From assembly GCA_963662175.1 (NCBI GenBank), contig OY759214.1, forward strand, positions 4,402,001-4,466,000: a DNA stretch of 64,000 nucleotides. The letters are read 5' to 3'. This DNA comes from Aradus depressus (taxonomy: Eukaryota > Arthropoda > Insecta > Hemiptera > Aradidae). A program made the position numbers and the translations under genes. This document shows positions 1 through 64,000 of this stretch, in pieces (positions within the stretch are counted from its first letter, which is position 1; each line of letters begins with the position of its first letter). The notes beneath the pieces were generated by a model, which saw only the letters and a list, made by a program, of their open reading frames with translations, made no database searches and had not been told where the DNA came from.

Positions 1-479
1 GATCAAAGTATTATGAGTGACATTAACTATTTGTAATAAGTGATAAGTAACAAGATTTCCAAAGTTTAATTACATATTGCACTTTTCCAAAGTTCCTTAT
101 ACTATTGATAAGTACATTAAAAGTTGATTATGTAATGCAATACCAGTACAGATAAGTTCCTAATGAAAAAGTGTTAAGTATTGTGAAAGCTTCATTCCTA
201 TCGATAATAATACGTCACAAAGTTTTTTTGTTAATTGCTATATTGGAACAAATGTGATTAAAGTATTATTAGTGACATTAACTATGCGTTTTATTTATAT
301 AGCAGTGTTGATATCCTATTTTCTATGATAGTGTACGGTGATTCCCAAAATTTTCAATCTTACATAAGATTTCTGGGGAGGGGGGGGGGGGGGGGAGGGG
401 GTCGAGCGGATCTTACGAAATCTTACATTGGGGGGGGGTCTAAAATGGTCGAAAATCGTCTTACCTAATTTAGGGACGG
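1..479. other. AT-rich sequence, no gene seen
   Basis: No convincing coding sequence. A short phrase near position 1 (AGTGACATTAACTAT) recurs near 268, so there is a weak direct repeat about 255 bp apart. A long G run begins near 379 and leads into the Helitron-like repeats that follow. Confidence 0.5.
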
Positions 480-589
480 CTCCTAAGCGCAAAAAAACTC
501 GAGAGCGGCTGGACCAATTCGGCTAATTTTTTTTTTCAAATATTTGTTGAAGTCCGAGGCAGGTTCTTATGAAGAGAGTTTCTAGCTGT

Positions 590-1465
590 CAACTGGAGGG
601 GGGGGGGGGGGGGGAGTTGTAAGAGGAGCCTAAGCATAAAAATTGCTCTAGCGCATTAACGGATGGACGGATTATCATGAAATTTCACATGTAGTATTCT
701 TAAAAGCCAATTTGAAAAAAAGGCTATGTGGCGTCCATAAATTTTGAACGGGAGGGGGGGTTGTAAGTGGGACCTAACCATAAAAATTGTTCTAGCTCAT
801 TAACGGATGGTCGGATTATCATGCAGTTTCACATGTAATATTCTTAAAAGCTTAGTTAAAAAGTAGGCTATGTGGCGTCCCTAAATTTTGAACGAGAGGG
901 GGGGTTGTAAAGGGGGCCTAAATATAAAGATAGTGCTAAGTCAATAACGGATGATCGGATTGTCATGGAATTTCATATGTATTATTCTTAAAGGCCAAAT
1001 AAAAAAATAGGATGTGTAACGTCACAAAATAGTGAACGTGAGGGGGGGTAACGGGGGAGGCCTAAATATGAAGATAGTGATCGGTCATTAATAGATGATC
1101 CAATTGTCATGGAATTTCACATGTAGTATTTTTAAAGGCGAAATAGAAAACTACACTGCGTGACATCTCAAAAATTTGAACGGGAGGTGGGGTTGCAATG
1201 GGGGCTAAGCATAAAAATTGTTTTAGCGCAAAATTGTGAACGGAATGGGGGTTGTGGGAGTAGGCCGAAATACGAAGATATTGATCGGTCATTAACTGAT
1301 GGTCTGATTGTCATGGAATTTCACATGTAGTATTTTAAAAGGCGAAATAGAAAAATACATTATGTGAGATCGCAAAAATTTGAACGGAAGGGGGGGAGGG
1401 GCTAAGCATAAAAATAATACTGACTCATTAAAGGTAATCGGATTCTCATGAAATTTCACATGTAG
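590..1465 (+). repeat. ~143-bp tandem repeats inside Helitron
   Basis: Successive units begin with a G-rich block (GAACGGGAGGGGGGGTTG-like) and continue through CATTAACGGATG and GGAATTTCACATGTAGTATT. Block starts lie near 595, 751, 893, 1036, 1180 and 1385, giving a period close to 143 bp, with one shortened unit near 1240. Copies are diverged. Two more copies of the unit occur in the Helitron at 3301-3957. Confidence 0.75.
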
Positions 1466-1469
1466 TAGT

Positions 1470-1675
1470 AGTAACTACGTACTAGCTGTGGTGCCCATCG
1501 TTCCTAACTACGTACTAGCTGTGGGGCCCGCCGTTGCAAGGTACATACTAGTGTGGTGCCCAGCGTTTCTAACTACGTACTAGCTGTGGTTTCCGCCGTT
1601 GAAGGGCGCGTACTAGCTATGGTGCCCAGGGGTCCTAAAAACATACTAGCTGGGATGTCTGCCGTTGAAGGACTA
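1470..1675 (+). repeat. ~33-35 bp tandem repeats
   Basis: About six units built around ACGTACTAGCTGTGG alternate between a GTGCCCA.CGTTCC form and a CCGCCGTTGAAG form. The effective higher-order period is therefore about 68 bp. A decayed version occurs at 3720-3895 in the second Helitron, so the array belongs to the Helitron family. Confidence 0.7.
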
Positions 1676-1809
1676 TAAGCCTTATTCCATATGAATAATT
1701 GAAAATTATAACATCATGAATGCACTGTTGAAGAATTGAATAGGATTCGAACGAGAGATATTAGGAGAAAAGTCAAAGTTCCCCGGGCAACGCCGGGTAT
1801 TACTGCTAG

Positions 1810-2660
1810 TATAAAAATAAAATTAAATAAAATTATCAAATAAACAAATAATAAATATTACCACATTTCCTGTAGAAATTGTTGTTGATCTACTAAATTT
1901 TGCTTTCTACAGTAGTTTCCGAAAAGGGTCCTGAAAAAATATCGAAAGTTCAAGACGTGCAATTTGATGAAAGTGCGCGTATTTTAGATAATTTCAATTA
2001 ATGATTATTTCATTAAATTTCTTCTAAATATAATAATGAGATGTCATCACAGAAAAGTTGAATTTAATCCAACGGTATAAATTATCTTACTGGGTTCACA
2101 GGAAAAATATATAGCATGTAATAAGAGAACAAATATTGGGTTTATTTATCTAAACCTTCATTATAAATCAAATCAAAAAATCAATATCAAATCAAAAAAT
2201 ACTTACATGAAAAACCGTATGAACTAATTTCTAGATCTACTTTAGTCTCTTTTTTTAAAAATATTGCGGCCATTCTTTAATGTGTGTAATTGTTTACATC
2301 ATAGGTTATGGTTAGTATTGTGACCCATGACCCGGGCTTTAACTACGAGGTCATATCGCCTACTACCAGAGCACTTTTTCTTCGCTCTGCTGAACGTGAG
2401 CCCGACTCTATTGTAGAAGTCCAATTTGCTTACCCAGGTTTAATTAGGAGTAGTTTTCAACGAGTATTTAACATCTCACAGGCTTGGAACAGCCATTCAA
2501 ACGACCCCTCAGAAGGACTGGCGTCGTCCAATAGGGTATGGGGGTAAGAGGTGGCATAAAGCCTCACACGTAATGACTGTTCCATGAATTCTCACGTACA
2601 TGACACCGCCCTTCGGAAAATTAAAAAAAATATATATTTTTTAAAATTTTGAATAAGTAA
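1810..2660. other. AT-rich sequence, no supported gene
   Basis: Mostly AT-rich. One open frame of 79 codons (2308-2547, +) has fairly mixed base composition, but it shows no recognisable motif and no clear splice framework. I see nothing else to annotate. Confidence 0.45.
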
Positions 2661-2790
2661 TCTATATAGTAAAAATGACTGGTTAATTTTGCTAAGCGCA
2701 AAACTCGAGAACGGCTGGACCTATTCGGCTAATTTTTTTTTCAAATATTCGTTGAAGGCATATGAAGAGTTCTTAGCTGTTAATTCTAGG
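2661..2790 (+). mobile_element. Helitron 5' terminal fragment
   Basis: It starts with TCTATATAGTAAAAATGACT directly after an A, matching the 5' end of the intact Helitron at 3301. It continues into the AACTCGAGAACGGCTGGACC block typical of insect Helitron 5' regions. It loses similarity near 2790 and has no matching 3' end, so it is a truncated copy. Confidence 0.6.
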
Positions 2791-2894
2791 GATGGCGATC
2801 TGAGATAGATTAATCGACGAATAGATGTTTGGGGTCGTAATAATCAATGTGAACCATGAATCGATTAAGTGAATCGATCGCAGACACCCTAAAA

Positions 2895-3290
2895 TCATTT
2901 ACTTACCGTTTCGTTTTATTCAGTTTTTAGTGCATGTTATTTTCTTGGTTGTTTTTAAATCTTCACTTCTGGCAAGTTCCTCGATTTATCTTTGGTTGTC
3001 ATCTTTGTCTTTTACTTACTGTTTCTTTTTATTCAGTTTTTAGTGCGTGTTATTTTCTTGGTTGTTTTTGAATCTTCGCTTCTGGCAATGTTCTGGCAAG
3101 TTCCTCGATTTATCTTTGGTTGTTTGGTTGTAATCTATGTCATTTACTTACTGTTTCGTTTTATTCAGTTTTTAGTGCGTGTTATCAGTTTTTAGTACGT
3201 GTTATTTTCTTGGTTGTTTTTAAATCTTCGCTTCTGGCAATGTTCTGGCAAGTTCCTTGATTTATCTTTGGTTGTTTCATTCAGTTTTTA
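2895..3290 (+). repeat. ~112-131 bp tandem repeat, about 3 copies
   Basis: Units contain TTTTATTCAGTTTTTAGTG, TTATTTTCTTGGTTGTTTTT and CTTCTGGCAAGTTCC. TTATTCAG recurs near 2917, 3029 and 3160, with a partial copy near 3187. The 67-codon open frame here is a by-product of the repeat. Confidence 0.8.
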
Positions 3291-3300
3291 CATATCTACA

Positions 3301-3957
3301 TCTATATAATAAAAATGATTGGCTAAATTTTGCACGGTAGGGGGGGTTGTGGGGGTAGGCCTTAGTATAAAGATACCGGTAACTCATTAACTAATAGTCG
3401 GATTGTCCTGGAATTTCACATATAGTATTCTTAAAAGACAAAAACAAAAAAAGGACATGTGACGTCTCAAAACTGTCAACGGGAGGGGGGTATGTGCGGG
3501 CAAGCATATACCTAAATAGTAGTTTCAAAAGCAATATTTAAAAATTGGCTGTGACCCTTTTGGACGGGAGGGGCGGGGGTGCATTAATGCTGAATGAATC
3601 TCACTTGGAGCTTTCCTAAATATGGGATATAGCCCTAATTTTAATACGGTGGGTTTCCTAATCATGTATTACCTTGAAGGTGCACCATTGCACGGTAAAT
3701 AATAACTCTCACCAGCGTTCTTAAGCACAAAATACCTAGGGCATCCGCTGTTGCAGGCACATACTAGCTGCGGTGCCATGCGTTCCTAACTACGGCCCAG
3801 CGGTCCTAAGAACTTAATAGCTGGTTGCACGGAGTTGCAAGGCGCATACTATCTAAGGTGCCCGGCGTTCATAAGTAGGAACTTGCTGTGGTTCCAAGTA
3901 AAAAAAAAAATCCAGTCCAATAGCTTTTGACAGAACGACGTCTGTCGGGTCAGCTAG
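3301..3957 (+). mobile_element. Complete non-autonomous Helitron
   Basis: The 5' end is TCTATATAATAAAAATG preceded by A. The 3' end is CTAG (3954-3957) followed by T, which is the A/T host dinucleotide expected for Helitrons. Eleven bases inside the 3' end is a hairpin with stem GACAGA (3929-3934), loop ACGACG and stem TCTGTC (3941-3946). The element is 657 bp with no Rep/helicase frame. Inside are two copies of the ~143-bp G-rich repeat and decayed short repeats. It would need an autonomous relative to move by rolling-circle replication. No copy without the insertion is available here for comparison. Confidence 0.8.
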
Positions 3958-4327
3958 TAAATCATAATTATAAAACCTACCTATATAAATGAATAAACAT
4001 CCAGAAAACAACAATGAAACTTGAGTTTTTTCTTGGATAATATAGATAAATGGTTAAAAACCAACATGTAACTAACAAATACTTCGTAGTGTTTTCCTAA
4101 ATAAGTTTCATATAAAACAAAACTAGATTAAGTAAATTTAAAAAAATCTGAATTAAAAGAAATTAATAAAACTAGAATGCTTCTTGCATTTCTTATTTCG
4201 ATGGAAACAAGAAATGAATTCTGCCACTGTAGTATTAAAATTAATGAGAATAATAAACAAAAATGCCATTTTATTTTTGAAAATTGTCACAGGATAAAGT
4301 TTTTTTAAAGTAAACATTTCATGCGGG
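3958..4327. other. AT-rich sequence, nothing recognised
   Basis: Low-complexity AT-rich DNA between the Helitron and the LINE relic. No open frame, repeat or regulatory motif stands out. Confidence 0.4.
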
Positions 4328-4529
4328 GGTCTCGAGACTGCAGTACATGTAGTCCTCGAATGTCCGCCGCATGACCTGGTTAGGATGGAGTTTATTTGCG
4401 GGACCGGGTCATATCTGGGACTGGACCTACGGTAGCTGGTGTCGGAGACTGGCTATTCAACCTGCCATAGTACGTCGCCTCCAATCCGGCATAATCTCGC
4501 TCTGGCTTTGGTCCCGACCACTCTCCCAA
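4328..4529 (+). pseudogene. LINE relic: C-terminal Cys/His segment
   Basis: Read from 4328 the frame gives ETAVHVVLECPPHDL, which resembles the Cys/His segment found after RNase H at the C-terminus of Jockey/R1-type LINE polyproteins (compare EENLEHIVLTC at 9048-9080). The frame stops at 4433-4435. The sequence down to the 43-bp repeats is probably the LINE tail. Everything upstream is missing, so this is a heavily 5'-truncated copy. Homology is inferred from the motif only. Confidence 0.5.
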
Positions 4530-4765
4530 TTATTTGTACTGCTGCTAATCTGTGAACAGAATTGATGAACTATTATTTGTACTGCTGCTATTCTGTGAAC
4601 AGAATAGATGAACTATTCTTTGTACTGCTGCTAATCTGTGTACAGAATATATGAACTACTATTTGTACTGCTGCTAATCTGTGTACAGAATAGATGAACT
4701 ACTATTTGTACTGCTGCTAATCTGTGTACAGAATAGATGAACCATTATTCGTACTGCTGCTAATT
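4530..4765 (+). repeat. 43-bp tandem repeat, ~5.5 copies
   Basis: The unit contains TTTGTACTGCTGCTAATCTG followed by TGAACAGAAT.GATGAAC. Units start near 4531 and 4574 and repeat every 43 bp to about 4765 with few differences. It directly follows the LINE relic and may be its variable 3' tail. Confidence 0.85.
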
Positions 4766-4830
4766 GTCTGGTTTTTGATTATTACATTTTTACTTCCCCA
4801 GCTATAAAATGCATAGGAAAAGTTATAAAT
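4766..4830 (+). repeat. Possible single diverged satellite monomer
   Basis: ATTTTTACTTCCCCAGCTA followed by GCATAGGAAAAGTTAT resembles part of the 105-bp satellite monomer (ATTTTACTTCCCCAGCTA, then GTATACAGGAAGTAATG). It is about 10 kb before the array. Similarity is clear only over some 45 bp. Confidence 0.35.
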
Positions 4831-7651
4831 TCGGTCAACAGTTCGATGCGGAATTTTGAACGGAATTTCATGTTTTTCGGAGAACAGAAACATCTCCAGA
4901 TTTCAAAAAAAGAAAAAAAAGTCTGTGAACACGATGAACATATCGATGTTATATGTGAATCCAGAACCCTCTAACGACGACACCTATTGATTTTCAGTCA
5001 AATTGACCAAAGGGAAGGGGGATAATAACTAATAACAGCCGATGCAAAGAAATTATCGAAACGAAATTTAGTATGAGGATTTAAGAGCCCCTATGTAAGT
5101 GAGCTGTGGATTATTATCACAAACGGTCGACAGGTTTTGGAGGGGAGTGAAGAGCTAAATGAATAATTCGTTGTGAGGAAGTACCTAGCCAGTGTCCGAG
5201 GGCTGATTTGTGTCACCGCGGACAGAGTAGGCCTATTGTGTGCACCTAGCCAGTGTACATCACCGACCACTTTTTATTTTCTTCTTAACTTTTCGTGAAA
5301 ACTTAATCACTGTTATGAACCACAACTCGCACCCTGAACTAAAAAGCTTTTAGGATTGAGTTTCACCGCCCTGCTCTATACTACATATACCTGGTGAAGT
5401 AAATAGTAATAATAACTGATGATTTATGAAATGCTATCTGTATTCTTTGCTGCTATAGGGTGCGAGAAAATCAAACAATCAAAAAACAACTATATTGTAT
5501 TAGACAACACTTTTTCATGGAGTTCACCAGTATATACCTATCATATGATGGCAGTTTTTGTAATTATTTTCCTAACAATAACTAAATGTAAGGTAAATAT
5601 GTTTATTATAGAAAGTGTTTGGATGCATCGTATTCACTTCCGGTCTGGTGAGTTTTTCTTTAATTACTTTGTTATTATAAAGTAGCGAGCGAACTTGTGC
5701 GAGAAATCCGCATACCGGTGCGCAAAATGCGCACTGCAGACAAAATAAATCGCAATAATATGGTAATGTTGTGGAGCAAAAAAACAAAAAACAAAGAGGA
5801 GCGTACCTCTAATTTCAACATTTTGGATTCCACATAAACTGTATCATAAGTTGCTCCATCCTAGAAATACCCTGTAACTTTCCTGAAATATTTATATCCA
5901 ACTATTTTCACAGAGAAATAAACATTTTAGAACAGACCATCTGACAACCGGAGGTCGTAACAAAAGACCCAGTCTAGCGGAAATCGTCACTGTCATACCT
6001 TTCATTTGAGCCATCACATGACTTTCTTTGTTGCATAATAGATGTGCAGTTGTTCATTGCATGTTTTATATCAGATATATAGATAAAGTGTAACGGGGCG
6101 AGTCTCTGAACATTTGATCAAATTATGAGCTCGAAATTCAACTTTTTTTTTATGGAAATGTTTTGTGGATGTGTTCTACTACTGAAAATATTAGTTCCTG
6201 AAAGTATTAGGTATTTTTTACCAGAAAGGAACATTAACGTTTTGGGAGTGTATTGAGATTGAGTTTAGCTGCTGAAAGTATTACGTATTTTATGGAACAG
6301 GTATTTTTTTCATATAGTTTCTGGAGCCTTATAGCGACAGAAAGGAGCTGTAACAGATTTTCAGCAACGTATTGTGCCACAATTTAGCTTAAAACCTCTT
6401 TGTTTTTCCTACCTATTTACAGTATGGGCAAGTTCAAATATGTTACACTAGAAACGGGAAAGTTAAATACGGAAATGTGAAGAGAGAAACGAGTTACTCT
6501 TTACCATTATATAATGTATTGTTTTTGTTAAATACCAAGAAAGTAAATACTATTGTGTTATAAAGAATCGAAAAATTGTTTAAAATTGCTGAAGCCAACA
6601 TTTCACATGTGATCATTCAAATGTCTCATTCTTCATGGTTTAACCATTGATTGAGCTCATTGGAATGTTTGAGAACTGGCCTTTATAAGGGGTCAACAGT
6701 AAAAACAAAATAACATAGGTTTAGTATGTCTAAGTAGGAAATTCATAATTCATTTATTGTAACATTAATATTTTAGTATTTATAGCTGCTTTCAGAAGAG
6801 GAAATTAACTGGAATTTGATATACCAATACAAACTGGATTTATTTTCGTTGAAGCCTCAATATTTCATCAAAGCCATGACGGAAACTAATAAATGTTTTG
6901 CTCATCCAGATCTTGTCCCAACTATAACAGGTTTGTTGTCTGTCTAACTGTTACCGGGAGGTTTTCCAGGAGTAACTTTGTATCGACTTACTTTGTTGGT
7001 TCTATCAAAAATAGACACTTTTCTATTACCTGCCAGCCATTAACTTACATCATTTACCATCAATGTCATATTATATTGTACTTGGGGGCCATCCTTAAAT
7101 CATGTAATGTGTGGACGGCGGAAAAACGGTGGAGGGGTTCATTGTGTGTGAAGATAGGTCTTGAAAAGTGTAAATGTTTTGCAATATAAATAAGTTTTCG
7201 TAATTTTACACTTAATTTTGTCATCTTTTTAAATGATTTATTTTTATGATTTTGAATTATTTTTCCGAACTTTGTATTGGATTTTAAAGGCCATTTTATT
7301 ACATTGTCTTACTATGCCGGATCCTGATCTGCCATGGAGGGACTCAGTGGCACTGTTCAGAGTGGCCACGGGTCATGACTATACATCTCCATAGGATACA
7401 TGTATTGGATTCTCCTTTCTGCCATGGGTGTCACATGTCCCGTCTTGAAGAACATACCCCGAGAGACATACAATAAGAGCACTCTATACTGGGCTGCACC
7501 ACGTCACTTGAAACAAGTAGCCACGACGTAGGCGTATGATAAAAAAATATTTTTCAGCTACGTATTGTTTTGAAGGGTGTGGATTATACAGGTGTATAAT
7601 GATTTTTATATCATTTTAGCCTTTCTAATTCTAACTATTTTTAAATTTCAG
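4831..7651. other. Probable intron or flank, no exon found
   Basis: AT-rich sequence of nearly 3 kb. Open frames such as 5419-5685 lack codon-like composition, and no acceptor/donor pair here gives a symmetric open exon. A short phrase (CTGAAAGTATTA with G/C) recurs at about 6200 and 6270. The sequence just before 7652 is a good polypyrimidine tract ending in AG and belongs to the next exon. Confidence 0.4.
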
Positions 7652-7714
7652 GAGCCCCGAGCAAGTCAGCAGCAGGGGAAGGCTCAGGAGCCCCGAGCCA
7701 GTCAGCAGCTGAAG
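7652..7714 (+). CDS. Exon A1 of unidentified modular gene
   Basis: Acceptor TTTAAATTTCAG precedes 7652 and a GT donor follows 7714. The length of 63 nt keeps frame, and in phase 1 the exon is open. It encodes two near-identical 12-residue repeats of the form GAPS-K/Q-SAA, a Ser/Ala/Gly-rich linker. The homologous exon at 63381 has two candidate donors 12 nt apart. Here the outer one (after GGAG at 7726) is lost because LINE sequence starts at 7727, leaving only the inner GAAG|GTAGTT. The family is not recognised. That it is a real exon is inferred from splice signals, phase and the second copy. Confidence 0.6.
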
Positions 7715-7726
7715 GTAGTTCAGGAG

Positions 7727-8695
7727 ACCTAATAATAATATATATATATATGGTGGGCTGATGTTTTACACCTAGGGACCTAAGCACCAATGGTCTTATC
7801 CCTTCCCTGGATGCGCTGGGCTCCCATCTTACTTTGTTACCTGCTTATATATACTACCGAAACCAAGTCCTTCATGAAGGACCCAGTTTCCTTAACGAAT
7901 CTGAGAATGTTCTCGTGGTCCATTCTTCAAATTCCTCGATGATCTTTACCAAAAATGTCTGCATAGGGTTTCTCCTCTCTATGACTCATCCAAAAGGTCT
8001 CTAGTCCACTTTTTAATTCGGGTTCGGTATGCCTCCTGGGATATTCCTAATACCGGCTCTAACCCGATCAGGGGCTTACTTGAACCTTCCTTGGCTAGTC
8101 GGTCTGCCCCCTCGTTTCCCGGAATCCCTGAATGTCCGGGAACCCAGTAGAGTCCATCTTGTTTGTCGTTTCCTCTGGTGTTTAACTGATTCGTGCACTT
8201 ACTTACTAGCTCTGATATGATTCAGCGCTTGCAAGTGCTTGGAGTCCTGCTTGGCTATCGGAGAAGATTTTCATATCTTCCATTTCACTATTACCTCTCT
8301 TCTAGATGCGCTTTCCAGGGTCGCCATCACTTCCGCTTGAAACACAGTAGTGTGGCATCCAAGCTGTAACTTCCAACTCCAGGCTATGAATCCATATGCA
8401 ATCTCCTGTGAGTCCTGTGTCTTTCTGTCTAGAACCATCTGTGAAGTATCGTATATGTCTCCCAGTGACTGTTGTAGTTTCTTGCTGTATTCTGTCTCAC
8501 TACTCTTGATAGGGGCTGCGTATATCCTATTGAGGTTGGTGCGCTGCACCATCTTATCTTTTCTCCACCTAAATATTGCATATATTTCGCTTAGTACCTC
8601 CTTTTTCCCTTCTAAACGCCCTATTCCATTCTTCTTTAGCCTCGAGGTTGCAGCAGTATTCATTGTTAAATTCCATACACTTACATCCAGAGGCT
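7727..8695 (-). mobile_element. LINE 3' half: RNase H domain and tail
   Basis: On the minus strand the order is end of RT thumb, RNase H, tail. RNase H is recognised by the segment with VFQAEVMATL, the FSDSQAGLQAL block, and YWVPGHSGIPGNEGADRLAK, which holds the C-terminal His/Asp motif. The blocks are spread over different frames, so the copy is dead. The 3' end at 7727 has (TAA)n/(TA)n short repeats, as some LINEs do. The element continues at 9564-10600 beyond an inserted second LINE. It is a Jockey/R1-type element by domain order. Confidence 0.7.
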
Positions 8696-9563
8696 GTTGG
8701 ATAAAGGCTCATATAGGAATAAAATATAACGAAGTGGTTGATGGTTTTTCTAAACAAGCTTTATCAGAAGGGACCCCCTTACCAGTCCGGCTACCCAAAG
8801 AGGATCTTAGTGGACAACTTAAAAGGACCTGTCGGTCCATTTGGCAAGAGATGTATACCAGTAGTGACAAAGGAAGTTGGTATAAGAGGATGAACCCGAG
8901 AGTGGGCTCAGAACCCTAGTACAGAGAGGCCTGTCTCCCCAAGTCGGTATGTACTGTTATCAATAGGTTGAGGGTGAACAACGGGATCTGTGGAACGTAT
9001 CTCTTTAGAATAGGCAAGGCAGACAGCCCATTGTGTCGGGTGGAGGAGAACCTGGAGCACATTGTACTTACATGTACCAAATATCATACCCAGAGAGAAC
9101 TTATGTTCACTGTAACTGTATAAGCTAACCCAAGCCCCCTTTAACTATCCCCAGCTTTTAATAACCCGCAACATTTTTATTTACCAATCCATTTACAGAT
9201 TTATAATGCAAATTCAAAATCAGCCCCAGATTCCTTAGCTATAAATTGAACCAATGTAAGCTCTGGGCACTGGTCTATAGAACCAGGAGCTCCGAAGGTC
9301 CGGACGGCTGGCACTACATGCAGACCTTTCTTCAGGAGCCTCCACTCCAGTCACTGGTCTTGAATATTGTTTTGGGTGATGTGGTCCGGCGGTGCCTCCG
9401 GCTGTCCCCCGGCTTGGCTGGGGCCGCTTGCTTGGGCCCTCTGTCTGGCCTCCTGACTCCAGTATCCCGTCTTTGGCAGAAATATCTTTTATAGTGTAGT
9501 TTTAAGAATAGCAATGGCTAGTGTGTAGTGTCTGTGAAAAAGAAGAAGAAAAAAAAAAAAAAA
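8696..9563 (+). mobile_element. 5'-truncated LINE with poly(A), nested in another LINE
   Basis: The left edge enters at the end of RNase H (WIKAHIGIKYNEVVDGF, frame from 8698). After a stop it continues through a Cys/His segment (CRVEENLEHIVLTC) to about 9123, then a 3' untranslated region and an A-rich tail ending at 9563. TCCAGAGGCT occurs at 8686-8695 and again at 9564-9573, so the insertion is bracketed by a 10-11 bp target duplication. Joining across it restores continuity of the minus-strand LINE. The copy is 5'-truncated, as is usual for target-primed reverse transcription, and is not coding-competent. Confidence 0.8.
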
Positions 9564-10600
9564 TCCAGAGGCTCTGTTAATACTTTCATAGCAGCCGTAG
9601 GCGCTCTGGTTGCTGTAAGGCTTACTAGGCGTTCTATCTTTTTAAGTTTGTTGATCTGGTAGGTGTGACTTTAGCATTATATCTAGCGTTTCCTCATTGT
9701 TGAGGGTTCCTGTTCCGTCGTTTTTTTTTAGCGTCCGAAGCCTTGCTTCACCGCACTTACTCAACAGCCGTTAAGGCTGTTTGATAGGCTCTTATGACCC
9801 CTGAAAAGTCTTTTATCTTGTCTTCCACCACAATCATGCACTGCATCTTCGTGGGGCGATTCCACCAGCCGGCAGTAGCAACAAATACTCTTAGCCTCTC
9901 ACTCCATGTGTTGCACACGTGCAAGGTACACCCCGCTTTTGTGACTCCTCCACCTTGACCACACTGTGGCTTAGTCTTGTGAGTGTAAAAATCTCCTTGT
10001 TGTTGTCCTGCGGCTCAAGGTCCACAACGAAGAGCGGGAGGAAGACTTTGGTGTTTGGGTTCTTTACTCCACCGAGAAGCCAATCTCCTCCAGCAGCTCC
10101 TTGTTGGGAGACGTAGGTGTGGTCGGGTGGAGGTGCCTCAGAACCACTCTGTCTTAACTGGTTGCAGTGGTAACTAGCCACCCTGCTTAAGATGGTGAAT
10201 TATGCACCGGTAGGACTCCGGTGAGTCTACGTGCAGCTTTGTATGGCGGACACTGGTCTGGCATGTGAATTTATCAGGTTTTAATATGGAGCTTATTTTT
10301 CTGATAAATGACGAGATGGGGGGAGGTTTTCGGGTTGACGATGATTCCTCCTCTTGATCTACCGTCAGAGGAGCATAGTGATTGGAGGTTGAAATAGGTG
10401 GACGGGAACCCTCCTAGGATCCAGCCGCAGGTGCTTCATTGGCATTTTTCGCCTTCTTAGTGGCGGCAGACATGTGTCCACTGGAGCTCGGACGACCCCG
10501 CTTCTTTCTTCCTTACCCTTTCTCCCCATAATTAAGATTATTAAAGTAGTTAGCAACTTAAAAAAAAAAATAATAATAACAATAATAATAATAAAATAAA
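9564..10600 (-). pseudogene. LINE 5' part: Gag-like ORF1 and ORF2 pieces
   Basis: Read on the minus strand, 10181-9891 encodes a segment with PLFVVDLEPQDNNKEIF followed by VVKVEESQKRGVPCTC. This matches the region before the zinc knuckles of Jockey/R1-type LINE ORF1 (Gag). Further down comes GTGTLNNEETLDIML, typical of the ORF2 stretch between endonuclease and RT. Near 9650-9574 is KLKKIERLV followed by RAPTAAMKVL, typical of the RT thumb. Endonuclease and RT core are missing, so the copy was internally deleted. It continues into 8695-7727 beyond the nested LINE. Assignment is by motif recall. Confidence 0.6.
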
Positions 10601-11004
10601 TGTGAAGAAAAGGGGGGTCAGGGGTGGGACGTAAAGTTTTTTGGGGGTGAGGGGAAGGGGATGCGACACTTTACTAGGACCTTTAGCCACTCCTGGTGTA
10701 CAACTGGGAGTTGGCCAGGTCTGGGTTGTAAAAAGAATTAGCCCCAATCCTGAGACAGAGATAAGGACCGAGGGAACACTGAAGTCACCAAAAAAAAAAG
10801 GGAATCCTTACCACTGTTCTGGCTCAGTCCATGGTGAACCGTAGTGGTCCAAACTTTACATAAATTGTCCTGGTCGCTTATGGGCACTTCGAATAAAATT
10901 TCAGCAAAATCGCTTTATATTCACTCACAAAAAAGAGGTGGACAATGGGGATCCGACGTTAACACATCGGCTGTAATTTTACGAAGTGTGTCTTGATTTT
11001 GCAG

Positions 11005-11109
11005 AACAGAAGTCTGTGATAGAACTCCTTCGTGCAGCTCAAATGCGTTTGCTGTACGGCAAGCTCCCAACCAACACCCAGAGCGGACGACCCAGTAGTT
11101 CGTCAGGAG
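11005..11109 (+). CDS. Exon B1 of unidentified modular gene
   Basis: The exon follows GTGTGTCTTGATTTTGCAG and ends at TCAGGAG|GTATCT. It is 105 nt long, symmetric, phase 1-1 and open. The product begins with a short helical stretch (SVIELLRAAQMRLLYGKL) and ends in a Ser/Gly linker (SGRPSSSSG). Compared with exon B2 it lacks 27 nt in frame. It also carries only protein-changing differences in its first half, while its last 60 or so bases are identical to B2. Function is unknown. Whether B1 and B2 are used together or alternatively cannot be told from DNA. Confidence 0.7.
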
Positions 11110-11336
11110 GTATCTGATACTATCATTCTAGTTTAAGGAATAAGGCGGGAAAGCGCACTCAATCCTGCTCATAGCAGTGTGAAAACTAGTACCAGATTCA
11201 AGAGAGGCGGTTCAGGACGATGTAGCGCACCAGGTAACTTTGCTCCGGGTCTAAATAAGATCCAGGCAAGTGGCCTCCGCAGCCAAAAATCTATGGTGAT
11301 GGTCTCTTCTTCGTATATTCTGGTTTCGTGTATTCT

Positions 11337-11896
11337 GGCAAGGCAGACAGCCCATTGTGCCGGGTGTGTCGGGTGGAGGAGAACCTGGAGCATATTGTAC
11401 TTACATGTACCTAATATCATACCCAGAGAGAACTTATGTTCACTGTAACTGTATAAGCTAACCCAAGCCCCCTTTAACTATCCCCAGTTTTTAATAACCC
11501 GCAACATTTTTATTTACCAATCCATTTACAGATTTATAATGCAAATTCAAAATCAGCCCCAGATTCCTTAGCTATAAATTGAACCAATGTAAGCTCTGGG
11601 CACTGGTCTATAGAACCAGGAGCTCCGAAGGTCTGGACGGCTGGCACTACATGCAGACCTTTCTTCAGGAGCCTCCACTCCAGTCACTGGTCTTGAATAT
11701 TGTTTTGGGTGATGTGGTCCGGCGGTGCCTCCGGCTGTCCCCCGGCTTGGCTGGGGCCGCTTGCTTGGGCCCTCTGTCTGACCTCCTGACTCCAGTATCC
11801 CGTCTTTGGCAGAAATATCTTTTATAGTGTAGTTTTAAGAATAGCAATGGCTAGTGTGTAGTGTCTGTGAAAAAGAAGAAGAAAAAAAAAAAAAAA
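11337..11896 (+). mobile_element. LINE 3' end, duplicated copy
   Basis: Duplicate of the + strand LINE at 9013-9563. It holds the final Cys/His segment (with a 9-bp insertion that repeats CGGGTGTG-like sequence), the 3' untranslated region and the A-rich tail. The TCCAGAGGCT target-site copy follows at 11897. It is present because of the tandem duplication, not as an independent insertion. Confidence 0.85.
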
Positions 11897-12930
11897 TCCA
11901 GAGGCTCTGTTAATACTTTCATAGCAGCCGTAGGCGCTCTGGTTGCTGTAAGGCTTACTAGGCGTTCTATCTTTTTAAGTTTGTTGATCTGGTAGGTGTG
12001 ACTTTAGCATTATATCTAGCGTTTCCTCATTGTTGAGGGTTCCTGTTCCGTCGTTTTTTTTTAGCGTCCGAAGCCTTGCTTCACCGCACTTACTCAGCAG
12101 CCGTTAAGGCTGTTTGATAGGCCCTTATGACCCCTGAAAAGTCTTTTATCTTGTCTTCCACCACAATCATGCACTGCATCTTCGTGGGGCGATTCCACCA
12201 GCCGGCAGTAGCAACAAATACTCTTAGCCTCTCACTCCATGTGTTGCACACGTGCAAGGTACACCCCGCTTTTGTGACTCCTCCACCTTGACCACACTGT
12301 GGCTTAGTCTTGTGAGTGTAAAAATCTCCTTGTTGTTGTCCTGCGGCTCAAGGTCCACAACGAAGAGCGGGAGGAAGACTTTGGTGTTTGGGTTCTTTAC
12401 TCCACCGAGAAGCCAATCTCCTCCAGCAGCTCCTTGTTGGGAGACGTAGGTGTGGTCGGGTGGAGGTGCCTCAGAACCACTCTGTCTTAACTGGTTGCAG
12501 TGGTAACTAGCCACCCTGCTTAAGATGGTGAATTATGCACCGGTACGACTCCGGTGAGTCTACGTGCAGCTTTGTATAGCGGACACTGGTCTGGCATGTG
12601 AATTTATCAGGTTTTAATATGGAGCTTATTTTTCTGATAAATGACGAGATGGGGGGAGGTTTTCGGGTTGACGATGATTCCTCCTCTTGATCTACCGTCA
12701 GAGGAGCATAGTGATTGGAGGTTGAAATAGGTGGACGGGAACCCTCCTAGGATCCAGCCGCAGGTGCTTCATTGGCATTTTTCGCCTTCTTAGTGGCGGC
12801 AGACATGTGTCCACTGGAGCTCGGACGACCCCGCTTCTTTCTTCCTTACCCTTTCTCCCCATAATTAAGATTATTAAAGTAGTTAGCAACTTAAAAAAAA
12901 AAATAATAATAACAATAATAATAATAAAAT
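11897..12930 (-). pseudogene. LINE ORF1/ORF2 pieces, duplicated copy
   Basis: Duplicate of 9564-10600, with the same Gag-like 96-codon frame (12514-12224, minus) and the same fragments of the ORF2 linker and RT thumb. A handful of single-base differences separate the copies. Not functional. Confidence 0.6.
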
Positions 12931-13337
12931 AAATGTGAAGAAAAGGGGGGTCAGGGGTGGGACGTAAAGTTTTTTGGGGGTGAGGGGAAGGGGATGCGAC
13001 ACTTTACTAGGACCTTTAGCCACTCCTGGTGTACAACTGGGAGTTGGCCAGGTCTGGGTTGTAAAAAGAATTAGCCCCAATCCTGAGATAGAGATAAGGA
13101 CCGAGGGAACACTGAAGTCACCAAAAAAAAAAGGGAATCCTTACCACTGTTCTGGCTCAGTCCATGGTGAACCGTAGTGGTCCAAACTTTACATAAATTG
13201 TCCTGGTCGCTTATGGGCACTTCGAATAAAATTTCAGCAAAATCGCTTTATATTCACTCACAAAAAAGAGGTGGACAATGGGGATCCGACGTTAACACAT
13301 CGGCTGTAATTTTACACAGTGTGTCTTGATTTTGCAG

Positions 13338-13469
13338 AAGTGAACTCTGGGACAGAACTCCTTCACAAAAGAGTAAAACTGCTCCAGGAGGATGTAGCTC
13401 AAATGCGTTTGCTGTTCGGCAAGCTCCCAACCAACACCCAGAGCGGACGACCCAGTAGTTCGTCAGGAG
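13338..13469 (+). CDS. Exon B2 of unidentified modular gene
   Basis: The exon follows TCTTGATTTTGCAG and ends TCAGGAG|GTATCT. It is 132 nt, symmetric, phase 1-1 and fully open. It encodes an amphipathic, coiled-coil-like helix (ELLHKRVKLLQEDVAQMRLL) followed by a Thr/Ser/Gly linker ending SSSSG. It is 9 codons longer than B1. The helix is the only part that differs between the copies, and the linker is identical. It is the duplicated partner in the 2.3-kb tandem duplication. Family not recognised. Confidence 0.75.
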
Positions 13470-13688
13470 GTATCTGATACTATCATTCTAGTTTAAGGAA
13501 TAAGGCGGGAAAGCGCACTCAATCCTGCTCATAGCAGTGTGAAAACTAGTACCAGATTCAAGAGAGGCGGTTCAGGACGATGTAGCGCACCAGGTAACTT
13601 TGCTCCGGGTCTAAATAAGATCCAGGCAAGTGGCCTCCGCAGCCCAAAATCTATGGTGATGGTCTCTTCTTCGTATATTCTGGTTTCG

Positions 13689-14589
13689 GATAAATTATTA
13701 GCCTCGTGGAGTGTAAAAATGTTGTTTTGGTTAAATTTGCCGCATTGAGTGTAAAAATGAAGGGTATTACTTCTTTCTTCCTGCGAGGAGGTACTCCTGA
13801 ACGGGCAGCACCAATGTCGACTAGAAATTACTTCCCTGTCCGCTTATCCGCTATGGATAATGTGTTGGTTTGGGGTTCGTTACGACGTCTATTGCCTGTT
13901 TGAGAACACTGAACTTCAAAGTAGCCTTCACCGTATGAAACTTGAACTGCTGCTGAGACTGGATCTGCCTAAAACTGACTCGGTTGAACCATTGTTCCGT
14001 CCATATCTTGGAGTAGCTGCGGCGGCGGTGCTCTGTTGTGTTGTGGGCCTTAACGTTTCATGAGGGTCGGGGTCAATGGTTGGCACTTCTTCTGATGTGA
14101 AGACGGGTTAGGATAGGGTAGTATCGAGACCGGAGGGCCAGTAGGAAAAGATTTGCTGAGAAAACTTTTCGGAGGGCCACCCTGAGGTCAGACACCGGGA
14201 GGATGACCCGAGCGTGAGAGATCGGCTCAGTCTGGAGTAGATCACATGAGAATGGTCAAGCATGACTAGGGCACCCGGATGCCTCAAGCTAGAAGTTGAC
14301 AAGTGACCGGTCTGAATTACATTTTGGTGATCTTGTATTAAAGCGTTTTATTCTACATTTTACAATTTTTTGGGGGTTTGAAGAGTAATCTCAAGGCTGC
14401 CAACGAGATTATGTTCAACATGGAGTAGCTCTGTTATGATGATATTGTTGTTTTTCGGACTACTTTCAAATTACACTTACTATTACCAAAATATACGAGT
14501 TGTGCCCCCCTCTCTCACTCCACTCCTTCCATTACAGAGTCAGTCCAGAGAAAAAATGCAATATTCAGTCACTACCTTTTTTTTTCTAG
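13689..14589. other. Intron between exons B2 and C1
   Basis: Single-copy intron by context. GAGTGTAAAAATG occurs twice near 13715 and 13750. Open frames at 13706-13903 and 13860-14063 have no recognised motif. The last 80 bases are pyrimidine-rich with CAATATTCAGTC, a phrase matched before exon C2 (CAATATTCAATC at about 58644). Confidence 0.5.
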
Positions 14590-14697
14590 GAAAAACGAGC
14601 CGCCCGGACGGAGTGCAGGACATTGATTCTGCACAGGAAACAATACTCAGGCAGACCCTATCTGACCTCGACACACTATTCAGCGAGATCATTCAGG
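14590..14697 (+). CDS. Exon C1 of unidentified modular gene
   Basis: The acceptor CTTTTTTTTTCTAG precedes it, and ATTCAGG|GTATTT is the donor. It is 108 nt, symmetric, phase 1-1 and open. The product starts with a charged linker (GKTSRPDG) followed by an acidic helical segment (TILRQTLSDLDTLFSEIIQ). The 5' end and preceding intron resemble those of exon C2 at 58663, so the two are duplicates now separated by the 44-kb satellite and retroelement block. The role is unknown. Splicing across such an intron is inferred. Confidence 0.7.
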
Positions 14698-14849
14698 GTA
14701 TTTACTTAACGTTCAGTTTTGTAAATTTTGAACATTTTAAAATTCTAGATGAATAATCTTTCAAAATATTAACTCAGGAACAATAAGCGAACCTCTTTAC
14801 TTACAAAACACAAAAAAGCATGAATGGAGTCGTGTTTACAAAAAGGTCC

Positions 14850-16011
14850 AAGTATACAGGAAGTAATGTTATTGCTGTGAATGTGCATCTATGAAAACTT
14901 TCATGTATGATCTGGCCCAGTACTCTGTGATCATTTTACTTCCCCAGCTACACAAAGTATACAGGAAGTAATGTTATTGCTGTGAATGTGCATCTATGAA
15001 ACCTTTCATGTATGATCTGGCCCAGTACTCTGTGCTCATTTTATTTCCCCAGCTACACAAAGCATACAGGAAGTAATGTTATTGCTGTGAATGTGCATCT
15101 TTGTAACCTTTCATGTATGATCTGTCCACAGTACTCTGTGATCATTTTACTTCCCCAGCTACACAAAACATACAGGAAGTAATGTTATTGCTGTGAATGT
15201 GCATCATTGTAACCTTTCATGTGTGATCTGTCCACAGTACTCTGTGATCATTTTACTTCCCCAGCTACACAAAGTATACAGGAAGTAATGTTATTGCTGT
15301 GAATGTGCATCTATGAAACCTTTCATGTATGATCTGGCCCAGTACTCTGTGCTCATTTTATTTCCCCAGCTACACAAAGCATACAGGAAGTAATGTTATT
15401 GCTGTGAATGTGCATCTATGAAACCTTTCACGTGTGATCTGTCCACAGTACTCTGTGATCATTTTACTTCCCCAGCTAAACAAAGCATACAGGAAGTAAT
15501 GTTATTGCTGTGAATGTGCATCTATGAAACCTTTCATGTATGATCTGGCCCAGTACTCTGTGCTCATTTTATTTCCCCAGCTACACAAAGCATACAGGAA
15601 GTAATGTTATTGCTGTGAATGTGCATCTTTGTAACCTTTCATGTATGATCTGGCCCAGTACTCTGTGATCATTTTACTTCCCCAGCTACACAAAGTACAC
15701 AGGAAGTAATGTTATTATTGTGAATGTGCATCTATGAAACCTTTCATGTATGATCTGGCCCAGTACTCTGTGATCATTTTACTACCCAGCTACACGAAGT
15801 ATACAGAAAGTTATGTTATTGCTGTGAATGTGCATCTTTGTAACCTTTCATGTGTGATCTGTCCACAGTACTCTGTGCTCATTTTATTTCCCCAGCTACA
15901 CAAAGCATACAGGAAGTAATGTTATTGCTGTGAATGTGCATCTATGAAACCTTTCACGTGTGATCTGTCCACAGTACTCTGTGATCATTTTACTTCCCCA
16001 GCTAAACAAAG
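14850..16011 (+). repeat. 105-106 bp satellite array, left segment (~11 monomers)
   Basis: The monomer runs GTATACAGGAAGTAATG, TTATTGCTGTGAATGTGCAT, CTATGAAACC or CTTTGTAACC, TTTCATGTGTGATCTG, then TCCACAG or GCCCAG, TACTCTGTG and CATTTTACTTCCCCAGC. The first unit enters at about 14850 without a transition. The segment ends at the CAAAG target site where the outer LTR element inserted. It continues at 28481. Confidence 0.95.
16007..16011. repeat. Target-site duplication CAAAG (left)
   Basis: CAAAG sits directly before the outer LTR element and again directly after it (28476-28480). Removing the element and one copy restores an ordinary satellite monomer (AAACAAAGCATACAGG), a form found intact near 15478. 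Confidence 0.9.
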
Positions 16012-16834
16012 TGCTAGATTATTTTATGCTTGATGTTTTGTTGTGACTATAGTTATATTAAATTGAATAAAAAAAAATTATATATTGATTTGGAGTGAGG
16101 CTCCTAAGGAAAAAACTATGTCATAAATAACTCTTTTCATTCTTGGAATTTACGTTACCGGTACCAATAAAAAAAAAAAAAAATTATTTCCCGGTATGAT
16201 TCTAAATAGATTATTAATTATAACTATTGTATCCTGAATAATTGGTACTTACCTCCAAAGGTATTATTGGGGTTCGCAAGGCCTATGGGTTTTGAAATTT
16301 GAATTTCATTGAGAGAGATTTTGGGGAAATTAAAAGAAATTAAAACATGGTTATAAATAAATTGGCTTTACTAAAATAAATTTTATGACTTTGAAAAATT
16401 GAAGTGGCCATATTGAAAAATGTATATACAAAAATGGATACTACCTTGTGACGTCACACTTGAAACATATATACAATAAATTTTACTTTTTAACATAAAA
16501 ATTGGAGTCCACACTCTCTCCACATCCCTTCAATCTTTTACCAGTCACTTTTACTCACTTTCAATTGTTTACTCACTACTTTTCACACATTTCAACAAAA
16601 AAACAGAGACCAGTCTCTCACCGGTTTCACCTCTACCAGAATCCAGCATAGACTGACTAAACTGCCTCCGCACGGAATTATGGGTAGCAAATTCGAGTTT
16701 CTTTTTTCTGTTGTCTCTTGTTTTACTTAGGTTTCTTTCTTCTTTATTTTCTGTTTCTTTTTTTCAAATGGATTCCAAAAAAATAACGTCGCTTCGACAT
16801 CGGTTGTCTTGGCAACGGGTTTGTTTACATTACA
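16012..16834 (-). repeat. Outer element 3' LTR
   Basis: This LTR matches 27654-28475 over its full length. I see two substitutions and one A-run length difference. The edges are TGCTAGATT and TTACATTACA on the + strand. It contains a palindromic TGACGTCA at 16449-16456. Near identity means a young insertion. Confidence 0.92.
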
Positions 16835-16856
16835 ATTGCCTTCTCCTATTTTTTCT
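16835..16856 (-). other. Polypurine-tract candidate of outer element
   Basis: On the minus strand, AAAAAATAGGAGAAGGCAAT ends exactly at the LTR start TGTAATG. Its position and purine content fit a plus-strand primer, apart from the final CAAT. This is the main evidence for orientation. Confidence 0.55.
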
Positions 16857-18250
16857 GGAACGAAAATTGTGTTTCTAGAATCACAATTTTTGTTCCAAAG
16901 GTTCCCTCTTCATCTGTTTTATCCTGGTCCTTTTTCCGCCTTCATCCACTCCTCTCGTCCTCCAATTGGTCGTCGTGAACCGGCACTTTTGGGTGTCTCT
17001 ATGCTCACAAACCACCTCAACAAAAATTCATCTCGCACCTGTCACTTCACTTCATTCCCCACTGTCATTTACAACAAATTTACATTAAACAAAAAAAATT
17101 CTTTACACACTAATTATAAACTGAGCTCAGTCCTTTACAATTTGGACGAGCGGAAGACAAATAAAATTGTCTTTTAAATTTCATATATAAAAAATATTGA
17201 ACATATTATTACCTAAATGCAAACTTTACTGTAATTAATATCCTTTGGACATATGTACCAAAACAAACAAAATTTATATTTAATTATAATATTGCCGCTT
17301 CACCACTTAATATCTTTTCTTACTTTCCATCTTTCTTTCTATCTTAATCTCAAAAAAAAAATTTATATTCTACTTCAAATCATAAATAAAAAAATAATAA
17401 TTGGGTTGCTTTTCTAAATTCAGTTCCTCATTCCTCATCATCATTTTCTAAATATTTCTTCACATATCTTTGGTTCAAATAAAATTCAACTTCCTATGTC
17501 AACTTCTCAAGTTCCAAAATTCCCCCCTACAAAGTATAAATATTCCTTATCCCATTATTTCGACGTTACCTAGGCCTTCGCCCATTCCCTAACTCCTCCT
17601 ATAGCTCAAAAAAAAAAAAAACTTCAACTTCTTAATCTCAAAAAAAAATCCCTAATAACTTCTTATATCATCGTAGATTATTATTCTCATATATCGTCGC
17701 AGAAAATGTGGATCCTCCCTTCCTTGGGTAGGCTATCTCACAAAAAATATAAATATCTAGCTATCTATTCTCTAATAGCTCTAACTTCCAAATAACTTCC
17801 TCAATATCTAAGTTTTCAGTAACGTCTTGTAAGTCTCAAAGAAAAATTATCCCCATGTATTCTAATTATTTTATTATTAATTATATTATATCCCCTTTTA
17901 TCTCAAACAAACATATCTAGATGAAACTATTTATAAAATTCTTAATTCTTCTCGCGAATAATCCTATCCCTTCACTCTCTTTACCCAAAAAAAAAAAACT
18001 AAAAAAAATACTTGCCAGCAAATCTACTAATCTTCCACTTCCTACGGTCTTACATATATGTATAATAAAGATAAATGTACTGATGTATGAAACCAACTTA
18101 TGGGTCAATGCCAATGCAAAAATAATAGTGGTATATGTAAAAAAAAATAAGCTGCACAAATCCGCTTATGGGAAAATGCAAATAATAGTAGTGGTATGTG
18201 TGTTAGAAAAGACTGCACAAATCCGCTTATGGGAAAATGCAAAAAATAAT
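16835..18250 (-). other. Outer element internal region, 3' side
   Basis: About 1.4 kb of AT-rich, strongly strand-asymmetric sequence (C/T- and A-rich on +). No polymerase-type frame is present in either direction. Open frames at 16809-17177 and 17921-18289 (+) look like composition artefacts. It ends in the 61-bp repeats where BEL inserted. Confidence 0.6.
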
Positions 18251-18255
18251 AATGG
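18090..18255 (+). repeat. 61-bp tandem repeat, BEL target
   Basis: TGCACAAATCCGCTTATGGG occurs at 18153 and 18214, 61 bp apart, with a weaker unit before (ACTTATGGGTCAATGCC). The next unit was broken by the BEL insertion; its remainder resumes at 25295 (TATGTGTGTTA...CTGCACAACA). Confidence 0.7.
18251..18255. repeat. Target-site duplication AATGG (left)
   Basis: AATGG lies immediately before the BEL LTR at 18256 and again immediately after the other LTR at 25290-25294. A 5-bp duplication is usual for BEL/Pao. Confidence 0.92.
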
Positions 18256-18709
18256 TGTTTGGGTCAGGGTCGGACACTTAACGTTGTGAGCAAAGGCCCG
18301 ATAACCATGAAGAACCCAGAATGATAGGGGAGTAAAATATGTGAGGAATAAATGCGGAAATAGTGAAAATAAGAATTCTATTTGGAACACAATAAGTAAA
18401 TTGAAATGAATGTTACTTGATCACTGTAAACAGAATGTTCTGGTCGATTCGGCTGTGTCGCTCCTTGGTGGTCCGTGATGATAGACGAGATCGGAGGGGG
18501 TCCTCACGGGGAAGTCTTCATATGTAAGATGTATCCAGGCCAGACTGCGTTGGACGAGACGCTGACTGGGGTAGTAAGATGCTTCCCGGTCAGGCTGTGG
18601 TGAACGACTGGTCGCTGGACCGGGAGTAGTGGGGATAGCGAGCGAGCTAGCCGTGGCGTAGGGACCATAGTGGGGGGCGCTGGCTAAGCTCAATAGTCGT
18701 CATTGAACA
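18256..18709 (-). repeat. BEL 3' LTR
   Basis: 454 bp, + strand edges TGTTTGGGTCAGGGTC and CATTGAACA. It is identical to 24836-25289 except for CATATGTAAG versus CATATGTGAG and CGTC versus CGTA near the end. Confidence 0.95.
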
Positions 18710-18725
18710 TACCGCCCACCTAAAT
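18710..18725 (-). other. BEL polypurine tract
   Basis: On the minus strand AGGTGGGCGGTA abuts the LTR start TGTTCAAT. A GGTGGGCGG-type tract at this position is familiar from insect BEL/Pao elements and would prime plus-strand synthesis. Confidence 0.7.
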
Positions 18726-18977
18726 TTGGCTACGCTGAATTTACAGTACCCAAAAAAAGGGCAGGGGTGAGTCGACCGATGGCAGCCGAGAGGGGAGAAC
18801 AGCACTATGTACCTTCATAGTGATAAGGAAACATATCTTAAAAATAATTAGAATTATAAGTGATAAAAGGAACGCAACATGAACTTACAAAGATTAAAGA
18901 AAAAAATAGCCTAAAATAATTAGAATTATAAACTATATACAAACTATATGAATCTCGGCAATGTCCAGGGATCCCCG

Positions 18978-21900
18978 TCACTTAGGGGAAACTCGGGTCG
19001 CATCTGATGAGAGTAGAGGTGCGAGAGAGGCGACTGAACGCTTGAAAATTCTTCCATTTAGTGTGCGAACGGTAACCACTCTCACGACGCCGTCGTCTCC
19101 GGGGAAAACGTCGCAGATACGCCCGGTCGGCCAAGTACCTGCAGGTGTGCGACTCTCGATCATCAGAACGAGATCGCCGATGCTGAGATTAGGATGGTTT
19201 CGGGTCCATCTGACACGCTGCTGTAGGAGATGCAAATAGTCCTTGTTCCATCGGGACCACACATAAGATATTTGCCGTTGTACTAAGTGCCAACGATCGA
19301 GGTGACTGGTGCATTCATCTGAAGATGGAACAGATGGGATAGAAGTCAGTGGTGCACCGATCAGAAAGTGGCCAGGTGTCAGTGTGTCGAAACTCTCCGG
19401 ATCTTCTCTGAGAGGGCATAAGGGTCTCGAGTTGAGCAGCCCTTCAATGCGTACCAAGATGGTATTCAATTCTTCAAAGGTAAGGGGGTACTTACCGACA
19501 GAAGTCACCAAAAGATTTTTGATGGACTTAACGCCGGCCTCCCACAAACCGCCGAAGTGTGGAGAGCGAGGTGGTATGAATTTCCAAACAACACTCTTGG
19601 AGGAGAGGTGATCAGTCCATAAATCAGTGTGACGGCTCAAAAACGCGTAGAGATCCTTGAGATATCTAGATGCGCCGACAAAGTTGGTGGCATTGTCCGA
19701 ATGAATGCACTGCGGGAGTCCGCGTCGAGCGACAAAGCGGTCTAGGGTGGCCAAGAACGCATCTGTCCCTAGCGAGGAAACTAGCTCCAAATGGATAGCC
19801 TTCGTGGCGAAGCAAACGAAAATGCAGAGATATGCCTTGCCTATCGGTGCCTTGCGTCTTGGAGATTCTCGGAGGGCAAATGGTCCGGCATAATCGACTC
19901 CAACCTGTGAAAATGCGCGAAACTGATGGAAACGTTCAACTGGAAGATCACCCATTAGGGGGATAGACGGCCTGACACGGAGACGTCTGCAATGGGTGCA
20001 GAGATATATCCGGCTCTTAATCACCTTAAGTGCGCTGGGAACCCAAAATTTCTGGCGCAAAAGAGACAGCATTAGAGTTGGGCCAGCATGAAAGTGCTTC
20101 TTGTGCAGGTCGTCTATGATGAGACGAGTGAGATGGTGATCTCGAGGTAGAAGCATAGGGTGCTTATGGTCATAGGTGAGCGAGGAGTGTCGCAGCCTGC
20201 CGCCCACCCTAATTAACCCATGCGCATCCAAAAAGGGATGGAGTTGCTGGTAGGCCTTAGGGGTTTCATCACCATAGAGCGCTGGAGGCAAAGCACAGTG
20301 TTGAGCGATTTGTACGCATGCGGAGAGTGCCTTAGAGAATTCATCGCTAGTGATGGGTCCTTGGGTGGCTTCCTGTAGGTGTTGCGCGCGATGAGCGAGC
20401 CGCAATATCCGAGCGATTGTTCTGATCAATCGTGGTAGGGAGGAAAAACGACTCATCCAAGAGTCATCATGAATATGGTGAACTTTCTTGGACGTTGGGA
20501 TGGCAGTAGCCAGCAAGGCTTGATCTGGTGACGGCGAGAGGAGTCCAGAATAGCCTTCGCCAAATGGTTCCGGGTTGTCCATGAGCCAGAGGGGTCCACG
20601 CCACCAGAGGTTGTGATCCTTGAGTTCGGATGGAAGGCATCCACGGGATGCTATGTCGGAGGGATTATCCTCCGAGCGAACAAACTTCCACTGCCTGACA
20701 TCGGAAGCCCTTAGAATAGCAGAGACTCTGTTCGCCTCAAACACCTTGAGTTGATGAATAGGTTGGCGCAACCATGCAAGCACCACCGAAGAGTCTGTGA
20801 AGTATAGAGCTTCATGATGCGTCTCTATTGTGATAGATGACATGACTCTCGCAAGCAAGAGCGCTCCGCAGAGTTCCAATTGGGGTATCGTTAGAAACTT
20901 GGTGGGGGCGACCTTTGTCTTCGCTTTGAGCAGATTGACGTGCACTCCGCCACTAGGTGACTGAGTGCGTGCGTAAACAGCAGCAGCGTATCCATGGGAG
21001 GAAGCATCGCTAAAATCTATCAGCTGGATAGTTGCTTGATGGACCTGTATATAGCGGGGAATGGTAATCATCTTAAGAGTAGGCCACTCGTTGGTAAGTT
21101 GATACCATTTTTCGCGAAGAGGTGAAGGCAAGGGATCGTCCCAAGAGATTTCGTGGCGCCAAGCTTCTTGTAGCAAGGTTTTGGCGCTAAATATTACGGG
21201 AGCTAAAAATCCGAGTGGGTCGAAAATTCGTGCAACGGTTGAGAGAACGACCCGCTTGGTTGCATGAGAGATAGGTTCTTGGACTGTGAAAGAGAAAACA
21301 TCTCGTTGGGGGTACCACATGAGACCAAGAATCTTGATGATGGAATTGCTTTCCTGAGGCAAGGCTTGAGCTTCAATAGGATCCTGAGAAGGAGGTAGCA
21401 ATTCGGGGGCATTAGATGCCCATTTGCTTAGTTGAAACCCGCCTAGATTAAATAGGCCAATGAGCTGTTCCTTAAGAGCATGGGCCTCTTCGAGCGTATT
21501 TGCTCCTGAAGCAAAATCGTCGACGTACATGGCCTTCGGAATCCGCTCTGCAGCTAGGGGAAAGGCGTAGCCTTCATCACTAACAAGCTGGGCAACAGTC
21601 TTGATCGCTTGATAACCGCTAGACGTGATGCCATAAGTGACGGTGCGCAGTTCATGCTCAACTACAGGCTTGGAAGGATCGTTACGCCAGAAAATATGCT
21701 GTAGGTGACGGTCTTCGGGATGTACCAAGATCTGGCGGTACATCTTCACTAGATCCGTCGTGAAGGCTATGACGAAGAGACGAAAGTGGATGAGTATGTC
21801 GCACAAGTCCGTCTGCAGTTTAGGCCCAGTGATAAGAACATCGTTCAAGCTGGGGCCGCCAGCCGAGCAAGATGCGTCAAACACAACACGAAGCTTAGTT

Positions 21901-24395
21901 TCGTGCGGCTTGACTTGCCATACCCCGTGATGAGGGATCACGTAGGGTGCAACAATGGTCGTGGGAGCCATGTGGCCTAGACGTACATAGTCTTCCATAA
22001 AGGCTAAGTACTTCTCCTTGAGGATGGGGTCACGAGTGAATTTCCGCTCCAAGGCGAAGAATCTCCGGAGAGCTATGTCTCGGTTTTCGTCAGGGAGCAC
22101 GCCAGTAGGTTTCAGGGGCAACCTCACTACATATCTACCCTCCGGAGTGCGCGAATGAGTTTTCGCAAACGACTCTTCACACAAGACGTCTGCGGGTCGT
22201 GGTTCCTCAATTTCCCAGAAGACCTTCAACTGGCTTAAGATAGCAGTTTCATCCAGGGCCAAAAGGGAGATGCTGCGCGACTGATTGATAAAAGAAGTGG
22301 TTCCCATGACCACATTACCAAAAACAGTGGGCATGAGATAAAGCTCGTCAACCTCCGACTTGACGGGAGCTCCTATGATGAGTCGTGGATATAAGTCAAG
22401 TCCAACCAAAACATCGACGAGGCCAGGATCGGCGAATGAGGGGTCAGCTAAGCCGTAACGCGATAGCTGAACAGCGACGGTCGGTGAAACCTTTCGCTTC
22501 GGAGTGTCGGATGTAATCTCATCGACTACAAGAGCGCGCACCTTGAAGCACGCATCAGTAATAGTAGAGTGCATGCGGCACGTTAACCAACCTTTGACAT
22601 TGGGCACTAAGTTGCCACCAAGACCCGCTATACGGCCGTCAAAGGGTTTTAAACTACCGCCAATTTTACTGGCGAGGTCGGTAGTTATAAATGTATACTG
22701 GCTCCCTGAGTCCAATAACACACGAGCGGGGACGGAGGTGTGAAGTCCGTCGAATAGGGCCTGAGCGGTGCCCATAATGACATGCGATTCGGGTTGATGT
22801 CGCTTGTCGGTAGGCGCCGGGATGGTATCTTCCCGAACATGGCCTACGAATGATGAATGGGGTTCACCATTGTTATCGTTGGAGCGGGCTTCATCAGTCT
22901 TCTTCCCTGTATGAAGTAAGCTGTGATGCCTTGAATTGCAGTACTTACAATTCCATTTTGACGGGCAGTTCGCGGCCCGGTGCCCTCTTCCCAGGCAGTT
23001 AAGGCATCCAGTCCATGCCTTGGCGAAGTCGAAACGAGTCTGGGCCGGCAGCTCACTGAAGGTGAAACATTTCACTAGTGAATGGCTGCCTTTGCAGTAG
23101 GGGCATGGAGTGAAACTCGGATTTGGGCTGTTATTCGTAGCCGAGGGAGAGGTGCGTCCAAATCTGTTTGACCTAGGTGAGCCACGGCGGCGAGCCGGGC
23201 TCCTCCTCGGACTGGCGGTTGGGGAACTACTGTGACGTGTAGGGCTCTTCCTTGACCAGTATTGAGATGAATCTCCAGATTGGGCGAGCATAGATACGCC
23301 AGTAGAGTACTTAGGCGAACTCTTATTGGGAGGTTTGAGTCGCGGATCCATTGCTCGATCGGGGGTACCGGAGCGTTCATCGAGAAGTTCCAGGGATAGC
23401 TTACAAGCCATCATGCGTTGCCTCACAAAGTTGATTATTTCGTCGGCAGATGGGAACTCTGTCCCTTTATGGGCAAGCTCAAACTGCTTGCGGGTGGCCG
23501 GATCGAGTGCTCGCAATGCCAGGATAGACAGTAAGGCGTCACCTGGGTTTTGGAGCCTTAGAGCGCGAAATGATTCGACGCTCTCGCCGACCTGAGAGAG
23601 ATATGCGTTCAGCTTGGCGTACTCAGAGTTGGATGAGCGATTACGGAAATTTAGGACCGTCTGAATTTGTCGAGAGGCCAATACTCGGGGGTTGTCATAA
23701 ACCTTCATTAATGACTCCCAAGCCAGGGCATATGAAGAACCGTCGAAGGACAGACCAGACAGGAGCGATGCGGGTTCTCCTACCAGAGCGTCTTTAAGAT
23801 AATGCATCTTGTCGACTGGAGGGATGCATGGACTGTTTCCTACTAATGAGAGAAACTTGTCCCGAAATTCTACCCATTTGAATAAGTCCCCGTTCCATTT
23901 AGGCACCGCTATGCGTGGTAACCCACATCCCTGATAGTCGTTGGATGCTGACAATAGGGTGGGAACGGCAGCCGAAGAGGCTGAAGTGACGGATGCGGCT
24001 TCGCGTTTCAGTCTAAGCTTCCGAAGAGAGGTATCAGCCGCAAGGATCTCATCCCTCACAGTATCGTGGATAGTCAGCCATTTTTCATCTGGAAACGAAG
24101 TTTTCGGATCGAGATTGAAATGCGCACTATCGAGCTCCTTCCAGGTTGCCTGAAATTCGTGCCAATACTCACAAGCGCTGTGTATGCGTGCCTCCAGATC
24201 GGCATAAGAGTCGTCGTCAGGGGTGGCTGCCTTAGCCACAACCATGATGCCGGCAATGTTGCGCTTAATGCTGCGGAGCTGGCGCTCTAGTGATGAAATC
24301 TGATGGGAAGATTCCGCCATCATGTGACTATCAATCTGGTGGGTAAACAATAGAAAATATAATTTGGAAAATAATGATCCGTTCAGGACACACAA
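18978..24395 (-). CDS. BEL/Pao Gag-Pol polyprotein, intact
   Basis: A single 1805-residue frame with BEL/Pao domain order. Gag-like DUF1759 region at about 160-335 (WNGDLFKWVEFRDKF). CCHC/Cys-His knuckles at about 431-495 (CLNCLGRGHRAANC). Aspartic protease at about 555-670 with the active-site triad DSG at 562-564. RT at about 780-1000 with first Asp in TTDLVKMYRQI (881) and YVDD at 957-960. Pao peptidase A17/RNase H region at about 1040-1250 (LIDFSDAS, PQLELCGA, FTDSS). H2C2 zinc region at 1431-1469. Integrase DDE at D1501, D1567 and E1619. DUF5641 at about 1700-1795. The true start may be the Met pair at residues 25-26 (24323), since the first 24 residues look unlike Gag. No frameshift or stop is seen. 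It makes virus-like particles and copies the element in the cytoplasm by family analogy. Confidence 0.95.
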   Translation of the reverse strand: MCVLNGSLFSKLYFLLFTHQIDSHMMAESSHQISSLERQLRSIKRNIAGIMVVAKAATPDDDSYADLEARIHSACEYWHEFQATWKELDSAHFNLDPKTSFPDEKWLTIHDTVRDEILAADTSLRKLRLKREAASVTSASSAAVPTLLSASNDYQGCGLPRIAVPKWNGDLFKWVEFRDKFLSLVGNSPCIPPVDKMHYLKDALVGEPASLLSGLSFDGSSYALAWESLMKVYDNPRVLASRQIQTVLNFRNRSSNSEYAKLNAYLSQVGESVESFRALRLQNPGDALLSILALRALDPATRKQFELAHKGTEFPSADEIINFVRQRMMACKLSLELLDERSGTPDRAMDPRLKPPNKSSPKYSTGVSMLAQSGDSSQYWSRKSPTRHSSSPTASPRRSPARRRGSPRSNRFGRTSPSATNNSPNPSFTPCPYCKGSHSLVKCFTFSELPAQTRFDFAKAWTGCLNCLGRGHRAANCPSKWNCKYCNSRHHSLLHTGKKTDEARSNDNNGEPHSSFVGHVREDTIPAPTDKRHQPESHVIMGTAQALFDGLHTSVPARVLLDSGSQYTFITTDLASKIGGSLKPFDGRIAGLGGNLVPNVKGWLTCRMHSTITDACFKVRALVVDEITSDTPKRKVSPTVAVQLSRYGLADPSFADPGLVDVLVGLDLYPRLIIGAPVKSEVDELYLMPTVFGNVVMGTTSFINQSRSISLLALDETAILSQLKVFWEIEEPRPADVLCEESFAKTHSRTPEGRYVVRLPLKPTGVLPDENRDIALRRFFALERKFTRDPILKEKYLAFMEDYVRLGHMAPTTIVAPYVIPHHGVWQVKPHETKLRVVFDASCSAGGPSLNDVLITGPKLQTDLCDILIHFRLFVIAFTTDLVKMYRQILVHPEDRHLQHIFWRNDPSKPVVEHELRTVTYGITSSGYQAIKTVAQLVSDEGYAFPLAAERIPKAMYVDDFASGANTLEEAHALKEQLIGLFNLGGFQLSKWASNAPELLPPSQDPIEAQALPQESNSIIKILGLMWYPQRDVFSFTVQEPISHATKRVVLSTVARIFDPLGFLAPVIFSAKTLLQEAWRHEISWDDPLPSPLREKWYQLTNEWPTLKMITIPRYIQVHQATIQLIDFSDASSHGYAAAVYARTQSPSGGVHVNLLKAKTKVAPTKFLTIPQLELCGALLLARVMSSITIETHHEALYFTDSSVVLAWLRQPIHQLKVFEANRVSAILRASDVRQWKFVRSEDNPSDIASRGCLPSELKDHNLWWRGPLWLMDNPEPFGEGYSGLLSPSPDQALLATAIPTSKKVHHIHDDSWMSRFSSLPRLIRTIARILRLAHRAQHLQEATQGPITSDEFSKALSACVQIAQHCALPPALYGDETPKAYQQLHPFLDAHGLIRVGGRLRHSSLTYDHKHPMLLPRDHHLTRLIIDDLHKKHFHAGPTLMLSLLRQKFWVPSALKVIKSRIYLCTHCRRLRVRPSIPLMGDLPVERFHQFRAFSQVGVDYAGPFALRESPRRKAPIGKAYLCIFVCFATKAIHLELVSSLGTDAFLATLDRFVARRGLPQCIHSDNATNFVGASRYLKDLYAFLSRHTDLWTDHLSSKSVVWKFIPPRSPHFGGLWEAGVKSIKNLLVTSVGKYPLTFEELNTILVRIEGLLNSRPLCPLREDPESFDTLTPGHFLIGAPLTSIPSVPSSDECTSHLDRWHLVQRQISYVWSRWNKDYLHLLQQRVRWTRNHPNLSIGDLVLMIESRTPAGTWPTGRICDVFPGDDGVVRVVTVRTLNGRIFKRSVASLAPLLSSDATRVSPK

Positions 24396-24835
24396 TCAAG
24401 GAAATATCAATGGTTATGCATATGTATATAATATATAATATGTTAATATGATTATGCATATGTTATAATATGTTAATATGATTATGCATATGTTATAACA
24501 TGTTTATAAAATATGTATGTATATAATATAAATGTGTACATAAGTTAAGAGCATAAGTGATTAGAAACTAGGAGACCTAATCCTTATAGAGGATTACTGT
24601 GGTCGGACAAGTGTTTGTAATATACTTGCACTTATTATTACAAAGTATGTTGTCTAACGTAGGATTAAAGCGAGGGATTATTTGGCTGCCATAGGTCGAG
24701 CTCCTATGAAATACAACATTGACTGAAATATTATATAAAAATTCATAATGAATGAATAAATGAAAAAAGATGAGACACTGAATAAAAGTGATGAAGAGAG
24801 ATTTCCACAATATTCCTCACCCGGGGCACCATAAA
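24396..24835 (-). other. BEL untranslated leader with AT-rich repeats
   Basis: The leader lies between the 5' LTR and the polyprotein. It contains a TATA-rich stretch (24410-24530) with ATTATGCATATGTTATAA repeated. No separate gene is present. Confidence 0.6.
24814..24831 (-). other. BEL primer-binding site candidate
   Basis: On the minus strand, four bases (TTTA) after the LTR comes TGGTGCCCCGGGTGAGG, starting with the TGG that pairs with the CCA tail of a tRNA. I cannot assign the tRNA with confidence. Confidence 0.6.
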
Positions 24836-25289
24836 TGTTTGGGTCAGGGTCGGACACTTAACGTTGTGAGCAAAGGCCCGATAACCATGAAGAACCCAGA
24901 ATGATAGGGGAGTAAAATATGTGAGGAATAAATGCGGAAATAGTGAAAATAAGAATTCTATTTGGAACACAATAAGTAAATTGAAATGAATGTTACTTGA
25001 TCACTGTAAACAGAATGTTCTGGTCGATTCGGCTGTGTCGCTCCTTGGTGGTCCGTGATGATAGACGAGATCGGAGGGGGTCCTCACGGGGAAGTCTTCA
25101 TATGTGAGATGTATCCAGGCCAGACTGCGTTGGACGAGACGCTGACTGGGGTAGTAAGATGCTTCCCGGTCAGGCTGTGGTGAACGACTGGTCGCTGGAC
25201 CGGGAGTAGTGGGGATAGCGAGCGAGCTAGCCGTGGCGTAGGGACCATAGTGGGGGGCGCTGGCTAAGCTCAATAGTCGTAATTGAACA
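24836..25289 (-). repeat. BEL 5' LTR
   Basis: 454 bp, the promoter-side LTR for the minus-strand element. See the matching LTR at 18256-18709. It is followed by AATGG, the second target-site copy. Confidence 0.95.
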
Positions 25290-25294
25290 AATGG
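25290..25294. repeat. Target-site duplication AATGG (right)
   Basis: Second copy of AATGG flanking BEL. It is followed by the resumed 61-bp repeat of the outer element. Confidence 0.92.
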
Positions 25295-26613
25295 TATGTG
25301 TGTTAATATTCTGCACAACATAAAAAATGTATATATATATATATTGGCCCCCCCCCCCCCCCCCCCCCCCCTATTTCGCGATCATTCACTCTCAATTTCT
25401 TTTATACCAGCATTCATTCCTCTAATACTAAATTAACATTTCTACACTATATACAAATAAAATCATAAAAAAATGCAAAATAATACAAAATCCCCTCCTG
25501 TGTATTGTGTAAGTTGAGTAATGTAAAATGATTTCGTTTCTTAATGTTGTGTTGTCCGTACGGTGTAACATAAATGTATCAAATAAATCATAAATCCCCG
25601 TAATAATGTATGTTTTATGTGTATTAGCTTTGTCTAAATGTTTCTGAGATGGCTAGGTTCGATTCCCATAGGATCAGCCAAAAATCCTTCTCTGACCCCC
25701 AGTTGGACCGTTCCTTCCAGATACTGACCCCCAATGCCAAAAAGAGGAGGCAATCTGCACTCCCTCTCTCCGACACCAAGCGACAGCTCCGTCGGGAACC
25801 AGTCCTGTGACTCGACATACAGGAAGCGCGTCAAGCTTCGGAGAGACCGGGCTAGTTCTCTGTCTACTGTTTCTAGGCTGGGCAAGTGCAGACGCCAAAT
25901 ACTGCAAGAGAACAAATTGTCTCCACTTGCTTATTGCAGGGGATCAATTAGTCTCCGCTTGCTTATTAACTACTAAAAACAAAACTAATCTACTTCATTT
26001 ATTCCATCTTACATTCTCGATTAATTTAAATAAATTCTACAAAAAAAATTCTAATACTAAGTCCATAATAAATCCTTAATTCAAATTATCTATTTAAAAC
26101 TTGTAAATTCAAACTAATTTTTATCAATAATAATCAAAAAAAAATGTTTACTTAAATAAATTCACCTATATTGACGATTAATCCTTTCTATGGATCCGGT
26201 GTAAAAGTTCATGAACTGGGTTGTCTATTTCTTGCACTAGTTCTATCTGACTATCGATCCAGCTTGATCGATTCAACTCTACTGAATGAGCCCCCTTTTA
26301 CGAACGTAACATCTGAGTTCACGTAAACAATTACGACTAGTTAATAAACAAACAAAAAAAATAATACTTCTTAAACCAATTTCAACATATTATATACTAT
26401 CAACCTATTATTATACCATTTAACAATCAAAAGTATGTATAATTCAAATAAACTTCATTCATACGAAAATATGTATTCATTCATTCTTCTATCAATTGCA
26501 AATATCATTTATCCGTAGTTTCTGTATGTTTTCTGTCTAAAGTTTTTTTATAGTTTTAGTTTGTCTGTCCGTCAGTCTATAACTCATTCGAGTTTCAAAA
26601 ATGGTTACTTACT
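25295..26613 (-). other. Outer element internal region, middle
   Basis: AT-rich, with a (TA)n run, a 24-base C homopolymer at 25348-25371, and a more GC-balanced block at about 25640-25930. Minus-strand frames of 64-93 codons overlap there (25634-25915), but none shows a recognisable domain. It could be a decayed part of a former polymerase region or unrelated leader/spacer sequence. Confidence 0.5.
25348..25371 (+). repeat. C24 homopolymer
   Basis: Twenty-four consecutive C on the + strand after an AT dinucleotide run. On the minus strand it is a G24 run, which is the sense strand of the outer element. The length may be imprecise in the assembly. Confidence 0.85.
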
Positions 26614-27348
26614 TTAAGTTCGGCTGATACAATTATCATTGCAGAGCCTTAAACTAATTGCATATATTTTTTTCCTAATACCTCGCCGTATAATGTCTTC
26701 GAATATCTTCCCCCCTACACTAAATAAAATTTTGCGTAGTCTGTCTGTCAGTACTGCGTCATTCTTTTCATTTCCCCTTATTTTATAAATTTTCACTTCA
26801 GTTTTTCTGTATTGTATTCTAAAAATGTCTTCCACCTGGTAACTAGTCTCATGTAAATTCTTTCTTAAGTAATTTTTCCATTCATGCACAACAGTCATAC
26901 TATCATATTTTCTTAATTCTACCTTAGTTTGCACTAACTGATAATTCATTATAATTTCTCCCTTGGAAAGAAATTTTCTTACCGATTTTACTCTACTTTG
27001 GAAATTCTTTTTAACTGTGAAATCTGTCCTTTCACTTTCTAAGCTATTTCTAGAACTAATTTCCGAGACTATCTTAATTTCATTTATCTCATTTAAGTTG
27101 CTTATAACCTTGTCTCCCTCTACTGAAATTTTTAAGTTTGTTTCTTTTTCTACTTCTACAGTTTGAACCTTTCTCTCTTTGCTGTTATTTTCAATATTTT
27201 CTACTTTATTTGGATCTTCGAAAAATTTTATCATGCGTTTCATGATAGCTTTTTGTTCGTCCATTTTCTGATTGAGATTTGCTAATTGCTGGGTCATTAA
27301 TTCCATGAATCTATCCATCTTGTCTGATTGCTCTTTAGTGAGCTTCAT
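26614..27348 (-). CDS. Gag-like coiled-coil protein of outer LTR element
   Basis: A 244-codon frame starting about 305 bp inside the 5' LTR of the minus-strand outer element, the position expected for Gag. Residues about 1-50 form a probable coiled coil (MDRFMELMTQQLANLNQKMD). The middle is Lys/Glu/Asn-rich. The C-terminal half is basic (WKNYLRKNLHE, RGIRKKIYAISLRL). No zinc knuckle, protease or RT is seen. The frame is intact although the rest of the element looks non-coding, so selection or youth may have kept it. Calling it Gag is inference from position only; I do not recognise the family. Confidence 0.55.
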   Translation of the reverse strand: MKLTKEQSDKMDRFMELMTQQLANLNQKMDEQKAIMKRMIKFFEDPNKVENIENNSKERKVQTVEVEKETNLKISVEGDKVISNLNEINEIKIVSEISSRNSLESERTDFTVKKNFQSRVKSVRKFLSKGEIIMNYQLVQTKVELRKYDSMTVVHEWKNYLRKNLHETSYQVEDIFRIQYRKTEVKIYKIRGNEKNDAVLTDRLRKILFSVGGKIFEDIIRRGIRKKIYAISLRLCNDNCISRT

Positions 27349-27653
27349 CTTAAATAATAACTTTAATATCTCGAATTCAAAAAAAAATTATCAATATGAA
27401 TGTAAAAATATTTTGGTTCAATATTTTTATATGTATATAAACAAAAATTCATGTAGTATATTCCCCTCTCTCTCAACGAAACTCATATCTCCCCATGGCC
27501 TTATTCTTCCTGATTTTAAATAAATGCATCTTTTAGGCATATTTACTCTATATTAAAAAAAATGTTTCGGTGATTCTATGCGAGTTATTTATTGGTCAAA
27601 GAATGCAAAAATAAAAAAAAACAAGAAATTACCCTCACAAGGAGATGCCATAA
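27349..27653 (-). other. Outer element leader with primer-site candidate
   Basis: Sequence between the 5' LTR and the Gag-like frame. On the minus strand, three bases (TTA) after the LTR comes TGGCATCTCCTTGTGAGG (27650-27633), a TGG-starting primer-binding site candidate. The tRNA is not identified. Confidence 0.5.
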
Positions 27654-28475
27654 TGCTAGATTATTTTATGCTTGATGTTTTGTTGTGACTATAGTTATAT
27701 TAAATTGAATAAAAAAAAATTATATATTGATTTGGAGTGAGGCTCCTAAGGAAAAAACTATGTCATAAATAACTCTTTTCATTCTTGGAATTTACGTTAC
27801 CGGTACCAATAAAAAAAAAAAAAATTATTTCCCGGTATGATTCTAAATAGATTATTATTTATAACTATTGTATCCTGAATAATTGGTACTTACCTCCAAA
27901 GGTATTATTGGGGTTCGCAAGGCCTATGGGTTTTGAAATTTGAATTTCATTGAGAGAGATTTTGGGGAAATTAAAAGAAATTAAAACATGGTTATAAATA
28001 AATTGGCTTTACTAAAATAAATTTTATGACTTTGAAAAATTGAAGTGGCCATATTGAAAAATGTATATACAAAAATGGATACTACCTTGTGACGTCACAC
28101 TTGAAACATATATACAATAAATTTTACTTTTTAACATAAAAATTGGAGTCCACACTCTCTCCACATCCCTTCAATCTTTTACCAGTCACTTTTACTCACT
28201 TTCAATTGTTTACTCACTACTTTTCACACATTTCAACAAAAAAACAGAGACCAGTCTCTCACCGGTTTCACCTCTACCAGAATCCAGCATAGACTGACTA
28301 AACTGCCTCCGCACGGAATTATGGGTAGCAAATTCGAGTTTCTTTTTTCTGTTGTCTCTTGTTTTACTTAGGTTTCTTTCTTCTTTATTTTCTGTTTCTT
28401 TTTTTCAAATGGATTCCAAAAAAATAACGTCGCTTCGACATCGGTTGTCTTGGCAACGGGTTTTTTTACATTACA
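27654..28475 (-). repeat. Outer element 5' LTR
   Basis: 822 bp, nearly identical to 16012-16834. On the minus strand a palindromic TGACGTCA (28090-28097) lies about 20 bp before a TATATAC-type sequence (about 28064-28070), a plausible promoter arrangement. Confidence 0.92.
28090..28097. promoter_or_regulatory. CRE/ATF-type palindrome in LTR
   Basis: TGACGTCA, the full consensus bound by CREB/ATF bZIP factors, occurs once in each LTR (also 16449-16456). It lies upstream of a TATA-like sequence in the element's transcription direction. A regulatory role is inferred. Confidence 0.5.
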
Positions 28476-28480
28476 CAAAG
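28476..28480. repeat. Target-site duplication CAAAG (right)
   Basis: Second CAAAG copy. The satellite resumes in register directly after it (CATACAGGAAGTAATG). Confidence 0.9.
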
Positions 28481-31400
28481 CATACAGGAAGTAATGTTAT
28501 TGCTGTGAATGTGCATCTATGAAACCTTTCATGTATGATCTGGCCCAGTACTCTGTGCTCATTTTATTTCCCCAGCTACACAAAGCATACAGGAAGTAAT
28601 GTTATTGCTGTGAATGTGCATCTTTGTAACCTTTCATGTGTGATCTGGCCCAGTACTCTGTGATCATTTTAGATCCCCAGCTACACAAAGTATACAGGAA
28701 GTAATGTTATTGCTGTGAATGTGCATCTTTGTAACCTTTCATGTGTGATCTGTCCACAGTACTCTGTGCTCATTTTAGATCCCCAGCTACACAAAGTATA
28801 CATGAAGTAATGTTATTGCTGTGAATGTGCATCTTTGTAACTTTCATGTATGATCTGTCCACAGTACTCTGTGATCATTTTACTTCCCCAGCTACACAAA
28901 GTATACAGGAAGTAATGTTATTGCTGTGAATGTGCATCATTGTAACCTTTCATGTGTGACCTGTCCACAGTACTCTGTGATCATTTTACTTCCCCAGCTA
29001 CACAAAGTATAAAGGAAGTAATGTTATTGCTGTGAATGTGCATCTATGAAACCTTTCATGTATGATCTGGCCCAGTACTCTGTGCTCATTTTATTTCCCC
29101 AGCTACACAAAGCATACAGGAAGTAATGTTATTGCTGTGAATGTGCATCTTTGTAACCTTTCATGTGTGATCTGGCCCAGTACTCTGTGATCATTTTAGA
29201 TCCCCAGCTACACAAAGTATACAGAAAGTAATGTTATTGCTGTGAATGTGCATCTTTATAACCTTTCACGTGTGATCTGTCCACAGTACTCTGTGATCAT
29301 TTTACTTCCCCAGCTAAACAAAGTATACAGGAAGTTATGTTATTGCTGTGAATGTGCATCTTTGTAACCTTTCATGTGTGATCTGTCCACAGTACTCTGT
29401 GCTCATTTTAGATCCCCAGCTACACAAAGTATACAGAAAGTAATGTTATTGCTGTGAATGTGCATCTATGAAACCTTTCATGTGTGATCTGGCCCAGTAC
29501 TCTGTGATCATTTTACTACCCAGCTATACGAAGTATACAGAAAGTTATGTTATTGCTGTGAATGTGCATCTTTGTAACCTTTCATGTGTGATCTGTCCAC
29601 AGTACTCTGTGCTCATTTTATTTCCCCAGCTACACAAAGTATACAGGAAGTAATGTTATTGCTGTGAATGTGCATCTATGAAACCTTTCATGTGTGATCT
29701 GGCCCAGTACTCTGTGATCATTTTACTTCCCCAGCTACACAAAGTATACAGGAAGTAATGTTATTGCTGTGAATGTGCATCTATGAAACCTTTCATGTGT
29801 GATCTGTCCACAGTACTCTGTGATCATTTTACTTCCCAGCTAAACAAAGTATACAGAAAGTTATGTTGTTGCTGTGAATGTGCATCTTTGTAACCTTTCA
29901 TGTGTGATCTGTCCACAGTACTCTGTGCTCATTTTATTTCCCCAGCTACACAAAGTATACAGGAAGTAATGTTATTGCTGTGAATGTGCATCTTTGTATC
30001 CTGTCATGTGTGATCTGTCCACAGTACTCTGTGCTCATTTTAGATCCCCAGCTACACAAAGTATACAGAAAGTAATGTTATTGCTGTGAATGTGCATCTT
30101 TGTAACCTTTCATGTGTGATCTGTCCACAGTACTCTGTGCTCATTTTATTTCCCCAGCTACACAAAGTATACAGGAAGTAATGTTATTGCTGTGAATGTG
30201 CATGTATGAAACCTTTCATGTGTGATCTGGCCCAGTACTCTGTGATCATTTTACTTCCCCAGCTACACAAAGTATACAGGAAGTAATGTTATTGCTGTGA
30301 ATGTGCATCTATGAAACCTTTCATGTGTGATCTGTCCACAGTACTCTGTGATCATTTTACTTCCCCAGCTAAACAAAGTATACAGAAAGTTATGTTGTTG
30401 CTGTGAATGTGCATCTTTGTAACCTTTCATGTGTGATCTGTCCACAGTACTCTGTGCTCATTTTATTTCCCCAGCTACACAAAGTATACAGGAAGTAATG
30501 TTATTGCTGTGAATGTGCATCTTTGTATCCTGTCATGTGTGATCTGTCCACAGTACTCTGTGCTCATTTTAGATCCCCAGCTACACAAAGTATACAGAAA
30601 GTAATGTTATTGCTGTGAATGTGCATCTTTGTAACCTTTCATGTGTGATCTGTCCACAGTACTCTGTGCTCATTTTATTTCCCCAGCTACACAAAGTATA
30701 CAGGAAGTAATGTTATTGCTGTGAATGTGCATCTATGAAACCTTTCATGTGTGATCTGGCCCAGTACTCTGTGATCATTTTACTTCCCCAGCTACACAAA
30801 GTATACAGGAAGTAATGTTATTGCTGTGAATGTGCATCATTGTAACCTTTCATGTGTGACCTGTCCACAGTACTCTGTGATCATTTTACTTCCCCAGCTA
30901 CACAAAGTATAAAGGAAGTAATGTTATTGCTGTGAATGTGCATCTATGAAACCTTTCATGTATGATCTGGCCCAGTACTCTGTGCTCATTTTATTTCCCC
31001 AGCTACACAAAGCATACAGGAAGTAATGTTATTGCTGTGAATGTGCATCTTTGTAACCTTTCATGTGTGATCTGGCCCAGTACTCTGTGATCATTTTAGA
31101 TCCCCAGCTACACAAAGTATACAGAAAGTAATGTTATTGCTGTGAATGTGCATCTTTATAACCTTTCACGTGTGATCTGTCCACAGTACTCTGTGATCAT
31201 TTTACTTCCCCAGCTAAACAAAGTATACAGGAAGTAATGTTATTGCTGTGAATGTGCATCTTTGTAACCTTTCATGTGTGCTCTGTCCACAGTACTCTGT
31301 GCTCATTTTATTTCCCCAGCTACACAAAGTATACAGGAAGTAATGTTATTGCTGTGAATGTGCATCTATGAAACCTTTCATGTGTGATCTGGCCCAGTAC

Positions 31401-32795
31401 TCTGTGATCATTTTACTTCCCCAGCTACACAAAGTATACAGGAAGTAATGTTATTGCTGTGAATGTGCATCTATGAAACCTTTCATGTGTGATCTGTCCA
31501 CAGTACTCTGTGATCATTTTACTTCCCCAGCTAAACAAAGTATACAGAAAGTTATGTTGTTGCTGTGAATGTGCATCTTTGTAACCTTTCATGTGTGATC
31601 TGTCCACAGTACTCTGTGCTCATTTTATTTCCCCAGCTACACAAAGTATACAGGAAGTAATGTTATTGCTGTGAATGTGCATCTTTGTATCCTGTCATGT
31701 GTGATCTGTCCACAGTACTCTGTGCTCATTTTAGATCCCCAGCTACACAAAGTATACAGAAAGTAATGTTATTGCTGTGAATGTGCATCTTTGTAACCTT
31801 TCATGTGTGATCTGTCCACAGTACTCTGTGCTCATTTTATTTCCCCAGCTACACAAAGTATACAGGAAGTAATGTTATTGCTGTGAATGTGCATCTATGA
31901 AACCTTTCATGTGTGATCTGGCCCAGTACTCTGTGATCATTTTACTTCCCCAGCTACACAAAGTATACAGGAAGTAATGTTATTGCTGTGAATGTGCATC
32001 ATTGTAACCTTTCATGTGTGACCTGTCCACAGTACTCTGTGATCATTTTACTTCCCCAGCTACACAAAGTATAAAGGAAGTAATGTTATTGCTGTGAATG
32101 TGCATCTATGAAACCTTTCATGTATGATCTGGCCCAGTACTCTGTGCTCATTTTATTTCCCCAGCTACACAAAGCATACAGGAAGTAATGTTATTGCTGT
32201 GAATGTGCATCTTTGTAACCTTTCACGTGTGATCTGTCCACAGTACTCCGTGCTCATTTTAGATCCCCAGCTACACAAAGTATACAGAAAGTAATGTTAT
32301 TGCTGTGAATGTGCATCTATGAAACCTTTCATGTGTGATCTGGCCCAGTACTCTGTGATCATTTTACTTCCCCAGCTACACAAAGTATAAAGGAAGTAAT
32401 GTTATTGCTGTGAATGTGCATCTTTGTAACCTTCCATGTATGATCTGGCCCAGTACTCTGTGATCATTTTACTTCCCCAGCTACACAAAGTATACAGGAA
32501 GTAATGTTATTATTGTGAATGTGCATCTATGAAACCTTTCATGTATGATCTGGCCCAGTACTCTGTGATCATTTTACTACCCAGCTATACGAAGTATACA
32601 GAAAGTTATGTTATTGCTGTGAATGTGCATCTTTGTAACCTTTCATGTGTGATCTGTCCACAGTACTCTGTGCTCATTTTATTTCCCCAGCTACACAAAG
32701 TATACAGGAAGTAATGTTATTGCTGTGAATGTGCATCTATGAAACCTTTCATGTGTGATCTGGCCCAGTACTCTGTGATCATTTTACTTCCCCAG

Positions 32796-35700
32796 CTACA
32801 CAAAGTATACAGGAAGTAATGTTATTGCTGTGAATGTGCATCTATGAAACCTTTCATGTGTGATCTGTCCACAGTACTCTGTGATCATTTTACTTCCCCA
32901 GCTAAACAAAGTATACAGAAAGTTATGTTGTTGCTGTGAATGTGCATCTTTGTAACCTTTCATGTGTGATCTGTCCACAGTACTCTGTGCTCATTTTATT
33001 TCCCCAGCTACACAAAGTATACAGGAAGTAATGTTATTGCTGTGAATGTGCATCTTTGTATCCTGTCATGTGTGATCTGTCCACAGTACTCTGTGCTCAT
33101 TTTAGATCCCCAGCTACACAAAGTATACAGAAAGTAATGTTATTGCTGTGAATGTGCATCTTTGTAACCTTTCATGTGTGATCTGTCCACAGTACTCTGT
33201 GCTCATTTTCTTTCCCCAGCTACACAAGGTATACAGGAAGTAATGTTATTGCTGTGAATGTGCATCTATGAAACCTTTCATGTGTGATCTGGCCCAGTAC
33301 TCTGTGATCATTTTAATTCCCCAGCTACACAAAGTATACAGGAAGTAATGTTATTGCTGTGAATGTGCATCTATGAAACCTTTCATGTGTGATCTGTCCA
33401 CAGTACTCTGTGATCATTTTACTTCCCCAGCTAAACAAAGTATACAGAAAGTAATGTTATTGCTGTGAATGTGCATCATTGTAACCTTTCATGTGTGATC
33501 TGTCCACAGTACTCTGTGCTCATTTTAGATCCCCAGCTATACAAGGTATACAGAAAGTAATGTTATTGCTGTGAATGTGCATCTATGAAACCTTTCATGT
33601 GTGATCTGGCCCAGTACTCTGTGATCATTTTACTTCCCCAGCTACACAAAGTCTACAGGAAGTAATGTTATTGCTGTGAATGTGCATCATTGTAACCTTT
33701 CATGTGTGATCTGTCCACAGTACTCTGTGATCATTTTACTTCCCCAGCTACACAAAGTATACATGAAGTAATGTTATTGCTGTGAATGTGCATCTTTGTA
33801 ACTTTCATGTATGATCTGTCCACAGTACTCTGTGATCATTTTACTTTCACAGCTACACAAAGTATACAGGAAGTAATGTTATTGCTGTGAATGTGCATCT
33901 ATGAAACCTTTCATGTGTGAAATGTCCACAGTACTCTGTGATCATTTTACTTCCCCAGCTAAACAAAGTATACAGGAAGTAATGTTATTGCTGTGAATGT
34001 GCATCTTTGTAAACTTTCATGTGTGATCTGTCCACAGTACTCTGTGATCATTTTACTTCCCCAGCTAAACAAAGTATACAGAAAGTTATGTTGTTGCTGT
34101 GAATGTGCATCTTTGTAACCTTTCATGTGTGATCTGTCCACAGTACTCTGTGCTCATTTTATTTCCCCAGCTACACAAAGTATACAGGAAGTAATGTTAT
34201 TGCTGTGAATGTGCATCTTTGTATCCTGTCATGTGTGATCTATCCACAGTACTCTGTGCTCATTTTAGATCCCCAGCTACACAAAGTATACAGAAAGTAA
34301 TGTTATTGCTGTGAATGTGCATCTTTGTAACCTTTCATGTGTGATCTGTCCACAGTACTCTGTGCTCATTTTATTTCCCCAGCTACACAAAGTATACAGG
34401 AAGTAATGTTATTGCTGTCAATGTGCATCTATGAAACCTTTCATGTGTGATCTGGCCCAGTACTCTGTGATCATTTTACTTCCCCAGCTACACAAAGTAT
34501 AAAGGAAGTAATGTTATTGCTGTGAATGTGCATCTTTGTAACCTTCCATGTATGATCTGGCCCAGTACTCTGTGATCATTTTACTTCCCCAGCTACACAA
34601 AGTATACAGGAAGTAATGTTATTATTGTGAATGTGCATCTATGAAACCTTTCATGTGTGATCTGGCCCAGTACTCTGTGATCATTTTACTTCCCCAGCTA
34701 CACAAAGTATACAGGAAGTAATGTTATTGCTGTGAATGTGCATCTATGAAACCTTTCATGTGTGATCTGTCCACAGTACTCTGTGATCATTTTACTTCCC
34801 CAGCTAAACAAAGTATACAGAAAGTTATGTTGTTGCTGTGAATGTGCATCTTTGTAACCTTTCATGTGTGATCTGTCCACAGTACTCTGTGCTCATTTTA
34901 TTTCCCCGGCTACACAAAGTATACAGGAAGTAATGTTATTGCTGTGAATGTGCATCTTTGTATCCTGTCATGTGTGATCTGTCCACAGTACTCTGTGCTC
35001 ATTTTAGATCCCCAGCTACACAAAGTATACAGAAAGTAATGTTATTGCTGTGAATGTGCATCTTTGTAACCTTTCATGTGTGATCTGTCCACAGTACTCT
35101 GTGCTCATTTTCTTTCCCCAGCTACACAAGGTATACAGGAAGTAATGTTATTGCTGTGAATGTGCATCTATGAAACCTTTCATGTGTGATCTGGCCCAGT
35201 ACTCTGTGATCATTTTAATTCCCCAGCTACACAAAGTATACAGGAAGTAATGTTATTGCTGTGAATGTGCATCTATGAAACCTTTCATGTGTGATCTGTC
35301 CACAGTACTCTGTGATCATTTTACTTCCCCAGCTAAACAAAGTATACAGAAAGTAATGTTATTGCTGTGAATGTGCATCATTGTAACCTTTCATGTGTGA
35401 TCTGTCCACAGTACTCTGTGCTCATTTTAGATCCCCAGCTATACAAGGTATACAGAAAGTAATGTTATTGCTGTGAATGTGCATCTATGAAACCTTTCAT
35501 GTGTGATCTGGCCCAGTACTCTGTGATCATTTTACTTCCCCAGCTACACAAAGTCTACAGGAAGTAATGTTATTGCTGTGAATGTGCATCATTGTAACCT
35601 TTCATGTGTGATCTGTCCACAGTACTCTGTGATCATTTTACTTCCCCAGCTACACAAAGTATACATGAAGTAATGTTATTGCTGTGAATGTGCATCTTTG

Positions 35701-36600
35701 TAACTTTCATGTATGATCTGTCCACAGTACTCTGTGATCATTTTACTTTCACAGCTACACAAAGTATACAGGAAGTAATGTTATTGCTGTGAATGTGCAT
35801 CTATGAAACCTTTCATGTGTGAAATGTCCACAGTACTCTGTGATCATTTTACTTCCCCAGCTAAACAAAGTATACAGGAAGTAATGTTATTGCTGTGAAT
35901 GTGCATCTTTGTAAACTTTCATGTGTGATCTGTCCACAGTACTCTGTGATCATTTTACTTCCCCAGCTAAACAAAGTATACAGAAAGTTATGTTGTTGCT
36001 GTGAATGTGCATCTTTGTAACCTTTCATGTGTGATCTGTCCACAGTACTCTGTGCTCATTTTATTTCCCCAGCTACACAAAGTATACAGGAAGTAATGTT
36101 ATTGCTGTGAATGTGCATCTTTGTAACCTGTCATGTGTGATCTATCCACAGTACTCTGTGCTCATTTTAGATCCCCAGCTACACAAAGTATACAGAAAGT
36201 AATGTTATTGCTGTGAATGTGCATCTTTGTAACCTTTCATGTGTGATCTGTCCACAGTACTCTGTGCTCATTTTATTTCCCCAGCTACACAAAGTATACA
36301 GGAAGTAATGTTATTGCTGTCAATGTGCATCTATGAAACCTTTCATGTGTGATCTGGCCCAGTACTCTGTGATCATTTTACTTCCCCAGCTACACAAAGT
36401 ATAAAGGAAGTAATGTTATTGCTGTGAATGTGCATCTTTGTAACCTTCCATGTATGATCTGGCCCAGTACTCTGTGATCATTTTACTTCCCCAGCTACAC
36501 AAAGTATACAGGAAGTAATGTTATTATTGTGAATGTGCATCTATGAAACCTTTCATGTGTGATCTGGCCCAGTACTCTGTGATCATTTTACTTCCCCAGC
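32796..36600 (+). repeat. Higher-order repeat, 1902-bp unit (18 monomers)
   Basis: The same ordered series of monomer variants recurs at exactly 1902 bp. Diagnostic positions are 32796, 34698 and 36600, and 33959 and 35861. The rare TTTTCTTTCCCCAG variant repeats near 33208, 35111 and 37013. This shows recent amplification of a multi-monomer block. Confidence 0.85.
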
Positions 36601-39600
36601 TACACAAAGTATACAGGAAGTAATGTTATTGCTGTGAATGTGCATCTATGAAACCTTTCATGTGTGATCTGTCCACAGTACTCTGTGATCATTTTACTTC
36701 CCCAGCTAAACAAAGTATACAGAAAGTTATGTTGTTGCTGTGAATGTGCATCTTTGTAACCTTTCATGTGTGATCTGTCCACAGTACTCTGTGCTCATTT
36801 TATTTCCCCAGCTACACAAAGTATACAGGAAGTAATGTTATTGCTGTGAATGTGCATCTTTGTATCCTGTCATGTGTGATCTGTCCACAGTACTCTGTGC
36901 TCATTTTAGATCCCCAGCTACACAAAGTATACAGAAAGTAATGTTATTGCTGTGAATGTGCATCTTTGTAACCTTTCATGTGTGATCTGTCCACAGTACT
37001 CTGTGCTCATTTTCTTTCCCCAGCTACACAAGGTATACAGGAAGTAATGTTATTGCTGTGAATGTGCATCTATGAAACCTTTCATGTGTGATCTGGCCCA
37101 GTACTCTGTGATCATTTTAATTCCCCAGCTACACAAAGTATACAGGAAGTAATGTTATTGCTGTGAATGTGCATCTATGAAACCTTTCATGTGTGATCTG
37201 GCCCAGTACTCTGTGATCATTTTACTTCCCCAGCTACACAAAGTATACAGGAAGTAATGTTATTGCTGTGAATGTGCATCATTGTAACCTTTCATGTGTG
37301 ACATGTCCACAGTACTCTGTGATCATTTTACTTCCCCAGCTACACAAAGTATAAAGGAAGTAATGTTATTGCTGTGAATGTGCATCTATGAAACCTTTCA
37401 TGTGTGATCTGGCCCAGTACTCTGTGATCATTTTACTTCCCCAGCTACACAAAGTCTACAGGAAGTAATGTTATTGCTGTGAATGTGCATCTTTGTAACT
37501 TTCATGTATGATCTGTCCACAGTACTCTGTGATCATTTTACTTTCACAGCTACACAAAGTATACAGGAAGTAATGTTATTGCTGTGAATGTGCATCTATG
37601 AAACCTTTCATGTGTGAAATGTCCACAGTACTCTGTGATCATTTTACTTCCCCAGCTAAACAAAGTATACAGGAAGTAATGTTATTGCTGTGAATGTGCA
37701 TCTTTGTAAACTTTCATGTGTGATCTGTCCACAGTACTCTGTGATCATTTTACTTCCCCAGCTAAACAAAGTATACAGGAAGTAATGTTATTGCTGTGAA
37801 TGTGCATCTTTGTAAACTTTCATGTGTGATCTGTCCACAGTACTCTGTGCTCATTTTATTTCCCCAGCTACACAAAGTATACAGGAAGTAATGTTATTGC
37901 TGTGAATGTGCATCTTTGTATCCTGTCATGTGTGATCTATCCACAGTACTCTGTGCTCATTTTAGATCCCCAGCTACACAAAGTATACAGAAAGTAATGT
38001 TATTGCTGTGAATGTGCATCTTTGTAACCTTTCATGTGTGATCTGTCCACAGTACTCTGTGCTCATTTTATTTCCCCAGCTACACAAAGTATACAGGAAG
38101 TAATGTTATTGCTGTGAATGTGCATCTATGAAACCTTTCATGTGTGATCTGGCCCAGTACTCTGTGATCATTTTACTTCCCCAGCTACACAAAGTATACA
38201 GGAAGTAATGTTATTGCTGTGAATGTGCATCATTGTAACCTTTCATGTGTGACCTGTCCACAGTACTCTGTGATCATTTTACTTCCCCAGCTACACAAAG
38301 TATAAAGGAAGTAATGTTATTGCTGTGAATGTGCATCTATGAAACCTTTCATGTATGATCTGGCCCAGTACTCTGTGCTCATTTTATTTCCCCAGCTACA
38401 CAAAGCATACAGGAAGTAATGTTATTGCTGTGAATGTGCATCTTTGTAACCTTTCATGTGTCATCTGGCCCAGTACTCTGTGATCATTTTAGATCCCCAG
38501 CTACACAAAGTATACAGAAAGTAATGTTATTGCTGTGAATGTGCATCTTTATAACCTTTCACGTGTGATCTGTCCACAGTACTCTGTGATCATTTTACTT
38601 CCCCAGCTAAACAAAGTATACAGGAAGTAATGTTATTGCTGTGAATGTGCATCTTTGTAACCTTTCATGTGTGATCTGTCCACAGTACTCTGTGCTCATT
38701 TTATTTCCCCAGCTACACAAAGTATACAGGAAGTAATGTTATTGCTGTCAATGTGCATCTATGAAACCTTTCATGTGTGATCTGGCCCAGTACTCTGTGA
38801 TCATTTTACTTCCCCAGCTACACAAAGTATAAAGGAAGTAATGTTATTGCTGTGAATGTGCATCTTTGTAACCTTCCATGTATGATCTGGCCCAGTACTC
38901 TGTGATCATTTTACTTCCCCAGCTACACAAAGTATACAGGAAGTAATGTTATTATTGTGAATGTGCATCTATGAAACCTTTCATGTGTGATCTGGCCCAG
39001 TACTCTGTGATCATTTTACTTCCCCAGCTACACAAAGTATACAGGAAGTAATGTTATTGCTGTGAATGTGCATCTATGAAACCTTTCATGTGTGATCTGT
39101 CCACAGTACTCTGTGATCATTTTACTTCCCCAGCTAAACAAAGTATACAGAAAGTTATGTTGTTGCTGTGAATGTGCATCTTTGTAACCTTTCATGTGTG
39201 ATCTGTCCACAGTACTCTGTGCTCATTTTATTTCCCCAGCTACACAAAGTATACAGGAAGTAATGTTATTGCTGTGAATGTGCATCTTTGTATCCTGTCA
39301 TGTGTGATCTGTCCACAGTACTCTGTGCTCATTTTAGATCCCCAGCTACACAAAGTATACAGAAAGTAATGTTATTGCTGTGAATGTGCATCTTTGTAAC
39401 CTTTCATGTGTGATCTGTCCACAGTACTCTGTGCTCATTTTCTTTCCCCAGCTACACAAGGTATACAGGAAGTAATGTTATTGCTGTGAATGTGCATCTA
39501 TGAAACCTTTCATGTGTGATCTGGCCCAGTACTCTGTGATCATTTTAATTCCCCAGCTACACAAAGTATACAGGAAGTAATGTTATTGCTGTGAATGTGC

Positions 39601-42600
39601 ATCTATGAATCCTTTCATGTGTGATCTGGCCCAGTACTCTGTGATCATTTTACTTCCCCAGCTACACAAAGTATACAGGAAGTAATGTTATTGCTGTGAA
39701 TGTGCATCATTGTAACCTTTCATGTGTGACATGTCCACAGTACTCTGTGATCATTTTACTTCCCCAGCTACACAAAGTATAAAGGAAGTAATGTTATTGC
39801 TGTGAATGTGCATCTATGAAACCTTTCATGTGTGATCTGGCCCAGTACTCTGTGATCATTTTACTTCCCCAGCTACACAAAGTCTACAGGAAGTAATGTT
39901 ATTGCTGTGAATGTGCATCATTGTAACCTTTCATGTGTGATCTGTCCACAGTACTCTGTGATCATTTTACTTCCCCAGCTACACAAAGTATACATGAAGT
40001 AATGTTATTGCTGTGAATGTGCATCTTTGTAACTTTCATGTATGATCTGTCCACAGTACTCTGTGATCATTTTACTTTCACAGCTACACAAAGTATACAG
40101 GAAGTAATGTTATTGCTGTGAATGTGCATCTATGAAACCTTTCATGTGTGAAATGTCCACAGTACTCTGTGATCATTTTACTTCCCCAGCTAAACAAAGT
40201 ATACAGGAAGTAATGTTATTGCTGTGAATGTGCATCTTTGTAAACTTTCATGTGTGATCTGTCCACAGTACTCTGTGATCATTTTACTTCCCCAGCTAAA
40301 CAAAGTATACAGAAAGTTATGTTGTTGCTGTGAATGTGCATCTTTGTAACCTTTCAAGTGTGATCTGTCCACAGTACTCTGTGCTCATTTTATTTCCCCA
40401 GCTACACAAAGTATACAGGAAGTAATGTTATTGCTGTGAATGTGCATCTTTGTATCCTGTCATGTGTGATCTATCCACAGTACTCTGTGCTCATTTTAGA
40501 TCCCCAGCTACACAAAGTATACAGAAAGTAATGTTATTGCTGTGAATGTGCATCTTTGTAACCTTTCATGTGTGATCTGTCCACAGTACTCTGTGCTCAT
40601 TTTATTTCCCCAGCTACACAAAGTATACAGGAAGTAATGTTATTGCTGTGAATGTGCATCTATGAAACCTTTCATGTGTGATCTGGCCCAGTACTCTGTG
40701 ATCATTTTACTTCCCCAGCTACACAAAGTATACAGGAAGTAATGTTATTGCTGTGAATGTGCATCATTGTAACCTTTCATGTGTGACCTGTCCACAGTAC
40801 TCTGTGATCATTTTACTTCCCCAGCTACACAAAGTATAAAGGAAGTAATGTTATTGCTGTGAATGTGCATCTATGAAACCTTTCATGTATGATCTGGCCC
40901 AGTACTCTGTGCTCATTTTATTTCCCCAGCTACACAAAGCATACAGGAAGTAATGTTATTGCTGTGAATGTGCATCTTTGTAACCTTTCATGTGTCATCT
41001 GGCCCAGTACTCTGTGATCATTTTAGATCCCCAGCTACACAAAGTATACAGAAAGTAATGTTATTGCTGTGAATGTGCATCTTTATAACCTTTCACGTGT
41101 GATCTGTCCACAGTACTCTGTGATCATTTTACTTCCCCAGCTAAACAAAGTATACAGGAAGTAATGTTATTGCTGTGAATGTGCATCTTTGTAACCTTTC
41201 ATGTGTGATCTGTCCACAGTACTCTGTGCTCATTTTAGATCCCCAGCTACACAAAGTATACAGAAAGTAATGTTATTGCTGTGAATGTGCATCTATGAAA
41301 CCTTTCATGTGTGATCTGGCCCAGTACTCTGTGATCATTTTACTTCCCCAGCTACACAAAGTATAAAGGAAGTAATGTTATTGCTGTGAATGTGCATCTT
41401 TGTAACCTTTCATGTATGATCTGTCCACAGTACTCTGTGCTCATTTTATTTCCCCAGCTACACAAAGTATACAGGAAGTAATGTTATTGCTGTGAATGTG
41501 CATCTTTGTATCCTGTCATGTGTGATCTGTCCACAGTACTCTGTGCTCATTTTAGATCCCCAGCTACACAAAGTATACAGAAAGTAATGTTATTGCTGTG
41601 AATGTGCATCTTTGTAACCTTTCATGTGTGATCTGTCCACAGTACTCTGTGCTCATTTTCTTTCCCCAGCTACACAAGGTATACAGGAAGTAATGTTATT
41701 GCTGTGAATGTGCATCTATGAAACCTTTCATGTGTGATCTGGCCCAGTACTCTGTGATCATTTTACTTCCCCAGCTACACAAAGTATACAGGAAGTAATG
41801 TTATTGCTGTGAATGTGCATCTATGAAACCTTACATGTGTGATCTGTCCACAGTACTCTGTGATCATTTTAATTCCCCAGCTAAACAAAGTATACAGAAA
41901 GTAATGTTATTGCTGTGAATGTGCATCATTGTAACCTTTCATGTGTGATCTGTCCACAGTACTCTGTGCTCATTTTAGATCCCCAGCTATACAAGGTATA
42001 CAGAAAGTAATGTTATTGCTGTGAATGTGCATCATTGTAACCTTTCATGTGTGATCTGTCCACAGTACTCTGTGATCATTTTACTTCCCCAGCTACACAA
42101 AGTATACATGAAGTAATGTTATTGCTGTGAATGTGCATCTTTGTAACTTTCATGTATGATCTGTCCACAGTACTCTGTGATCATTTTACTTTCACAGCTA
42201 CACAAAGTATACAGGAAGTAATGTTATTGCTGTGAATGTGCATCTATGAAACCTTTCATGTGTGATCTGTCCACAGTACTCTGTGATCATTTTACTTCCC
42301 CAGCTAAACAAAGTATACAGGAAGTAATGTTATTGCTGTGAATGTGCATCTTTGTAAACTTTCATGTGTGATCTGTCCACAGTACTCTGTGATCATTTTA
42401 TTTCCCCAGCTACACAAAGTATAAAGGAAGTAATGTTATTGCTGTGAATGTGCATCTTTGTATCCTGTCATGTGTGATCTGTCCACAGTACTCTGTGCTC
42501 ATTTTACTACCCAGCTACACGAGGTATACAGAAAGTAATGTTATTGCTGTGAATGTGCATCTATGAAACCTTTTATGTGTGATCTGGCCCTGTACTCTGT

Positions 42601-45600
42601 GATCATTTTACTTCCCCAGCTACACAAAGTATACAGGAAGTAATGTTATTGCTGTGAATGTGCATCTATGAAACTTTTCATGTGTGATCTGTCCACAGTA
42701 CTTTGTGATCATTTTATTTCCCCAGCTAAACAAAGTATACAGAAAGTAATGTTATTGCTGTGAATGTGCATCTATGAAACCTTTCATGTGTGATCTGGCC
42801 CAGTACTCTGTGATCATTTTACTTCCCCAGCTACACAAAGTATACAGGAAGTCATGTTATTGCTGTGAATGTGCATCATTGTAACCTTTCATGGGTGATC
42901 TGTCCACAGTACTCTGTGCTCATTTTACTTCCCCAGCTACACAAAGTATACATGAAGTAATGTTATTGCTGTGAATGTGCATCTTTGTAACTTTCATGTA
43001 TGATCTGTCCACAGTACTCTGTGATCATTTTACTTCCCCAGCTACACAAAGTATACAGGAAGTAATGTTATTGCTGTGAATGTGCATCATTGTAACCTTT
43101 CATGTGTGACCTGTCCACAGTACTCTGTGATCATTTTACTTCCCCAGCTACACAAAGTATAAAGGAAGTAATGTTATTGCTGTGAATGTGCATCTTTGTA
43201 ATCTTTCATGTGTGATCTGTCCACAGTACTCTGTGGTCATTTTAGATCCCCAGCTACACAAAGTATACAGAAAGTAATGTTATTGCTGTGATTGTACATC
43301 TATGAAACCTTTCATGTGTGATCTGGCCCAGTACTCTGTGATCATTTTACTTCCCCAGCTACACAAAGTATAAAGGAAGTAATGTTATTGCTGTGAATGT
43401 GCATCTTTGTAACCTTTCATGTATGATCTGGCCCAGTACTCTGTGATCATTTTACTACCCAGCTATACGAAGTATACAGAAAGTAATGTTATTGCTGTGA
43501 ATGTGCATCTATGAAACCTTTCATGTGTGATCTGGCCCAGTACTCTGTGATCATTTTACTTCCCCAGCTACACAAAGTATACAGGAAGTCATGTTATTGC
43601 TGTGAATGTGCATCATTGTAACCTTTCATGGGTGATCTGTCCACAGTACTCTGTGCTCATTTTACTTCCCCAGCTACACAAAGTATACATGAAGTAATGT
43701 TATTGCTGTGAATGTGCATCTTTGTAACTTTCATGTATGATCTGTCCACAGTACTCTGTGATCATTTTACTTCCCCAGCTACACAAAGTATACAGGAAGT
43801 AATGTTATTGCTGTGAATGTGCATCATTGTAACCTTTCATGTGTGACCTGTCCACAGTACTCTGTGATCATTTTACTTCCCCAGCTACACAAAGTATAAA
43901 GGAAGTAATGTTATTGCTGTGAATGTGCATCTTTGTAACCTTTCATGTATGATCTGTCCACAGTACTCTGTGATCATTTTACTTCCCCAGCTACACAAAG
44001 TATACAGGAAGTCATGTTATTGCTGTGAATGTGCATCATTGTAACCTTTCATGTGTGACCTGTCCACAGTACTCTGTGATCATTTTACTTCCCCAGCTAC
44101 ACAAAGTATAAAGGAAGTAATGTTATTGCTGTGAATGTGCATCTATGAAACCTTTCATGTATGATCTGGCCCAGTACTCTGTGCTCATTTTATTTCCCCA
44201 GCTACACAAAGCATACAGGAAGTAATGTTATTGCTGTGAATGTGCATCTTTGTAACCTTTCATGTGTGATCTGGCCCAGTACTCTGTGATCATTTTAGAT
44301 CCCCAGCTACACAAAGTATACAGAAAGTAATGTTATTGCTGTGAATGTGCATCTTTATAACCTTTCACGTGTGATCTGTCCACAGTACTCTGTGATCATT
44401 TTACTTCCCCAGCTAAACAAAGTATACAGGAAGTAATGTTATTGCTGTGAATGTGCATCTTTGTAACCTTTCATGTGTGATCTGTCCACAGTACTCTGTG
44501 CTCATTTTATTTCCCCAGCTACACAAAGTATACAGGAAGTAATGTTATTGCTGTGAATGTGCATCTATGAAACCTTTCATGTGTGATCTGGCCCAGTACT
44601 CTGTGATCATTTTACTTCCCCAGCTACACAAAGTATACAGGAAGTAATGTTATTGCTGTGAATGTGCATCTTTATAACCTTTCACGTGTGATCTGTCCAC
44701 AGTACTCTGTGATCATTTTACTTCCCCAGCTAAACAAAGTATACAGGAAGTAATGTTATTGCTGTGAATGTGCATCTTTGTAACCTTTCATGTGTGATCT
44801 GTCCACAGTACTCTGTGCTCATTTTAGATCCCCAGCTACACAAAGTATACAGAAAGTAATGTTATTGCTGTGAATATGCATCTATGAAACCTGTCATGTG
44901 TGATCTGGCCCAGTACTCTGTGATCATTTTACTTCCCCAGCTACACAAAGTATAAAGGAAGTAATGTTATTGCTGTGAATGTGCATCTTTGTAACCTTTC
45001 ATGTATGATCTGGCCCAGTACTCTGTGATCATTTTACTTCCCCAGCTACACAAAGTATACAGGAAGTCATGTTATTGCTGTGAATGTGCATCATTGTAAC
45101 CTTTCATGGGTGATCTGTCCACAGTACTCTGTGCTCATTTTACTTCCCCAGCTACACAAAGTATACATGAAGTAATGTTATTGCTGTGAATGTGCATCTT
45201 TGTAACTTTCATGTATGATCTGTCCACAGTACTCTGTGATCATTTTACTTCCCCAGCTACACAAAGTATACAGGAAGTAATGTTATTGCTGTGAATGTGC
45301 ATCATTGTAACCTTTCATGTGTGACCTGTCCACAGTACTCTGTGATCATTTTACTTCCCCAGCTACACAAAGTATAAAGGAAGTAATGTTATTGCTGTGA
45401 ATGTGCATCTTTGTAATCTTTCATGTGTGATCTGTCCACAGTACTCTGTGGTCATTTTAGATCCCCAGCTACACAAAGTATACAGAAAGTAATGTTATTG
45501 CTGTGAATGTACATCTATGAAACCTTTCATGTGTGATCTGGCCCAGTACTCTGTGATCATTTTACTTCCCCAGCTACACAAAGTATAAAGGAAGTAATGT

Positions 45601-48600
45601 TATTGCTGTGAATGTGCATCTTTGTAACCTTTCATGTATGATCTGGCCCAGTACTCTGTGATCATTTTACTACCCAGCTATACGAAGTATACAGAAAGTA
45701 ATGTTATTGCTGTGAATGTGCATCTATGAAACCTTTCATGTGTGATCTGGCCCAGTACTCTGTGATCATTTTACTTCCCCAGCTACACAAAGTATACAGG
45801 AAGTCATGTTATTGCTGTGAATGTGCATCATTGTAACCTTTCATGGGTGATCTGTCCACAGTACTCTGTGCTCATTTTACTTCCCCAGCTACACAAAGTA
45901 TACATGAAGTAATGTTATTGCTGTGAATGTGCATCTTTGTAACTTTCATGTATGATCTGTCCACAGTACTCTGTGATCATTTTACTTCCCCAGCTACACA
46001 AAGTATACAGGAAGTAATGTTATTGCTGTGAATGTGCATCATTGTAACCTTTCATGTGTGACCTGTCCACAGTACTCTGTGATCATTTTACTTCCCCAGC
46101 TACACAAAGTATAAAGGAAGTAATGTTATTGCTGTGAATGTGCATCTTTGTAACCTTTCATGTGTGATCTGTCCACAGTACTCTGTGCTCATTTTAGATC
46201 CCCAGCTACACAAAGTATACAGAAAGTAATGTTATTGCTGTGAATGTACATCTATGAAACCTTTCATGTGTGATCTGGCCCAGTACTCTGTGATCATTTT
46301 ACTTCCCCAGCTACACAAAGTATACAGGAAGTCATGTTATTGCTGTGAATGTGCATCTTTGTAACCTTTCATGTGTGATCTGTCCACAGTACTCTGTGCT
46401 CATTTTAGATCCCCAGCTACACAAAGTATACAGAAAGTAATGTTATTGCTGTGAATATACATCTATGAAACCTTTCATGTGTGATCTGGCCCAGTACTCT
46501 GTGATCATTTTACTTCCCCAGCTACACAAAGTATAAAGGAAGTAATGTTATTGCTGTGAATGTGCATCTTTGTAACCTTTCATGTATGATCTGGCCCAGT
46601 ACTCTGTGATCATTTTACTACCCAGCTATACGAAGTATACAGAAAGTTATGTTATTGCTGTGAATGTGCATCTTTGTAACTTTCATGTATGATCTGTCCA
46701 CAGTACTCTGTGATCATTTTACTTCCCCAGCTACACAAAGTATACAGGAAGTCATGTTATTGCTGTGAATGTGCATCATTGTAACCTTTCATGTGTGACC
46801 TGTCCACAGTACTCTGTGATCATTTTACTTCCCCAGCTACACAAAGTATAAAGGAAGTAATGTTATTGCTGTGAATGTGCATCTATGAAACCTTTCATGT
46901 ATGATCTGGCCCAGTACTCTGTGCTCATTTTATTTCCCCAGCTACACAAAGCATACAGGAAGTAATGTTATTGCTGTGAATGTGCATCTTTGTAACCTTT
47001 CATGTGTGATCTGGCCCAGTACTCTGTGATCATTTTAGATCCCCAGCTACACAAAGTATACAGAAAGTAATGTTATTGCTGTGAATGTGCATCTTTATAA
47101 CCTTTCACGTGTGATCTGTCCACAGTACTCTGTGATCATTTTACTTCCCCAGCTAAACAAAGTATACAGGAAGTAATGTTATTGCTGTGAATGTGCATCT
47201 TTGTAACCTTTCATGTGTGATCTGTCCACAGTACTCTGTGCTCATTTTATTTCCCCAGCTACACAAAGTATACAGGAAGTAATGTTATTGCTGTGAATGT
47301 GCATCTATGAAACCTTTCATGTGTGATCTGGCCCAGTACTCTGTGATCATTTTACTTCCCCAGCTACACAAAGTATACAGGAAGTAATGTTATTGCTGTG
47401 AATGTGCATCTTTATAACCTTTCACGTGTGATCTGTCCACAGTACTCTGTGATCATTTTACTTCCCCAGCTAAACAAAGTATACAGGAAGTAATGTTATT
47501 GCTGTGAATGTGCATCTTTGTAACCTTTCATGTGTGATCTGTCCACAGTACTCTGTGCTCATTTTAGATCCCCAGCTACACAAAGTATACAGAAAGTAAT
47601 GTTATTGCTGTGAATATGCATCTATGAAACCTTTCATGTGTGATCTGGCCCAGTACTCTGTGATCATTTTACTTCCCCAGCTACACAAAGTATAAAGGAA
47701 GTAATGTTATTGCTGTGAATGTGCATCTTTGTAACCTTTCATGTATGATCTGGCCCAGTACTCTGTGATCATTTTACTTCCCCAGCTACACAAAGTATAC
47801 AGGAAGTAATGTTATTATTGTGAATGTGCATCTATGAAACCTTTCATGTATGATCTGGCCCAGTACTCTGTGATCATTTTACTACCCAGCTATACGAAGT
47901 ATACAGAAAGTTATGTTATTGCTGTGAATGTGCATCTTTGTAACCTTTCATGTGTGATCTGTCCACAGTACTCTGTGCTCATTTTATTTCCCCAGCTACA
48001 CAAAGTATACAGGAAGTAATGTTATTGCTGTGAATGTGCATCTATGAAACCTTTCATGTGTGATCTGGCCAAGTACTCTGTGATCTATTTACTTCCCCAG
48101 CTACACAAAGTATACAGGAAGTAATGTTATTGCTGTGAATGTGCATCTATGAAACCTTTCATGTGTGATCTGTCCACAGTACTCTGTGATCATTTTACTT
48201 CCCCAGCTAAACAAAGTATACAGAAAGTTATGTTGTTGCTGTGAATGTGCATCTTTGTAACCTTTCATGTGTGATCTGTCCACAGTACTCTGTGCTCATT
48301 TTATTTCCCCAGCTACACAAAGTATACAGGAAGTAATGTTATTGCTGTGAATGTGCATCTTTGTATCCTGTCATGTGTGATCTGTCCACAGTACTCTGTG
48401 CTCATTTTAGATCCCCAGCTACACAAAGTATACAGAAAGTAATGTTATTGCTGTGAATGTGCATCATTGTAACCTTTCATGTGTGACCTGTCCACAGTAC
48501 TCTGTGATCATTTTACTTCCCCAGCTACACAAAGTATAAAGGAAGTAATGTTATTGCTGTGAATGTGCATCTATGAAACCTTTCATGTGTGATCTGTCCA

Positions 48601-51600
48601 CAGTACTCTGTGATCATTTTACTTCCCCAGCTAAACAAAGTATACAGAAAGTAATGTTACTGCTGTGAATGTGCATCATTGTAACCTTTCATGTGTGATC
48701 TGTCCACAGTACTCTGTGCTCATTTTAGATCCCCAGCTATACAAGGTATACAGAAAGTAATGTTATTGCTGTGAATGTGCATCTATGAAACCTTTCATGT
48801 GTGATCTGGCCCAGTACTCTGTGATCATTTTACTTCCCCAGCTACACAAAGTCTACAGGAAGTAATGTTATTGCTGTGAATGTGCATCATTGTAACCTTT
48901 CATGTGTGATCTGTCCACAGTACTCTGTGATCATTTTACTTCCCCAGCTACACAAAGTATACAGGAAGTAATGTTATTGCTGTGAATGTGCATCTTTGTA
49001 ACTTTCATGTATGATCTGTCCACAGTACTCTGTGATCATTTTACTTTCACAGCTACACAAAGTATACAGGAAGTAATGTTATTGCTGTGAATGTGCATCT
49101 ATGAAACCTTTCATGTGTGATCTGTCCACAGTACTCTGTGATCATTTTACTTCCCCAGCTAAACAAAGTATACAGGAAGTAATGTTATTGCTGTGAATGT
49201 GCATCTTTGTAAACATTCATGTGTGATCTGTCCACAGTACTCTGTGATCATTTTATTTCCCCAGCTACACGAGGTATACAGAAAGTTATGTTATTGCTGT
49301 GAATGTGCATCTTTGTAACCTTTCATGTGTGATCTGTCCACAGTACTCTGTGCTCATTTTATTTCCCCAGCTACACAAAGTATACAGGAAGTAATGTTAT
49401 TGCTGTGAATGTGCATCTATGAAACCTTTTATGTGGGGTCTGGCCCTGTATTCTGTGATCATTTTACTTCCCCAGCTACACAAAGTATACAGGAAGTAAT
49501 GTTATTGCTGTGAATGTGCATCATTGTAACCTTTCATGTGTGACCTGTCCACAGTACTCTGTGATCATTTTACTTCCCCAGCTACACAAAGTATAAAGGA
49601 AGTAATGTTATTGCTGTGAATGTGCATCTATGAAACCTTTCATGTATGATCTGGCCCAGTACTCTGTGCTCATTTTATTTCCCCAGCTACACAAAGCATA
49701 CAGGAAGTAATGTTATTGCTGTGAATGTGCATCTTCGTAACCTTTCATGTGTGATCTGGCCCAGTACTCTGTGATCATTTTAGATCCCCAGCTACACAAA
49801 GTATACAGAAAGTAATGTTATTGCTGTGAATGTGCATCTTTATAACCTTTCACGTGTGATCTGTCCACAGTACTCTGTGATCATTTTACTTCCCCAGCTA
49901 AACAAAGTATACAGGAAGTAATGTTATTGCTGTGAATGTGCATCTTTGTAACCTTTCATGTGTGATCTGTCCACAGTACTCTGTGCTCATTTTAGATCCC
50001 CAGCTACACAAAGTATACAGAAAGTAATGTTATTGCTGTGAATGTGCATCTATGAAACCTTTCATTTGTGATCTGGCCCAGTACTCTGTGATCATTTTAC
50101 TTCCCCAGCTACACAAAGTATAAAGGAAGTAATGTTATTGCTGTGAATGTGCATCTATGAAACCTTTCATGTATGATCTGGCCCAGTACTCTGTGATCAT
50201 TTTACTACCCAGCTATACGAAGTATACAGAAAGTTATGTTATTGCTGTGAATGTGCATCTTTGTAACCTTTTATGTGTGATCTGTCCACAGTACTCTGTG
50301 CTCATTTTATTTCCCCAGCTACACAAAGTATACAGGAAGTAATGTTATTGCTGTGAATGTGCATCTATGAAACCTTTCATGTGTGATCTGGCCCAGTACT
50401 CTGTGATCATTTTACTTCCCCAGCTACACAAAGTTTACAGGAAGTAATGTTATTGCTGTGAATGTGCATCTATGAAACCTTTCATGTGTGATCTGTCCAC
50501 AGTACTCTGTGATCATTTTACTTCCCCAGCTAAACAAAGTATACAGAAAGTTATGTTGTTGCTGTGAATGTGCATCTTTGTAACCTTTCATGTGTGATCT
50601 GTCCACAGTACTCTGTGCTCATTTTATTTCCCCAGCTACACAAAGTATACAGGAAGTAATGTTATTGCTGTGAATGTGCATCTTTGTATCCTGTCATGTG
50701 TGATCTGTCCACAGTACGCTGTGCTCATTTTAGATCCCCAGCTACACAAAGTATACAGAAAGTAATGTTATTGCTGTGAATGTGCATCTTTGTAACCATT
50801 CATGTGTGATCTGTCCACAGTACTCTGTGCTCATTTTATTTCCCCAGCTACACAAGGTATACAGGAAGTAATGTTATTGCTGTGAATGTGCATCTATGAA
50901 ACCTTTCATGTGTGATCTGGCCCAGTACTCTGTGATCATTTTACTTCCCCAGCTACACAAAGTATACAGGAAGTAATGTTATTGCTGTGAATGTGCATCT
51001 ATGAAACCTTTCATGTGTGATCTGTCCACAGTACTCTGTGATCATTTTACTTCCCCAGCTAAACAAAGTATACAGAAAGTAATGTTATTGCTGTGAATGT
51101 GCATCATTGTAACCTTTCATGTGTGATCTGTCCACAGTACTGTGTGCTCATTTTAGATCCCCAGCTATACAAGGTATACAGAAAGTAATGTTATTGCTGT
51201 GAATGTGCATCTATGAAACCTTTCATGTGAGATCTGGCCCAGTACTCTGTGATCATTTTACTTTCCCAGCTACACAAAGTCTACAGGAAGTAATGTTATT
51301 GCTGTGAATGTGCATCATTGTAACCTTTCATGTGTGATCTGTCCACAGTACTCTGTGATCATTTTACTTCCCCAGCTACACAAAGTATACAGGAAGTAAT
51401 GTTATTGCTGTGAATGTGCATCTTTGTAACTTTCATGTATGATCTGTCCACAGTACTCTGTGATCATTTTACTTTCACAGCTACACAAAGTATACAGGAA
51501 GTAATGTTATTGCTGTGAATGTGCATCTATGAAACCTTTCATGTGTGATCTGTCCACAGTACTCTGTGATCATTTTACTTCCCCAGCTAAACAAAGTATA

Positions 51601-51726
51601 CAGGAAGTAATGTTATTGCTGTGAATGTGCATCTTTGTAAACTTTCATGTGTGATCTGTCCACAGTACTCTGTGATCATTTTATTTCCCCAGCTACACAA
51701 AGTATAAAGGAAGTAATGTTATTGCT

Positions 51727-54700
51727 GTGAATGTGCATCTTTGTATCCTGTCATGTGTGATCTGTCCACAGTACTCTGTGCTCATTTTACTACCCAGCTA
51801 CACGAGGTATACAGAAAGTTATGTTATTGCTGTGAATGTGCATCTTTGTAACCTTTCATGTGTGATCTGTCCACAGTACTCTGTGCTCATTTTATTTCCC
51901 CAGCTACACAAAGTATACAGGAAGTAATGTTATTGCTGTGAATGTGCATCTATGAAACCTTTTATGTGTGGTCTGGCCCTGTACTCTGTGATCATTTTAC
52001 TTCCCCAGCTACACAAAGTATACAGGAAGTAATGTTATTGCTGTGAATGTGCATCTATGAAACCTTTCATGTGTGATCTGTCCACAGTACTTTGTGATCA
52101 TTTTATTTCCCCAGCTAAACAAAGTATACAGAAAGTAATGTTATTGCTGTGAATGTGCATCATTGTAACCTTTCATGTGTGATCTGTCCACAGTACTCTG
52201 TGCTCATTTTAGATCCCCAGCTATACAAGGTATACAGAAATTAATGTTATTGCTGTGAATGTGCATCTATGAAACCTTTCATGTGTGATCTGGCCCAGTA
52301 CTCTGTGATCATTTTACTTCCCCAGCTACACAAAGTATACAGGAAGTCATGTTATTGCTGTGAATGTGCATCATTGTAACCTTTCATGTGTGATCTGTCC
52401 ACAGTACTCTGTGCTCATTTTACTTCCCCAGCTACACAAAGTATACATGAAGTAATGTTATTGCTGTGAATGTGCATCTTTGTAACTTTCATGTATGATC
52501 TGTCCACAGTACTCTGTGATCATTTTACTTCCCCAGCTACACAAAGGATACAGGAAGTAATGTTTTTGCTTTGAATGTGCATCATTGTAACCTTTCATGT
52601 GTGACCTGTCCACAGTACTCTGTGATCATTTTACTTCCCCAGCTACACAAAGTATAAAGGAAGTAATGTTATTGCTGTGAATGTGCATCTTTGTAACCTT
52701 TCATGTGTGATCTGTCCACAGTACTCTGTGCTCATTTTAGATCCCCAGCTACACAAAGTATACAGAAAGTAATGTTATTGCTGTGAATGTGCATCTTTGT
52801 ATCCTGTCATGTGTGATCTGTCCACAGTACTCTGTGCTCATTTTAGATCCCCAGCTACACAAAGTATACAGAAAGTAATGTTATTGCTGTGAATGTGCAT
52901 CTTTGTAACCATTCATGTGTGATCTGTCCACAGTACTCTGTGCTCATTTTATTTCCCCAGCTACACAAAGTATACAGAAAGTAATGTTATTGCTGTGAAT
53001 GTGCATCTATGAAACCTTTCATGTGTGATCTGTCCACAGTACTCTGTGATCATTTTACTTCCCAGCTACACAAAGTATACAGGAAGTAATGTTATTGCTG
53101 TGAATGTGCATCTATGAAACCTTTCATGTGAGATCTGGCCCAGTACTCTGTGATCATTTTACTTTCCCAGCTACACAAAGTCTACAGGAAGTAATGTTAT
53201 TGCTGTGAATGTGCATCATTGTAACCTTTCATGTGTGATCTGTCCACAGTACTCTGTGATCATTTTACTTCCCCAGCTACACAAAGTATACAGGAAGTAA
53301 TGTTATTGCTGTGAATGTGCATCTTTGTAACTTTCATGTATGATCTGTCCACAGTACTCTGTGATCATTTTACTTTCACAGCTACACAAAGTATACAGGA
53401 AGTAATGTTATTGCTGTGAATGTGCATCTATGAAACCTTTCATGTGTGATCTGTCCACAGTACTCTGTGATCATTTTACTTCCCCAGATAAACAAAGTAT
53501 ACAGGAAGTAATGTTATTGCTGTGAATGTGCATCTTTGTAAACTTTCATGTGTGATCTGTCCACAGTACTCTGTGATCATTTTATTTCCCCAGCTACACA
53601 AAGTATAAAGGAAGTAATGTTATTGCTGTGAATGTGCATCTTTGTATCCTGTCATGTGTGATCTGTCCACAGTACTCTGTGCTCATTTTACTACCCAGCT
53701 ACACGAGGTATACAGAAAGTTATGTTATTGCTGTGAATGTGCATCTTTGTAACCTTTCATGTGTGATCTGTCCACAGTACTCTGTGCTCATTTTATTTCC
53801 CCAGCTACACAAAGTATACAGGAAGTAATGTTATTGCTGTGAATGTGCATCTATGAAACCTTTTATGTGTGGTCTGGCCCTGTACTCTGTGATCATTTTA
53901 CTTCCCCAGCTACACAAAGTATACAGGAAGTAATGTTATTGCTGTGAATGTGCATCTATGAAACCTTTCATGTGTGATCTGTCCACAGTACTTTGTGATC
54001 ATTTTATTTCCCCAGCTAAACAAAGTATACAGAAAGTAATGTTATTGCTGTGAATGTGCATCATTGTAACCTTTCATGTGTGATCTGTCCACAGTACTCT
54101 GTGCTCATTTTAGATCCCCAGCTATACAAGGTATACAGAAATTAATGTTATTGCTGTGAATGTGCATCTATGAAACCTTTCATGTGTGATCTGGCCCAGT
54201 ACTCTGTGATCATTTTACTTCCCCAGCTACACAAAGTATACAGGAAGTCATGTTATTGCTGTGAATGTGCATCATTGTAACCTTTCATGTGTGATCTGTC
54301 CACAGTACTCTGTGCTCATTTTACTTCCCCAGCTACACAAAGTATACATGAAGTAATGTTATTGCTGTGAATGTGCATCTTTGTAACTTTCATGTATGAT
54401 CTGTCCACAGTACTCTGTGATCATTTTACTTCCCCAGCTACACAAAGGATACAGGAAGTAATGTTTTTGCTTTGAATGTGCATCATTGTAACCTTTCATG
54501 TGTGACCTGTCCACAGTACTCTGTGATCATTTTACTTCCCCAGCTACACAAAGTATAAAGGAAGTAATGTTATTGCTGTGAATGTGCATCTTTGTAACCT
54601 TTCATGTGTGATCTGTCCACAGTACTCTGTGCTCATTTTAGATCCCCAGCTACACAAAGTATACAGAAAGTAATGTTATTGCTGTGAATGTGCATCTTTG

Positions 54701-57430
54701 TATCCTGTCATGTGTGATCTGTCCACAGTACTCTGTGCTCATTTTAGATCCCCAGCTACACAAAGTATACAGAAAGTAATGTTATTGCTGTGAATGTGCA
54801 TCTTTGTAACCATTCATGTGTGATCTGTCCACAGTACTCTGTGCTCATTTTATTTCCCCAGCTACACAAAGTATACAGAAAGTAATGTTATTGCTGTGAA
54901 TGTGCATCATTGTAACCTTTCATGTGTGATCTGTCCACAGTACTGTGTGCTCATTTTAGATCCCCAGCTATACAAGGTATACAGAAAGTAATGTTATTGC
55001 TGTGAATGTGCATCTATGAAACCTTTCATGTGAGATCTGGCCCAGTACTCTGTGATCATTTTACTTCCCCAGCTACACAAAGTCTACAGGAAGTAATGTT
55101 ATTGCTGTGAATGTGCATCATTGTAACCTTTCATGTGTGATCTGTCCACAGTACTCTGTGATCATTTTACTTCCCCAGCTACACAAAGTATACAGGAAGT
55201 AATGTTATTGCTGTGAATGTGCATCTTTGTAACTTTCATGTATGATCTGTCCACAGTACTCTGTGATCATTTTACTTTCACAGCTACACAAAGTATACAG
55301 GAAGTAATGTTATTGCTGTGAATGTGCATCTATGAAACCTTTCATGTGTGATCTGTCCACAGTACTCTGTGATCATTTTACTTCCCCAGCTAAACAAAGT
55401 ATACAGGAAGTAATGTTATTGCTGTGAATGTGCATCTTTGTAAACTTTCATGTGTGATCTGTCCACAGTACTCTGTGATCATTTTATTTCCCCAGCTACA
55501 CAAAGTATAAAGGAAGTAATGTTATTGCTGTGAATGTGCATCTTTGTATCCTGTCATGTGTGATCTGTCCACAGTACTCTGTGCTCATTTTACTACCCAG
55601 CTACACGAGGTATACAGAAAGTTATGTTATTGCTGTGAATGTGCATCTTTGTAACCTTTCATGTGTGATCTGTCCACAGTACTCTGTGCTCATTTTATTT
55701 CCCCAGCTACACAAAGTATACAGGAAGTAATGTTATTGCTGTGATTGTGCATCTATGAAACCTTTTATGTGTGGTCTGGCCCTGTACTCTGTGATCATTT
55801 TACTTCCCCAGCTACACAAAGTATACAGGAAGTAATGTTATTGCTGTGAATGTGCATCTATGAAACCTTTCATGTGTGATCTGTCCACAGTACTTTGTGA
55901 TCATTTTATTTCCCCAGCTAAACAAAGTATACAGAAAGTAATGTTATTGCTGTGAATGTGCATCATTGTAACCTTTCATGTGTGATCTGTCCACAGTACT
56001 CTGTGCTCATTTTAGATCCCCAGCTATACAAGGTATACAGAAATTAATGTTATTGCTGTGAATGTGCATCTATGAAACCTTTCATGTGTGATCTGGCCCA
56101 GTACTCTGTGATCATTTTACTTCCCCAGCTACACAAAGTATACAGGAAGTCATGTTATTGCTGTGAATGTGCATCTTTGTAACTTTCATGTATGATCTGT
56201 CCACAGTACTCTGTGATCATTTTACTTTCACAGCTACACAAAGTATACAGGAAGTAATGTTATTGCTGTGAATGTGCATCTATGAAACCTTTCATGTGTG
56301 ATCTGTCCACAGTACTCTGTGATCATTTTACTTCCCCAGCTAAACAAAGTATACAGGAAGTAATGTTATTGCTGTGAATGTGCATCTTTGTAAACTTTCA
56401 TGTGTGATCTGTCCACAGTACTCTGTGATCATTTTATTTCCCCAGCTACACAAAGTATAAAGGAAGTAATGTTATTGCTGTGAATGTGCATCTTTGTATC
56501 CTGTCATGTGTGATCTGTCCACAGTACTCTGTGCTCATTTTACTACCCAGCTACACGAGGTATACAGAAAGTTATGTTATTGCTGTGAATGTGCATCTTT
56601 GTAACCTTTCATGTGTGATCTGTCCACAGTACTCTGTGCTCATTTTATTTCCCCAGCTACACAAAGTATACAGGAAGTAATGTTATTGCTGTGATTGTGC
56701 ATCTATGAAACCTTTTATGTGTGGTCTGGCCCTGTACTCTGTGATCATTTTACTTCCCCAGCTACACAAAGTATACAGGAAGTAATGTTATTGCTGTGAA
56801 TGTGCATCTATGAAACCTTTCATGTGTGATCTGTCCACAGTACTTTGTGATCATTTTATTTCCCCAGCTAAACAAAGTATACAGAAAGTAATGTTATTGC
56901 TGTGAATGTGCATCATTGTAACCTTTCATGTGTGATCTGTCCACAGTACTCTGTGCTCATTTTAGATCCCCAGCTATACAAGGTATACAGAAATTAATGT
57001 TATTGCTGTGAATGTGCATCTATGAAACCTTTCATGTGTGATCTGGCCCAGTACTCTGTGATCATTTTACTTCCCCAGCTACACAAAGTATACAGGAAGT
57101 CATGTTATTGCTGTGAATGTGCATCATTGTAACCTTTCATGTGTGATCTGTCCACAGTACTCTGTGCTCATTTTACTTCCCCAGCTACACAAAGTATACA
57201 TGAAGTAATGTTATTGCTGTGAATGTGCATCTTTGTAACTTTCATGTATGATCTGTCCACAGTACTCTGTGATCATTTTACTTCCCCAGCTACACAAAGG
57301 ATACAGGAAGTAATGTTTTTGCTTTGAATGTGCATCATTGTAACCTTTCATGTGTGACCTGTCCACAGTACTCTGTGATCATTTTACTTCCCCAGCTACA
57401 CAAAGTATAAAGGAAGTAATGTTATTGCTG
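51727..57430 (+). repeat. Second higher-order repeat, ~1901-1902 bp with a 950-bp half unit
   Basis: A diagnostic frame recurs at 51727, 53628, 55530 and then 56480, i.e. 1901, 1902 and 950 bp apart. The rare mutated monomer AATGTTTTTGCTTTGAATG occurs near 52560, 54460 and 57313. The shortened step means a partial unit was deleted or copied unequally. Confidence 0.8.
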
Positions 57431-58662
57431 TGAATGTGCATCTTTGTAACCTTTCATGTGTGATCTGTCCACAGTACTCTGTGCTCATTTTAGATCCCCA
57501 GCTACACAAAGTATACAGAAAGTAATGTTATTGCTGTGAATGTACATCTATGAAACCTTTCATGTGTGATCTGGCCCAGTACTCTGTGATCATTTTACTT
57601 CCCCAGCTACACAAAGTATAAAGGAAGTAATGTTATTGCTGTGAATGTGCATCTATGAAACCTTTCATGTGTGATCTGTCCACAGTACTTTGTGATCATT
57701 TTATTTCCCCAGCTACACGAAGTATACAGGAAGTAATGTTATTGCTGTGAATGTGCATCTATGAAACCTTTCATGTCTGATCTGTCCACAGTACTCTGTG
57801 ATCATTTTATTTCCCCAGCTACACAAAGTATACAGGAAGTAATGTTATTGCTGTGAATGTGCATCTATGTAACCTTTCATGTGTGATCTGTCCACAGTAC
57901 TTTGTGATCATTTTATTTCCCCAGCTACACAAAGTATACAGGAAGTAATGTTATTGCTGTGACTGTGCATCTTTGTAACTTTCATGTATGATCTGTCCAC
58001 AGTACTCTGTGATCATTTTACTTTCACAGCTACACAAAGTATACAGGAAGTAATGTTATTGCTGTGAATGTGCATCTATGAAACCTTTCATGTGTGATCT
58101 GTCCACAGTACTCTGTGCTCATTTTACTTCCCCAGCTACACAAAGTATACAGGAAGTAATGTTATTGCTATGAATGTGCATCTTTGTAACCTTTCATGTG
58201 TGATCTGTCCACAGTACTTTGTGCTCATTTACTTCCCCAGCTACACAGAGTATACAGGAAGTAATGTTATTGCTGTGAATGTGCATCTTTGTAACCTTTC
58301 ATGTGTGATCTGTCCACAGTACTCTGTGATCATTTTACTTCCCCAGCTACACTAAGTATACAGGAAATAATGTTATGGCTGTGAATGTGCATCTTTGTAA
58401 CCTTTCATGTCTGATCTGTCCACAGTACTCTGTGCTCATTTTACTTCCCCAGCTACACAAAGTATGCAGGAAGTAATGTTATTGCGGTGAATGTGTATCT
58501 ATGAAATCTTTCATGTGAGATCTGGCCACTGCACTCTGTGATCATTTTATTTTCCCCATGGTGTCTGTGTTTCTGTCTGTATCATCCCCTCCGCCCACTT
58601 CCTTTCTCTCCCAATCCACAGTATCAGTTGCACCAATATTCAATCGCAAACTTTTTTTTTAG

Positions 58663-58764
58663 GAGAGATGAGCCCAGCCAAACAGAACGGGATCTCCAAC
58701 CAGGGAGGTCTGAACGGGATGATCGACAAGATCGAAATAATGAACAGCAAGATTGACACACTTA
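58663..58764 (+). CDS. Exon C2 of unidentified modular gene
   Basis: Acceptor CTTTTTTTTTAG, donor CTTA|GTATGT. It is 102 nt, symmetric, phase 1-1 and open. The product is GEMSPAKQNG followed by a Met/Ile/Asp-rich helical segment (MIDKIEIMNSKIDTL). Its start and the preceding intron match exon C1 at 14590, and its following intron matches that of exon D (GTATGTTA.GTTTA, TTTCTTCGTTTAC). C1, C2 and D thus look like products of exon-plus-intron duplication. Family not recognised. Confidence 0.7.
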
Positions 58765-58951
58765 GTATGTTACGTTTAATTTTTTAAATGTTAATGTTCT
58801 TCGAGGTCGGATCAGTCAATAAAGTAATTGAAGCACAGCAGAGTTTCTTCGTTTACATCCAACATCAATAAATCATTCAAGTTCAATTTGTAAATTGTAG
58901 ATGGATAATGTTACATGTCGATGTAATATTTTTTTTGGGAGTATTTTGGGA
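58765..58951 (+). other. Intron start after exon C2
   Basis: AT-rich intron. The stretch CAGTCAATAAAGTAATTG...TTTCTTCGTTTACATCC is recognisably similar to the intron after exon D at 61590-61650. No gene. Confidence 0.5.
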
Positions 58952-59950
58952 GTATTATTAAGACTTATGGGGCCATAAGAAGAGAGTAACTGTTTAGGCT
59001 TCTCTGGTTTCGGAACTAAAGTGATGATAGAAAATGTTCAAAGAACTGGGAAGTAGGAAAGGCGAAGGATGCGATTGAAGAAGTAATTAAGAAAGATTGC
59101 AGCTTTGCGGGGAAGATTTTTCAACACTCTGGCAGTAGGAGATCATAGCCAGTGCTCTTCTTGTTGGGAAGTTTATGGATTGCCTGCTGCATTTCAGTTG
59201 GAGTGATGGGTTTCTGCGGTAAACTGAGTTGTAGAGGTGTTGAGGAAGTCGTGTATGTGTTTATGAAGTGGGTGATGAATGTCCTGGGATGTAAAAGTGT
59301 CTGCTAAGTGTTGAGAGAATACTTGTGCTTTTTCTTCGTCCGACTAAGCAAGCCCATGTTCCGTCCGGGTTTTGAATGGGAAAGGAAGGAAAATGTCTGA
59401 TTTGTATTGTGAGTTTTTTCCTATTAGCTGGCGAATATGTCGGTTATTGGAGGGAGTAGTGTCTGTATCGTCTGTTCGTTAGTACGTAGTGTCCTCGGAG
59501 GCTTTTGATCCTGCATCCCTACTCCAGGTTCTTAGCATGATAGTCGCCACCGGATATGAAATCATTACCCAGAGTGTCAAAATAATTCAAGAAGTTTTGC
59601 GGGGTTATGGGACGTGGAGGACAGTTTACAGATGAAAGAGCGAGTTTGAGAAGACTTGTTGAGATTTCAACTGGATTTTCGATTGGAGCTAAGGCTCGTC
59701 GAAAAGAGACAAAACATGATGCATCTAACCTCTTTTGACAAGCACCGCCGATCCTGAATGGCTTGTACCGTCTGGATGATCCGTTCTATATTATGTGGAA
59801 CCTGGTCAAATCTGTAAAACGAGTTTCAGTTATTAAAGCGACGTCAATTCGCCTATCCCGAAGTACGTAAGTCAGTTCGCCTGAATGTCTAACAAGGTCA
59901 TTAGTATTCCATAGAAGCACAATCAGAGGCCTATCTGTAAAAGAACTAGA
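58952..59950 (-). pseudogene. LINE fragment: APE endonuclease and RT start
   Basis: On the minus strand from about 59950: PLIVLLWNTNDLVRHSGEL and RIDVALITETR, the N-terminus of an APE-type endonuclease of Jockey-like LINEs. Then comes GDYHAKNLEWGCRIKSLRG, the GD.N/HAK motif. After a gap come ARVLKNLPRKAAIFLNYFF and PKPEKPKQLLSSYGPIS, the first RT block. Stops and frame changes interrupt it, and it is truncated within the RT start at about 58952. Dead copy located in an intron. Confidence 0.7.
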
Positions 59951-60242
59951 TATTTCTGAGAGATAGCTTTAGTTAGGTTTATGAGCGAGGGAGTGTCAGC
60001 GCTGGCTGGCTTCTCCCATCAAGTGACGTTGTTAGTTTTTCTTTTTGTCCACATATTTGCTTGTTATGTATATATTGTATATAGATTGCAAATAAAAAAA
60101 AAAAAGTTTATGAGCAATGAAAATAAAGGTGTGATTAAGTTTTGATTTTGGGATATGAACGATGAGAGAACGTTACTGATAACGGGTATAGAATGTGGCT
60201 CGGTCTTTGATTGTGCTGGATCAACCCTGGGCTGCTACATTC
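59951..60242. other. Intron segment with A-rich stretch
   Basis: Non-coding sequence with AAATAAAAAAAAAAAAG near 60091, possibly the tail of an unidentified retroposed fragment. Nothing else is recognised. Confidence 0.4.
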
Positions 60243-61075
60243 GCATCCTTATCGGGGAAGGTGGTGGTAAGAGGTGACTTGTGCATCTGACGGGGGTGGT
60301 GTGGTGCAAATGGAGCAATGCGGCAAGGTGGCTGGCCGGGCAGCCTCACGAGGACCACCCACAGGCCCACTGGGGCCGCACGCCGAGTGCCAGGGTTATC
60401 GGGGAAGGTGGTGGTGAAGAGGTGACTTGTGCATCTTACAGGGGTGGTGTGGTGCAAGTGGAGCAATGCGGCAAGGTGGCTGGCCGGGCAGCCTCACGAG
60501 GACCACCCACAGGCCCACTGGGGCCGCACGCCGAGTGCCAGGGTTATCGGAGAAGGTGGTGGTGAAGAGGTGACTTGTGCATCTTACAGGGGTGGTGTGG
60601 TGCAAGTGGAGCAATGCGGCAAGGTGGCTGGCCGGGCAGCCTCACGAGGACCACCCACAGGCCCACTGGGGCCGCACGCCGAGTGCCAGGGTTATCGGAG
60701 AAGGTGGTGGTGAAGAGGTGACTTGTGCATCTTACAGGGGTGGTGTGGTGCAAGTGGAGCAATGCGGCAAGGTGGCTGGCCGGGCAGCCTCACGAGGACC
60801 ACCCACAGGCCCACTGGGGCCGCACGCCGAGTGCCAGGGTTATCGGAGAAGGTGGTGGTGAAGAGGTGACTTGTGCATCTTACAGGGGTGGTGTGGTGCA
60901 AGTGGAGCAATGCGGCAAGGTGGCTGGCCGGGCAGCCTCACGAGGACCACCCACAGGCCCACTGGGGCCGCTCGCCGAGTGCCAGGGTTATCGGGGAAGG
61001 TGGTGGTGAAAAGGTGACTTGTGCATCTTACAGGGGTGGTGTGGTTCAAGTGGAGCAATGCGGCAAGGTGGCTGG
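60243..61075 (+). repeat. GC-rich 148-bp minisatellite, ~5.6 copies
   Basis: Nearly identical units start at about 60281, 60429, 60577, 60725 and 60873 when scored by the same phrase. It is GC-rich in an AT-rich neighbourhood. Each unit contains GTGCATCTTACAGGGGTGG, which resembles a splice acceptor, and GTGCCAGGGTTATCG. Since 148 is not a multiple of three, open frames of 72-94 codons pass through different frames on both strands and are probably not translated. Confidence 0.92.
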
Positions 61076-61449
61076 ACTCTGAGGTCCCTGTAGACTGTTA
61101 AATTCTAAACTACTTTGGCATTATACATAATATAATATAGATATTTACATGGTTATGAGAAGGCAGGCAAAAAGATAGAACTTAAAGTCTTACTTGTCAA
61201 GGCGGAGGAGCGGCATGGTAGGGCATCTTGAGGTTCAGGACTGAGAATGGTGCCAGTGTCATAACATCTTTTAAAGGCCTCCAATTTTCTTCCCTTCTGC
61301 AAAATCTGCTCTTGTGCCTTTCTATTTTTTCTGACATTTCTATTGCCTCTGAGTTGTGACCTACTCCACTTTGTGTAAACAAAGTGAACCCGTTTCGTAA
61401 TAGAGCACAACTCTTTGTTCACCCTAAAAATTCTCTCCTAATTTCACAG
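61076..61449. other. Intron before exon D
   Basis: Contains a minus-strand open frame of 89 codons (61422-61153) without a recognised domain. The last 60 bases include TTCTCTCCTAATTTCACAG, the acceptor of exon D. Confidence 0.45.
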
Positions 61450-61578
61450 TATCACAGATGGAAGGGAAGATGACTCCAAGCGGGCCGACAACAGCCGCCG
61501 TCTCGGACGGGAGTCAGCGCCTGAATTTTAAGTCCCTAATCAATCCTCAGGACGATGAAACACAAGCCAAGATAATTG
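61450..61578 (+). CDS. Exon D of unidentified modular gene
   Basis: Acceptor CCTAATTTCACAG, donor AATTG|GTATGT. It is 129 nt, symmetric, phase 1-1 and open. Joined to C2 it completes an Ile codon. It encodes ISQMEGKMTPSGP, then a Thr/Ala/Ser linker and a polar segment (LNFKSLINPQDDETQAK). The donor and early intron resemble those of C2. Family not recognised. Confidence 0.72.
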
Positions 61579-61726
61579 GTATGTTATGTTTATGTATCTG
61601 AGAAACAGCCAATAAGTCAACGGAAGAACAATAGACTTTCTTCGTTTACCTATGAAACCCTAAAAAATCATTAATGTAGTCCGAATAGAACCTGTCAGTA
61701 TTTTTATTTCATTTAGGCCTCCTAAC

Positions 61727-62762
61727 TAGGAGGAATTGTGCCCAGTCGCTGATCAGGGCGGCTGAGTCAAAGTTCCTTCTGAATCTGATAGCGGAGGCAC
61801 CTAACGCCAAGTCAAGATGGGCAGCTCTTCGGAAGCTCTCGTTAGGTTCCAACAAAAACCCTCCTTCTCCTTCAATCTTCTCTCCCGACACACTTAATTC
61901 CTTTTTTCTCTCCCGTCCTAATCTTCCTCTAGCGTCTCCAGCTGAGATTACATCTCCCCAGCCCTTCGATTCAATTAATTTTTTCTTTTCATATATTTAC
62001 CCTGACACCCTCCTAAAGATCATCCTTAATAGTAGCTCTAATTCCCTTGGCCCTGACGACATCCCGCTCCTCTTCCTTAAAACTTGCTTACCAGTCATAC
62101 TCCCAGTCCTCTTACATATCTATAATTTCTCCCTTAAAAACTCCGTCTTTCCTTCCGCCTGGAAAGAAGCATTTGTACTCCCTCTCAACAAAGTCCCTAA
62201 TCCTGAAGCTCCTAAAGACTTTCGCCCTATCTCCCTTCTGTGTTCCACATCCAAACCTTTAGAGCGTATAGTTCATTCCCAAATCTCAGATTTCCTTCTT
62301 ACCAACAAACTCCTCGACCCTTTCCAATCTGGTTTCCGACCCGGTTATGGGACTCAATCTGCCTTACTGAAACTAACAGAAGACTTCCGACAGGCCATTG
62401 ACGCTAGACAACTTACTCTGCTAGTACTGTTCGACTTTTCCAAAGCCTTTGACTCCGTGGACCACTCCATTCTCCTCATCCTCGCTCCCTCTCCACTCAG
62501 GAGTTCCCCAAGGATCCTCTCTTTCCCCGCTCCTATTCTCCCTTTTCCTCTTGGATCTTCCTCCACACATCGAATTTTGTAAATACCACCTCTACGAGGA
62601 TGATCTGCGGATTTATTTATCCTTTCACCCCTCCAGTTTCCCTACCGCATACTCGCAAATATCTGATATCAATTCCATATCCCCCTGGGCCAAACAGAAC
62701 AAACTCCTCCTTAATCCTCACAAGACCCAAGCGATTATATTAGGCATATTTAGTCTGTTTTA
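61727..62762 (+). pseudogene. LINE reverse-transcriptase fragment
   Basis: Read on + from about 61727: a linker region, then RT blocks NSLGPDDIPLLFLK, WKEAFVLPLNKVPNP, DFRPISLLCSTSK, GFRPGYGTQSALL and LFDFSKAFDSVDHSILL. Then about 45-50 residues are missing and the frame changes. A second frame (from about 62480) continues HSGVPQGSSLSPLLFSLFLLDL and then YEDD where Y-x-DD is expected. It ends at 62762. It is non-LTR (CR1/Jockey-like), non-functional because of the deletion, and lies in the intron after exon D. Confidence 0.8.
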
Positions 62763-63380
62763 GACAGGGAAAGCCAAGGAATTTCAACCATTGACGTTTG
62801 TAGGCCCTCTGAAGATCACAAAATCTGAATGAGAGTTGGAAGTAACTTAAGTTACTCACCAACACGAAGTAACTAACCGAACAACACTGGGAGAACCTTC
62901 GTTTTTTTTTTTTTTTTTTTTTTTCAGAAATATTATTGAGACTTCATCTGCGAATGTAACCTACATAGGTTTTAGACGAATATGACCTACATACAGGTCT
63001 AATAATTTTATCTTTCTAGATTAAACGGTAGAAAAGTTACTAAGGTGTGTCACGACGGACAGCTTCAGAATTCAGGTGCTCCTTTTTTTCCCCCACTTTA
63101 TTCAATACTTATTTAATCTTCGTAGACGTTTCGGGCTGCAAGCCCAACCAACCTCAGTATCTACGAAATTTAAAACAACATTGCTATAATAATTACTTTG
63201 ATGCAATTACGGTCTTAAATCTCAATGATAATTTATTACTTTTACCTTTCCAATAACATATTACAGAGGGTGAGGTCTGCTACAGACTGCTGTCACTATT
63301 AGCAAGTATGCTACCTCATGTATCCCTAATATATACATTTATCTGCTTATCCGTTCTATTCTATTTTTTCTACTCCTCAG
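62763..63380. other. Intron before exon A2
   Basis: Contains a T23 run (62902-62924) followed by CAG, which mimics an acceptor but leads into early stops. It also contains a hairpin element (63119-63167) and the acceptor tract TTTTTTCTACTCCTCAG at the end. Confidence 0.5.
63119..63167 (-). other. Nested hairpin, weakly hammerhead-like
   Basis: The outer stem TTCGTAGA/TCTACGAA (63119-63126, 63160-63167) encloses an inner stem GGGCT/AGCCC. On the minus strand CTGAGG precedes and GAAAC follows the inner stem, as in hammerhead ribozymes of Penelope-like elements. The core CTGANGA is not matched, so it would be at best a degenerate relic. Confidence 0.3.
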
Positions 63381-63449
63381 GAGCCCCTCAGCCTAACAGG
63401 AGGATCTTTAGAGCCTCGAGCCAGCCAGCAGCCGGGGGTGACTCTGGAG
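63381..63449 (+). CDS. Exon A2 of unidentified modular gene
   Basis: Acceptor CTACTCCTCAG, donor TCTGGAG|GTACCG. It is 69 nt, symmetric, phase 1-1 and open. A second donor 12 nt earlier (CGGGG|GTGACT, exon end 63437) would also keep frame, removing four residues. It encodes GAPQPNRRIF and a linker RASSQPAAGGDSG. The 5' end and the AGCCAGTCAGCAGC-like half are homologous to exon A1 at 7652. Its presence at the far end of the window suggests the gene continues. Confidence 0.7.
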
Positions 63450-64000
63450 GTACCGATGCCATCACCTACATCTAAGAGGGCGGGGTGGGGTGTAAACATT
63501 TCTAATGGATATGAATGATTTTGGATCTGTAATCTTTCTGATATATGTAGATGCGTCTCGTAATTCAGGACTTCGAAATATCCAAAGTTTGAAAACATAC
63601 AATGAATGCTCTTAAGGAGCGACATGAGTTTGATATGATTTAGAAAATCGATTGGAACAACTGTTCTGCGCTAACTACAATGTTTACCGTTCAACGACTC
63701 TCCACACCCACAAAGAAAATGCATTCCTGTCCCCATTTTTAGGCTGGTCCTCAGAATTAGGAAAAAAACAGTCATTCACATCATTTACCCGTGATCAAAA
63801 TATTCTTCGTAAAATTCTTCAAATCGAATGAATAAATTGAAAAAAATGAGGCATGTACGTGTTTGCTTGTTTTGAAACGGGCACTCTTATCGGAAAGTTA
63901 TTCATTAGGAAAAATGTTCGTTAGAAAATTTCTGAGTGACGTATTTTTGTCAGATTTGAGATAGAACAGACGGAGCTGCAGCGTCCCAAATCAACCAAAA
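63450..64000. other. Intron after exon A2
   Basis: AT-rich sequence, no further exon or element recognised before the window ends. Confidence 0.4.

Follow-up and report, generated by a model that had tools for sequence, protein, structure and literature searches.

A putative insect-like gene with an expandable block of symmetric cassette exons and rapid coding change

Described systems and the candidate gene

Three publications describe systems with comparable exon architecture. Bicycle genes, which occur in aphids, phylloxerans, and scale insects, contain many short internal exons, nearly all of which start at codon position 2; they undergo rapid positive selection, have few relatives detectable by sequence search, and encode proteins within which motif units multiply, and some of their homologs show no clear CYC motif (PMC9168663). 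The same source reports bicycle genes as absent from three outgroups, the groups searched including Psylloidea, Aleyrodoidea, and Fulgoroidea. The SSSGP genes of the Hessian fly are present as copies in one chromosome region, with conserved non-coding parts and hypervariable coding sequence; SSSGP-2 has 35 introns within about 950 coding nt, and SSSGP-1 is reported to contain an intron and to encode a conserved signal peptide (PMC2955719). Schistosome micro-exon genes (MEGs) have long introns and short exons, mostly divisible by three (3–81 bp, most of 15 bp), and are difficult to annotate (PMC10526429). Aphid bicycle genes and Hessian fly SSSGP genes are the closest analogs of the locus reported here.

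The window, i.e., the whole stretch of 64,000 nt that was analyzed (C1:4402001-4466000 in a genome of 698 Mb), had been described in an earlier note as containing a gene built of phase 1-1 cassettes. All seven plus-strand exons listed there were found with the same AG/GT borders, lengths, and phase, and in four of them (e2, e3, e5, and e6) phase 1 was the sole open frame. Judging from their sequence, these exons look like pieces of a genuine, previously unrecognized insect-like gene. Two further exons in the window, em1 and e0, had been overlooked, and three more were located beyond its edge (Table 1). Among these five, only e8 was in phase 1-1; since the other four have other phases, the description as phase 1-1 cassettes fits the middle part of the gene only. 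The earlier interpretation was thus supported as regards a multi-exon gene, symmetric duplicable cassettes, and fast change, but not as regards phase 1-1 throughout.

Table 1. Exons of the predicted gene and the presumed long intron; positions are counted from the start of the window.
Feature	Length	Phase	Position	Strand	Details
em1, micro-exon	36 nt	0-0	5612-5647	+	KVFGCIVFTSGL; 4 copies on C1, frame 0 open in 4/4
e0, exon	145 nt	0-1	6786-6930	+	LLSEEEINW...CFAHPDLVPTIT; 4 copies on C1, only frame 0 open in 4/4
e1, cassette	63 nt	1-1	7652-7714	+	Ser/Gly/Ala/Pro repeat; AG/GT, open frame
e2, cassette	105 nt	1-1	11005-11109	+	First copy in tandem duplication 9013-11328 / 11337-13688
e3, cassette	132 nt	1-1	13338-13469	+	Tandem duplicate of e2, in-frame 27-nt indel
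e4, cassette	108 nt	1-1	14590-14697	+	Acceptor flank aligns with e5, e8
Presumed e4–e5 intron	44 kb		14698-58662	+	Largely 106-bp satellite, plus BEL/Pao retrotransposon
e5, cassette	102 nt	1-1	58663-58764	+	Acceptor flank common to e4, e8; weak donor (score 2.8)
e6, cassette	129 nt	1-1	61450-61578	+	Open in phase 1 only
e7, cassette	69 nt	1-1	63381-63449	+	Weak donor (score 3.6)
e8, cassette	84 nt	1-1	64265-64348	+	Just beyond window; acceptor flank common to e4, e5
A66, exon	77 nt	1-0	66582-66658	+	Beyond window; copy in P
B72, exon	127 nt	0-1	71889-72015	+	Beyond window; copy in P

When joined, the 12 exons formed a single open frame of 392 aa. A search for the first and last exons of the gene found neither, and no signal peptide was established, nor was a first exon carrying one identified. 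The micro-exon em1 is hydrophobic; a candidate signal-peptide exon at 5545-5592 (MMAVFVIIFLTITKCK) was not conserved in copy G3 (see below) and would be separated from em1 by an intron of 19 nt.

Similarly to schistosome MEGs, the model has short exons, 9 of 12 with lengths divisible by three, and long introns; however, the MEG size range does not hold here, with only four of the 12 exons (36, 63, 69, and 77 nt) no longer than 81 nt, and no sequence relation to MEGs was found. With bicycle genes, the model shares short internal exons, rapid change, few detectable relatives, units that multiply within the protein, and a start at codon position 2 in all eight cassettes (in nine of 12 exons when A66 is included), whereas it differs in the mean cassette length of 99 nt, the absence of cysteine from e1–e8, the phase-0 start of em1, e0, and B72, and the wide spacing of the four cysteines of the model (positions 5, 49, 342, and 386). 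A divergent homolog of the aphid bicycle family would account for the many short, rapidly changing exons and for the codon position at which most of them start. The retrotransposon matches also point in this direction: 3618 were above the cut-off, and among the 120 listed, 21 of the 37 that name an organism were from hemipterans, two of them from an aphid. The remaining organism-named matches among the 120 were from a pseudoscorpion, lacewing, beetle, moth, spider, and damselfly, and the best of those 37 by E-value was the pseudoscorpion match. However, the bicycle gene-structure classifier, used with the published coefficients (pass > 0.72; PMC9168663) on models to which assumed end exons were added, gave logits of about −30 (12-exon model), −22 (copy P), and −13 (cassettes alone), i.e., probabilities of 3e-6 or less in all three versions. 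Together with the differences listed above and the absence of bicycle genes from the outgroups, this makes homology with the bicycle family quite improbable.

Phase statistics

The earlier figure of one in 2187 for the chance occurrence of the pattern was set aside as unfair, because the exons had been chosen by eye. The window minus four masked repeat stretches was scanned with a single, fixed splice score. Of the 33 high-scoring open candidates on the plus strand, 12 were in phase 1-1 (binomial P at 1/9 = 1.3e-4, although candidates sharing a splice site are not independent), as were 2 of the 21 on the minus strand. At a lower cut-off, the counts were 15/65 and 3/42, respectively, while 20 first-order Markov sequences of the same size contained on average 4.15, and at most 13, phase 1-1 candidates. 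The phase statistics by themselves are therefore a moderate signal, and the case is carried by sequence comparison, which provides the decisive evidence. Short open stretches between AG and GT are frequent, as the Markov sequences illustrate, and the exons might be chance splice-like stretches or decayed pseudo-exons. Against this stand the in-frame indels and the excess of amino acid change within the predicted borders, as well as the one frame that is open in all four copies of em1 and of e0, so that a chance origin or decay appears extremely improbable.

Duplication and divergence of exons and introns

The 2.3-kb tandem duplication carries both e2 and e3. Between its two copies, 8 of 105 exon sites differ, in addition to the indel, versus 15 of 2194 sites in the remainder (Fisher P = 4e-6). 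All nine changes in the codon alignment are non-synonymous and none is synonymous (78.8 non-synonymous vs 26.2 synonymous sites). This young duplication offers a clean natural case for a direct comparison of the change in an exon with that in its own intron.

Shared flanks were also detected among the other cassettes. The acceptor flanks of e4, e5, and e8 align with one another; a pattern derived from these three flanks themselves and then searched genome-wide gave three matches in 698 Mb, all at e4, e5, and e8, while the reversed control gave none. The 14-nt donor flank of e5 resembles that of e6, and 31 of the last 39 nt of e7 are identical to e1. Judged by these similarities, exon duplication is supported as the probable source of e2/e3, e4/e5/e8, and e1/e7.

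Further copies of the gene were located on C1 at P, G3, and G4, between 0.26 and 1.3 Mb away from the one in the window. In all four copies em1 has 36 nt and a GT donor, and its frame 0 is open; a phase 1-1 reading of em1 was rejected, as that frame carries a stop in G4. For e0, only four genome matches were obtained at E ≤ 10, and frame 0 is read from a TATAG or TACAG acceptor. An alternative phase 1-1 version of e0, 135 nt long and beginning at 6796, was rejected: its acceptor is missing in G3, and frame 0 alone is open in the four copies. Exon lengths vary from copy to copy by multiples of three only (63/135 for e1, 145/145/148/142 for e0, and 77/95 for A66), the e1 of copy P consisting of 63 nt plus two 36-nt units. 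Exons e2–e6 and e8 were sought in copy P and in the rest of the genome and were not found; at low thresholds, no convincing cassette except e1 in P was seen in P and G3, and G4 had one possible 99-nt exon. The place of e2–e6 and e8 in the transcript therefore rests on phase and shared flanks.

The presumed intron between e4 and e5, with its length of 44 kb and 30 kb of satellite, could mean that the exons are real but belong to at least two neighboring genes, e0–e4 before the satellite and e5–B72 after it. However, the phase is kept at every join, and the acceptor flank pattern of e4, e5, and e8 has no further match in the genome, although duplication might cross gene borders. Moreover, copy P has its 5′ pair (em1 and e0) and its 3′ pair (A66 and B72) within about 10.6 kb. 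We consider such a split unlikely and retain the single-gene reading.

Between the window and P, e0 differs at 42 of 144 bases, versus 40 of 709 in the following intron. Non-synonymous changes affected 35.8 of 112.7 sites (P = 4e-14 against the intron); synonymous change (6.2 of 31.3 sites) was likewise more frequent than change in the intron (P = 0.009), and homogenized introns, instead of selection, may therefore explain part of the contrast. In the comparison of the window with G3, 90 of 145 exon bases and 94 of the next 100 intron bases of e0 are identical. Intron conservation is local: identity upstream of e0 was 56/91 between the window and P, and past 100 bases it fell to 70/136 between the window and G3. 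In B72, the window and P differ at 38 of 105 non-synonymous sites and at 3 of 21 synonymous sites, compared with 30 of 178 flanking sites (P = 3e-4). A66 was nearly identical in exon and intron alike in these two copies; thus, acceleration does not occur in every exon. The suggestion of a rapidly changing protein was supported by the excess of amino acid change in e2/e3 and e0.

As in the SSSGP genes, copies occur in one chromosome region, and introns are more conserved than coding sequence in e2/e3 and e0, and more weakly so in B72, but not in A66 of the window and P. Unlike the SSSGP genes, the locus has an expandable block of symmetric exons, copies dispersed over the distances given above, and patchy conservation. 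Sequence comparison established the predicted exon borders and frame of e0 and e2/e3, the duplication, the excess of amino acid change, and the presence of related exons at several C1 sites.

Homology searches and proposed explanation

No homolog was found at E ≤ 10 among the ~8000 best word-sharing candidates from 5.77 billion proteins; Pfam gave no match above the cut-off, and NCBIfam and PDB gave none. The family, which the earlier note did not recognize, thus had no match in any library searched. A genome search with the joined e1–e8 returned only their own eight places, and it was incomplete, as the known e1 copy at P was missed. With so few genome matches for e0 and e1–e8, a transposon origin of the exons is disfavored.

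On balance, we consider it probable that the exons form a single spliced plus-strand gene of an arthropod, perhaps a hemipteran, with an expandable cassette block and rapid coding change. The gene would span at least the region from 5612 to about 8 kb beyond the window end. Its recurring 5′ part would comprise the 36-nt exon (phase 0-0) followed by the 145-nt exon (0-1), and its recurring 3′ part the 77-nt exon (1-0) followed by the 127-nt exon (0-1); between them would lie the expandable block of eight phase 1-1 cassettes, all of which presumably enter one transcript. New cassettes would originate when an exon duplicates together with its intron flanks and, owing to their symmetry, could be inserted with the frame intact. 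The coding part of a duplicated exon would then alter fast, mostly at amino-acid-changing sites, with the adjacent intron often remaining similar.

Exons that change faster than introns and also duplicate are a pattern common in arms-race proteins. The protein may be secreted and may act as a salivary or venom-like effector or another arms-race protein, its diversity being the selected trait. Fast amino acid change and repeat expansion are, however, shared by reproductive, immune, silk, and cuticle-surface proteins, and neither a signal peptide nor a match in the domain and structure libraries named above was found. The gene could thus be real and fast-evolving but encode a protein of one of these four classes, with low-complexity linkers and helices, instead of a feeding effector. 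Exon phase and the combination of conserved introns with variable coding sequence, in both of which the locus resembles bicycle and SSSGP genes, lean toward an effector, and a non-effector function is possible but falls short of probable.

More tentatively, the locus may represent an undescribed family in which symmetric cassettes duplicate together with the adjoining splice flanks, their coding part then being rewritten so rapidly that kinship is visible in the intron flank alone, as in e4, e5, and e8. Cassette number and content would differ between copies, and the family might serve as a modular generator of effectors or antigens, possibly with splice isoforms. With their short exons and quickly changing sequence, such genes can evade both annotation and homology searches; here, exon kinship is readable from introns instead of coding sequence. 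If the product is an effector, the gene would join the bicycle and SSSGP genes as a case with modular exons and rapid selection as drivers of diversity.

As a separate observation, an 18S sequence was located at C2:60423498, and no symbiont rRNA was seen among the five scored rRNA matches, all of which were located on the chromosome-sized contig C2.

Exon structure and gene copies

The seven phase 1-1 exons (codon phase at exon start and end) proposed in the earlier note, e1–e7, were confirmed in position, AG/GT borders, length divisible by three, and open phase 1 frame. Phase 1 was the sole open frame in four of the seven (e2, e3, e5, and e6), and the donor sites of e5 and e7 were weak. The accompanying argument that such lengths would rarely arise by chance was weaker than claimed because the seven exons had been hand-picked by eye. 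Candidate exons were counted outside masked repeats with a single fixed splice score, the frequencies of which were written from general knowledge. Phase 1-1 accounted for 12/33 open candidates on the + strand and 2/21 on the - strand; at a lower splice cut-off, the shares were 15/65 and 3/42, and Markov sequences averaged 4.15 phase 1-1 candidates, with at most 13.

Features of the locus (window coordinates; window at 4402001-4466000 of contig OY759214.1)
Feature	Position	Strand	Description
em1	5612-5647	+	36 nt, precedes e0, likewise overlooked in the earlier note
e0	6786-6930	+	145 nt, overlooked in the earlier note
e1	7652-7714	+	63 nt
e2	11005-11109	+	
e3	13338-13469	+	
e4	14590-14697	+	
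e5	58663-58764	+	
e6	61450-61578	+	
e7	63381-63449	+	
e8	64265-64348	+	downstream of window
A66	66582-66658	+	past window; also present in P and G3; length 77 or 95 nt
B72	71889-72015	+	past window; in window gene and P
Satellite, smaller array	14850-16011		106 bp, about 11 copies
Satellite, main array	28472-58558		106 bp, about 285 copies
Direct repeats	16007-16359 / 27649-28000		97–99% identical, about 11.6 kb apart
BEL/Pao retrotransposon	18256-25135	-	one long open frame
Tandem repeat	60249-61075		148 bp, 98% matches; open frames cross units
Reverse transcriptase fragment	61689-62582		Pfam RVT_1

A search of the genome (698 Mb, 74 contigs) recovered four copies of e0, all on the + strand of the same contig, at 4.41, 4.67, 5.04, and 5.75 Mb, the last with a weak E-value (0.085). 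However, the 5.75-Mb copy matched the third copy at 69/78 aligned bases just upstream of the exon and at only 75/139 within it. Frame 0 was the sole open frame of e0 in all four copies, and em1, which is also present in all of them, had no frame other than frame 0 that was open in every copy. The second copy of the gene, P (contig positions 4663501-4686300), was blockwise colinear with the window and the sequence beyond it. When joined, the 12 exons formed a single frame of 392 aa with the phase order 0-0, 0-1, eight times 1-1, 1-0, and 0-1; the first and last exons of this model were not found. Judged from its sequence, the gene is very probably real. A signal-peptide-like sequence at 5545-5592, MMAVFVIIFLTITKCK, has a good phase 0 donor and is a possible alternative first exon joined to e0; it was not conserved in the gene copy G3.

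Divergence of exons and introns

Two tandem copies from a young duplication, 9013-11328 and 11337-13688, carry e2 and e3, respectively. In their non-exon parts, 15 of 2194 aligned bases differed, including two at the edge, versus eight differences in 105 bases and a 27-nt gap in the exon part (Fisher P 4e-6). All nine differences in the best in-frame codon alignment changed the amino acid (78.8 non-synonymous and 26.2 synonymous sites). This is the pattern expected of a translated exon that has this frame and roughly these borders and is selected for change.

Between the window and P, e0 had 42 differences in 144 bases, 35.8 of them non-synonymous, versus 40 differences in 709 bases of the following intron. 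Synonymous change in e0 also exceeded the intron rate (P 0.009), which may point to homogenisation of the introns through conversion, a process suggested for genes of the Hessian fly (PMC2955719). Intron conservation between copies was patchy. Around A66 (about 66390-66805), the window gene and P were almost identical in exon and intron alike, and the neighbouring colinear blocks were 76 to 97% identical; this stretch looks like a gene-conversion patch.

Cassette duplication and the putative product

Pairwise comparison of exons and their 60-base flanks (81 comparisons, 300 shuffles) gave six results below P 0.01, namely the acceptor flanks of e4/e5, e4/e8, and e5/e8, the donor flanks of e5/e6, and the exon pairs e1/e7 and e5/e7 (the latter at 0.003). 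Among themselves, e4, e5, and e8 showed no significant alignment of their coding parts (300 shuffles). Since T runs at acceptors inflate flank scores, a pattern search carries more weight: the pattern from the three acceptor flanks had three matches genome-wide, exactly these exons, and its reversed control had none. The pattern was derived from the same exons; thus, the lack of further matches is the informative part. Exons e1 and e7 have 39 coding bases in common, 31 of them identical.

In P, two added 36-nt units bring e1 to 135 nt, and the thresholds applied revealed no other cassette from e0 to A66; thus, the gene copies appear to differ in cassette number. Cassettes except e1 were not found outside the window gene. 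Copy G4 (contig positions 5739001-5752000) holds a possible extra 99-nt phase 1-1 cassette with a weak donor at its bases 7474-7572.

We propose that cassette duplication takes the flanks along, that copied cassettes keep the frame because they are symmetric, and that selection for difference would then alter their coding part. Such a gene would encode a modular protein that is long and flexible. The combined share of Ser, Gly, Pro, Thr, Asn, and Gln ranges from 0.29 to 0.57 across the cassettes, and a simple, uncontrolled moment calculation indicated a short amphipathic stretch in several.

No protein matched at E<=10 among 5.77 billion, where scoring covered the roughly 8000 candidates, within a length range, that had the most words in common with the query. 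The 12-exon protein had nothing above the cut-off in Pfam (best E 0.077) and no match in NCBIfam or PDB. No description of the gene family was found in the literature covered, mainly titles and abstract openings; this negative is weak. The nearest analogues are bicycle genes, similar in phase and exon number, although the window gene fails their classifier (PMC9168663), and Hessian fly SSSGP genes, similar in their conserved introns and variable coding parts (PMC2955719). Exons of schistosome MEGs, named in the earlier note, are shorter (PMC10526429). By analogy, our best guess is secretion with a salivary or venom-like function, at slightly under an even chance.

Repeats in the locus

The main satellite array lies inside the presumed e4–e5 intron, and the retrotransposon-bearing segment between the direct repeats sits between both arrays. 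The 300 bases at 18256 have a fully identical copy at 24836, which suggests that the BEL/Pao insertion is young. A 98% identical stretch lies at contig positions 4663501-4668849.
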